A stretch of 64,000 nt of DNA. Origin: Loripinus fragilis (Eukaryota > Mollusca > Bivalvia > Lucinida > Lucinidae). How positions within the stretch are numbered: the stretch's first letter is position 1; each line of letters starts with the position of its first letter. A program made the position numbers and the translations under genes. The stretch covers positions 67,067,753 to 67,131,752 of the forward strand of contig OZ026525.1 in the NCBI GenBank assembly GCA_964019695.1, in the 5' to 3' direction. This document shows, piece after piece, positions 1 to 64,000 of this stretch. The notes under the pieces are model-generated. The model was not told the origin of the DNA. It did not search any database and worked only from the letters and a program-made list of their open reading frames with translations.

Positions 1-1480
1 ATCGTGATATGTTTAATTCTGAATAAAACGTATTGTATCATATTGTACCGTATATTAGATAACACAATAATATTAAGCCTGAGCAAGCTTATTAAAATTT
101 ATCACTTATTGTTTAAGCCAGCTATTAATTATAACTACTATGCTGATACCATTTAGGAATAAAACTAATTCAGAATTTGTAATTGTAGGTCAATTCAAGT
201 ATATGTCAAACTCGGGAATTGAGATTTGAAAACAGCCTTTTACCCTTGTCTTTTGAATAAAACATCGATTTTTGCCCAAAGGTATAACACACGCCAAAAC
301 TAACCCTATGGCTATTACTGCTTTATATCAGAACGATGTCCAGTTTGGTGATAAAAGCATACCATTTAAGATGGTAAAATGCAAAACAAGAAAATTTTCA
401 TGACAAATTCTGTTCTGTCTTGTTCTAAACTATTGTGAAGCATTCAAACAGAACAACATTTGTTCTAATGGTTTATCTCAGTCATACATTTTAAAAAGAT
501 GTGTTTATCACTTAGAAAAGCCCCCAGGCATTGTTAGTATTACATGTATATTGTAGCCATTGCTAAAATAGCTGACTCACAAATTTTATTGCTAAAATTA
601 ATTATTTGTTTTGCATTATTCTATCAATTAGACCCATTCGTCTCACAGTGCAATTTAGTTGCAGATAATATCAAATTGATATTTAGCATGTCAAATGTGA
701 ACATCATTGTTGATATAAAATTGCAGCCTAATAAGTTTTTTTATAGTTCAAATCAAACAAAATAGATTTACTAGTAACGAAAGAACAGAACAAAGGAGTA
801 AATCCATTTGATTTTAGCACTTGTCGCAATGTTGAGCAATGAAGGCTCATGTGAGCCTGTGCATACGAGTAGGCAGGCTTGCCAGAGCCTTCGCTGCTCG
901 TATGCACAAAGTAGTATGTAGGCTGAATACCAAATTGTAGAACGCTAGTCCCTCTGCACCAGCATGAGTAATTAAAATGCATTTGCTAGTCCAAATACTT
1001 ATGTATAAATTAAAGTAAAATAGTCTAAACTGATTTTCATCTTACTGCAACGTAATATATACTCGCGCTACTGTAAAAGAACATATGTGAAATACAGCAT
1101 TCAAGATTTCGTTAACTATAGCATACACACAATTAACACATTAACAATGAGGCACTGCTAAACCTCTGAGATTTATAATGATATCCTGTACATTAAATGA
1201 AATGATTTCTTTACGAGATACCTTAATAAAAGTATAGATAGCAAATTAGATGTGCATAAGTTCATGCAGATTTTTAAACTTTGCATGTGCGACTATCATT
1301 GGTGACAATGTTGATACTAAAAAGGGTGCCATCTTAATGCCGAACAGTTAGCATTGTGCATGCTCCGTTTGATTCTATGTCTTGGCAAGTGAACAACTCA
1401 TTTTTATCTTAAGTACACAAAATACATGTTAAATATTGTTATTAATGATTACATTTTCATGTTTGCAAGGTTCCTGCAAT
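1..1480. other. AT-rich non-coding DNA, nothing recognised
   Basis: No coding region, RNA gene or repeat structure could be supported here. Short open frames (for example around 544-765) have no recognisable domain and the composition is uniformly AT-rich. A small inverted motif around 860-907 (CATACGAGTAGGCAGG with a later CTGCTCGTATG) may belong to a dispersed repeat. Confidence 0.6.
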
Positions 1481-3180
1481 ATTTTGCCAATGTTCTGTTT
1501 AGTGGAAATTAACATCAGGTAAAAACAATCAGAACTTATCTCTTGACTGCATTTTTTTTTTAAAAAATATCTATAATTTCTATCCAGTACCAAAAAACCA
1601 TTGTAGAATCTACTTTACAATAATTTGAATGTCACCTGTTAAAATTTGGCTGGATACAATTTTAGCTGAAAAGTCTTTATTTTAATTGGTATCGTAGTAA
1701 CAGCTGACCCATTTCCTTGTACATGGACTTATCTAATGTAGCCTTAAAGTGAAACTCACCACTGTTACCAACTTTCTGTATTTACAGGGAAATTTTTTCT
1801 TATCAATAAAACAGTTCTTTAGATATTATTGGTTGAGCAAGTGATCCAATGTACTTACTTAATGTTATGGACAGTTTTATTGATTGCACAACAAAGCTAT
1901 GCTGTATATAAACTAATATTAATTCCAAAGCTTCTGTTTGGCGTCACCATATGCATACACAGCTAAAAGTCAGGATACAAGGTGATTTCGAGACAGTCAC
2001 TGTAAACAATAATTAATCACAGACACTTTAAATAAATGAATAGAAGTAGCTCAATAACTCTTAGAATTATTCAGAAAAATACTACAAAGCTCTAAACTTA
2101 ACATAATATATTAGCTTTTATGGCTGAATTATATATTGTCTTTGTTAACATTTTGGTAAAGATATGGCAATATAATATATTTTGTACAGCACTATTATGT
2201 TATTTTAACAAATTTGACAGAAAATTGAAATGTATCGTTCTACCTGCTGTTACTTGAGTGCTATTATTTCCTTTGTTTATATATTTAAAATCTATAATTT
2301 TGGGTAAATTATTTTTTGTAGATGTAAAAAGTTCAAATATATACTATTTTTCAAATGCAAATGTGCATGAATAATTAGTTGGAAATCAATACAAACTGAT
2401 AAATCCCTTTTTTCTGACAGGAAGATATCTTGATATATATTTAACAAGCCCAGTCAGTTTTGAGATGGAATGAAATGTCCTATGACGTATAATATAGGGA
2501 ATAAAGCAATGTATAAACAGTCATGAAAGTTGTAATATACGTTACATGATGCTGTACAAACAAAAATAAAACTAATATTTTACACCAGAAACGAAGTAAA
2601 GCATGGGTTGTCATTCTTGATTATCAACAGAATGTTCATATATGGTGTTTAAAGGTCTTCAAATTGAATTTCAAGCTTAATCAAAGAATGAACTTTTTTT
2701 GCTCATAATATTTAACAGTTTATAACTCATATAGTATTTGTGATACAAAAAAAAACAGTTTGCAGCTATATAATGGTCAATAACTTGTCTTTGGGAAGAT
2801 GTGTTTAAAACATGACAGTTAACTGGGAAGCTTATCAAAGAGAATTGTTTTACAGATTTTCAGTGATTTTAATGGGAGAAGCATAAAATGTAACATATTA
2901 TATACATTACAATGGGCCCATATAACGTTATAAACATAAATATATGTAAGTAATTAAATGTTATTGTATATTACATGAATGTTTGTCCAATTTAAATACT
3001 CAAGTATTACCTTAACAACCTTGATTACATTTATTTTGTTTAACAAATGTAGGGTAATGTAGTTAACACGCTATAGCAGCTAAACGCCACAAGCATCAGA
3101 GAGCTAACTTGTTTCAAAAAAATCATCCCGGAACATACAGTAATGCTAAGATCTGATTTTAGTCGCAGTGCACAGACGAA
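1480..3180 (+). repeat. Segmental duplication copy 1, distal upstream part
   Basis: This non-coding stretch aligns by eye, in order and in the same orientation, with about 56690-58430. Shared blocks include TAGTGGAAATTA.CATCAG (1500 and 56754), TACACCAGAAAC.A (2581 and 57820), CATATATGGTGTTTAAA (2638 and 57878), and an AACACGCT.TAGCA block (3066 and 58332). Substitutions and small indels are common, so the duplication is not recent. With the proximal P450 part at 7320-7900 it defines a duplicated P450 locus. Confidence 0.75.
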
Positions 3181-3560
3181 TTTCCAGAACTATTTTATTG
3201 TAGGCAATATGTTTTTCCAGCTCACTGACGTCAAATCGACGCCAATTTCACATAAAATTCAAGTCCGTATTGAATCAAATTTTCATTTTTAGTTTTCTGT
3301 AGACGTTTTTACCATTTCAATGCAACAAACATAAAAAATAAAGTTTATTTTAGGTGTGTAAATAACCCCACCACATATAAACTTTTTGATGCAAATGAAA
3401 AGACGGTATCCCATTTTGTGACGTCACTGTGACGTTAATACTGCAAGAAAAAAAAGTAAACACATTTTTCCTTACACTGCATATTTTTTTTTCTAGTTGA
3501 AAATCAATAAAAATCACTTTTACCAAAAAATGCACACATGAGTCAAAATTTCGACACTGG
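3180..3560. other. Non-coding DNA
   Basis: AT-rich sequence between the duplicated segment and a SINE. It contains two TGACGTCA-like motifs near 3225 and 3418. No gene is supported. Confidence 0.5.
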
Positions 3561-3566
3561 TACTCT

Positions 3567-3755
3567 TTGCACATTCTTTCGTTTGTAACTGAAAACCACC
3601 CTTCTTGAATGAGTCAGCGGAGGGAGGAGAATGGCGATAGACATTTATTCTACGAAAGTATAGGACCTGGCCGTGATCAAACTCGTGGCCCCCGGATTTG
3701 CATTTGGACACTCATCTGTAGTTAGACATGTTACAGTCTGCGCTACGCGGTCCAG
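3567..3755 (-). mobile_element. tRNA-derived SINE, copy 1
   Basis: On the minus strand a tRNA-like head reads GCGTAGCGCAGACT (A-box-like), followed about 45 bases later by CACGAGTTTGATCA (degraded B box). The non-tRNA body ends near the TTCTTGAATGA.TCAGCGG block at 3602. The same unit in the same orientation lies at about 55724-55930, where the B box is intact. The pol III promoter layout and dispersed copies support a SINE. It is not a functional tRNA. Confidence 0.7.
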
Positions 3756-3831
3756 TAAGAAGCTAATTGGAGCAGGGATAAAACTACTCACTGCTCGCCT
3801 TGATAAACTGGTGTCATGATCCACACCCCCG

Positions 3832-3889
3832 CCCCCCCCCCCCCCCCCAGAAAAAACAAAAACAAAAACAACAAAAAAAAAATAACAAG

Positions 3890-3956
<67 letters not shown>
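3832..3956. repeat. Poly-C tract, A-rich stretch and (CA)n microsatellite
   Basis: An uninterrupted C run (3832-3848) is followed by an A-rich segment and then a CA dinucleotide tract of about 64 bp (3893-3956). Open frames across it on both strands are low-complexity artefacts. Confidence 0.95.
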
Positions 3957-3957
<1 letters not shown>

Positions 3958-4246
3958 GCACAATTAGGCTTAGAAATGGGTGTGACCTTAGACTCAAAAT
4001 CCGGGATACTTCCGAATTAAAGCTTGTATGCCCTTGGGGAAAGGAAGAAGAGCAGTGTTAGGACTTAAAAGCGAGTACATGTATCATCATTTACCTGTAT
4101 TCTTAATGAAACACAGCATGAAATTTGTTAAGGTTGAACGAGGGTAAATCTGTAGTGAAATGTTCGAAGTTATTTCTTTTATTTCAAGAGACTGGAGCAA
4201 AATTTTGTTTTCGTTTAGCAACAAAATAATAAATTAGTTACGCTTT

Positions 4247-5594
4247 ACGAGGGGCATTTGGAAAGTTCTTAGCATGGCCAATTATCTCCGTAACCAATTG
4301 ACAAACCCTATCATGTTTGGTATCATTTTAAATAGCTATCTTTCTTCTTTGTTATAGCACACATTTCATGAGGATGTCATGATGCAATCACGAAAAATAT
4401 TATTGTGAATACATGTACTGTTTGTATACTGGAAAACGCAAAATTTCAGTGGAAAATATAACATTTTACCTTTGGAAAAGTGTGCAGAACATTTGGAATA
4501 GTTCATGAAATTAGATAATTCAGTACCATTTGGTAGGCCACAATATGGTACAGTGATTATACAACAAATGACCGAGTTGGATGTTTCTAATAAATAAATA
4601 CGGGAATTGCAATACCGCAACCGTTTAGAAACTAAGGCAATGCGCCTATTTTTACGTCTAAAAATCGCATGTCACAATGCACATATTTTGAAAACATATA
4701 CCCGACAGTAGTTTAAAAATGCCGTATGTTGGTATTTTTGTCAAGCACACTTTATGCTCTTTGTATTGAAACCAAAATAAATTTTGTGAACCACAACAAA
4801 GGGAAGATAACTCTTCAAATCTTCCCATGGGCAGAATGAGTTTAGCTATGAGATGACGTTCTGGTTCATTTCAATTGAAAACAGTGGCAAGCTAAAAAGT
4901 AAAATTACATTGAGAGTAGAAATCAATCACTTTTGTGATAGTTAACGCGATACCATGAGAAGTTCTTATGCCATCGACAAAATATGCGGGGTTGAGTTAC
5001 CCCACCCACTTCTTGAAAAGTAGGGATAGTGTTATTAGAAATAATTTTCTTGAATACAGAACAGATAAAGCCACACATTTTGGGTGAAGAAATGATTATT
5101 ATGCATTGTTGGCTATAAATAAAGCAAAACATATACTCAAGAGGCTCTTTTCGTGCTCCTGTAGTGACACAATTTCTAGTAAAAGTATAAAGAAACATAG
5201 AAAAAAGTCCCATTTTTGAAAGTTTAGCATTTCTCTATAAGTCAATATTTTCCAAAAGTAAAGGTGGTAGTCGTGCAAGCAGCGATCGCATAATATATTT
5301 TAATAAAAAATAAGTTGGCACCAAGTCGTTAATTTGTCAAATCATGATCGCAAATAAGGTCTCAAATTTTCCTTCGCTTTTTTCCAAGTATTTTGCTTAA
5401 AATTTCCGCCAGTATATGAACCCCTACTCATTTTGAGCATGCGCTGCATGTGCACGTCAAGTCCTTTTTTGACAAAAATTAAACCATCAAGTAGCGGTTG
5501 AATTCTAGTTTCCAAAAATGTATTATTTGATAGCATTTTAGCAACGCATTGTGGAGTTATGATGCCATGCTAAGAACTTTCCAAATGACCCTCG
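4247..5594. mobile_element. 1.35-kb TIR element, possibly mariner-like, non-coding
   Basis: The left end CGAGGGGCATTTGGAAAG, continuing TTCTTAGCATGGC, recurs as its reverse complement at 5561-5594 with one mismatch over about 31 bp. A 1.35-kb length and CGAGGG termini recall mariner elements, but neither strand gives a recognisable DDE transposase and the flanking TA is not clearly duplicated. Family assignment is an inference; the inverted termini are seen directly. Confidence 0.6.
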
Positions 5595-5609
5595 TTTATG
5601 CCCTCAACT

Positions 5610-7010
5610 TTGAAAAAGTTGAAGGAACATATTGCTTTGGGCTTGTCCATCCGTCCGTACTCACGAATGGACCCATGTTGGGTACTTTAATTTACCGAAT
5701 ATAAACTCAAAATGAGGTTAATTCCGTAAAAAAAAATGCTGGGATTTGTTGGTTACTTACGCTGTCTTCGCTCCTTTTTCTAACACTGTAAGAACCCAAG
5801 AAGAATCCAAATGAAAGAATGTTCGTCCCTCCGTTTTGTTTTTGCGTCCGTTACAAAAATTAAGTTACAGTTTTGAAATTTCATAAATAGATATTGTCAT
5901 CAAAAATATTTGACCCATGTTTTGTTTTAGTCCAATTTATCTCCCGTTGTAGAGCTATGCCCCTTTTAAAGGGTCATAATGAAATTGTGTAATCAAGATC
6001 TCAAAAGTATTACAGCTAGGAGCTTCAAACTTAGTGCGCTGATAGAGGATAATGAGTAGACTACCTGGGAAAAATTTTAAAAAAGTTATTCTATATATTT
6101 TAGTTATTGCCCTTTGAAAATTTGGACACAGAAAACTTAATATCTCAAAAATGATTACAGCTAGAAGCTTCAAATTTGGACAGCTGATGGATGATAAGGA
6201 GTAGATTACCTGGTGAAAATTTAAGAAAACCCTATTTTATTTTCTTTCTAGAAATTGTCCTTAGCGTTTTTTCGAGTTATTGCCCTTTGCAAATTTGGAC
6301 ATATAAAACTTGAAATAAGGATATCTCTAAAACCATAAGGGCTCATAAATTTATTTGTCACCAAAAAATAGTTGACTTATATTTTTAATCCGAATTATCT
6401 TCCATTATGGAGTTAAGTCCCTTTTAAAGGATCATAATGAAATTCAGTAATCAAGATATATCAAAACGTATTACAGCTTGCAGCTTCAAACTAAGTCAGC
6501 TGATAGAGGATAATGTCGAGATTACCTGGTGAAAATTAAAAAAAAATATATATACTTTAATTTTTTTTGAGTTCTTGCCCTTTGAAAATTTGGACATATA
6601 AAACTATTACAGCTAGGAAAGGACTAAACACTTAGCTCTCGTTTGTGGTGTCTTACTGTGAGTTTGTCACTTTCCCATTGGTATCCTGAGTCAGGTGTGG
6701 AACTTAATTGTATCGAATCCTGATCTTTGCACCCTTACTTACTCTAGCCTTAGACAGCTGATAGAAAATAAGAAGTAGATTACCTGGTAAAAATTTAAGA
6801 AAAAAAAGATTTTATTTTTATTCGAGTTATTGTCCGTTGCGTTTTTTAAGTTATTGCCTTTTTTCAAATTTGGACATAGAAAACTTGTAATAAAGATATC
6901 TCAAAAACAATTCAGATTCGGTTAGCTGGTATAGGATTATAGGTAGGTTACCTGGTGAGATCATCTTTATGGACAAGCGCATGGTTGGGGCACAGTGCTA
7001 CATAAACACA
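5610..7010. repeat. Degenerate tandem/dispersed repeat field
   Basis: A block containing AGCTGATAG.GGATAA, GTAGATTACCTGGTGAAAAT and ATTGCCCTTTGAAAATTTGG recurs with drift at about 5990, 6150, 6470 and 6760, at irregular spacing. Open frames through it (for example 5955-6173 minus) have no recognisable domain. It is a decayed repeat field, not a gene. Confidence 0.65.
6632..6745 (-). repeat. Dispersed repeat A fragment
   Basis: The reverse complement carries the repeat A head: GTAAGGGTGCAAAGATCAGG, then GATACAAT, a CCACACCTGAC block, and CCAATGGGAAAGTGACAAAC. The same head occurs at 9872, 12728, 60333 and 63709. It is inserted in the degenerate repeat field. Confidence 0.75.
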
Positions 7011-7624
7011 ATTTCTAGTTATATTTATAATTGTATTCCAAATTTTTGATACGAAATAAAGAGTCGTTAAGATTCGAAACAAGAAAAACGAGGTTCATCA
7101 TGAACCCCCCTCCTCCACTTTTTAGTAGTGCTTTATAGATAGTAATACATACGTTACATGTGCATCACTCATAGACGCGATGTCATGTGATAAATACAAT
7201 ACCCCTTCGACAATTATACGGTTTGATGACTCCTTTATTATTATATGCATCTTTTCTTGAGTGTTGCTTCTTTATGCATAACCGATCCTAGATAAAAGAG
7301 CCAACCGTCTTTAGAATTTACGGACGGGCAATGCTAGAACAAGCTTGGCCAGCTGTAGACGAACTGGAACTTTGACAAATTGTATGTGGTATTAATGGCT
7401 GCAAATGCACCACACTTATCTGACAGTGATATACCTAAAGACTTAAATATGAGACTGTGATGCGCAGGCTCATCTGTACTATTCTTTCATGCCTACATAA
7501 AGCAGGTTTTCTTATGATAGAATCAAATAACATTGAATATAATACGCATGTTTTGATTTAGAATTAAACTAAACTGTCTTCATGTTTAAGTGTACGTTAT
7601 ATTACTGCGCTAATAGAAATCAAA
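7010..7624 (+). other. 5' flank of the P450 pseudogene
   Basis: No coding region is seen. From about 7335 this sequence matches about 59650 onward (shared AACAAGCTTGGCCAGCT block, then ACTGGAACTTTG.CAAATTGTA, then GATGCGCAGG). That shows the flank was duplicated with the gene. No promoter element could be identified with confidence. Confidence 0.55.
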
Positions 7625-9136
7625 ATAGATGTTTTGACATATTTAGCAATAGGTGTAATGGCTTTCTTGATTTTTGTATGTTATAATTGGATAACTCACT
7701 CAAGCTTACGTACGCCACCAGGGCCAATGCCTTTGCCACTAGTTGGAAACATTTTTTCTCTTAACTTTAGTAGAATGCATTTGACATTTGCTAAACTTGC
7801 ACAGTTATATGGCAACATATTTAAAGTGTCTGTTCTGGGCCAGGAGATAGTGGTTATTAATGATATTACAATGCTAAGAAAGGCATTACAAGGGCAAGAA
7901 TTTGTTGACGTGTTTTCTGACAGACCAGATAATTTTGGTGCAAAATACATTATGTTTGATTCTGACATCGTTGTTGGAAAAGTCAATAGAGGTGTATATA
8001 CGCTTCGAAAATTGTTACACAAAGGTTTGAAAGTGTTTGGTGAAGGTGTCGCTAAGTTTGAATATCAACTAAATGACGAGCTGGATAGATTTGTGGCTGA
8101 GTTAAATAAACAGCTTAAAAAGGATATTGAAATTTGTCCATTATTGAAGAAATCTTTTTCCAACTGGATGTCGTCGCTCATAACCGGACATGGTGCCGAG
8201 CATTGTGATTCCGAAATAATCTGGGATTTTAATGACACACTAACAAGCTTTATGACTAGGGGGAGGCATACTTTACTGACACAATTGCCAAGTTTAAGAT
8301 TTTTGGCATGAAATTTCAGCACATTATATCGAAAATGCATTAAGGCTCGTGACAGACTCCTTCATAGGTTTTACTACAATCATGATGATGGATCGCTTGC
8401 TTATAGTAAGGATACAGGAGGTCTATTAGCTGTCTTGATGCAAATGAAGAATGAAGAGAATGAACAGGCTGGATACGAGATCGTCAGTGATCTACGGGGA
8501 ATAACAATAGATATCTTTGCTGCTGGACTTGAGACTACTTTGACGGCTCTGATGAATAGTTTTGCTCTACTTCTTAAATTTCCAGAATGCAAAACAAAAC
8601 TATGTTTTGAAATAGACAGAGTCATTGGTAAAGCTCGACCACCCAGCCTTGACGATAGACAGCACATGTCTTACACAAAGGCTTTTATAATTGAAGTCCA
8701 TCGCTACACCTCAGAACTACCAACTGCAATACCACACGTCTGTACAAGGGATGTTATTTTTGAGGGATATCACATTAAAAAAGGTGCAATCTTACTTCCT
8801 AACCTATGGTTTATTCATCATGACGAGAAATTATGGCATGATCCATGGAATTTTCGACCAGAAAGGTTTCTTGATTCTAACTGGGAACTGTTGCCAGCAG
8901 ACCACGACCTTAGGAAAGCATGGATTCTTTTTTCATTGGGCAGAAGATCATGCCCAGGCGAGACATTGGCATTGACGAGGACTTTCCTCTACCTAACTCG
9001 TATTCTACAAGAGTTTGATATTACACCTCCATCTTCAGGTTGTATTCCCAACGTTGATCCAAGATTTTATCCACCTAGTGCAGTCCTTCGGATTGAAGAG
9101 TACCGCTGCAAACTAGTACCCAGATGTACCTACTAA
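7625..9136 (+). pseudogene. Cytochrome P450 (CYP2 clan-like), nearly intact pseudogene
   Basis: A haem-thiolate monooxygenase, normally anchored in the ER membrane and working with NADPH-P450 reductase. One uninterrupted frame of 503 codons without introns holds every landmark: a hydrophobic N-terminal anchor, the PPGP hinge (about residues 31-34), the I-helix AGLETT (300-305), EVHR as the ExxR motif (357-360), FRPERF (410-415) and the haem loop FSLGRRSCPG with Cys443. Length is normal for the family. Two lesions are visible: the expected start codon is ATA (7625-7627), where the paralogue at 59955 has ATG, and codon 229 is TGA (8309-8311). A downstream ATG at 7658, with G at -3 and +4, could restart translation with a shortened anchor, but the TGA would still cut the protein before the haem site. 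Substrate is unknown; CYP2-clan placement is inferred from motif style. Confidence 0.85.
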
Positions 9137-9871
9137 TTTTAACAATTGAAAATTATCGTTCTTATTTCTCAAACTAAACATGTGTTGTGGGTACTATAAA
9201 GAGAAGTACAAAATAAGACAAGATAAAGTACAAAAACACTTTTGTTAACTGATCAATAAGAAATTATTCACGAATGTATACGCTAACTATTTGCTTATCT
9301 AGACCGATGGAACTGTATAAAGACTACAACATGACCTATTAGATAAAAGCTAAAGAAATAACTTATTCACTATTCATTTATGGTAAATAACAACAGTTTA
9401 ATAGCTTGTTTTACACAGATAACTATTTGTCTATATGCATACAGGACTCAAACGCATGGTCATTTATTAAGAACTAAATGCAAATTCTAAGGACAAATAA
9501 CATGGTAACAAGTTCAAAATGTCTGGTTTTCATATAACCATTTAACCTGCTTTCTATAATTAAACAAGTCAATAAATATGTCATAGTGTCAAGGATATAG
9601 CTATGCTAGAATAATTCTACTGAATGTTTAATTAACCTTGCGATAACATTACTTTGTATGATATGGTGCTAATCACTGAAAACAATTTCGACGTCATATG
9701 ATGGCAAAAATAATAGTTGATCATTGTCGTTTAGAATAAAACAATTTGACTTTTATATATGTTTAACAACGTAACACAACTGACTAAATGGCCAGGCCAC
9801 AATCAGATGCACTTTGTACTCAAAGCTTGTTATATGCTCCTGTGATAAAGAAAATAGTGTATAAAGTAAGT
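9137..9871. other. 3' flank of the P450 pseudogene, nothing recognised
   Basis: AT-rich non-coding sequence. No further exon, polyA-tail remnant or direct repeat was noticed that would mark the P450 as a processed retrocopy. Confidence 0.5.
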
Positions 9872-9930
9872 AAAGGTGCAAAGATCAGGAATCGATACAA
9901 TCAATTCTCGCACACCAGATTTCCGTTGTT
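9872..9930 (+). repeat. Dispersed repeat A, head fragment
   Basis: Carries AAAGGTGCAAAGATCAGGAA and GATACAATCAA, matching the heads at 12728, 60333 and 63709. It then diverges. Confidence 0.7.
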
Positions 9931-9989
9931 TTTACCCATGTGAGATATTTCTATCTCATATACCCGAACCAGCCCTAGGGAGAGATAAA

Positions 9990-10300
9990 AAAACAAACAG
10001 CCACACGCTGGCCGCACGTCGATCCGTGACGTCAATGTAATGTTAAAATGATGTCACCATGTCACATCTCAGTGTATTCAGGCTTTTCTGGAAGTCTTTT
10101 TTTCTCAAGTTTTTTTTCCAATATAATTGAGGTATTAAGTGTTGAGCAAGAAAAAGAATCCATTATTCGTGTGAGGATCGGATAGAAAAACCTGTCCCTT
10201 GCGATCACCATTTGTCATCACTCGGCAATCCTTGTGATGCCAATCCGTGTTCCTCGGGAGGGATTTTTTTATCCCACCCTCACACTCATGATAGATTCTT
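9990..10300 (-). repeat. Dispersed repeat B with hairpin module
   Basis: It has a TGACGTCA-rich part (10027-10060), a TTCTGGAAGTC block (10089) and a hairpin module at 10163-10288. In the module GTGTGAGG.TCGGATAGAAAAA is mirrored by a TATCCCACCCTCACAC block around a loop containing GTCATCACTCGGCAA. The same parts in the same order occur at 20010-20335 and, inverted, at 21805-22310. Confidence 0.7.
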
Positions 10301-10800
10301 ATAGTACCACACCTGACCCAGGATACCAATGGGAAAGTGACAAACCCTTTATTTTTTATTCAGAAATCTAGGTCTAATTCAAAGAAAGCATTAGAAAAAA
10401 TATGAAAATCAAAGTAAGAAAGATGGCAAACATCAGGAATCTATACAATGAATTACCACACCTGACACAGGATACCACATTGGAATATGAAAAATTCACA
10501 ATTTGACATCACAAACAAGAGTCAAGCGGTCAGCAGGTGACCACAAGGCAGCAATGAACAGACGCAAAAAGTATGACAGACACAAGACATAAATAACACA
10601 AATGATCTACAAAAGAAGTACCACCTTGGAAGGGTCAGTAAAATATTTACTGGAGGGCTTAAACTGGTTTCACAGTGCTGACCCCAGCCTGAATACCGGA
10701 GCAAAAGAAATCTAACAGGTAACCCCATGGCCCTGACAACAGTCTAAAGCATCAGGCCCCTACCATCTCCTCAATAAATAAGTCTATAAGTCTGAACCAT
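10300..10800 (+). repeat. Dispersed repeat A, long copy
   Basis: A short piece of the head (CCTGACCCAGGATACCAATG, 10311) is followed by a longer copy (about 10420-10795). This has the head, the GGAGGGCTTAAACTGGTTTC block (10651) and a tail ending in CCTACCATCTCCTCAATAAA (10761). The same body and tail are found at 60333-60880 and 62935-63080. No coding capacity is visible. Confidence 0.75.
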
Positions 10801-10950
10801 CATAGAGTCTGAAGTTCAACCCAACGGAGTAAAATTAAAGAGGAAAGCAAAGTTGCCAGCTGTGATTGGGTTGACCACCAAGAATGCAGTCTGTTGTACT
10901 ACGGTAATGTTATAGCCAATCTTTTTATAATGGGAAATTATTTTAATAAA

Positions 10951-11585
10951 CTACACTGAAAAATTATTAGAGCCAACAATCTTCTTTAATTCATACACCA
11001 TGTCACTATAGAATTCCGGTTCGGAAAGTCCTTGGCGCAAGAAAGATTTAAGTCCAACTTTGAATTTAGATATCAAATCATAGTATTGTCGAGAAAATGT
11101 TTTGCGAAGCTTGTGAAACTGATAGACTTGTTTAAGAAGTTTCTGAGTTAACAATGTATTGCGAGTGTTAAAGTCAGCAATACGGCTAGATGGTTAAGCA
11201 AAACAAATAAGTTGAGAGATATGAGCCACGACATGTGATTTCCAACAATATGGTATTTTGACAAGTGTAGACTCAGGCGAGCCTGTGCAGCCTCCTTTTA
11301 AGCTTAGAAACTCTTAAACTTAGTAGCTTAACACTCATAACATATTCAAGCAACTAGCAAAGGCTCTAATTAGACTGCGCGCATGCCCAGGCTGATCTGA
11401 GGCATTGCTGATCGCAAATAACGCATTGTTGGAAATCTCATGTCGCGGCTCATATAGACTCCATAGGATGTAGAGCGAGGAATATCAACATCTAAAAACG
11501 GGAAATTGACAATTTCAAATTCAAAACCGTCACGATATAAAAAATTTTGTAGAAACAATTTCATTAGAAATGGACAAAAGGGCAA
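10951..11585 (-). pseudogene. Reverse-transcriptase C-terminal remnant (Penelope-like type)
   Basis: On the minus strand, peptides matching the fragment at 25610-26843 appear in order. FEFEIVNFPFLDVDIPRST followed by SYGVY (about 11440-11560) comes first, then LLKQVYQFHKLRKTFSRQYY and a GLKSFLRQGLSEPEFYSD segment (10951-11154). The piece between them is disrupted by other repeat DNA (11265-11410), and frameshifts are present. The FLDxDxPRS.SYGVY..QLIRFAR style suits the RT C-terminus of Penelope-like elements, which is an inference. It is non-functional. Confidence 0.6.
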
Positions 11586-12298
11586 ATAGCAATGAACGCC
11601 ATTAACAAATTATGTGTTTTTTTTCAAATCTGCGCATAAATATTCAAGCTTGTTGCAACGATAATGTTTCACTGTTTCATTTTAAAGCCCTGATTTAAAA
11701 AAAAAATATATATTTAACATATCTGTAAATGCGCATAATATGATTTTTTATTAACAAAATCGACTGTCTTGTTTATTATGCATGTTAAATTATCAAGTTA
11801 TGCCTACTAGAACCTATATGACATCAAAAATACCAGATATATATACACTGAACCGAAGTTCTAAGTAGCCACTTTTCAATTTCTTTTTTTCTGACTAAGC
11901 CCTAGTGATATTGAAATGAATTTTTGCCCAAGTATGTGTATTGTAATGAACTAAAGTTAAGCGGTGTTTTGGAAGAGTTTTCTATCACTTCACGATTTTT
12001 TGGTTCAAAATTGCAAAAATCAAATTTTTGAAGAAAATAAGCTTTTTGAGTGCAGTTTTTATCAAATTTAAGTACAGGTGATTGCAAACCTGTCTTGACG
12101 ACTTCAAAAACATCAAACACTTGACATTTTGCTTATGACAGATTTTTTATGAATTTTTTAAAATCTATCATTTTCCGAATTTTCCGAAATTTTCGGAAAT
12201 CATCAGCTGCACATACTAAAATCATTGTATGTCTTTTATTTTACGTTAATATGTTTGACAAAACACCATGCAATTTGATGAGCCCATTTCTAATGATT
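11586..12298. other. Non-coding DNA, nothing recognised
   Basis: AT-rich. Open frames such as 11902-12120 (minus) have no domain or repeat-family match that I recognise. Confidence 0.5.
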
Positions 12299-12670
12299 TG
12301 ACCCCACCCCAGTAGTCGAGGGTGTGTGTAAGGGCATACAATGTCCTTGAATGGTGCACTTTGTTACATTCTCTTTAATTTGATATGCAACATGACTACT
12401 TTCAGAAAAAACTGTTTTGACCTTTGATTCCACTCTAGGGGTCGAGGGTGTGTGTAAGGCTTACATGTTGCTACATTCTTCATTGCCTTTAATTATATAT
12501 ATGAAGCATAACCATGTTCTAAAAGAAGCTGACTTTGGTCCGTTTTACCCTACCCCCAGGGTCGGGGGAACGGCGTATACGGGCAAAACATTTGCATCCC
12601 TGTCGCTGCATGCCAAATTCCCTGAAATGTGATATGCAGCATGGCTTTATTTTAGAAAAAAAGTTGAATT
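12299..12670 (+). repeat. About 120-bp tandem repeat, three degenerate units
   Basis: Three successive units each start near a CC-rich GGTCGAGGGTGTGTGTAAGG or GGTCGGGGGAACGG block (12317, 12438, 12559). They share a TACATT.T....TTTAATT and GATATGCA.CATG core at a spacing of about 120 bp. Confidence 0.7.
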
Positions 12671-12727
12671 TTGGCCTCTGTCCCACCTTCTAAGTTCATC
12701 CAGGGACTGGAATCAGGTTTTCGAATT

Positions 12728-12790
12728 AAAGTAAGTAAGGGTGCAAAGATCAGGAATCGATACAATCAAGTACCACACCTGACCCATTTG
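12728..12790 (+). repeat. Dispersed repeat A, head fragment
   Basis: AAGTAAGTAAGGGTGCAAAG followed by ATCAGGAATCGATACAATC and the CACACCTGACCCA block. It breaks off after about 60 bp. Confidence 0.8.
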
Positions 12791-13019
12791 ATATGTTTCA
12801 TAGATTTATTGTACTTTTGTCTGCATGCGAAATTTCAGCAACAATATTGACAACTGAGTTATTGAGAAATTTAAATAATATACCTTTGACGTCAGAGGGC
12901 TAGAGTAACATTTTAATAACTCCCATGCTTATCTACAGGCACGTTTTGGGTAATCATGGCTTATAGTGAAAAGTTGTCAGATATAATAGCTTTTGGGAAT
13001 GTGAAGTTTATTACACAAA

Positions 13020-13345
13020 AAAGCCAATAGAGCGTTTGCATTAGCCTAAATCTAAGCCATAAAAGGTCCATAACTGGCAAATTTTACGGATGACCTCCAG
13101 ATTCGAACTTGACCTGTATTGTACGATGAATTACTCTTCTGTAAATCTTGAATGAAATTGTAGCATCCCTTCAAAAGCTAATGGTCGCTAGCCACGATTT
13201 AGTCAAAATCTAAGTAAAAAAGGCCATAACTTAGTCAAAATTTTGCGGAGGCCCTCCAAATTCGAACTTGAATTGTTTTTATGATACTTAATCCTTCTTT
13301 ATATTTTGAATGAAATCTATGCATCCTTTCAAAAGTTATTGGATG
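13020..13345 (+). repeat. About 160-bp tandem repeat, two units
   Basis: Two units share GGCCATAACT..., a CCTCCA.ATTCGAACTTGA block (13094 and 13252), and TGAATGAAAT...GCATCC.TTCAAAAG (13149 and 13308). They are degenerate and non-coding. Confidence 0.65.
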
Positions 13346-13870
13346 GAAACCAAAAGTGTAACGCCGCTGACAACGTCCCCGATGGCGTCGTGAGCCCTAT
13401 ACATGTCGACCATTCTTCGAAGGCGAGACCAAATTAAAAAAAACACTTTCAAATCATGTATACTCTGTTCACTGGGTGTATTACTTATTTTGTTCATTAT
13501 TTTGAGACATAACAAAATAAGTTTTTTTTGTAAATGCTTACAAGGTTTACTTAACATTTATCAAATGTCTTGTGTGTAGACATGTTGTCTAAATTAAAAA
13601 AAAAACATTTATGAAACCATATAACTTTACAACTAAGCGACATAAAATAAAGAAAATGTTTCTGGATTTGTTGTATACTCTAGTTTTTCATAATGTATCA
13701 TGTGAATTGCACTTTTCCTTTAATAGAGACTTAAAGCAACTGATAGGAGAAATTTCTTTGAGTTTATATACATTTTTCACAGCATTTGGTTTGGTACCCT
13801 ATTTTTTCATATGACTTGCCTTTCAAAATATAAGAACATATGTATGTATGGATTTGTTTTGAGTATGTCA
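13346..13870. other. Non-coding DNA, nothing recognised
   Basis: AT-rich. Frames at 13336-13557 (minus) and 13611-13814 (plus) show no domain. Confidence 0.45.
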
Positions 13871-13874
13871 TATA

Positions 13875-14426
13875 CTCATGCTAAGAAATAGAAGGCCACC
13901 CTCAGCTTTGTATAAGGTTCGTTTAATTCGCATAGTAATTCGGGGGTAACTTACAGGCCAACGCTATGTAGATGAAGGCCTTCATACACATGTCGTGCCA
14001 ATCTATCAGAATGTTTGAAACAATTTTCTCTTCCAGCAAGACAATGCCAGCATACCTGCAATATGGCAAGGAACATGTTTGCAAGCTGGCCATGCCATAC
14101 TCCTTGACCAGCCGCCAAGGTCCCACTCCATCTCTGATCGACCACCCGGGGATAATCTGGGCTGGTGGGTACATGATCGTATCCCTTCGCAGCCGCCACA
14201 TTTCCCATAATGGAACAGTTGCTCAATGCATTTCACAAGCGGTGGGGTGGGTACAACCCAGTGCTTCTTTTGAGCATGTGCAAAAAGCTCATAGAATGCA
14301 TTCATAAAAGTGGCGGTCATACATTATATGAATTACATTTTTTAACCTTGTTATCATAACATGTTCATGTCTGAAGTTATTTTCAACAAAGACGTATTGG
14401 GGTGGCCTTCTTTTTATTAGCATGAG
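13875..14426 (+). mobile_element. Tc1/mariner deletion derivative, 552 bp
   Basis: Inverted termini CTCATGCTAAGAAATAGAAG and GGCCACC at the left (13875-13901) are mirrored at 14400-14426 with a few mismatches. TATA flanks the element on both sides, consistent with the TA target duplication of Tc1/mariner elements. The interior keeps a decayed fragment of a Tc1-type transposase. At 552 bp it is far shorter than an autonomous element (usually 1.3-1.8 kb) and must have been mobilised in trans. Confidence 0.75.
13990..14200 (+). pseudogene. Tc1-like transposase fragment
   Basis: Across two forward frames the sequence resembles the C-terminal catalytic part of a Tc1-type DDE transposase. A QQDNA-like piece (14033-14050, second catalytic Asp region) is followed about 80 bases later by LDQPPRS and SLIDHPGIIW, which recall the family's LDWPxRSPDLxPIDHLW (third acidic residue). 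A frameshift lies near 14120. It lies inside matching TIRs. Motif recognition is by eye. Confidence 0.55.
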
Positions 14427-15260
14427 TATATTATTTTTTACTTACAAAATACTTTTTCAACAATAACAACTGGTTTAAGACACTAAAAAAATATATAGAC
14501 TTTGAAAATGCACGCAAGAAGTGGATTGGAAGCACTTTTTTTTTTACCTCTGATGAAATAAATGTTTTCTTCTGATTGTGACTGAGCTGTGTAGGCTTAT
14601 TTCATTACAGGTGTTTGGAACACTTTATTCTAGTTAATTGTATATACTGAGGGAAAACTATTTGGGCAGGTAGTAATTTATTGCTTTAATATATCACAGG
14701 CTGGAAGCCAGTTGTGAAAAGTAAAAACAATCACGAGTGTGAAGCGCGAGCGATATATCCACGAAGGACCAGTGTTATATCACGCAAAAAAAATCACTAC
14801 CATCTCGAATTTAAAAATGTTGCAAAGCTAATATGAATGATTCCTTCAGACTCTATAAATACTCTGTCATCATGAAAAATTCATTAGACAGTCTTGTGTG
14901 GACTCAACTTTGTAATTTAATTGCAATTGTACTTCTCCATAGATTTCCACAGCACTTTCTGGGTTGTCCGTCTAAATGCAGTTGGCTCGGCACAGCAGTC
15001 TGTCAACGTTTGGCCATTATATCATTCATGTGAACTGTTCGGTGCGCTAAAATGAACTTGAAGCTGAAGATAGAAATACAAATGTTGAGACTTAAACCTT
15101 TAAATTTCGTAACATGCTGTCAGGTATTTTCCTGGATCTGGTTGTAGTGTACATGCGATTGTATCGATGAAAGAAAAGCCCAGCGAAACATGCTTCATGG
15201 CCATTATCAAAGTGTCGCTTTACTGTGTTGCCTAAACCTAAGTGTCACTTTCCAAAATAT
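14427..15260. other. Non-coding DNA, nothing recognised
   Basis: No domain, RNA gene or repeat array is supported. The open frame at 14833-15033 is unremarkable. Confidence 0.45.
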
Positions 15261-15264
15261 TTAA

Positions 15265-15805
15265 CAATAATATAAACTATAGACAAACACTAGGTTTTCA
15301 AAATGACAAGGCAGCTACCAATGGCCCTGTGCCCGGAATTACAATGCTCCCTTAAAGTTAGGCAAGACTTAAGTTAAGTATTGATATTTCACACGCTATA
15401 TTAAATGCTAAATAAAATTGCCTGGATCGATGTGGTATTTGTAGTCAAAGATAGCATTATGATTTACAGAAAAAATAAACTATTTTGATTTTAATCAGTT
15501 TTAAACGTTATTTTTCGCATCATGAAAAATCAATACTTAACTTAAGTGTTCCTTAACTCTAAGGAGGCATTGTAATTTCGGGCCCTCTTCAGTTTAGGTA
15601 GGATGCACAATCTGGTCCTAGACAATATTGTACACAATACATTAACTCTACTATATATGAATAGATCATGATTTATCCATAACATAAACTATAGACAAAC
15701 ACAAGGTTTTCCAAATGACGAGGCAGCAACCAATGGCCCTGATCAGTTTAGGTAGGATTCACAATCTGGTTCCAGACATTGTTGTACACATTACATTAAA
15801 TCTAC
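15265..15805 (+). repeat. About 125-bp direct duplication, first copy split by a MITE
   Basis: ATAAACTATAGACAAACAC, CCAATGGCCCTG, TCAGTTTAGGTAGGAT and CACAATCTGGT occur contiguously at 15680-15790. They also occur at 15268-15330 plus 15584-15650, where 253 bp intervene. The second copy is therefore a natural empty site for the inserted MITE. Confidence 0.85.
15331..15583. mobile_element. 253-bp MITE
   Basis: The left end GCCCGGAATTACAATGC is matched by the reverse complement of the right end (15567-15583) with one mismatch. Inverted similarity continues inward: CTTAAGTTAAGTATTGAT at 15368 against ATCAATACTTAACTTAAG at 15528. It has no coding capacity. CCTGT on the left and CCTCT on the right may be an imperfect 5-bp target duplication. 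Confidence 0.8.
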
Positions 15806-16929
15806 AATATCAGTATATAAGGCTTATGAGTGTTAATATTAACCCTTTCAGACCATTCGACTTTACCATTAAGCTCCATACAATAACGTCGGGATAGCCC
15901 ATTGTATACTTTGCGAGGTCACAGGCTATAATGTCCTAAAACGATACATTTCTTTCTCTGAAGCTCGATTTTTTCCTTGCAAACAATGCAGACCCTGATG
16001 AAATGCCACATTATGTGGCATTTCATTTGAGTCTTCACTGTTTGCCAAAATCCCGTTTAAAGGATCCCAGTCTATCAAGTTTAGATATTTACATATTTGC
16101 ACCTTTCTCTTTCTGCTTTCTAATCAAATGTTGGTTTACACGACTCGAATTTACAAACTGCTTGCCAGAATAACATACAGAGAAGATTCTGTCAGACTCA
16201 ATCTGGTCTGGGTCTGCGCTATTTGTATTGGCGTTTTCGGCAGACAACATGCATTCGAAATGTAAGAAAATATACCGTATAATATTACGAGATACAATAG
16301 TGCAACGTTTGTCTAGACATAGTTTGGTTTTGAATGCACAATGTAACCATACATAAGTATAATGGCACTTGTCACACCAACGAGAAGCCAAAGATCAGAC
16401 GAGCATGGGATTCAATGCAATCTTGTTTTGGACTTCGTTGCTCGCATACACAAAGAAAAGTGTTGGCTGGGGACTCAGGCCAAATTATAGAAATCGAGCC
16501 TCCCTGAATGCGCGTTTAAAACTTGATTTTTGCCCCTATGGACAGTGCCATTATCTCTCGAACTGGTCCATACCATAACTGTGGTACATGTGCATGTAAC
16601 CTGAACTGTCACTGCAAACTTAAAATGTGCAGCAAATGCAACGATCACGGTAAATGGTACTACGGGCCTTTAGTTAAGAGTGTGTAACAGAATAACACTT
16701 TACTTATTGATTATTCAAAAAATGTGTTACGGGTGCTCAACAGAACCGTCTCAATGAGGCGGTTCTTTTGAGCGCCCAAAACATATGCTTACATTTATGG
16801 GTAAGAAAATATTTGCAATTTTACGCCGATGCCTTTGTTCTATTAAATATTTTTTTACACATCTGCATTTTTTATACAAATGCATGTAGTGTTTGTAAAT
16901 TCATACTTCAACTCTTAGCTCGCCATACA
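15806..16929. other. Non-coding DNA, with a hairpin at 16730-16779
   Basis: Nothing is recognised except a strong inverted repeat: GGGTGCTCAACAGAACCG and CGGTTCTTTTGAGCGCCC around an 11-base loop (about 16730-16779). It is isolated and could be a tiny MITE end or a folded transcript element. No gene is supported. Confidence 0.5.
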
Positions 16930-19404
16930 GGGGCCACTAACTCGTAGACATCTTAAGCCTTAAGATCACCGTAAGTTCAACTTACGTTCACCTTAACGGT
17001 TATGGCCACTAACTCGTACGCACCTTAATTTACGGAGACAACTTAAGATCATCGTAAAGTTATGGTCACGATAGAGTCACCTTAGCGTCGTCTTAGTGGT
17101 TAAGAGAGGTACTTCTCAGAATGAACGTAATAAATAAAATATGATTTTGGTGACATTTTTTTTTTTAAATTACCCTAAACGCCTATGCCGTTTTAAGAAC
17201 TTACTGCATGCTTCGTTTTTGGTGACTTTAAAAGGCCACAAACATGGACACGTGCACATAGGCAATGCGCGAATCCAGAGGGTGGGGGAGGGGGGCACAG
17301 GGAATCCTGTGTCCCCTGGAAAACAACACGTTCTATAGAAAAAAGCAATGGAGCCCCATCACCTTAGAAAAGGTTGGACCCCTGACATTTTTGACCCCCC
17401 TGCTTGGACTCTGGAAAAATTATATTTTCTTTGAAATAATCATTGGGCTCCCACTGTAAAATAAGTTGAAGATTAAAAAAGTTGTCAGGGCTCTTTTCTA
17501 CCAGTTCGGCTCGGACCGCCCACCACCCTGGCGAAAATTCCTGGATCTATGCATGTACGCATGTAGCAGATAAACACGCACGTGTATGTACATGCATTTT
17601 GCTTTATGTGTGTTTTGTATTTTGTAATTACAGGTCATCTTATGTTATGGTCAAAATGATTAGGGGGTGGAAGACCATGGGAACAAGGGTATTGTTCTAA
17701 GGGAAACAAGGGTACATTTGTACATACATGTATATCATGTATCTAAACACATATGAGGAAAAACCGAGTTGATGAACATATCACGTTGGTATTGAAGTTC
17801 GCCCAGAGAACATGTATCAACGTTAGCCCCAAAAGTGGGACCAAAGGAACATATAATACCTACGGAAATAATTAAATGCTGTTGGGAAGATCAGTTACGA
17901 TGCCCTCACGGGGAATACTTGTTCCATTGATGGCTTGATCCCGAAAATAGATCAAAATGTCATTTTCCCCTATTCTAAAACCATTGGGGGAGGGGGGGGG
18001 GGGGGGGGGGGCTCGACAATACAATGTTCGTTTCCTTTGTTCCAAAACCATTGGGGGACCCTCGGTAGTGTTCACTTTAATGCATATGAGCGATGCGACT
18101 ACTTAGATGTCTAACACTCCGCAGCCTGATCAGAGTTTTCGACGTACTTATGAGTTATAGCTCTTGGCTCTCAACGTCCCCTGCTTGCGTAGTCCGACTG
18201 CTATTTTTTTTATAGGGCATTAATTTTGGACGTTTTGCCATTAATTTTTTGGACTAGAGGTTGCTCAAGTTGTCGCAAAGACTGAGGTTTCTTTTTGTAA
18301 GCTTTTGCTTAAAATTTCTAGTTGTTTTTTTTTATTCAGTAAGCTATGACAATAATAATGAATACTTTTTTAATTGTATGTAAAATGTGGACAGTTGAAA
18401 TTAACTAATTCAGCATGATAATCATGTTCATAAAACGCATTGAAAACCATCTTTGACAACTTGAAGCCGCCCTCTCTGCGACATGATCGCATTTTCTTTA
18501 ATCATCGTGTACGTTTAAGACTTGTAATGGAACCAGGCGAAATTTAATCCTTTGTAGACTAATGAATTCTTCCTTCTGGTTTGATACAATGAACTTGAGA
18601 TAGTCCATTCTAGATACCTAGGGTGTCAGAGTGAAATTTTTCAATAAGAAAAATAAAAACAAAGTGTATTCTTTTTTTCCGACGATCGTTTTATCTTTAC
18701 GCACAGTATAGAGCCTAATTAAACGCAGCTTATTATGCTGCATTACATCTTGGCTTTTACTGTTTGCATAAGTACTCGTTTCGGGGTTTCCCGAAAACAA
18801 AAGGTAATAAAAAAATATACAATAATGATATCAATAGACGCTTAAATAGGTAATATCAACAATAAAGGACCTCGCCTCGAGGAAATCTGACTTTGTTACA
18901 TGCCTAAACGATGGCACAGAACATCCTGCGCAACCGTGCAGCCTGACCAGTGCCTTTATTTTTGTTAACTGAACAGTATAGTAGTCAGAAAGTGAGTATG
19001 GCTAGAAAATACCATGATGGCAGACTCCAGACAAACCCACAGCACCGTGAGGAAGAGACACAAAACATAAGCAACACATCTTGCAACACGATGTTTTTCA
19101 ATATTGTAGCTATTCTCTTTAGCTGAGTATGCTGATTTCAGCCTACCCGAAGCGTCGCGACCCATATATTTATCTTTTCTACTGAGTCGGTCCTAAATAC
19201 TGTAAACAGCACGCTTTGCACGAGAGAATAAATTTAACACAGGTAAATCTTAAATGATAAGGTGACCTTAAGTTAAGAATACGCTAAGACGGCTTTATGT
19301 TATCGGAATAGCGCCACCTTAAATGTTACGATCGTCAACTTAACTTCAATTTAAGACCATCGTAAGTTGGTCAACTTACGATGTGTACGAGTTAGTGGCC
19401 CCAG
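16930..19404. mobile_element. 2.5-kb TIR element with long inverted ends
   Basis: The left terminus GGGGCCACTAACTCGTA is exactly mirrored at 19388-19404. The adjacent ~150 bp on each side are rich in CGTAAGTT, CTTAAG and CGTCTTAG inverted motifs (16945-17105 and 19235-19387), giving long degenerate subterminal repeats. The left end also has an internal repeat of GGCCACTAACTCGTA at 17005. The interior has a poly-G run (17992-18011) and no recognisable transposase, so it is probably non-autonomous. CAG flanks both ends, if the terminus is taken as GGGCC. Confidence 0.65.
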
Positions 19405-20000
19405 GACTTTTGTCGTCTGCCGTCTTGTCTGCTACATGTAATGATTCTAGGTAGCATAAATTGCAAATAATAGGGACACAGATCAGACTGGTTCGTTTGA
19501 AGCAGTCTGATAAGGGTTCATACTTTTGCATTCAAAATCTAGTATAAAGAGAACTTGGATAAGGCAGCAGACAACATTTTCAGGACAAAACAATAAAAGC
19601 CAGATTGAAGTTTACTTTTTTTCATGGTATTTTATCGTCTGCTGTTTTCAACTTTTTTTTCTATTCAGGGTCCAAGCCGTTTTAAATTGCAAAAATGTTA
19701 TTACATGTAGCAGACGACACTGTCAGGCAAAGGTAACTTGATTCCCTGGCTATCCTGTTTACGGACACATTGCTACATAAGTTTACTTCTTTGTGACTAC
19801 TAGCAGAGGACATGTGACACTGTGTGAAATAAACGAATCGACCAAGGAATTCAGATGGAGCAAACACAAATTCTGTACATACGGCTTTTGACCCCCCGCT
19901 AATACCATGACGCTGAGGCTGGGTGTCAGATACCTTCGGTTTGCATGTTGTCTAGGTCGACATGTTGGTGAAATATTATAAGAATCTGACAAGGGATTGA
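19405..20000. other. Non-coding DNA, nothing recognised
   Basis: CGTCTGC and CTACATGTA motifs recur several times (19423, 19637, 19703), which suggests decayed duplicated segments. No gene is supported. Confidence 0.4.
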
Positions 20001-20009
20001 GGAGCTATG

Positions 20010-20335
20010 GGAAGGATACAACATTTCTTCCACACTGGATAAGGACAACTGAGATTTTACCCTGGGAGAGAAAATCTTATCATACCCAGGCTATCTTACC
20101 CAGGCTGTCACGTGAGGGCTACATACATTGGTTGTATTGGAACTCATGCACAGGGCCGCCAAGTGACGTCATTGTTATGTTTTAGTGACGTCATCAGATA
20201 CAATGGCATCTGAGCGTATTAGCTTATTTTAAAATAAAAAAAAATAGTGGTGAGCCTCGTGATGCCAAACGGTGATCCTTGGGACGGATTTTTTCTATCC
20301 TACCCTCACACTTATCATAAATCCTTATAATCTAC
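20010..20335 (-). repeat. Dispersed repeat B, internally deleted copy
   Basis: TTTTACCCTGGGAG, CCCAGGCTATCTTACCCAGG, CACGTGAGGG, a GGTTGTATTGGAACTCATGC block and two TGACGTCA motifs mirror 21960-22150 in reverse complement. Half of the hairpin module follows (20263-20310). The first hairpin arm is missing, so this copy carries an internal deletion. Confidence 0.75.
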
Positions 20336-20579
20336 ATGTAGGCTTAGGCCTCCCATTATGACATTTGCCTTGAAGCAGGGTGTATTGAAACCTTCGCTCT
20401 GCAAATCGTCGCAATAATTAGGACATGTTTGTGAAATATTTTTAGAATTGGATTAAGGAGATAATAATGATGGGATGCAATATAAGATTTAATCATGAGT
20501 GTGAGGGTAGGATAGAACAAGACCAAACACTGCTCTGGACCTGCGTCACCGGTGCACATCGGTGTGTGAACAGTCGATA

Positions 20580-21765
20580 TGCAAAGTTCAAATATACAGG
20601 AATGAAATCAGATTACATTCAAATTACACAATGTAATCTACAGTAGGTGACTTAAAAATTTCGAAGAAAACACTCAAAAATATAGTATAAAATGTGCATA
20701 AATATAGGGTGTGCATGTTCAATATGTGCCATAATACAAAATTTGAATATAAAGGAATGAAAACTGCTTGAGTTACAGATTACACAAACAAGAACCCCCC
20801 CGAAGCATTTCTGATGGAAAAAGATGTCTAAATTTTACAGCCCTAAAAATAAGAAAATGTTTATCAAATTTGCACAAAAAGGAGGCACATGTTCAATGTA
20901 TGAACGATCATTTTGCAAAATTTGAAAATTAAGGAATGAAAACTCTTGGAGATACAGATAACACAGACCAGAAACCATCTAAGCATTTCTAACAAAAAAA
21001 GTCTCAGTTCAAGACCCCTCAAAAATGAAAAAAATTATTCATGAAATGTGCATAAAATAGAAGGTGCACATCTCAATGTGTAAACAATTATTATTATGAA
21101 AAGTTTGAATATAAAAAAATGAATACTGTTGGTTTTACAGATTACACGAACTAGCCCCCTAACCATCTCGGAAGGAAAAAATGTCTAAGTTCAACACCTG
21201 TCAAAATGAAAAAAAAATGTTTATTAAATGTGCACAAAAAATAAGGTCCACATCTTCAATGTTTGAACAATCATAATGCAAAGTTTGAATATAAACAATA
21301 GTACTTTTGGAGTTTCAGATTACACAAACTAGGCACCCCCTCAGCATTTCTGATGGAAAAAAAATGTCTAAATTCAACACCCGTCAAAACTTCGAAAGCT
21401 CAAACGTGCACAAAATGGGAGGTGCACATATTCAATGTGTAAACAATCATTAGTAAAGTAAGGATATAAAGAGATGAATACTGTTGGAGTTACAGATTGC
21501 AAAAACTAAGCACCCCTAAGCATTATGTATGAAAAAAATGTCTAAGTTAAACACCCCTCAAAAACGAAAAAAAAATGAAACGTGCAAAAAAATGGAGGTG
21601 CACATTTTCAATATGTGAACAATCATTCGGCAAAGTTTAAATGAAAAGAAACGAACAGTTTAGGAGTGACAGATTACAAAAAACTTGGTACCCCTAGAGT
21701 GTTGCGGACGGACAGACGGACGGACGGACGGATGGAGAGAATGACAGATGGACCGACGGTGTAAA
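20580..21765 (+). repeat. About 177-bp tandem array, six units, ending in a (GGAC)n-like tract
   Basis: GTGCACAT..TCAATGTGT.AACAATCA recurs near 20708, 20886, 21065, 21247, 21421 and 21597. Each is followed by AGATTACA.A.A.CTA..CACCCC and AAAAAATGTCTAA. The array ends in GACGGACAGACGG-type repeats (21707-21765). It lies between inverted copies of repeat B. Confidence 0.8.
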
Positions 21766-21804
21766 ACCACTAGTTGACCTGCTTTCGCTTAAGCGACGCA
21801 GGTA

Positions 21805-22340
21805 ACAATCCGTACCGAGGATCGCCGTTTGGCATCACGAGGCTTGCTGAGTGATGACAAACGGTGATCCCGAGGGACGGATTTTTCTATCCTACCCTCA
21901 CACGAATAATACATTTTTTCCTGCTCACTACTTTTTTATTATAAAATATGCTTCCAGAAGTCCCTAAATACGATTAGATGCAATTGCACATGATGAAGTC
22001 ACTTACATGTAAACATAATAATGACGTCACTTGACGACCATGTGCGTGAGTTCCAATACAACCAATGTATGTACCCTTCACGTGACAGCCTGGGTAAGAT
22101 AACCTGGGTAAGATAAGATTTTTTGCCCAGGGTAAAATATCAGATATCCTTTTCCGGTGTGCTAGAAAATATAAGAATGAATCATGAGTGTGAGGGTAGG
22201 ATTGAGAAATCCGTCCCGAGGATCGCCGTTAGGCATCACAAGGCTTGCCGAGTGATGACAAACGGTTACCCAGAGGGACGGGTGTTTCTATCCTACCCTC
22301 ACACGAATAATGGCTTATATTTCTTGCTATCACTGTTTTA
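21805..22340 (+). repeat. Dispersed repeat B, two units in tandem (period about 400 bp)
   Basis: The hairpin's right arm ends at 21904 (CTATCCTACCCTCACACGAA) and again at 22308. Between them are the TTCCAGAAGTC block (21953), TGACGTCA (22023), CACGTGACAGCCTGGGTAAG (22080) and a full hairpin (22186-22308) with GTGTGAGGGTAGGAT mirrored by ATCCTACCCTCACAC. The second unit is cut at about 22340 by the giant inverted-repeat element, and its continuation (AAAATAAGCTTCCAGAAGTC) lies at 55130. Confidence 0.8.
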
Positions 22341-22346
22341 TTTGTA

Positions 22347-22500
22347 ACTCTTTCCGAAATAAAAAGGGATTTTCCGATGGAATTCCCTTTTTTTGATAGT
22401 AAAACATAAATATGGATATAATCATATTTGAGTTTTGCATCGTTATAAAGTACAAGAATGATGGTACAATGTAATTTATTTTTCCTATGAACAGAGGAAA
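22347..22500 (+). repeat. Left terminal inverted repeat of the giant element
   Basis: It starts ACTCTTTCCG and contains a subterminal imperfect hairpin (AAAAAGGGATTTTCC, GAT, GGAATTCCCTTTTT). It then matches the reverse complement of 54960-55113 almost base for base, including a GATATAATCATATTTGAG block. Confidence 0.85.
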
Positions 22501-25500
22501 TTTCCTCTGTTGTGACTGCTCAAAATGCAGAAATTGATGTCCTTAAAATATGTTCCAAGTAGTGTATTTGTCCTAATAGTTTAAAGAAAAGTTCAAATAT
22601 CAATTTGTATATCAAGTAGAAATCGGTTTACAACAGAGGAAATTTCCTCTGTTTTGACAATGGGACAAGTCTACCTTTAATCACAATCAGATTTTCATCT
22701 TATTTCAGAACAGAGGAATTTTCCTACATTTTACTTTCAGTATCTCAACAATATGTAAATAGAGTGACCTTTACAACAGAGGAATTTTCCTCTGTTTAGT
22801 AGTTCGAAAATTTCCTATAGTGACTTCCAGAATTGATTAATTTTACATTCTAGTCATAACTTAAATATTACCAATTTCCAACAGAGGAATTTTCCTCCGT
22901 TCGGTAATTCAACAATTTCCTATAGCGAGAATTAAGAGCCCATTTTCCTATCATAAAAATGAAGAGCCCTGTTTGTTATCATTTCCATCTTAATCATAAC
23001 TTAATTGTTTCCACTTTTCAACAGAGGATTTTTCCTCCGTTTTCCATTCTGTATCTTGACAATCAATAAAAGTAGAGAAAATTTTGCAACAGAGGAATTT
23101 TCTGTTCAATAGTTCGACGATTTCCTATAGTGACTTACAGAACTGAGAGCCTAACTTGTTTGACATTCTAGTCATAACTTAAATATTACCAATTTTCCAA
23201 CAGAGGAATTTTCCTCCGTTCGGTAATTCAACAATTTTCTATTTGGAGAATTAAGAGCCCACTTTCCTATAATGAAAATGAAGAAACCCATTTGCTATCC
23301 TTTCCATCTTAACATACATATCCATCATATCTTAAATGTTTCCAATTTTCAACAGAGGAATTTTCCTCCATTTTCTATTCTGTAGAATATCGAGAATAAA
23401 TAGAAGGAGTGACCTTTACAACAGAGGAATTTTCCTCTGTTTAGTAGTTCGCCAATTTCCTATAGTTACTTCCAGAACTCTGAACCCAACTTGTTTGACA
23501 TTCTAGTCAAAACCTAAAATATCCAATTCTCCAACAGAGGAATTTTCCTCCGTTCGGTAATCCAACAATTTCCTTTTGCGAGAATTATGAGCCCATTTTC
23601 CTATGACGAAAATAAAGAACCCTGTTTATTATCATTTCCATCTTAGCATAAGTATCCATCATAACTTAAATGTTTCCAATTTTCAACAGAGGAATTTTCC
23701 TCCGTTTTCCATTCTGTATCGCCACAATCAATATAAGGAGTGAATTTTCCAACAGAGGAATTTTCCTCTTTTCAGTAGTTCGCCATTTTACCTATAGTGA
23801 TTACCAGAACTCTGAGTCCAACTTGTTTAGTATTTAAGTCATAACTTAAATATTACCAATTTTCCAACAGAGGAATTTTCCTCTGTTCGGTAATTCAACA
23901 ATTTTCTATTTGGAGAATTAAGAGCCCACTTTCCTATAATGAAAATGAAGAAACCCGTTTGCTATCCTTTCCATCTTAACATAAATATCCATCATATCTT
24001 AAATGTTTCCAATTTTCAACAGAGGAATTTTCCTCCATTTTCTATTCTGTAGAATATCAAGAATAAAAAGAAGGAGTGACCTTTACAACAGAGGAATTTT
24101 CCTCTGTTTAGTAGTTCGCCAATTTCCTATAGTTACTTCCAGAACTCTGAACCCAACTTGTTTGACATTCTAGTCAAAACCTAAAATATCCAATTCTCCA
24201 ACAGAGGAATTTTCCTCCATTCGGAAATCCAACAATTATGAAGAACCCTGTTTATTATCATTTCCATCTTAGCATAAGTATCCATCATAACTTAAATGTT
24301 TCCAATTTTCAACAGAGGAATTTTCCTCCGTTTTCCATTCTGTATCGCCACAATCAATATAAGGAGTGAATTTTCCAACAGAGGAATTTTCCTCTGTTCA
24401 GTAGTTCGCCATTTCCCTATAGTGATTACCAGAACTCTGAGTCCAACTTGTTTAGTATTTAAGTCATAACTTAAATATTACCAATTTTCCAACAGAGGAA
24501 TTTTCCTCTGTTCGGTAATTCAACAATTTTCTATTTGGAGAATTAAGAGCCCACTTTCCTATAATGAAAATGAAGAAACCCGTTTGCTATCCTTTCCATC
24601 TTAACATAAATATCCATCATATCTTAAATGTTTCCAATTTTCAACAGAGGAATTTTCCTCCATTTTCTATTCTGTAGAATATCGAGAATAAATAGAAGGA
24701 GTGACCTTTACAACAGAGGAATTTTCCTCTGTTTAGTAGTTCGCCAATTTCCTATAGTTACTTCCAGAACTCTGAACCCAACTTGTTTGACATTCTAGTC
24801 AAAACCTAAAATATCCAATTCTCCAACAGAGGAATTTTCCTCCATTCGGAAATCCAACAATTATGAAGAACCCTGTTTATTATCATTTCCATCTTAGCAT
24901 AAGTATCCATCATAACTTAAATGTTTCCAATTTTCAACAGAGGAATTTTCCTCCGTTTTCCATTCTGTATCTCCACAATCAATATAAGGAGTGAATTTTC
25001 CAACAGAGGAATTTTCCTCTGTTCAGTAGTTCGACAATTTCCTATAGTGATTTCCAGAACTTGGAGTCCAACTTGTTTAATATTCAAGTCATAACTTAAA
25101 TGCGACCAATTTTCCAACAGAGGAATTTTCCTCTGTTCAGTAGTTCAATAATTTCCTATAGTGACTTCCAGAACTCTGAGCCCAACTTATTTGACATTCT
25201 AGTCATAACTTAAATATTGCCAATATTCCAACAGAGGAATTTTCCTCCGACCATAATTTAACAATTTCCTATTGTGAAAATAAAAGCCCACTTTCATATA
25301 ATGAAAATGAAGAACCATGTTTGTTATCATTTCCATATTAACATAAATAACCATCATAACTTAAATGTTTCCAATTTTCAACAGAGGAGTTTTCCTACAT
25401 TCTCCATTCAGTTTCTCGACAATCAATAAAAGGAGTGAATATTACAACAAATGAATTTTCCTCTGTTCAGTAGTTCTACAATTTCCTATAGTGACTTCCA

Positions 25501-25609
25501 GAACTCCAAACCCAACTTTTTTGACATTCTAGTAAAAACCTAAAATATATCCAGTTTTCCTCCTTTCGGTAATTCAACAATTTCTAATTACGAGAATTTA
25601 GAGCCTACT
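22490..25609 (+). repeat. Palindrome-based tandem array, left arm
   Basis: A 22-bp near-palindrome (AACAGAGGA, four-base centre, TCCTCTGTT) recurs every 65-150 bp, separated by a few spacer types (a TCCTATAGTGACTTCCAGAA type, a CATTTCCATCTTA type). Outermost copies are perfect palindromes with AAATTT centres. Inner ones usually have ATTTTCC, so their orientation can be read. Higher-order duplication is visible: a TTCTATTCTGTAGAATATC-containing block recurs near 23369, 24033 and 24660 (about 630-665 bp). Confidence 0.9.
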
Positions 25610-26843
25610 TGAAGCTTTTAACTCTACCTCCATATATTTAGATGACTAACTTAATATTGATAATCCTTATTTTGAACAAATGGTAGGTCAGATATATCCC
25701 ACTGAACTTCAGTTAAATAAGGCAAATTCTTCTGATACTGAAGCTCCATTTTTGGACTTGAACTTGTCAATAACAAATGGCATAGTTTCTTCTAAAATTT
25801 ATGATAAACGGGATGGTTTTAATTTTGAAATAGTAAATTTTCCATTTCTTGATGGAGATCTTCCTCGCTCTCCTTCCTATGGTGTATACATTTCTCAGCT
25901 TATTCGTTTTGCTAGAGTGTGTTCTAATGTTTATGACTTCAACAACAGAAACTTATTTTTTACTGCTAAATTATCAAAATAAGGTTATAGATATCATAAA
26001 ATTCGAAAAGCATTTTCTTAATTCTACCACAGACACTCAGAGTTAATTGTTAAATACAACATTGGGTTAAATACTCTTCTGCAACAAGGCATATCAGAAC
26101 CTATATTTTATGGTGATTTAGTCTATAAATTCAAACGATTGTTGGAAGGGTTGGATATAACTTGGATATCATGCGACAGTCTGCATGCCTAGTATTAAAC
26201 ACAATCACGGTTTATAGCTATGGTTTCCTCTTTAATTGCACGATGGTGGGTCAGGCCTCAGACTCTATGACGGCTCTGGCGTAAAGCTTTAATCGGTGGG
26301 TTGGTGCCTCATGCTTATCTGTAGCTGGACCCACCGTGGCTCAACTTGAGGTTTTCTTTAGCTCTGACTATCTGTGAGTCATGAGCCCTTTTCTTTGTTT
26401 CATCATGGTGTAGTTATTTGATTAGAGTGTTTTTTCCATGATGATACATTGCATTAGTTAGATGGCCTCCATGCGAGCTGAACATTTCTTGTACTTCAAC
26501 AACAGCAGAATCTAGGGCGAAGATTTGGTACCAGTAAAATGCATTTAAGCCCCCTGGTGGCTTAGACTGCTGTCCGTTTTAAGGTGGTGGTTCTGTTGTT
26601 GTTGACTTTTTGTTTATTGTTATTCCCACTGTGGGAGTCTGTAATTGTTCTATGTTTTGTTGTATGCTACTTTATGTTCTTTCTAGTATTGCAATCATCT
26701 TGATGGGGAAGGGAGAGCTGATTGCTTTGCTTAATTTCTCTTCCTGGTGTCTCGTGATGGTTGAGCGGCTCTTCCTTGGGTGACACAGGGTTGTCTGCAG
26801 TTTGTGATTGTGGTATTTCCTGAACATACTCACTTACTATTAT
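25610..26843 (+). pseudogene. Reverse-transcriptase C-terminal fragment inserted in the left arm
   Basis: The frame from about 25680 reads QIYPTELQLNKANSSDTEA, PFLDLNLSI, IYDKRDGFNFEIVNFPFLDG, PRSPSYGVYISQLIRFARV and DFNNRNLFFTAKL. It then has an in-frame stop (25980) and continues in pieces with YRYHKIRKAF, SEPIFYGDLVYKF and similar to about 26150. The rest is non-coding 3' sequence. The type is the RT C-terminus seen also at 10951-11585. The right arm lacks it: there the flanking sequences GAGCCTACTT and TGTTCAATATTTCTGTCT are contiguous (reverse complement near 53085-53110). It is therefore an insertion private to the left arm. Non-functional. Confidence 0.75.
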
Positions 26844-26985
26844 TGTTCAATATTTCTGTCTTACATTAATTACAATTTAAGAACAGAGGAATTTTCCTCT
26901 TTTCAGTAGTTCTACAGATTCCTATAGTGACGTCCAGAACTCAGAGCCCAACTTGTTTGACATTCTTGTAATAACTTAAATATTA
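26844..26985 (+). repeat. Innermost unit of the left palindrome array
   Basis: After the RT insertion the arm resumes with a TGTTCAATATTTCTGTC block, one more palindrome copy (26882) and a TCCTATAGTGACGTCCAGAA spacer. It then passes directly into the 160-bp monomer array. The mirrored transition is at about 52840-53040. Confidence 0.8.
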
Positions 26986-29900
26986 CCAAGCAACAAACAG
27001 ATTGATCCCTATCAGGTCCAGACAGAATGTCGGGCCTGATCTGGGTCCAAATTGTTTGAAAGGGTTATCAGCAGATGACAATGTCATGAAAAAGTTTAAC
27101 GCAAAGTTGAAATACATCAGTTCAACTTGAACTTGTCATAACCTCTAAAGTGTCAAACAGTTTTGACCCCTATCATTTCCGGACAGAATGTCGGGCCTGA
27201 TCTGGGTCCAAATTGTTTGAAACACTTATCAACAGATGTCATATGCGGACAAAGTCATGTAAAGGTTTAAGGCAACAATAAAACATTGGTTCAACTCCAG
27301 CTTGTTGTAACCCATAAAGCAGCAAACAGCTTGGACCCCTATCAGGTCCAGACAGAATGTCGGGCCCGATCTGGGTCCAAATTGTTTGAAAGGGTTATCA
27401 GCAGATGACAATGTCATGTAAAGATTGTCATGTTTAAGTTTAACGTCATGTTTAAGTTTAACGCAAAGTTAAAATACATCGGTTCAACTTCAACTTGTCA
27501 TAACCTCTAAAGTGTCAAATAGTTTTGACCCCTATCAGCAGATGACAATGTCATGTAAAGATTGTCATGTTTAAGTTTACTTTCATGATTAAGTTTAACA
27601 CAAAGTTAAAATACACTGGTTCAACTTCAACTTGTCATAACCTCTAAAGTGTCAAACAGTTTTGACCCCTATCAGCTTCAGACAGAATGTCAGGCCTGAT
27701 CTGGGTCCAAATTGTTTGAAACGATTATCAGCAGATGACAACGTCATGTTAAAGTTTAATGCACAGTTAAAATACATCTGTTCAACTTAAACTTGTCATA
27801 ACCTCTAAAGTGTCAAACAGTTTGGATCCCTATCAGGTCCAGACAGAATGTGGGGCCTGATCTGGGTCCAAATTGTTTGAAAGGGTTATCAGCAGATGAC
27901 AATGTCATTTAAAAGTTTAATGCATAGTTAAAAAACATGGGTTCAACTTCAACTTGTCATAACTTCTAAAGTGTCAAGCAGTTTGACCCCTATCAGGTCC
28001 CGACAATTGTTTGGGCCTGATCTGCGTCCAAATTGTTTGAAAGGAATATCAGCAGAAGACAATGTCATGTAAAAGTATAATGCATAGTTAAAAAACATCG
28101 ATTCAACTTCAACTTGTCATAACCTCTAAAGTGTCAAACAGTTTGACCCCTATCAGGTCCAGACAGAATGTGGGGCCTGATCTGGGTCAAAATTATCTCA
28201 GAGGGTTATCAGCAGATGACAATGTCATGTTTAAGTTTAACACAAAGCTAAAATACATTGGTTCAACTTTAATTTGTCATAACCTCTAAAGCTTCATACA
28301 GTTTAACCCCTATCAAGCCCAGACAGAATGTTGGGCCTGATCTGGGTCCAAATTGTTTGAAATGGTTATCAGCAGATGACAATGTCACGTAAAAGTTTAA
28401 CGCATAGTTGAAATACATCGGTTCAACTTCAACTTGTCATAACCTCTAAAGTGTCAAACAGTTTAACCCCTATTAGGTCCTGACAGAATGTTGGGCCTGA
28501 TCTGGGTCTAAATTGTTTGAAAGGGTTATCAGCAGATGACAATGTCATGTAAAAGTTTAACGCAAAGTTAAAATACATGGGTTCAACTTCAACTTTTCAT
28601 AACCTCTAAATTGTTTAGCTGTTTGGACCCCTATCAGGTCCGGACAAATTTGGCCTGATCTGGGTCTAAATTGTTTGAAATGGTTATCAGCAGATGACAA
28701 TGTTATGTTAAAGTTTAAATCAAAGTTAAAATAAATTGGTTCAATTATAACTTGTCATAACCTCTAACGTGTCCAATAGTTTTGACCCCTATCAGGTGCG
28801 GGCAGAATGTCGGGCCTGATCTGGGTCCAAATTACTTAAATGGGTTATCAGCCGATGACAATAACATGTTAAGGTTTAAAAGTTAAAAGACATCGGTTCA
28901 ATTTCACCTTTTCATAACCCCTAAAGTTTTTAACAGTTTGGACCCCTATCAAGTCCAGACAAATTCGGGCCTGATCGGGGTCTAAATTGTTTGAAATGGT
29001 AATCAGCAGATGGAAGTGTCATGTTTAAGTTTAAATCAAAGTTATAATACATTGGTTCTATTTCAACTTGTCAAAACCTCTAAAGTGTCAATAGTTTTGA
29101 CCCCTATCAGGTGCCGGCAGAATTTCAGGCCTGATCTGCGTCAAAATTACTTGAAAGTATTATCAGCAGATGACAATGTCATGTTAAAGTTTAACGCATA
29201 GTTATAATACATCGGTTCAACTTCAACTTGTCACAACCTCTAAAGTGTCAAACAATTTTTACCCCTATCAGGTCCAGACAGAATGTCCGGCCTGATCTGG
29301 GTCCAACTTGTTTGAAAGGGTTATCAGCAGATGACAACTTCATGTTAAAGTTTAATGCAAAGTTAAAATACATCGGTTCAACTTCAAATTGTCATAACCT
29401 CTAAACTGTCAAACAGTTTGTACCCCTATCAGGTCCGGACAGAATGTTGGGCCTGATCTGGGTCCAAATTGTTTGAAAGGGATATCAGCAGATGACAATG
29501 TCATGTAAAAATTTAATGCATAGTTAAAATACATTGGTTCAACTTCAACTTGTCATAACCTCTAAAGTGTCATACAGTTTGACCCTTATCAAGTCAGGAC
29601 AGAATGTTGGGCCTGATCTGGGTCCAAATTGTTTGAAAGGGGTTATCAGCAGATGACAATGTCAAGTAAAGGTTTAACGCAAAGTTAAAATACATTGGTT
29701 CAACTTCAACTTTTCATAACCTCTAAAGTGTCAAACAGTTTGACCCCTTTCAGGTCCAGACAGAATGTCGGGCCTGATCTGGGTCCAAATTACTTGAATG
29801 GGTTACCAGCAGATGATAATAACATGTTAAGGTTTAACGCAAAGTTAAAATACATCGGTTCAATTTCACCTTTTCATAACCTCTAAAGTATTTAACAGTT

Positions 29901-32900
29901 TGGACCCCTATCAGGTTCAGACAGATTCGGGCCTGATCTGGGTCTAAATTGTTTAAAATGGTTATCAGCAGATGACAATGTCATATTAAAGATTAAATCA
30001 AAGTTAAAATACATTGGTTCAACTTCAAATTGTCATAACCTCTAAAGTGTCAAACAGTTTGACCCCTATCAGGTCCAGACAGAATGTGGGGCCTGAACTG
30101 GGACCAAATTATCTGAAAGGGTTATCAGCAGATGACAATGTCATGTTTAAAGTTAAATCAAAGTTAAATTACTTTGGTTCAATTTCAACTTGTCATAACC
30201 TCTAAAGTGTCAAATAGTCTTGACCCCTATCAGATGCGGGCAGAATGTCAGGCCTGATCTGGGTCCAAATTACTTGAATGGGTTACCAGCAGATGATAAT
30301 AACATGTTAAGGTTTAACGCAAAGTTAAAATACATCGGTTCAATTTCACCTTTTCATAACCTCTAAAGTATTTAACAGTTTGGACCCCTATCAGGTCCGG
30401 CAAATTCAGGCCTAATCTGGGTCTAAATTGTTTAAAATGGTTATCAGCAGATGACAATGTCATGTTAAAGATTAAATCAAAGTTAAAATACATTGGTTCA
30501 ATTTCAATTTGTCATAACCTCTAAAGTGTCAAACAGTTTGGACCCCAATTTTTACACCTATCAGGTCCAGACAGAATGTCAGGCCTGATCTGGGTCCAAA
30601 TTGTCTGAAAGGGTTATCAGCAAATAACAACGTCATGTTAAAGTTTAACGCAAAGTAAGAATACATAGGGTCAACTTCAAATTGTCATAACCTCTAAAGT
30701 GTCAAACAGTTTGTACCCTTATCAGGTCTGGACAGAATGTCTGGCCTGATCTGGGTCCAAATTGTTTGAAAGGGTTATCAGCAGATGACAATGTCATGTT
30801 TAAGTTTAACGCAAAGTTAAAATACATTGGTTCAACTTCAAATTGTCATAACCTCTAAAGTGTCAAACAGTTTGTACCCTTATCAGGTCTGGACAGAATG
30901 TCAGGCCTGATCTGGGCCCAAATTATTCGAAATGGTTATCAGCAGATGACAATGTCATGTTCAGGTTTAATGCAAAGTTAAAATACATTGGTTCAACTTC
31001 AACTTGTCATAACCTCTAACGTGTAAAACAGTTTGGACCCGGATCATGTCTGAACAGTTTGTCTGGCCTGATCTGGATCCATATTGTTTGAAACACTTAT
31101 CAGCAGATGTAATCTGCTGACAATGTCATGTAAAGGTTTAACGCATAGTTAAAATACATTGGTTCAACTTCAACTTGTTATAATCTCTTAAGTGTCAAAC
31201 AGTTTAACCCCTATCAGGTCCGGACAGAATGTTGGGCCTGATCTGGGTCCAAATAGTTTAAAAGGGTTATCAGCAGATGACAATGTCATGTAAAAAGTTG
31301 AAGCATAGTTAAAATACATTGGTTCAACTTCAACTTGTTATAACCTCTAAAGTGTCCAACAGTTTTACCCCTATCAGGTCCGGACAGAATGTCGGGCCTG
31401 TTCTGGGTCCAAACTACTTGAAAGGGTTATCAGCAGATGACAATGTCATGTGAAGGTTTAACGCAGAGTTTAAATAAATTGGTTCAAATTCAACTTGTCA
31501 TTACCTCTAAAGTGTCAAACAGCTTGGACCGAGATCAGGTCCAGACAGAATGTTGGGCCTGATCTGGGTCCAAAATGTTTGAAAGGGTTATCAGCTGATG
31601 ACAATGTCATGTTTAAGCTTAACACAAAGTTAAAATACATTGGTTCAACTTCAAAATGTCATAACCTCTAAAGTGTCAAACAGTTTGTACCCTTATCAGG
31701 TCTGGACAGATTATTGGGCCTGATCTGGGTCCAAATTGTTCGAAATGGTTATCAGCAGATGACAATGTCATGTTCAGGTTTAATGCAAAGTTAAAATACA
31801 TTGGTTCAACTTCAACTTGTCATAACCTCTAATGTGTCAAACAGTTTGGACCCGGATCATGTCCGAACAGAATGTCGGGCATGATCTGGGTCCATATAGT
31901 TTGAAACATTTATCAGCAGATGTCATCTGCTGACAATGTCATGTAAAGGTTTAACGCATAGTTAAAATACATTGGTTCAACTTCAAATTGTCATACGGTA
32001 ACCTCTAAAGTGTCAAACAGTTTGTACCCTTATCAGGTCTGGACAGAATGTTGGGCCTGATCTGAGTCCAAAATGTTTGAAACACTTATCAGCAGATGTC
32101 ATCTGCTGAAAAAGTAATGTAAAGGTTTGACGCAAAAATAAAATATTGGTTCAACTCCAACTTGTCATAACCTCTAAAGTGTCAAACAGTTTAAACCCCT
32201 TTCAGGTCCGGACAGAATGTCAGGCCTGATCTGGGTCCAAAATGTTTGAAATGGTTATCAACAGATGACAATGTCATGCTTTAGTTTAACACAAAGTTAA
32301 AATACATCGGTTCAACGTAAACATGTCAAAACCTCTAAAGTGTCAAACAGTTTGATCCCTATCAGGTCCGGACAGAATGTCAGGCCTGATCTGGGTCAAA
32401 ATTGTTTGAAAGGTTTATCAGCAGATGACAACGTCATGTAAAAGTTTAATGCATAGTTAAAATATCGGTTCAACTTCAACTTGTCATAACCTCTGAAGTG
32501 TCAAACACTTTGGACCCCTATCAGGTCTGGACAGAATGTCGGGCCTGATCTGGGTCCAAATTGTTTGAAAGGGTTGTCAGCAGATGACAATGTCATGTCA
32601 AGGTTTAACGCAAAGAAAAATACATCGGTTCAACTTCAACTTGTCATAACCTCTAAAGTGTCAAATAGTTTGGACCCCTAACAGAGGTGGGCAGAATGTT
32701 GGGCCTGATCTGGGTCCAAGTTACTTGAAAGGGCTATCAGCAGATGACAATGTCATGTTAAGGTTTACGCAAAGTTAAAATACATCAGTTCAACTTCAAC
32801 TTGTCATAACCACTAAAGTGTCAAACAGTTTGGACCCGGATCAGGTCCGGACAGAATGTTGGGCCTGATCTTGGTCCAAATTGTTTGAAACACTTATCAG

Positions 32901-35900
32901 CAGATGTCATCTGCTGACAAAGTCATTGTAAAGGTTTAACGCAAAAATAAAACATTGGTTCAACTCCAACTTGTCATAACCTCTAAAGTGTCAAAGAGTT
33001 TGAATCCCTATCAGGTCCAGACAGAATGTCGGGCCTGTTCTGGGTCAAAACTACTTGAAAGGGTTATCAGCAGATGACAATGTCATGTAAAGGTTTAACG
33101 CAGAGTTAAAATACATTGGTTCAACTTCAACTTGTCGTAACCTCTAAAGTGTCAAACAGCTTGGACCGAGATCAGGTCCAGACAGAATGTTGGGCCTGAT
33201 CTGAGTCCAGAATGTTTGAAACACTTATAAGCTGATATCATCTGCTGACAAAGTCATGTAAAGGTTTGACGCAAAAATAAAATATTGGTTCAACTCCAAC
33301 TTGTCATAATCTCTAAAGTGTCAAACAGTTTGGACCCCTTTCAGGTCCCGAGAGAATGTCGGGCCTGATCTGGGTCCAAATTGTTTGAAAGGGTTATCAA
33401 CAAATTACAATGTCATGTTTAAGTTTAACGCAAAATTAAAATACATCAGTTCAACTTCAACATGTCATAACCTCTAAAGTGTCAAACAGTTTGACCCATA
33501 TCAAGTCCGGACAGAATACCAGGCCTGATCTGGGTCCAAATTGTTTGAAAGGGTTATCAGCAGATGACAATGTCATGTAAGTATTTAAGGCAAAGTTAAA
33601 ATACATGGGTCAACTTCAACTTGTTATAACCTCCAAAGTGTCAATCAGTTTTGACCCCTATCAGGTCTGACTGTCATCTTCAACTTGTCATAACCTCTAA
33701 AGTGTCAAACAGCTTGGACCGGGATCAGGTCCGAACAGAATGTTGGGCTTGATCTGAGTCCAAAATATTTGAAACACTTATCAGCAGATGTCATCTGCTG
33801 ACAAAGTCATGTAAAGGTTTAACGCAAAAATAAAATATTGGTTCAACTCCAACTTGTCATAAGCTCTAAAGTGTCAAACAGTTTGACCGTTATCCATTCC
33901 GGACAGAATGTCTGGCCTGATCTGGGTCCAAATTGTTTGAAAGGGTTATCAGCCAATGACAATGTCATGTAAAGATTTAAGGCAAAGTTAAAAAACATCG
34001 GTTCAACTTCAACTTGTTATTACCTCCAATGTGTCAAACAGTTTTGACCCTTATCAGGTCTGGACAGAATGTCAGGCCTGATCTGGGTCAAAATTGTTTG
34101 AAAGGTTTATCAGCAGATGACAATGTCATGTAAAAGTTTAAAGCATAGTTAAAATATATCGGTTCGACTTCAACTTGTCATAACCTCTAAAGTGTCAAAC
34201 AGTTTGGACCCCTATCAGGTCCAGACAGAATGTCGGGCCTGATCTGGGTCAAAATTGTTTGAAAGGGTCGTCAGCAGATGACAATGTCATTCAAGGTTTA
34301 ACACAAAGAAAAATACATCGGTTCAACTTCAACTTGTCATAACCTCTAAAGTGTCAAATAGTTTGGACCCCTTACAGGTGTGGGTAGAATGTCAGACCTG
34401 ATCTGGGTCCAAATTACTTGAAAGGGCTATCAGCAGATGACAATGTCATGTTAAGGTTTACGCAAAGTTAAAATACATCAGTTCAACTTCAACTTGTCAT
34501 AACCTCTAAAGTGTCAAACAGCTTGGACCAGGATCAGGTCCGGACAGAATGTTGGGCCTGATCTGAGTCCAAAATGTTTGAAACACTTATCAGCAGATGT
34601 CATCTGCTGACAAAGTCATGTAAAGGTTTTATGCAAAAATAAAATATTGATTCAACTCCAACTTGTCATAACCTCTAAAGTGTCAAGCAGTTTCGACCCT
34701 TTCAGGTCCGCAGTGAATGTAGGGCCTGATCTTGGTCCAAATTGTTTGAAAGGGTTATCAATAGATGACAATGTCAGGTTTAAGTTTTACGCAAAATTAA
34801 AATACATCAGTTCAACTTCAACATGTCATAACCTCTAAAGTGTCAAACAGTTTGACCCATATCAAGTCTGGACAGAATGTCAGGCCTGATCTGGGTCCAA
34901 ATTGTTTGAAAGGGTTATCAGCAGATGACAATGTCATGTAAAGATTTAAGGCAAAGTTAAAATACATTGGTCAACTTCAACTTGTTATAACGTCCAAAGT
35001 GTCAAACAGTTTTGACCCCTATCAGGTCCGGACAGAATGTCAGGCCTGATCTGGGTCAATATTGTTTGAAAGGTTTATCAGCAGATGACAATGTCATGTA
35101 AAAGTTTAACGCATAATTAAAATATATCGGTTCAACTTCAACTTGCCTTAACCTCTAAAGTGTCAAACAGTTTGGACCCCAATCAGGTCCGGACAGAATA
35201 ACCGGCCTGATCTGGGTCCAAATTGTTTGAGAGTGTTTTCAGCAGATGACAAGTCATGTCAATGTTTTACGCAAAGAAAAATACATCGGTTCAACTTCAA
35301 CTTGTCATAACCTGTAAAGTGTCGAACAGTTTTGACCCCTGTCAGGTCCGGGCAGAATGTCAGGCCTGATTTGGGTCCTAACTACAAGTAAGGGTTATCA
35401 GCAGATGACAATGTCATGTAAAGGTTTAATGCAGAGTTAAAATACATTGGTTCAACTTCAACATGTCTAAACCTCTAAAGTGTCAAACAGCTTGGACCGC
35501 GATCAGGTCTGGACAGAATGTTGGGCCTGATCTGGGTCCAAAATGTTTGAAACACTTATCAGCAGATGTCATCTTCTGACAAAGTCATGTAAAGGTTTAA
35601 TGCAATAATAAAATATTGGCTCAACTCCAACTTGTCATAAGCTCTAAAGTGTCATACAGTTTGGACCCCTTTCAGGTCCGGACAAAATGTCGGGCCTGAT
35701 CTGGGTCCAAATTTTTTGAAAGGGTTATCAACAGATGACAATGTCATGTTTAAGTTTAACGCAAAAGTAAAATACATCTGTTCAACTTCAACATGTCATA
35801 ACCTCCAAAGTGTCAAACAGTTTGACCCTTGTCAAGTCTGGACAGAATGTCTGGCCTGATCTGGGTCCAAATTGTTTGAAAGGGTTAACAGCAGATGACA

Positions 35901-37215
35901 ATGTCATGTAAAGATTTAAGGCAAAGTTAAAATACATCTGTCAACTTCAACTTGTTATTACCTCCAAAGTGTCAAACAGTTTTGACCCCTATCAGGTCCG
36001 GACAGAATGTCAGGCCTGATCTTGGTCAAAATTGTTTGAAATGTTTATCAGCAGATGACAATGTCATGTAAAAGATTAACGCATAATTAAAATATATCGG
36101 TTCAACTTCAACTTGTCATAACCTCTGAAGTGTCAAACAGTTTGGACCCCTTATCAGGTCCGGACAGAATGTCGGGCCTGATCTGGATCCAAATTGTTTG
36201 AAAGGGTTGTCAGCAGATGACAATGTCATTTCAAGGTTTAACGCAAAGAAAAGTACATCGGATATAAACTTGTCATAACCTCTAAAGTGTCAAATAGTTT
36301 GGACCCCTAACAGGTGTGGGCAGAATGTCTGGCCTGATCTGGGTCCAAATTACCTGAAAGGGCTATCAGCAGATGACAATGTCATGTTAAGGTTTAGGCA
36401 AAGTTAAAATACATCAGTTCAACTTCAACTTGTCATAACCTCTAAAATGTTAAACAGTTTGGACCCCTATCAGGTCCGGACAGAATGTCGGGCCTGTTCT
36501 GGGTCCAAACTACATGAAAGGGTTATCAGCAGATGACAATGTCATGTAAAGGTTTAACGCAGAGTTAAAATACATTGGTTCAACTTCAACTTGTCATAAC
36601 CTCTAAAGTGTCAAACAGCTTGGCCCTGGATCAGGTCTGGACAGAATGCTGGGCCTGATCTGAGTCCAAAATGTTTGAAACACTTTTCAGCAAATGTCAT
36701 CTGCTGAAAGTCATGTTAAGGTTTAACGCAAAAATAAAATATTGGTTCAACTCCAACTTGTCATAACCTCTAAAGTGTCAAACAGTTTGACCCATATCAA
36801 GTCCGGACAGAATGTCAGGCCTGATCTGGGTCCAAATTGTTTGAAAGGGTTATCAGCAGATGACAACGTCATGTAAAGATTTAAGGCAAAGTTAAAATAC
36901 ATCTGTCAACTTCAACTTGTTATAACCTCCAAAGTGTCAAACAGTTTTGACCCCTATCATGTCCGGACAGAATGTCAGGCCTGATCTGGGTCCAAATTGT
37001 TTGAAAGGTTTATCAGCAGATGACATTGTCATGTAAAAAATTAATGCATAGTTAAAATATATCGGTTCAACTTCAACTTGTCATTACCTCTAAAATGTCA
37101 AACAGTTTGTACCCGGATCAGGTCCGGACAGAATGTTGGGCTTGATCTTGGTCCAAATTGTTTGAAACATTTATCAGCAGATGTCATCTGCTGACAAAGT
37201 CAATGTAAATGTTTA
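26985..37215 (+). repeat. About 160-bp monomer tandem array, left arm (~10.2 kb)
   Basis: Monomers contain GTCAAACAGTTTGGACCCC, TATCAGGTCCGGACAGAATG, GGGCCTGATCTGGGTCC, TCAGCAGATGACAATGTCATG and CAACTTGTCATAACCTCTAA. Measured spacing of the GGGCCTGAT block is mostly 160-161 bp, so there are roughly 60 units. Inside each, GGACCCC.ATCAGGTCC and GGGCCTGATCTGGGTCC form inverted arms around GGACAGAATGTC. From about 31 kb a longer variant (AACACTTATCAGCAGATG plus TCATCTGCTGACAAAGTCA) recurs every 0.3-1.1 kb, giving higher-order organisation. Frames through it are short and not conserved, so it is non-coding. Comparison with the bivalve BIV160 satellite and with pearl-element core repeats would be informative. 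Confidence 0.92.
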
Positions 37216-39050
37216 ACGCAAAAAGTTGATCAAATAAACAGTTAAGTGTGTTTCTCCACATCATATCCTTTTATAATCAAAATAATCGTGGCTGGACAAA
37301 TGACAATGTTTTCCCTTCAAAATAAGCACAGACTGGTGAAAAAATCGGAGAATTTGAATAAATACAGCCCATTTTTCACCATTTTCCCGTTACCCGTAAT
37401 GTTAAAATTCACCACTCACTTCACCTCGGTACATTTGTTTACCTGTGTCGCTAAGGCTGTGACATCACGGCGGTCATAAATCTGAGCAAATTCTTGAAAA
37501 TTCAAACAAACAAAATGGCTTGCAAGCCTAACAGTCTCAGATCAGCCTGCTCATTGGCCCATGCAGACAGCAAAGACTCTGACCAAACAATGTCAATATT
37601 CAGGCTGATCGGAGTCTCGGCTGTTTGTCCATGCATCTGCCAATTCTAGTCTGTCCTCAAAGCTTGGATCCTTACCTACCCATTATGTTACTGTTCTGTT
37701 CTATGAAAACACTGATCAGACTATAATCAAATGCAGATGTAATGCTGGAAGCTCACACCATTTAACTCTTAACCTGTTTGTGTCGTCTGCTGATAAGCTT
37801 TACAATTTTTTTTATCAAGAAATTGGTCTGACATTTTATTGGGCCTGGTCTGGATCCACACTGTTTGAATCTCTTTGATAAACTTCTAAACAGTTTAGAA
37901 ATAGATCAGACTGACGCTATACACTGACTGTAATTAACCTATTTGACCTGGTAATTGCCACGTCTGTAGTGATGCCTGAGGAATACTTATTGGAGTATTC
38001 AAGTGATTAATGGCGATCCCCTGTGGCATGTGAGTGCAATTAAATTATGGGCTAATTGGAGCAGTTTTAACAAAATTAATGATCATATGGTTCCCAGTAT
38101 ACTGTTAGCTCTATAATAATGCATATGTAAAAAAGTCTGAATTATCCCTTTAAACCTCTTTATGACATTGTCATCTGTTGATAATCCTTTCAAACAATTT
38201 GGACCTAGATCAGGCCAAACCTTAACATGCTTAAGGGTTATGACATTAGTATTTTAATTTTGCGTCAAACCTTATTATGACATTGTCATCTGCTGATATC
38301 AAAATATCTCTAAAAAGACTTATTCTACTCTCAGCAGATAAGGGTTGGCAAAATATCCAGCCACACGTTTAGTCACTCTGAAAGTATTACTTTCTTTTAA
38401 TAGATAAAAGACAGTACAAACATCCAAAAACACCAAGCAGTAAAGAGGTAAAGTAAAATTCCTAATTGACAAATCCTTCATAAATTCCTTTTGTAACACA
38501 AAAGTTGATCAAATGAACAGTTAAGTGGGTTTCCCCACATCACATCCTTTCATGTAAGAAACCAGATGCATAAGTTACGCAAGATTTGACACCTGTCAAA
38601 ACAACCACTGGTACCCCACGGAGCGAGCATTTAATCCTCTAATTTGTCATTATAATATTATTATGAAAGGTCTTTGATCTCCCTGACATTTGCCATGATT
38701 TGGGACATCTGTTTTATGCACAATAATTTTATTATCCAACTGGCTGTCTACATGGTCTAGCGAACACCTACACTTATCTATTTTAAAAGGAGGTTTTATC
38801 TAAGTAAGTATTTTTTTTAGTTATTTTAATTACGACATATAAAAAGATTTAAATACACACCATTTTGAGCGTATAATTGTTAATATTCTCTGTAAAAACT
38901 ATCTGGATCCGCGCTTGTCCCGTTTTAAAGCAGAGAGGGTTCTAGCGAGAACGTCCTTCTTCTTTACAATCAGCTCCTGAACCTTGGTAGCGACTCGAAA
39001 ACACCAAAAAGTTGTTGTTTTTCACATATTATACATTCCATACAGAAAAC
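37215..39050. other. Centre of the giant element, proximal part
   Basis: A 58-bp block starting AAAGTTGATCAAAT.AACAGT occurs at 37219 and again at 38502 in direct orientation. Between them are diverged 160-bp monomer pieces: left-arm orientation near 37830 (TTGGGCCTGGTCTGGATCC) and right-arm orientation near 38160-38300 (ATTGTCATCTG.TGATAA, CAAACAATTTGGACC). So the symmetry axis lies somewhere in 37.2-38.2 kb. Nothing coding is recognised. Confidence 0.6.
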
Positions 39051-39054
39051 GACG

Positions 39055-39510
39055 AATGTGCTGATCAGGATGCACGGATGTGTGGACTAATATGCTCCTT
39101 TATTGTTTCTACCAGGAGCGCAATCTGAGATGTGTATCGTTTCACTGTGATAGGCAGAAAATAATTAAGAAACTGATCAGACTGCACCGCTGTGCAGACT
39201 GATCTGAACCTTTATTGTCTTGCATTGTATTGTTTACCAGGAGCGCAATCTGAGATGTGTACCGTTTTCACATTGATAGGCAGAACATAGTAAAGAAACT
39301 GACCAGACTGCGCTGCTATGCAGACCAATCCGAATCTTTATTGTCTTGCATGCAAAAAGCTTTGCAAGAAAGAAACGACTTATATTCAATGATACCAAAA
39401 TCGGATAATCAAACTACCTTTTCAATCCGAGAAGTACATCAATCCCACTGCGCTACACGGTAAATAATGTGCTGGCTCGACTGCACAGGCGTGCAGACTG
39501 ATCTGCCCCT
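39055..39510 (+). repeat. About 120-bp repeats with GATCAG...CTGATC palindromes
   Basis: Degenerate units share CTGATCAGACTGCACCGC, TGTGCAGACTGATCTG, CCTTTATTGTCTTGCAT and CAGGAGCGCAATCTGAGATG, near 39060, 39175, 39297 and 39475. The paired CTGATCAG.CTGCGC motif is the dispersed palindrome also seen at 63955-63992. Confidence 0.7.
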
Positions 39511-39850
39511 TTATTGCTTTGAAAACAAACCAGTTGTTTTCTCGAGTAACAGGGGAAACTATTTATCCATTTGATCACTTTAACCACTATAATAGACGGA
39601 TATCAAATAAAAGGCGTGGATCAGGCTTCGTAGATGCGCAGGCTGATCTTCATCTTTATTATTTTATTTTTTGTATACTAGAAGCTCTTTTCGATGTGAT
39701 GTTGCCGTTTTCTTTGGGTTGAATAACTTTTTTGAACACTATAGACAACTGTACTCGCTTGGCATGAAATAATTGTGCTCGTGATATGTTCGCGCAAAAA
39801 GGGTTCAAAAACATTAAAACAGGCCGGAGAGCGGCTTTAAAAACGTTTTT
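39510..39850. other. Non-coding DNA in the centre
   Basis: No recognisable product. Frames at 39519-39722 (plus) and 39659-39925 (minus) overlap repeat DNA and show no domain. Confidence 0.4.
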
Positions 39851-42345
39851 GTAAACAAGGTCGGTCCAGATCAGGCGGCTCTCGTGAGCAGGGTCTACTC
39901 GGATATGAAATATCTGATCATACACAAGAGGAACTTGTGTTATATGCTCGTGCGGCAGCTTTAAAACGTTTTTGTAAACAGAGTAGATCCCGATCAGGCG
40001 GTTCCCGTGAGAGCTGCCTGATCAGGGTCTTTTCTGTCTTGCTTAGGGGGATATGAAATATCTGATCATATATGCTAGTGCGGCGGCTTTGAAACGTTTT
40101 TGTAAACAAAGTAGATCAAGATTAGGCGGCTCTCGTGAGAGCTGCCTGACCAGGGATAACTCTGTTTGCTTACGGGGATATGAAGTATCTGATCATACAC
40201 AAGTGGAGCTTGTGTGATATGCTCTTGCGGCGGCTTTTAAACGTTTTTGTAAACAAAGTAGATCCGGATCAGGCTGCTCTTGTGAGAGCTGCCTGATCAG
40301 GGTCTACTCTGTCTTGCTTATTGGGATATGAAATATCTGATCATATATGCTCGTGCGGCGGCTTTTAAACGTTTTTGTAAACAAAGTAGATCCGGATCAG
40401 GCTGCTCTCGTGAGAGCTGCCTGATCAGGGTCTACTCTGTCTTGCTTATGGGGATATGAAATATCTGATCATATATGCTCGTGCGGCGGCTTTTAAACGT
40501 TTTTGTAAACAAAATAAATCCGGATCAGGCGGCTCTCGTGAGAGCTGCCTGACCAGGGTCTACTCTCTTTGTAAACAAAGTAGATCCAGATCAAGCAGCT
40601 CTCTTGAGAGCTGCCTGAATAGGGTCTACTCTGTTTGCTTATGGAGATATGAAATATCTGATCATACATAAGTGGATATGAAACAAGTGGAACTTTTGCT
40701 ATATGTTCGTGCGATGGCTCTAAGACGTTTCTGGTAACAAAGTGGATCCAGATCTGCCGGCTCTCGTGAGAGCTGCCTGGTCATGGCCCACTCTGTTTGC
40801 TTATGGGGATATGAAATATCTGATCATACACAAGTTGAACTTGTGCCATATGCGCGTTCGGCGGCTTTAAAATGTTTTGCAAACAAAATCGATCCAGATC
40901 AAGCGGCTCTCTTGAGAGCTGCCTGGTCATGGTCCACTCTGTTTGCTTAAGGAGATATGATATATCTGATCATATACAAGTTGATATGAAACAAGTAGAA
41001 CTTGTGCCATACGCTCGTGCGGCGGCTTTAAACATTTTTTGTAAACAAAGTGGATCCAGATCAAGCGGCTCTCGTGAGAGCTGCCTGGTCATGGTCCACT
41101 ATGTTGCTTATGGGGATATGAAATGTCTGATCATACACAAGTGGAACCTATATGCTCGTGTGGCGGCTTTTTTGTAAACACGATGGATCTAGATCAAGCG
41201 GCTCCCGTGAGAACTGCCTGATCACGGCCTCCTTTGTTTGCTTATAGAGATACGAAATATCTGATCATACACAAGTGGAACTTGTGCTATAAACTCGTGC
41301 TGCAACTTTAAAATGTTTTTGTAAACAATGCAGATCGAGATAAAGCAGCTCTCGTGAGAGCTGCCTGATCAGGGTCTGCTCTGTTTGCTTATGGAGGTTT
41401 GAAATATCTGATCATACACAAGTACAAGTGGAACTTGTGCTATATGCTCATTGGTGCCTTTGAATCGTTTCTGAAAACATGGTGGATCCAGGTCGGACGG
41501 CTCTCGTGATAGATGGCTCGTCACAGTCTGCTCTGTTTCCTTAAGGAGATCATACACAACTGGGACTTGTGCTTATGCTCGTGGGTGGCCTTTAAAATGT
41601 TTTGGTAAACAAGGCGGATCCAGATCAGGCAGCTCACGTGAGAGCTGTCTGGTCATGCTCTGCTCTGTTTGCCTAAGGATATAGGAAATGTCTTAGCATG
41701 GGTGCTATATGTCCTTGGGGCGCCTTAAGATCGTTTTTGTAAACAAGGCGGATCCAGATCAAGTGGCTCTCGTGAGAGCTGCCTGATCAGGGTCTGTCCT
41801 GTCTGCGTATGAAGTCAAGATATGAAACATCTGATCATACACAAGTGGAACTTGTGCAATACGCTCGTGCTGCGGATTCAAAAATGTTTTGATCTTTGAA
41901 AACAAAGCGGATCCAGATCAGGCGGCTCTCGCGAGAGCTGTCTGATAGGGGTCTGCTCTGTCTTTTGCTAAATTAAATGGAGATATGAAATATCTGATCA
42001 TACCACAAGTGGACTTTGTGTTATATGCTCGTGAGGCGGCTTTAAACGTTTTCGTTAACAAAGGTATATGGATTTTGAAAATGAAGGTTTGATCAAAATG
42101 TTAATGGAGTTTTGAAGGAAATGCTATTTATGAAAAGTTTTTCTGTGCAAACAAATAAAAAAAGAATCCATTTATAAGGTTGAAACTATTTTGAGACGAC
42201 ACAAGTCGTCATGGAGTAAACCTTCTACCTCATAAAGACACATTTAAACGGTTTTGTAAACAGTGCAGATCCAGATCAGGCAGTTCTGTGAGATGCCTGA
42301 TCGGGATCTGCTCTGTTATGTTTACGGAGATTTGAAATGCCTGAT
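39850..42345 (+). repeat. Central tandem array with double palindromes (~110-190 bp units)
   Basis: Each unit contains GATATGAAATATCTGATCAT, CACAAGTGGAACTTGTG (a short palindrome), CGGCGGCTTTAAACGTTTTT, GTAAACAAAGTAGATCC, and a 32-bp palindrome: GATCAGGCGGCTCTCG next to TGAGAGCTGCCTGATC. Roughly 17-19 units of irregular length are visible. Units near 40240-40560 are nearly identical and outer ones diverge. Frames through it are artefacts. Confidence 0.88.
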
Positions 42346-43355
42346 CATATACAAGTGAACCTTATAAAGTAATTTCTTAATCAATATACGAACATAAAGG
42401 TCAATATATAAAATTATTCATATCTGATGGAGCTTTTTTTGAAAGACAGGGATTATTATGAAAAACTTATTCTGTGCAATCAAACAAAAAGAGCGCGGTC
42501 GTGTGTCGTTGTGTGTGCGTGTGTGGTGATTCATCAATTGAGCACAAATGCTCATCAATTCGGCGCGGAGGATGCCATCAATTGGGCGCAGGATTTCTAT
42601 AGAGGTCGGAGACCTTGCTCGTCGATTGAGCGCAAATATTTTGGGCAGTTACATGTGGAGGTACCGTTCAAAGTTTCATTAAAATCACATTGATGGGTTG
42701 GCTATGAAATGCCTCTGCAGCGTCGTTCGTTCTCCTCTAGTTCTGCCATAAAAATGCTTTTTCCCCACGCTCGGTTGTTGTGCGAATAATTTCACCAATC
42801 TGAATGGGAGCGACAACAAACTGACTAAGTAAGAACCCTTACTTGTAAGGCCCGGTATTTTATTGTGCACACAAACTTATGTTGCCTGTTTACTACGGGT
42901 GGGTCCCATAAAAAAGTCATATAGAATCTGCGCTCGGTCGGTGGGAGGGTTTTGCGCTCGGTTGGTGACATTGAAAAAAATCACTTGCGCTCAGTTGATG
43001 ATAAGCCGCGTGTGTGCGTGCGTAATGTGCGTCATCTCCTTTGGTATACTAAAAGGTGGTGCCACAAAATGATAACTCTTAGGTATTACAAACTATTTAT
43101 GTTAAATAAATTTGCTGCCAGTTCTACACTGAATAATTGTCTTGCTAAAATTAACATAAACTGCAGTTTTTTTTAAACAGGCACTGCATTTCGGCTCGGA
43201 ATAAGTGTTTAGTTAGAAATTTTGATTTTGCGGGACCGTGTGTGCTGGTAAAAAAACCGATACAGTACCAGTTGTTTCCCGTACCCCATACCCTTTTGTT
43301 TCGTCTAGCAAAGGGCCGGAAGAAGGGGAAAACAATCTCGAAAATCTATTAATAC
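42345..43355. other. Centre of the giant element, distal part
   Basis: No recognisable gene. TGCGCTCGGT-like and CATCAATT.GGCGC-like short motifs recur several times (42535-42640, 42930-43000). The frame at 42427-42693 has no domain. Confidence 0.45.
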
Positions 43356-45610
43356 TGTGTTTCAAACAATTTGGACCCAGATCAGGCCCAACATTCTGTC
43401 CAGACCTGATAGGGGTCCAAACTGTTTGACACTTTAGAGGTTATGACAAGTTGAAGTTGAACCGATGTATTTTAATTTTGCGTTAAACTTAAACATGACA
43501 TTGTCATCTGCTGATAACCCTTTCAATCAATTTGGACCCAGATCAGGCCCGACATTCTGTCCGGACATGATAGGGGTCCAAACTGTTTGACACTTTAGAG
43601 GTTATGACAAGTTGAAGTTGAACCGATGTATTTTAATTTTGCGTTAAACTTAAACATGACATTGTCATCTGCTGATAACCCTTTCAAACAATTTGGACCC
43701 AGATCAGGCTCGACATTCTGTCCAGACCTGATAGGGGTAAAAACTGTTTGACACTTTAGAGGTTATGAAAAGTTGAAGTTGAACTGATGTATTTTAACTT
43801 TGCGTTAAACCTTTACATGACATTGTTGTCTGCTGATAGCCCTTTCAAACAATTTGGACCCAGATCAGGCACAACATTCTGTCCAGACCAGATAGGGGAC
43901 CAAATTGTTTGACACTTTAGAGGTAAGGACAAGTTGCAGTTGAACTGATGTAATGTAACTTTGCATTAAACTTTAACATGACCTTGTCATCTGCTGATAA
44001 CATTTTCAAACAATTTGGACCCAGATCAGACCCCACATTCTGTCCAGACCTGATCCGGGCCAAACTGTTTGACACTTTAGAGGTTAGGACAAGTTGCAGT
44101 TGAACTGATGTAATGTAACTTTGCATTAAACTTTAACATGACCTTGTCATCTGCTGATAACATTTTCAAACAATTTGGACCCAGATCAGACCCCACATTC
44201 TGTCCAGACCTGATAGGTGTCAAAACTGTTTGACACTTTAGAGGTTATGACAAGTGAAGTTTAAATGATGTATTTTAACTTTTCGTTAAGCTTAAACATG
44301 ACATTGTCATCTCTTAATAACCCTTTCAAATAATTTGGACCCAGATCAGGCCCGACATTCTGTCCAGACCTGATAGGGGTCAAAACTCTTTGACACTTTA
44401 GAGGTTCTGACAAGTTGAGGTTGAACCGATGTATTTTAACTTTGCGTTAAACCTTTACATGACCTTGTTATCTGCTGATAACCCTTTCAAACAATTTGGA
44501 CCCAGATCAGGCCCGACATTCTGTCCGGACCTGATTAGGGTCCAAACTGTTTGACGCTTTAGAGGTTATGATAAGTTGAAGTTGAACCAATGTTAACTTT
44601 GCATTAAGCCTTTACATGACATTGTCATCTGCTGATAACCCTTCCAAACAATTTGGACCCAGATCAGGCCCAACATTCTGTCCAGACCTGATAGGGGTCC
44701 AAACTGTTTGACACTTTAGAGGTTATGACAAGTTGAAGTTGAACCGATGTATTTTAATTTTGCGTTAAACTTAAACATGACATTGTCATCTGCTGATAAC
44801 CCTTTCAAACAATTTGGACCCAGATCAGGCTCGACATTCTGTCCAGACCTGATAGGGGTAAAAACTGTTTGACACTTTAGAGGTTATGAAAAGTTGAAGT
44901 TGAACTGATGTTTTTTAACTTTGCGTTAAACTTTTACATGACATTGTTGTCTGCTGATAGCCCTTTCAAACAATTTGGACCCAGATCAGGCCCAACATTC
45001 TGTCCGGACCAGATAGGGGACCAAATTGTTTGACACTTTAGAGGTTATGACAAGTTGGAGTTGAACCGATGTATTTTAACTTTGCGTTAAACCTTTACAT
45101 GACTTTATCAGCAGATGACATCTGCAGATAAGTGTTTCAAACAATTTGGACCCAGATCAGGCCCAACATTTTGTCCAGACCTGATCCGGGCCAAACTGTT
45201 TGACACTTTAGAGGTTAGGACAAGTTGCAGTTGAACTGATGTATTGTAACTTTGCATTAAACTTTAACATGACCTTGTCATCTGCTGATAACATTTTCAA
45301 ACAATTTGGACCCAGATCAGGTCCCACATTCTGTCCAGACCTGATAGGTGTCAAAACTGTTTGACACTTTAGAGGTTATGACAAGTGAAGTTGAAATGAT
45401 GTATTTTAACTTTGCATTAAACCTTTGCATGACATTGTCATCTCTTAATAACCCTTTCAAACAATTTGGACCCAGATCAGGCCCGAAATTCTGTCCAGAC
45501 CTGATAGGGGTCAAAACTGTTTGACACTTTAGAGGTTAGGACAAGTTGCAGTTGAACCGATGTATTGTAACTTTGCATTAAACTTTAACATGACCTTGTC
45601 ATCTGCTGAT
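43355..45610 (-). repeat. About 160-bp monomer array, right arm, inner part
   Basis: The same monomer as the left arm in reverse complement: CAATTTGGACCCAGATCAGG, CATTCTGTCC.GACCTGATA, GGGGTC.AAACTGTTTGACAC, TTTAGAGGTTATGACAAGTT. There are about 14 units. It is interrupted at 45610 by a TIR element. Confidence 0.92.
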
Positions 45611-47249
45611 CAGCGCTTGCACTAGTGGACGTTTTTGGCGTTTTTACGTCTGAAATTGGCTTTTGTACGCCATAAATCCAAAGGTCGGACGTACTCTGAC
45701 TTCCCCAAAAAATCTTGTACGCCCGTCGGCAATAGCCATGAAGTATATATCGGTATTGAGAATTTGGCCATTTGATCTCGCCGCCCTCTTCAGAAAGTCA
45801 AGTGTGCGTAACGGCAGTTATACTTGATATTGGAGAATTCATTCAGTGATTGACCAATGGGCGCTCAGGACAACTTCAGACCGCTCACTGCCTGCTGTGC
45901 CGATTTAGTTGACAGGTGTTGAATAATTATTGCGACGACCACATGAGTAATATTTTAGAGAAAAAGGTCTGTGTCGGGAAACACTTCCGTTTTTTTTGGT
46001 CCAAAATTTTGTTGCATTTCCTTCCAAATTTTATTCCAATGTTTGTTTAATTTTTGTTTGAAAAACGAGAGAACAATGTTTGTATACAAAATTTTACATT
46101 TCTGCAGTAGACATGATGTTTTTCTATCGGAATCAAATGCTAAAATCTGAGAAAAATCAGAAACTATCGATCTCCGTACTTACCCCACCCACTAGGCCAG
46201 CATTACAAAGAAAATAACGAGACAGTTGCATTTAGGAACCCGAGTTTTAAATATCATAACCAACACAACTTTTAAGCAATAAAGGCAAGGTCTTTTAACA
46301 TCATAAAGAGCTAGCAAATTTAGCTTAAATATTTTTGTGAGTTATCTAAAATTTGCAGATTTTTTTAACAAGTTGAGCTTTTAAAAGAACTTTGGCTAGG
46401 CCTTGAGTCAAAGCAGGTATTTTTGAGTTTTAGATAAATTCTCTCCAAATTACAGCGCAAGAAAGGTTTCTTTATATCATAGAAGTCTTGCCAAACTTTC
46501 CCGTTCTCTCTGTCTTACCCAACACTTTTTACAACCCCCCACCCCCCCCCCCCCAAAAAAAAAAAAAAAACAGTCTGAAAGAGCTTTGGCAAGGAAAACC
46601 TATGTTGAAATTTTTCAGAAACCAATTGACAGCCCAACTCTTATGGGAATGCTCTGCCATATTTATAATAGAATTTGTAAGACTTGTCATCTATTTTTGT
46701 CCAGGAACCCAAAATTGTGGGCCCAGATCAGACTTCAAATAGAATAAACTGATCAGTGTTCACAATCTTGATTCTTGAGGCATTGGATGCTAGACAGATT
46801 GCTGAAACACTTATCTTTGAACTAGAAAAATGAAACATATTGCTTAGGAATAGTCAATTAATGACCCTTCTCTTTTAGGGGCAGTCTGATATGGGTCCAC
46901 AATGTTTTTGTTCATACCTGTTTGCAAACTTTGAATCATTGAATAGATATCAGAAGGACACAATAAAATATATTTCATCAGTTTCAACTTTTACATTGTT
47001 TAACGGAGTTGAACATAAACATGTTTGAAAATAAACACAAAAAAAATCTGTGTACATGAAACTAAGCATTGCTAACAACATCATGTTTAAAAAAATAGTA
47101 TCATTTTTTGGCACCCCACGGCGTAAACTTTAAATTTGGCACCCCACGACGCATGCATAGTTTGACTTCCACAAATTAGGCCTTTGACTTCCAAATCTCA
47201 AAGGGTGGAAGTCATGACTTCCTGTTTCAAAAAGTTAGTGCAAGCACTG
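45611..47249. mobile_element. 1.64-kb TIR element inserted in the right arm
   Basis: The left end CAGCGCTTGCACTA and the reverse complement of the right end, CAGTGCTTGCACTA, differ at one base. Target duplication TGCTGAT is exact on both sides (45604-45610 and 47250-47256) and lies within a 160-bp monomer that reads through once the insertion is removed. Inside, GACTTCC motifs recur near both ends, and a C/A homopolymer pair lies at 46530-46570. No transposase is recognised. The ends vaguely recall hAT elements, but the duplication is 7 rather than 8 bp, so the superfamily is open. Confidence 0.8.
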
Positions 47250-50200
47250 TGCTGATAACATTTTCAAACAATTTGGACCCAGATCAGGCCCCATATTCTG
47301 TTCGGACCTGATAGGTGTCCAAACTGTTTGACACTTTAGAGGTTATGATAAGTGAAGTTGAAATGATGTATTTTAACTTTTCGTTAAGCTTAAATATAAC
47401 ATTGTCATCTCTTAATAACCCTTTCAAACAATTTGGACCCAGATCAGGCCCCACATTCTGTCCAGACCTGATAGGGGTCAAAACTCTTTGACACTTTAGA
47501 GGTTCTGACAAGTTGAGGTTGAACCGATGTATTTTAACTTTGCGTTAAACCTTTACATGACCTTGTTATCTGCTGATAACCCTTTCAAACAATTTGGACC
47601 CAGATCAGGCCCGACATTCTGTCCGGACCTGATTAGGGTCCAAACTGTTTGACGCTTTAGAGGTTATGAAAAGTTGAAGTTGAACCAATGTTAACTTTGC
47701 ATTAAGACTTTACATGACATTCTCATCTGCTGATAACCCTTCCAAACAATTTGGACCCAGATCAGGCCCAACATTCTGTCCGGACCAGATAGGGGACCAA
47801 ATTGTTTGACACTTTAGAGGTTATGACAAGTTGGAGTTGAACCGATGTATTTTAACTTTGCGTTAAACCTTTACATGACTTTATCAGCAGATGACATCTG
47901 CAGATAAGTGTTTCAAACAATTTGGACCCAGATCAGGCCCAACATTTTGTCCAGACCTGATCCGGGCCAAACTGTTTGACACTTTAGAGGTTAGGACAAG
48001 TTGCAGTTGAACTGATGTAATGTAACTTTGCATTAAACTTTAACATGACCTTGTCATCTGCTGATAACATTTTCAAACAATTTGGACCCAGATCAGGCCC
48101 CACATTCTGTCCAGACCTGATAGGTGTCAAAACTGTTTGACACTTTAGAGGTTATGACAAGTGAAGTTTAAATGATGTATTTTAACTTTTCGTTTAGCTT
48201 AAACATGACATTGTCATCTCTTAATAACCCTTTCAAACAATTTGGACCCAGATCAGGCCCTACATTCTGTCCAGACCTGATAGGCGTCAAAACTCTTTGA
48301 CACTTTAGAGGTTCTGACAAGTTGAGGTTGAACCGATGTATTTTAACTTTGCGTTAAACCTTTACATGACCTTGTTATCTGCTGATAACCCTTTCAAACA
48401 ATTTGGACCCAGATTAGGCCCGACATTCTGTCCGGACCTGATTAGGGTCCAAACTGTTTGACGCTTTAGAGGTTATGAAAAGTTGAAGTTGAACCAATGT
48501 TAACTTTGCATTAAGCCTTTACATGACATTGTCATCTGCTGATAACCCTTCCAAACAATTTGGACTCAGATCAGGCCCAACATTCTGTCCGGACCTGATA
48601 GGGGTCCAAACTGTTTGACACTTTAGAGGTTATGACACGTTGGAGTTGAACTGATGTATTTTAACTTTGCGTTAAACCTTTACATGACTTTGTCAGCAGA
48701 TGACATCTGCAGATAAGTGTTTCAAACAATTTGGACCCAGATCAGGCCCAAAATTCTGTCTCAACCTGATCCGGGTCCAAACTGTTTGACACTTTAGAGG
48801 TTATTAAAAGGTGAAATTGAACCGATGTATTTTAACTTTGTCATCTGCTGATAACCCTTTCAAGTAATTTGGTCCCAGAGCAGGGCTGACATTCTGCCCT
48901 CACCTGATATGGGTCAAAACTATTTGACACTTTAGGGGTTATGACAAGTTGAAATTGAAACAATGTATTTTAACTTTGACTTAAACTATAAAGAGACATT
49001 GTCATCTGCTGATAACCATTTCAAACAATTTAGACCCAGATCTGGCCCGACATTCTGTCCGGACGTGATAGGGGTCCAAACTGTTTCAAACTTTAGAGGT
49101 TATGAAAAGTTGAAGTTGAACTAATGTATTTCAACTTTGCGTTAAACTTTAACATGACATTGTCATCTGCTGATAACCCTTTCAAACAATTTGGACCCAG
49201 ACAGGCCAGTCATTCTGTCAAGACCTGATAGGGGTCCAAACTGTTTGACACTTTAGAGGTTATGAAAAGTTGAAGTTGAACTGATGTATTTTAGCTTTGC
49301 GTTAAACCTTTACATGACATTGTCTTCTGCTGATAGCCCTTTCAAACAATTTGGACCCAGATCAGGCCCAAAATTCTGTCCGGACCTGATAGGGGTCCAA
49401 ACTGTTTGACACTTTAGAGGTTATGACAAGTTGGAGTTGAACCGATGTATTTTAACTTTACCTAAACCTTTACAGGGACTTTGTCAGCAGATGACATCTG
49501 CAGATAAGTGTTTCAAACAATTTGGACCCAGATCAGGCCCAACATTTTGTCAGGACCTGATCTGGGTCCAAACTGTTTGACACTTTAGAGGTTATGACAA
49601 GTTGAAGATGAACTGATGTATATTAACTTTGCGTTAAACTTAAACATGACATTGTCATCTGCTGATAACCCTTTCAAACAATTTGGACCCAGATCAGGCC
49701 CGACATTCTGTCCAGACCTGATAGGGGTCAAAACTGTTTGACACTTTAGAGGTTATGACAAAGTGAGGTTAAACCGATGTATTTTATCTTTGCATTAAAC
49801 CTTTACATGACATTGTCATCTGCTGATAACCCTTTCAAACAATTTGGACCCAGATCAGGCCCAATATTCTGTCCGGACCTGATAGGGGTCCAAACTGTTT
49901 GACACTTTAGAGGTTATGACAAGTTGGAGTTGAACCAATGTATTTTAACTTTACGTAAACCTTTACAGGGACTTTGTCAGCAGATGACATCTGCAGATAA
50001 GTGTTTCAAACAATTTGGACCCAGATCAGGCCCAACATTTTGTCCGGACCTGATCCAGGTCCAAACTGTTTGACACTTTAAAGGTTATGACAAGTTGAAG
50101 TTGAACCGATGTATATTAACTTTGCGTTAAACTTAAACATGACATTGTCATCTGCTGATAACCCTTTCAAACTCTTTGGACCCAGATCAGGCCCGACATT

Positions 50201-52845
50201 CTGTCCAGACCTGATAGGGGTCAAAACTGTTTGAAACTTTAGAGGTTATGACAAAGTGAGGTTAAACCGATGTATTTTATCTTTGTATTTAACCTTTGCA
50301 AGACATTGTCATCTGCTGATAACCCTTTCAAACAATTTGGACCCAGATCAGGCCCAACATTCTCTCCGGACCTGATAGGGGTCCAAACTGTTTGACAGTT
50401 TAGAGGTTATGACAAGTTGGAGTTGAACTGATGTATTTTAACTTTGCGTTAAACCTTTACATGACTTTGTTAGCAGATGACATTTGCAGATAAGTGTTTC
50501 AAGCAATTTGGACCCAGATCAGGCCCAAAATTCTGTCTGGACCTGATCTGGGTCCAAACTGTTTGACACTTTAGAGGTTATGAAAAGGTGAAATTAAACC
50601 GATGTATTTTAACTTTCTGTTAAATCTTCACATGTTATTGTCATCTGCTGATAACCCTCTCAAGTCATTTGGTCCTAGATCAGGCCCGACATTCTGCCCA
50701 CACCTGATATGGGTCAAAACTATTTGACACTTTAGAGGTTATGATAAGTTGAAATTGAACCGATGTATTTTAACTTTGATTTAAACTTTAACATGACATT
50801 GTGATCTGCTGATAAGCATTTCAAACAATTTAGACCTAGATCAGGCCCCACATTCTGTCCGGACCTGATACGGGTCTAAACCGTTAAACACTTTAGCGGT
50901 TATAAAAAGTTGAAGTTGAACCGATGTATCTTAATTTTGCGTTAAACTTTTACATGACATTGTCATCTGCTGATAACCCTTTCAAACAATTTGGACCCAG
51001 ATCAGGCCCAACATTCTGTCAGGACCTGATAGGGGTTAAACTGTTTGACACTTTGGAGGTTATGACAAGTTGAAGTTGAACCGATGTATTTCAACTATGC
51101 GTTAAACTTTTACATGACATTGTCATCTGATGATAACCATTTCAAACAATTTGGACCCAGATCAGGCCCAACATTCTGTCTGGACCTGATAAGGGTTAAA
51201 CTGTTTGACGCTTTAGAGGTTATGACAAATTGAAGTTGAACCAATGTATTTTAATTTGCCTTAAACCTTTACATGACATTGTCATCTGCTGATAACCCTC
51301 TGAGATAATTTGGACCAAGATCAGGCCCAACATTCTTTCCGGACCTGATAGGGGTCAAAACTGTTTGACAATTTAGAGGTTATGTCAAGTTGAAGTTGAA
51401 CCGATGTATTTTAACTTTGCGTTAAACTTAAACATGACATTGTCATCTGCTGATAACCCTTTCAAACAATTTGGACCTAGATCAGGCCCCACATTCTCTC
51501 TGGACCTGATAGGTGTCCAAACTGTTTGACACTTTAGAGGTACTGACAAGTTGAAGTTGAACCGATGTATTTTAACTTTGCTTTTAACTTTAACAAGACG
51601 TTGTCATCTGCTGATAACCCTTTCAAACAATTTGGACCCAGATCAGGACCCACATTCTGTCAGGACCTGATAGGTGTCAAAACTGTTTGACACTTTAGAG
51701 GTTCTGACAAGTTGAAGTTGAACTGATGCATTTTAACTTTGCGTTAAACTTAAAAATGACATTGTCATCTGTTGATAACCCTTTCAAACAATTTGGACCC
51801 AGATCAGGCCCGTCATTCTGTCAGGACCTGATCCGGGTCCAAACTGTTTGACACTTTAGAGGTTATGACAAGTTGGAGTTGAACCAATGTATTATTTTTG
51901 CGTTAAACCTTTAAATGACATTATCATCTGCTGATAACCCTTTCAAACAATTTGGACCCAGATCAGGCCTGTCATTCTGTCTGGACCTGATAGGGGTCCA
52001 AACTGTTTGACACTTTAGAGGTTATGACAAGTTGGAGTTGAACCAATGTTTTATTTTTTTGTTAAACCTTTACATGACTTTGTCAGCAGATGACATCTGC
52101 TGATAAGTGTTTCAAACAATTTAGTCCCAGATCAGGCCCAACATTCTGTCCAGACCTGATCCGGGTCCAAACTGTTTGACACTTTAGAGGTTATGACAAG
52201 TTGAAGTTGAACCAATGTATTTTAACTATGTGCTAAACCTTTACATGACATTGTCATCTGCTGATAACCCTTCCAAACAATTTGGACCCAGATCAGGCCC
52301 AACATTCTGTCCGGACCTGATAGGTGTCCAAACTGTTTGACACTTTAGAGGTTATGACAAGTTGGAGTTAAAACAATGTTTTATTTTTGATTGAAACCTT
52401 TACATTGACTTTGTCAGCAGATGGCATCTGCAGATAAATGTTTCAAACAATTTGGACCCAGATCAGGCCCAACATTCTGTCTGGACCTGATCCGGGTCCA
52501 AACTGTTTGACACTTTAGAGGTTATAAAAAGGTGAAATCGAACTGATGTATTTTAACTTTGCATTAAACCTTTGCATCACATTGTCATCTGCTAATAACC
52601 CTTTCAAGTAATTTGGACCCAGATCAGGCCTGATATTCTGTCCGGACCTGATAGGGGTCAAAACTGTTTGACACTTTAGAGGTTATGACAAGTTGAAGTT
52701 GAACCGATGTATTTTAACTTTGTGTAATGTTTTACATGACATTGTCATCTGCTGATAACCCTTCCAAACAATTTGGACCCAGATCAGGCCCAACATTCTG
52801 TCCGGACCTGATAGGGGTCAAACTGTTTGACGCTTAGAGGTTAAA
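47250..52845 (-). repeat. About 160-bp monomer array, right arm, outer part
   Basis: Continuation of the right-arm array, about 35 units in reverse complement relative to the left arm. Longer variants with GACTTTGTCAGCAGATGACA and TCTGC.GATAAGTGTTTCAAA recur (47880, 48690, 49480, 49975, 50465, 52080, 52415), the mirror of the left-arm long variant. A segment near 44000-44200 and one near 47930-48120 are almost the same, which points to local amplification. Confidence 0.92.
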
Positions 52846-54980
52846 CTGTAATTAATGTACGACAGTAATATTGAACAAATTTGGCTCTTAATTCTTTCAT
52901 TTGGAAATTATTGAATTACCGAACAGAGGAAAATTCCTTTATTCTAAAATTGGTAATATTTCAGTAATTACAAGAATATCAAACAAGTTGTGCTCTGAGT
53001 TCTGAACGTCACTATATGAATCTGTAGAACTACTGAACAGACGAAATTACCTCTGTTCTAAATCTGTAATTAATGTTAGACAGAAATATTGAACAAAGTA
53101 GGCTCTTAATTCTCGCAATTAGAAATTGTTGAATTACTGAACAGAGGAAAAATGGTTATATTTTAGGTTTTTACTAGAATGTCAAAAAAGTTGGGTTTGG
53201 AGTTCTGGAAGTCACTATAGGAAATTGTAGAACTACTGAACAGAGGAAAATTCCTCTGTTGTACAATTCACTCCTGTTATTGATTGTCGAGAAACTGAAT
53301 GGAGAATGTAGGAAAATTCCTCTGTTGAAAATTAGAAATATTTTAGTTATGATAGATATTTATGTTACGATGGAAATGATAACAAACAGGGTTCTTCATT
53401 TTCATTATAGGAAAGTGGGCTTTTATTTTTGCAATAGGAAATTGGTGAATTACCGAATGGAGGAAAATTCCTCTGTTGGAATATTGGCAATATTTAAGTT
53501 ATGACTAGAATGTCAAACAAGTTGGGCTCAGAGTTCTGGAAGTCACTATAGGAAATTATTGAACTACCAAACAGAGGAAAATTCCTCTGTTGGAAAATTG
53601 GTCATATTTAAGTTATGACTTGAATATTAAACAAGTTGGACTGGGAGTTCTGGAAAACACTATAGGAAATTGTTGAATACTGAACAGAGGAAAATTCCTC
53701 TGTTGTAAAATTCACTCCTTTTATTGATTGTGGAGATACAGAATTGAAAACGGAGGAAAATTCCTCTGTTGAAAATTGAATTTATTTAAGTTATGATGGA
53801 TATTTATGCTAAGATGGAAATAATAATAAACAGGGTACTTCATCTTCACCATAAGAAAATGGGCTCTTAATTCTCGCAAAAGGAAATTGTTGAATTACCG
53901 AACGGAGGAAAATTCCTCTGTTGGAAAATTTGGATATATTTTAGGTTTTAACTAGAATGTCAAACAAGTTGGGTTCGGAGTTCTAGAAGTAACTATAGGA
54001 AATTGGCGAACTACTAAACAGAGGAAAATTCCTCTGTTGTAAAGGTCACTCCTTCTATTTATTGTTGATATTCTACAGAATAGAAAACGGAGGAAAATTC
54101 CTCTGTTGAAAATTGGAAACATTTAAGATATGATGGATATTTATGTTAAGATGGAAATGATAGCAAACGGGTTTCTTCATTTTCATTATAGGAAAGTGGG
54201 CTCTTAATTATCAAAATAGGAACTTGTTGAATTACCGAACGGAGGAAAATTCCTCTGTTGGAAAATTGGTAATATTTTAGTTATGACTAGAATGTCAAAC
54301 AAGTTAGGCTCTCAGTTCTGGAAGTCACTATAGGAAATTGTCGAACTATTTAACAGAGGAAAATTCCTCTGTTGTAAAATTTCTCTGCTTTTATTGATTG
54401 TCGAGATACAGAATGGAAAATGGAGGAAAATTCCTCTGTTGAAAAGTGGAAACATTTAAGTTATGATTAAGATGGAAATGTTAAAAAACATGGTCCTTCA
54501 TTTTTGGTATAGGAAAATGGGCTCTTAATTCTCGCAATAGGAAATTGTTGAATTACCGAACGGAGGAAAATTCCTCTGTTGGAAATTGGTAATATTTAAG
54601 TTATGACTAGAATGTAAAATAAATCAATTCTGGAAGTCACTATAGGAAATTTTCGAACTACTAAACAGAGGAAAATTCCTCTGTTGTAAAGGTCACTCTT
54701 TTTACATATTGTTGAGATACTGAAAGTAAAATGTAGGAAAATTCCTCTGTTCTGAAATAAGATGAAAATCTGATTGTGATTAAAGGAAGACTTGTCCCAT
54801 TGTCAAAACAGAGGAAATTTCCTCTGTTGTAAACCGATTTCTACTTGATATACAAATTGATATTTGAACTTTTCTTTAAACTATTAGGACAAATACAATA
54901 CTTGGAACATATTTTAAGGACATCAATTTCTGCATTTTGAGCAGTCACAACAGAGGAAATTTCCTCTGTTCATAGGAAAA
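52845..54980 (-). repeat. Palindrome-based tandem array, right arm
   Basis: Inverted counterpart of 22490-25609: AACAGAGGA and TCCTCTGTT with AAAAT-type centres (opposite to the left arm's ATTTT), and spacers such as GGAAGTCACTATAGGAAATT and TAAGATGGAAATGATA. It is shorter than the left array (about 2.1 against 3.1 kb) because the left has extra higher-order duplications. It has no RT insertion. Confidence 0.9.
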
Positions 54981-55113
54981 ATAAATTACATTGTACCATC
55001 ATTCTTGTACTCTATAACGATGCAAAACTCAAATATGATTATATCCATATTTATGTTTTACTATCAAAAAAAGGGAATTCCATCGGAAAATCCCTTTTTA
55101 TTTCGGAAAGAGT
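54960..55113 (-). repeat. Right terminal inverted repeat of the giant element
   Basis: Reverse complement of 22347-22500, ending CTTTTTATTTCGGAAAGAGT. The subterminal hairpin GGGAATTCCATCGGAAAATC is conserved, with only indel-level differences. Confidence 0.85.
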
Positions 55114-55330
55114 TTTGTTTAATTTTTTTAAAATAAGCTTCCAGAAGTCTCTGAAAAAGCTAAGATGAAAATTCACATGATGACGTTACTTGACGTCCTG
55201 GGTAAGATAGCATGAGTGAGATAAATAGAATCCATCATTGGTGTTCAGTGGGGACAGAAAAATCCCAACCCGAGGGCCCACCGTTCCAGTGGGAAACGAG
55301 GCTTGCTCGATTCTTTTTCCCATATACCAC
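55114..55330 (+). repeat. Dispersed repeat B, distal half of the interrupted unit
   Basis: AAAATAAGCTTCCAGAAGTC (55130), CACATGATGACGTTACTTGACG (split near 55173-55195) and CTGGGTAAGATAG follow the order of 21945-22130 in the first tandem unit of repeat B. So this is the continuation of the unit cut at 22340. A diverged hairpin (about 55246-55310) may be a further module. Confidence 0.75.
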
Positions 55331-55723
55331 GACCGTACGGTACAGTACTGTGAAATTTTTGTTGGTGACGTCACTGAGATCGATGTTTACATTCAATGAC
55401 GCGCGCTGTATAAATCAACTTGAAACAGCGAATAAACAGCGCATTAAACAATGAACAAATGGTTATTTCATCAAAATGGATTTACAAGAACTAGCTTATC
55501 AGCCACAGTAACTCGAGTAAGTAATTATGTTGAGGAAAATGTGTGTGTGTGGTGTGTTTTTACATCGTCAAGGCTCCCCGTCCCGGTGCCGTTGGATCCA
55601 GTTTTTGGTTGTTGGTTTTGTTGCTTTACGTCCCAAGTCAACAGCTATGGTCATTGCGGGACGGTCAGTTCACCTAACCACACTTTTTCCTGGGCAGGCT
55701 TGAACAAGCGGTTAACCAGTAAT
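55331..55723. other. Non-coding DNA
   Basis: No domain is seen in the open frames at 55212-55454 and 55451-55747, which are shadow frames across repeat DNA. Confidence 0.4.
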
Positions 55724-55930
55724 TCGTGCACATACTTTCGCTTGTAACTGACAACAACCCTTCTTGAATGAATCAGCGGAAGGGAGGAGAATGACCGTAG
55801 AAATCATTTCATGATCAATCTCCACGAAAGTATGGGACCGGACCGGGATCGAACTCGCGACCCCTGGATCTGCAGTCAGACACGCATCTGTAGCCAGACA
55901 CGTTACCGACTGCGCTACGCGGCCCGGCCA
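55724..55930 (-). mobile_element. tRNA-derived SINE, copy 2
   Basis: On the minus strand GCCGCGTAGCGCAGTCGGTA carries a consensus A box (TAGCGCAGTCG) and GCGAGTTCGATCCCGG carries a consensus B box. The body ends in a TTCTTGAATGAATCAGCGG block. It is better preserved than the copy at 3567-3755, with an extra internal GATCTGCAGTC segment. Intact pol III boxes mean it may still be transcribed. It is not a canonical tRNA gene because the tRNA arms do not close. Confidence 0.75.
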
Positions 55931-56689
55931 TTGGATCCAGTCACTCAATGCCCAACACAACAGGTTAAATATGTCATTCGCAATCTTTTCAGCATGATCA
56001 AAGCATTTAATAAAGGTTGTAAGTAAAAATGCGCAGTTATACTTTTAAACCAAGTTGAAAGCCGACTTAAATCGCTGAAAATTCAACAAAGGATTTTTCC
56101 TGACTGATTCGAAGGAATACAGTCATGCGCCAAAAATGTTATCTCACATTAGCAACCGGTCGCGTGTGTGGCTTATCTCTAGATTGGTTCCCCTCGTTGA
56201 TAAAGCTCCACTTCCGCTACGCATATAACGTTTGGTAACTAGTATTTTTTTACAAGTAGAGAATCCTACTCATCCGACTGCGCAGGCTCTAGAAAAGATT
56301 TTTCAACACAAACTTCAGTATTTTTTTAGTTACTATAATTTGATAATTAAGTAAAAGAAAAAAATATAAACTCTCAGAACAAAATAAACTTGATAAAACG
56401 GCTTGTTTAAAAAAATGCACTTTATGTCAAGGGTATTTTCCAATACCTCGTCACTCATGACGTCAGTGTGTATGCGATACGTAGGCGCAATGGCGGCTAG
56501 TAGTTACCTGTCTTAATATGCTGACAAGCTATTAAAGGGAGAGAACCAGTCTAGCTTATCTCGTATTAGTTACGCCTATCTCACATGAGTAGCGATGTGG
56601 GACAAACTTTTTGTCTCCCCAATACTTTTTTGTCAGAACAGTTGACTTTTTGCATATGTCTTGAATCCATACCCTGGTGTGTTTGTAAC
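55931..56689. other. Non-coding DNA, nothing recognised
   Basis: No gene is supported. TGACGTCA (56458) and a CTGCGCAGGCTC fragment of the dispersed palindrome family (56279) are the only motifs noticed. Confidence 0.4.
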
Positions 56690-58430
56690 TCATTCTTATT
56701 GTTCATATCCATATAATGCTTTGCTATAATTTGTTCTTGTTACATTCTGTATAGTGGAAATTAGCATCAGCTATTTTAGCATTAATTGCTAAAACTACCA
56801 ATATATGTAAGTAATATTTCATGACTGCACTTTTCACTTTAAATATTTTACTTTTCCATCCAACATTCTAAAAGAACATTATGAAATCTTTTTTTACATC
56901 AAATTGAAATGTCCAATTCGGTCCGGCCTTATTCTGGCAAATAAAGTCCTATAAATTTAAATTGGTATCGTAAGTAACAATTGATTTGTTTTCTTGGATA
57001 TGATCATATCACTTGTGATTAATGTCATGTAAACTCCACCATTATCACTTATTTTTTCCATTTCACAGAAATATTTGTTCTAAATAAACCATTTACTTAT
57101 AAAATTTACATTGCTTAAGCAAATGATCAGAAGAACTATGTTGATTTAATTATCAGTTTCATCCATTAAACATGAAAATGAATTTCAAAGCTATGCTGAA
57201 GATAAACTAAAGTCTATTTAAAGCCAAAAGTAAAGTAATGCATCAACATATGTATACGCAAATACAACAATGTCAGTATAAAATTTGATTTGGAGACGGT
57301 CTCCTCAAACAGTATATGATTACATACACTTATAATGCATAATATCTATGTAACATATATCAATTTTTGCTCTACCAACTTACAAATTCTTTCTTGGCTG
57401 TAATAGCACAAATGTTGTATATGCTACAACCTACCATACAACATTTAGTAAAAAAAGTTTTTGTTATTGTAGATGAACCAAAATATACCAGGAATACCAG
57501 CGTGTATTGTGCTACTGGCTATGTTTGTATAATTTGAACAACAGTTTATTGGGTACACAAAAAATTTGGCTGCAGTTAAATAAGTGACTAGATTAAACTT
57601 AGTGTTCTTCAGATAAGTAATACAAAAATCTAAATCCACCATACATAAACATTTCGGACTTAAATTAATACTGTCTTTCCCAGCATTTAGACTTAGATAG
57701 TACCTTATGATATGTTTATATGGTAATATATGTATCATTAAGGGAATTAAGCAATATATAGAAAGTCTTAAAGTTTGTAACATACGTTACATATTGTCAA
57801 ATTAACAAGAAACTGATACTTTACACCAGAAACAATGTTTAATATCCCCTATCATTCTTGTTTATCAACATAAGGCTCATATATGGTGTTTAAAAGCTAA
57901 CAGATAGGATTACATGCTTTGTTTTTAAATGAAAAGGTTCTTAAAGTACTTATCGTTTTCTTAGAGGTTGTCATATTCAACAGCTTATAACTCCTGAAAT
58001 TTTTGCGATAGAAGCAAGCTGTTTGCAGTCTTGAAATGGTCAGTTAATTGTCTTTTATAGACATGCTATCTCAATCTAAAATATTCATTGAGAAGTTTAT
58101 AAAAAGTAACTACTTAACAAAATTTAGATAATTTTATAGGGTGTAGTTGAAAATGTAACGTAAATGACACAATAATGGGCCTACATTACTCTAACAAACA
58201 TCAGTATCTGCGGGAAATTAACTGCTTTTACATATTACATGACTGTTTAGCCAATTTGAATAGTTCAAGAACCATTTTAATAGCCTTAATTTTATATTTT
58301 TAAAAAAAAAAAAATGAGGGATAACGTATTTAACACGCTGTAGCACCCGTACGCCCCAACCGCTAGGTAGCCAACATGTTGCAAAATGCTCGTTAGATGT
58401 TATACTTTAAGAAAAACATAGTCTACAAAG
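56690..58430 (+). repeat. Segmental duplication copy 2, distal upstream part
   Basis: The counterpart of 1480-3180, colinear and in the same orientation. It is interrupted at about 58430 by LINE-derived sequence. The frame at 57445-57783 (minus) lies inside this non-coding homology and is not conserved in copy 1. Confidence 0.75.
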
Positions 58431-58459
58431 TTCCCCCTGGTGAGGGATCAAAACCCTCA

Positions 58460-59055
58460 GTAGCTCATGGCCTATAAAGTTCTATATCCCAGGTTCTCTC
58501 CCAATGCTGAAGAGACCCCAAGTCGGACTGAAGTACCTTACTATCTTGAATGATGGTGACTGTCAGGTTTACAGCAGTATCATCAATAAATAACCTGACC
58601 TGGGACTGTATGTTTTCAGGTAGGTCATTGATGTACAATAGAAAGAGAGGCGGACCCAGTACTGAGCCTTGAGGTACACCAGAGGTTACTTTGACCTCCT
58701 CAGAGTACAACAGTTTGAGTGCGACCTATCTGGAACGGCTGGATACAATTTAGTGTTTCCTTTTACACCAAATATAAGAACGTTTATAAAAGAGTTTAAG
58801 ATGATTTACTTTGTCGAAGGCATTGTTAAAATCCAAAAGTATTAAATTAGTTTGCTTTCCCAAAAATGGCTACTTCTTAAGTCTTCTACTAGTCGAATCA
58901 ATCTGGTCTTGCATGAGCGTTTTTCGCGAAACCCAAGTTGAAGTTCATAGAGGATATTATGCTTGCTTAGGTTTGGAGAAAGGTTGGAAGCAATTATGTG
59001 CTCCATAACAAAATATAATGAACCAAAGAACATTCCTCGGAGGTCGTGGAACATT
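58460..59055 (-). pseudogene. LINE (non-LTR) reverse-transcriptase fragment
   Basis: Reading down the minus strand: LSKHNILYELQLGFREKRSC (58870-59010), then DFNNAFDKVNHLK (58795-58835, RT motif A region with Asp), then SGVPQGSVLGPPLFLLYIND and FIDDTAVNLT (58560-58690). The last two are the PQGS motif and the catalytic xxDD box, where FIDD replaces the usual FADD/YADD. At least two frame changes and a stop break it. The style is of Jockey/CR1-like LINEs; the precise clade cannot be decided by eye. It is inserted into duplication copy 2. Confidence 0.85.
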
Positions 59056-59089
59056 TATAATAAATGAACTTATACGAATCGAATAAAGG

Positions 59090-59225
59090 TAAAACAACAA
59101 CAAACAAAAAGCAAAAAAAAAAAAAAAAAACCAAGAAAAAACAACAAGAACAGATGTGGACTCGTACTCACGACCTTTTGGTTGTAAATTCTGTACCATA
59201 ACCACTTGACTAGTCAGTAGGACGG
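59090..59225 (-). mobile_element. Possible second tRNA-derived SINE family
   Basis: On the minus strand GACTAGTCAAGTGGTTATGG matches an A box (TAGTCAAGTGG), and 31 bases later GTGAGTACGAGTCC is a B box with one mismatch. A T-rich tract (minus strand) follows at 59090-59150. A single copy only, so support is moderate. Confidence 0.45.
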
Positions 59226-59640
59226 TACAAAACGTTTAATTATCTTCAATTAGTACTTGCTAAATTCCTTTAAAACCGAAGGTAAAAATATCTTGTGCAT
59301 TAACCGTGAAATTATGCACCTGTGTCAGGTTAATAAAATCATAGAATGCCTTGCTGTCAGCAAAGTCTACAATGGCTACATGTGGTCAGTTGCCAATACA
59401 AGACAACCTACATGAGACATTTTACGCGCATCACTGTATTCTTACGAAACCCAAGTTGATCTGTAGTTCATTTCTTTCTGTGAAAGTTGGGGCACTTAGG
59501 AAAATTCAATGTTGAAATATCAGCGATATTAGTACACGTGGTATTAACTTATCATTTTTTTTCTTGCAACAAGTTTTGATTTTTTTTCGCATAACCTAAT
59601 CCGACTAAATGAGCCACCTGTCCTCAAGACGTAAATGCAG
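59226..59640. other. Non-coding DNA, nothing recognised
   Basis: AT-rich spacer between the LINE/SINE insertions and the resumed duplication. Confidence 0.4.
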
Positions 59641-59954
59641 ACAATGATTAAACAAGCTTGGCCAGCTATAGAGACTAACTGGAACTTTGGCAAATTGTAG
59701 GTGGCATTTAAGGCTATCGCATTAACCTAACCACGATGCGCAGGACGATCTGCTTTATTCTTTCACAAATTGTAGGTTGCATAAATGGCTTTATCATATT
59801 ATGACGTCGCATCTGAGAGTGAAATACTTGTAACACCATACAATGAAATCGATAAACCACTAGTTGTTTATAGATTTACGGGAAACGTAATGACGTCTAT
59901 AACTACTTTTCATGTTATATAATTGCGATTGCACTCAGTCTGATAAAAATCAAA
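59640..59954 (+). repeat. Segmental duplication copy 2, proximal part
   Basis: The counterpart of about 7330-7624: AACAAGCTTGGCCAGCTATA, ACTGGAACTTTGGCAAATTG and GATGCGCAGGACGATCTG in the same order. A CAAATTGTAGGT piece repeats at 59766. Confidence 0.75.
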
Positions 59955-60175
59955 ATGGATGTTTGGACATAATGAGCAATATGTTTAATGGTTTTCTTGA
60001 ATTTGGTAGGTTATAATTGGACAGACAAATCAAGCTTGGGCCTGTCACATGGGCGAGTTTCTTTTCCACTAGATGGTAATATTAGTTTTACTTAACTTTA
60101 GTAGAATTTACTTCAAATTTCACTTGGTTATCGTAGTTATGAACGATGTTACAGTGTACTATGATAAGAAGGGAA
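59955..60175 (+). pseudogene. Cytochrome P450 N-terminal pseudogene fragment (paralogue of 7625)
   Basis: ATGGATGTTTGGACATA aligns with the start of the P450 at 7625. It is followed by TTATAATTGGA (7682 against 60013), TCAAGCTT, the CCACTAG.TGG..A block, TTAACTTTAGTAGAAT, and then TGGTTATCGTAGTTATGAACGATGT (split), matching 7850 onward. Frameshifts, stops, and a gap of about 60 bp have destroyed it. Homology ends near 60175 before any helix-I or haem region. Its ATG shows the ancestral start codon. Confidence 0.8.
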
Positions 60176-60326
60176 GACTTTGCGCAGGTTGCTCACGAGC
60201 TCACGTAATAAAAATAGTAACATTCAGGGAGATCACTTAATGTGATAAAAGTGATTTTCCGTACTATAAAGAAATGCTTATAAAGGAAAGAATTCGCTCC
60301 CTCTGGGAGCAAATTGTTTTATTTAT

Positions 60327-62103
<1,777 letters not shown>

Positions 62104-62738
62104 TTGATCTCTTGCAGCAGTTGCAACAAACAGTATGTAGGAGAAACCAAAGGCCCATTGAACAAACGTATGAATGGCCATCGTGACGACTGGAGACACC
62201 GTAGGTTTGAAAGATCACCAACAGCAGAACATTTTCATTCTGCAGATCATGACTTCTTGAGTAATGCCTCTGTCTGCTGCCTTGAACACAACAAGGAGTG
62301 GTCAGATTCGACCAGGAAACTCCGTGAGAGCTACTGGATTCGGCGTCTGAACACCCTGTGTCCATTTGGCATCAACAAGGGTGACTGACTCTATCTGGTC
62401 ATATAGTAGAACACTTGGTGTGCTATGTTGTTGTAGACGATCTTTTAGACTTCTGTTCTACACAAATTTTCGTACAAGACATTTCTTGACAGAACGCCAA
62501 TTTTGTACGCTGTATTTAATTCATTAGTATTGTGCAGTCATATTTGCGAAAATACACGTACAATTGCTGGGCCCTTTTTAGGGCTTAAATTATCACATAA
62601 TTCATGTATATAGTTATATTTTGTTAACTATTCACCTAATCTATTGTGTCTTGAAACTCTGATGAAGGCGAAAGCCGAAAGCGCTTAGTTTCAAAATAAA
62701 TTTAGCACTGTTTTTTGATTTATATCCTTTTATATTTA
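62104..62738 (+). mobile_element. Penelope-like element fragment, plus strand, inverted twin
   Basis: The reverse complement of 61002-61635 with no mismatch noticed over about 635 bp. It begins inside the GIY-YIG domain (SCSSCNKQYVGETKG, 62110) and runs through the stop (62386-62388) and 3' region to GATTTATATCCTTTTATAT. With the minus-strand copy it forms a long hairpin-capable palindrome with a ~470-bp loop. Confidence 0.88.
62651..62694 (+). ncRNA. Hammerhead-ribozyme-like motif (plus-strand copy)
   Basis: Identical to the minus-strand copy: stem I TTGAAACT (62651-62658), core CTGATGA (62659-62665), stem II 67-76, GAAA (62677-62680), GCGCTT, AGTTTCAA (62687-62694). Predicted cleavage is after the second T of GCGCTT. 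It lies about 45 bp from the element's 3' end. Confidence 0.65.
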
Positions 62739-62820
62739 TTTCTCAAATCAATTTAGCATCCTTTACTGGATCCAGTGCCACAGGAAAGATATCTCGTTTG
62801 GTGCATTAGCCTATTTCTCA

Positions 62821-62823
<3 letters not shown>

Positions 62824-62854
<31 letters not shown>
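62824..62854. repeat. Short (TA)n tract
   Basis: About 31 bp of TA dinucleotides, about 85 bp beyond the 3' end of the plus-strand Penelope-like fragment. It mirrors the larger (AT)n tract on the other side. Confidence 0.9.
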
Positions 62855-62857
<3 letters not shown>

Positions 62858-62934
62858 GTTTGCATGAAGACCCTTAACTTATCAACGCATCATCCCCTAG
62901 AACATATAAATCAAGATATAACAAGGAGATAAAG

Positions 62935-63080
62935 CAACGATAAGGACTCAACAGTAAATAAAACTGAATAGCGGAGCAAAGGAAATCCAACAGGTAAACC
63001 CGGATGGGCCCGACAAACAGCAAAAGCAGCATGCCCCTACCATCTCATCAATAAATATGTCTTTAAGTCAACGCTGTTAT
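62935..63080 (+). repeat. Dispersed repeat A, tail (continuation of 60327-60888)
   Basis: CTGAATAGCGGAGCAAAGGA, AATCCAACAGGTAA, CCCCTACCATCTCATCAATA and ATGTCTTTAAGTC match the tail of the copy at 10690-10795. So the insertion block 60889-62934 splits one repeat A copy. Confidence 0.75.
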
Positions 63081-63705
63081 GGGCATCATTTAATAACTTT
63101 ACATGTTCCCGAGAATCTGTAAACCCGTTCCCATTTGAAAAGGGACGCAATTGAAGAGATTCATTGCTTAATCCAGTAGTCTCCTTTTGATGTGCATACC
63201 TTTTCAGCGTTCTGTCTTCGCCGTTGCTGATATCTTACAAACCGTTTATAGAAAACATTCATATTAAAGGGCAATAAGTACCATTCATGGGTGGCTTCTC
63301 AGACGATGCATTCAGACAATTAGACAACAGGTACTTTTTAGGGCTGACGTCGGACTTTAGGGCTGATGACCCGGAGTGAGGCTAGCGGTCAAAGTCTAGG
63401 ACACAAATAAATAGTTATTCTCTTTTTCTTACTGATGCAGCTATCTTATCAATCATTTATTAGAAAGCATCTATATTTGGACAATTGCTACCATTCATAG
63501 CTGGCATTAAATCAACCCCTTGATACCCTTAATACATGCCTATAGGCTGGGCTAGAGGTGAAAATCTAGGACATTTTTAGATTTCTGTTTGCTGTTTTTC
63601 ATTTTTGGAATCACCTGTATTTGAACATCGGGTACTATTTAGGGTCGGCATTTTCTCTGTGATTTTAGACCTTAGGGTACGTTGCCCAAGAGTGGAGCTA
63701 GAGGT
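63081..63705. other. Non-coding DNA, weak repeats
   Basis: AGGGCTGA..TC.GA and GGT(C/G)AAA.TCTAGGACA motifs recur (63340-63400, 63555-63575), suggesting a decayed tandem repeat of about 180 bp. No gene is supported. Confidence 0.4.
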
Positions 63706-63880
63706 CAAAGTAAGTAAGGGTGCAACAATCAGGAATCGATACAATCAAGTACCACACCTGACCCAAGATACCAATGGGAAAGTGACAAACATTACAGCTA
63801 GACACCACAAACGAGAGCCATGAGGTCAGCCCTTTCCCAGCAGGTGACCACAAAGCACATCTAAACAGACGCGCACAAAG
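63706..63880 (+). repeat. Dispersed repeat A, head copy
   Basis: GTAAGTAAGGGTGCAACAAT, then GATACAATCAAGTACCACAC, ACCAATGGGAAAGTGACAAA and CCAGCAGGTGACCACAAAGC. It runs for about 170 bp and then diverges. Confidence 0.85.
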
Positions 63881-63954
63881 ACAAAACCTTATTTTATAAT
63901 AATTTGGGCCTCGACGTGAGAAAACCTTTGTTCGGAGGTTGGAGAAGAACATAA

Positions 63955-63995
63955 GGGCCGATCAGCCTGCGCATCCGCGCAGTCTGATCAGCGCC
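63955..63995. repeat. Dispersed GATCAG/CTGCGC palindrome
   Basis: CCGATCAGCCTGCGCATCC followed by GCGCAGTCTGATCAGCGCC is a near-perfect palindrome. Diverged copies occur at 18925, 37540, 39060-39500 and 11380. It is cut by the window end shortly after. Confidence 0.75.
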
Positions 63996-64000
63996 TTTCT

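Follow-up and report, generated by a model that had tools for sequence, protein, structure and literature searches.

Is the large inverted structure with satellite arrays in both arms, found in a window of 64,000 nucleotides from the bivalve Loripinus fragilis (contig OZ026525.1, positions 67,067,753 to 67,131,752 of the forward strand), a mobile element, or is it an inverted duplication of satellite-bearing DNA? We found that it spans 22346-55114 (32,769 bp) and is bracketed by exact 4-bp TTGT duplications. The element proposed at 22347..55113 by the initial annotation therefore exists, with each boundary displaced by one base. Its features, in window coordinates, are:

22342..22345: target-site duplication, left copy, TTGT (4 bp)
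22346..22704, + strand: left terminal inverted repeat, starting AACTCTTTCCG, equal to the right end at 355 of 358 aligned bases
22490..25610, + strand: left near-palindrome array (22-bp sites, AACAGAGGAAWTTTCCTCTGTT) with recurrent spacings; an extra site lies at 26882
25611..26842, + strand: one-sided block carrying a degraded piece of a retroelement (frame 25650-25979, with protein relatives), absent from the right arm
26994..37190, + strand: left 161-bp satellite array (Tandem Repeats Finder)
37201..43359: core of 6,159 bp, matched in other copies, containing a further tandem array of 126-161 bp (39101-42050)
43360..45610, - strand: right 161-bp satellite array, inner part (Tandem Repeats Finder)
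45611..47249: nested insertion of 1,639 bp with ends CAGYGCTTGCACTA and a 7-bp duplication TGCTGAT, splitting the right arm
47250..52843, - strand: right 161-bp satellite array, outer part (Tandem Repeats Finder)
52877..54970, - strand: right array of 22-bp near-palindromes
54756..55114, - strand: right terminal inverted repeat, equal to the left end at 355 of 358 aligned bases
55115..55118: target-site duplication, right copy, TTGT (4 bp)

The mirror order of terminal repeat, palindrome array and ~160-bp array in both arms, previously read from the sequence alone, was also seen by Tandem Repeats Finder, which placed the palindrome arrays within 22709-25277 and 53434-54751 and the 161-bp arrays within 26994-37183 and 43360-52843. 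The arms measured about 14.9 kb (left) and 11.8 kb (right), within the 10-15 kb first given. Their symmetry holds for the order of the zones but is not strict, as a block of about 1.23 kb is confined to the left and an insertion splits the right arm. The outermost inverted match joins 22346-23909 to 53548-55114 (94.9% over 1,570 bp), and inverted matches between the satellite zones reach 5.8 kb at 83-84%.

The 1.99-Gb assembly contains 190 occurrences of the 30-bp element end and none of its reversed-letter control. Among the first 100 of these 190 ends, 78 form 39 convergent pairs, against about 0.27 expected by chance, and 22 are unpaired; the 39 pairs are spaced 16.1-50.0 kb apart (median 28.7 kb). 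This is the outcome of the assembly search that had been suggested, for paired inverted termini 5-50 kb apart. An exact 4-bp target duplication was present in 25 of the 27 copies examined and missing from two, whereas ends taken from different copies agreed at 4 bp in 57 of 702 cases; longer matches of 5 or 6 bp were found in none of the 27. Insertion targets are AT-rich without a strict motif. At a paralogous empty site the joined flanks scored 261, compared with 190 and 90 for the single flanks and 226 and 126 for the best controls. The recurring paired termini and the exact duplications bear out the earlier idea that satellite DNA is dispersed by a giant, non-autonomous transposon of foldback-like build.

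One order of zones is common to six further full copies: the terminal repeat is followed by the near-palindrome array, then by the 161-bp satellite and the core, and the mirror image completes the element; the core is absent from one of the six, C19a. Core bases matched at 93% or more numbered 6,097 in C20, 6,159 in C6, 6,158 in C494, 5,485 in C13, 5,303 in C601 and 0 in C19a. The one-sided block lies on a single side in six of the seven full copies and is missing from the seventh, and the nested insertion occupies the same satellite position in C20. Twin copies of 31,976 bp on C16 were identical at all 14,895 bp examined (1,895 + 7,000 + 6,000 bp), and their flanks and target duplications differ between the two sites; the identical interior could in part be an assembly effect.

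With C19a excluded, 426 of 487 satellite monomers had their nearest relative in the matching arm of another copy, and for only two did it lie across in the other arm of the copy they belong to. C19a is the exception: in 67 of the 98 monomer comparisons that involve it the nearest relative lay within the same copy, for 25 of these 67 in the opposite arm. By these monomer relationships, the satellite arrays are for the most part inherited in order between copies. A 66-bp hairpin is possible within every 161-bp monomer; selection on it as an RNA or a cruciform was considered and dropped because the paired columns of 585 monomers, one pair apart, barely exceed independence.

Taken together, the paired ends, 4-bp duplications, shared order, inherited arrays and identical twins suggest, with a probability of about 0.88, a family of giant DNA transposons, young and non-autonomous, with terminal inverted repeats and foldback architecture, which carry satellite and core as cargo and depend on a transposase from elsewhere. 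Such a transposase, supplied by a predicted autonomous helper, would recognise the 360-bp ends together with the near-palindrome arrays that start inside them, move all DNA between the ends by a putative excision route, and create a 4-bp target duplication on insertion. On this reading the core and the inverted 161-bp arrays are passive cargo moved as a single unit, its paired ends 16-50 kb apart, while array length grows and shrinks over time. Of this model, the data show the mobile unit, its target duplications, the joint inheritance of the arrays, recent movement and the slower change of the palindromes.

The near-palindromes are consistent with such a role. Sites with at most four mismatches number 29 in the left half and 19 in the right half of the window element, the outermost on both sides lying inside the terminal repeat, and the remaining 31 kb of the window contains none. 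The per-pair difference was 0.023 in palindrome columns versus 0.045 in spacers, a value equally low in 2 of 263 shifted masks; within the terminal 360 bp the deficit was slight only (0.006 versus 0.009 for the rest). By these alignments the near-palindromes change half as fast as the spacers, and they are probably binding sites of the putative transposase.

No frame of at least 150 aa was found in the seven full copies; no transposase was found, in agreement with the initial annotation, which had seen none. As candidates for an element-encoded protein, three frames of at least 120 aa in eight partial copies were rejected; they sit in the flank or cross the element end. It is nevertheless conceivable, if unlikely, that the family descends from a large autonomous transposon, perhaps virus-like, which once encoded transposase or replication proteins and in whose remains the satellite grew. 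The centre of one 47.4-kb copy contains frames with what we take to be DNA-polymerase-B-like motifs, a reading distinct from a Pfam match; it also contains a match to a C2H2 zinc finger that falls short of the curated cut-off. However, a right satellite arm of the usual kind is present in this copy, which makes its coding stretch look like an insertion acquired later; a 46.9-kb copy has a LINE-type frame at its centre instead, and the seven full copies have no frame of 150 aa.

A second alternative, which we regard as very improbable, takes the satellite as the driver: inverted 161-bp arrays would have propagated through recombination between them and further arrays of this repeat, the ends being captured later. 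The 161-bp repeat does occur within small dispersed repeats that have different flanks, the giant elements carrying, by a rough estimate, three quarters of this satellite. Yet all 585 giant-element monomers were nearest to another giant-element monomer when compared against 40 monomers from ten small loci, and a 16-kb relative has the same ends (first 60 bp identical), the same palindrome arms and an exact target duplication, yet it has no satellite array and contains just a single partial stretch resembling a monomer. Its interior is mostly unmatched, unrelated DNA; among 35 frames of at least 55 aa, the six scanned against Pfam gave one sub-threshold match (E 0.1). Relatives of this interior, with 40 of 7,028 candidates scored, include inverted pairs at C12 92043345-92057893 and C13 44839338-44877425, where a coding element would best be sought.

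Least probable of all is that a satellite-bearing locus underwent segmental duplication in inverted orientation, or that the assembly wrongly folded one arm back on itself, for although the inverted arm match spans kilobases and tandem arrays are difficult to assemble, the termini, zone order and one-sided block recur elsewhere, the arms of one copy, C19a apart, are rarely mutual closest relatives, and the 4-bp duplications, the paralogous empty site and the twins at different sites refute plain inverted duplication for the family.

P-superfamily elements have target duplications longer than the 4 bp seen here; the copies read contain no THAP/P-type frame, and no helper that might encode one was found; the earlier comparison with Galileo stands for architecture and is unsupported as P-superfamily kinship. 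Polinton/Maverick elements duplicate 6 bp and carry polymerase B and integrase genes, and were rejected: 6-bp matches were absent from all 27 copies, 150-aa frames from the seven full copies, and polymerase-like frames lie in the middle of one outlier only. Helentrons are rolling-circle elements, and Helitrons and Helentrons are not known to have target duplications or terminal inverted repeats, both of which are present here and speak against this group. Sola, Chapaev, Ginger and Academ have 4-bp duplications and match in duplication length, the single feature compared.

Long inverted ends containing tandem repeats and a variable middle are the structural traits of foldback elements, and both are present here. 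Tetris of Drosophila virilis is like our family in being non-autonomous, in having inverted ends made of a flanking domain and a tandem-repeat domain (about 220 bp in Tetris) around a variable middle, in repeats that feed satellite arrays and in that no transposase was found; its ends do not exceed 1,735 bp, it makes duplications of 8-10 bp, and three of the copies found were structurally complete (PMC4079207). In contrast, the window copy has arms of 12-15 kb and 4-bp duplications, and the first 100 of 190 ends gave 39 pairs. Galileo resembles our elements in its long inverted ends with internal tandem repeats, which in Galileo carry multiple transposase-binding sites, and differs in the length of these ends (0.5-1.2 kb) and in having a THAP/P-type transposase (PMC3688188). 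Tm1, a Mutator/Foldback element of root-knot nematodes, is similar in its composite inverted ends of variable length and in several cargo types on shared ends, and differs in its 9-bp duplications and a predicted Mutator-type transposase (PMC3169594). The 4 bp found in 25 of 27 copies is shorter than the 8-10 bp of Mutator-superfamily foldbacks (Tetris, Tm1) and argues against both Mutator-type and P-type foldbacks. The satellite-carrying Helentrons of Crassostrea gigas are non-autonomous mobile elements dispersing satellite-like repeats (PMC7492417), whereas our family has true inverted ends and target duplications. The architecture is that of foldback elements, with arms several times longer than in the named foldback relatives.

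More tentatively, the 360-bp ends and palindrome arrays may form a general long-range capture system, in which any ~11-47 kb between ends would be mobile, satellite being one of several cargoes, and a putative transposase of an undescribed superfamily would assemble on dozens of palindromes.

In summary, a single assembly displays a vehicle for satellite transfer between chromosomes together with the duplications at its target sites and copies that seem very recent, with kilobases of satellite DNA relocated per single jump. Elements of 16-50 kb with inverted arms over 10 kb would be expected to cause trouble in replication and recombination, yet many copies with near-identical ends are present. 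One can thereby measure insertion polymorphism directly, as well as how arrays grow from one jump to the next and up to what size an element can transpose.

Self-comparison of the window bore out the inverted architecture proposed in the initial annotation, its outermost match pairing 22346-23909 with 53548-55114 at 94.9%. The element had been placed correctly at 22347..55113, only its ends being one base off on each side; exactly, it covers 22346-55114 (32,769 bp), with TTGT flanking both sides. Seen from either end, the zones follow in the mirror order originally described (terminal repeat, near-palindrome array, 161-bp array), and the symmetry is broken at two places:

Window: G000:C14:67067753-67131752, in a 1.99-Gb assembly
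Terminal repeat: about 360 bp, outermost zone at each end
22-bp near-palindrome array: second zone inward at each end, starting inside the terminal repeat
161-bp satellite array: third zone inward, in each arm
Core: 6.2 kb, innermost, with its own 126-161-bp array
One-sided block: about 1.23 kb, left arm, with a retroelement fragment; breaks the symmetry
Nested insertion with CAGYGCTTGCACTA ends: 45611-47249 (1,639 bp), right arm, inside the satellite, 7-bp duplication; breaks the symmetry

Elsewhere in the window, two adjoining open frames match cytochrome P450 halves (7568-9136), and an array of about 176-183 bp (20738-21682) adjoins the element and is separate from it. A 635-bp inverted repeat (60993-61627 against 62105-62739, 99.8%) is overlapped by a minus-strand frame with a GIY-YIG domain (61344-62234), the two together being perhaps a Penelope-like element.

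We searched the genome for the ends of this element. A 394-bp end query gave matches of 98-100% identity among the best 40 of 209 candidates, and a 30-base end pattern (up to three mismatches) occurred 96 times forward and 94 times in reverse genome-wide, against none for a reversed-letter control. Among the first 100 of these 190 places (each with 0 mismatches), the search for paired inverted termini recommended at the outset joined 78 into 39 convergent pairs and left 22 without a partner, where random placement would give 0.27 such pairs; pair sizes ranged from 16,087 to 50,004 bp, with a median of 28,660 bp. Target duplications were read in 27 copies, namely the window copy, six further whole copies and both ends of 20 more. 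An exact 4-bp duplication was found in 25 of the 27, the exceptions being a 50.0-kb pair on contig C13 (3 bp match) and a 38.1-kb pair on C19, and a 5- or 6-bp match in none of the 27. Because the left end of one copy and the right end of another agreed over 4 bp in only 57 of 702 combinations, AT-richness alone is insufficient to account for these duplications. The window copy's target sits within a local repeat. Once joined, its flanks give a gapped alignment that spans the junction and pairs them with the adjacent unit of this repeat, at about 21807-22053 (joined flanks scoring 261, versus 190 and 90 for the single flanks). Helitron-type movement does not match the element, which has terminal inverted repeats and target duplications.

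Two of the larger copies hold open frames. The centre of a 47.4-kb copy (G000:C4:50139500-50149499) contains open frames with what we take to be DNA-polymerase-B-like motifs and a C2H2 zinc-finger match that falls short of the curated cut-off; this stretch resembles a virus-like insertion into the core. A 46.9-kb copy (G000:C15:22284000-22293999) carries a LINE-type insertion whose 1,073-aa frame includes a reverse-transcriptase domain.

Terminal repeat, palindrome arrays and inverted 161-bp arrays are present in all six further full copies (C20, C6, C494, which includes 23 N, C19a, C13 and C601). Of the 6,159 core bases, those matched at 93% or more numbered 6,097 in C20, 6,159 in C6, 6,158 in C494, 5,485 in C13, 5,303 in C601 and 0 in C19a. 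Among the matches listed, the one-sided block lies on the left in the window copy, C20 and C6 and on the right in C494, C13 and C601, and C19a is without it. A terminal-repeat polymorphism (tctAcct/tctTcct) marks the block side in 6/6 block-bearing copies; the elements therefore retain polarity.

We then extracted 585 complete 161-bp monomers from the seven full copies and analysed 487 after putting apart 98 cases involving C19a. The nearest relative lay in the matching arm of another copy for 426 of the 487, in the same arm of the same copy for 48, and in an opposite arm for the remainder (11 in another copy, 2 in their own). Outside C19a, monomer order was largely preserved, with rank correlations of 0.71-1.00 (monomers matched at under 8%), and the window copy and C20 have the nested insertion at 45611-47249 in common at the same satellite position. 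For the 98 C19a cases the nearest relative was in the same copy and arm in 42, in its own opposite arm in 25 and in another copy in 31, and its arrays have therefore evolved more independently. The proposal that the element spreads satellite DNA is thus upheld by nearest relatives and shared order: the 161-bp satellite moves along with the element.

A satellite 30-mer (up to three mismatches) occurred 6,653 times genome-wide (control 0), 523 of them in the seven full copies. Among the first 100 exact places, on C1 and C2, 60 fell in six giant copies, three of which were recognised from one listed end only and taken to extend 45 kb from it; the other 40 were spread over 30 small clusters. Scaled by exact/inexact ratios of 144/523 in the seven copies and 20/40 in ten small loci, roughly three quarters of the monomers lie within giant elements, a rough estimate as exact-match seeding misses small loci lacking an exact 30-mer. 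The ten small clusters read, of the 30, hold 2 to 9 monomers each, partial ones counted, one array (L073) continuing to the limit of the sequence read. Outside masked arrays they gave no match to the window element except one monomer-like stretch, and the terminal and palindrome motifs occur in 0/10. Their monomers cluster together (37/40, own locus excluded), and only 3 of 161 positions differ between the small-locus and giant-element consensus. Some of these loci represent a small dispersed element with 3-9 monomers, a left end near TCTCGGGACCGCACTTCC (seen in L070, L071, L072 and L077; other parts common to L069 and L074) and, presumably, a THAP-like frame near that end. A second small repeat (L075, L076 and L078; 96-97% alike) carries about two monomers.

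Judged from its copies, the family has moved recently. End divergence averaged 0.9% both within copies (7 copies) and between them (84 comparisons). On C16, twin copies of 31,976 bp each, separated by 164 kb, showed 0 differences over 1,895, 7,000 and 6,000 bp, including parts of both satellite arms; their flanks differ, as do their target duplications (ATTT versus ATAT). Because the comparison covers all but about 17 kb of each twin, and a single interior may have been used twice in assembly, the two insertions are better established than the exact identity of the copies.

The motif AACAGAGGAAWTTTCCTCTGTT (up to four mismatches) occurs 10-29 times per half-element at recurring spacings in the seven copies and is absent from the 31 kb of window beyond the element. 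Beyond the first 360 bp of seven matching arms, palindrome columns showed 0.023 differences per pair versus 0.045 in spacers, a value reached by only 2 of 263 shifted masks; within the first 360 bp the difference was small (0.006 versus 0.009). The near-palindromes thus look functional from their conservation. Galileo has long, internally repetitive ends with multiple transposase-binding sites, according to the part of PMC3688188 available, and because of this analogy we infer that the near-palindromes are transposase-binding sites.

A pair on C15, 16,087 bp in size, is flanked by an exact ATAT duplication and shares its first 60 bp with the family. Its palindrome arms measure about 2.4 kb, and some 9.6 of the 10.8 kb between them are unmatched by the seven full copies. 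A tandem-repeat search found no 161-bp array in its interior, and the monomer profile picked up a single partial stretch near 6.3 kb. Since this pair carries an exact duplication without a satellite array, ends and palindromes appear to suffice for mobility, with the satellite as cargo. Among the best 40 of 7,028 candidates, a 2.4-kb query from its interior found one near-full second copy on C19 (98%) as well as more distant relatives, possible coding partners, that form inverted pairs on C12 and C13.

By the length of its duplication, the element may belong to one of the superfamilies with 4-bp duplications, such as Sola, Chapaev, Ginger or Academ. With 4 bp, it does not fit Tetris (8-10 bp; PMC4079207) or Tm1 (9 bp; PMC3169594), as far as the available parts of these sources state. 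Titles and abstract openings in the open-access literature searched gave no element whose inverted arms are built of satellite and exceed 10 kb, nor do the parts available of a bivalve transposon survey (PMC10294476) and of a review on transposon-derived satellites (PMC12628747) name one. Transposons this large exist, as a 20.5-kb soybean CACTA element illustrates (PMC2613891, in part). Collectively, our results demonstrate that the element is mobile and transports its satellite with it, and it is a new giant variant of the foldback-type architecture, young and non-autonomous, with satellite arrays as cargo.
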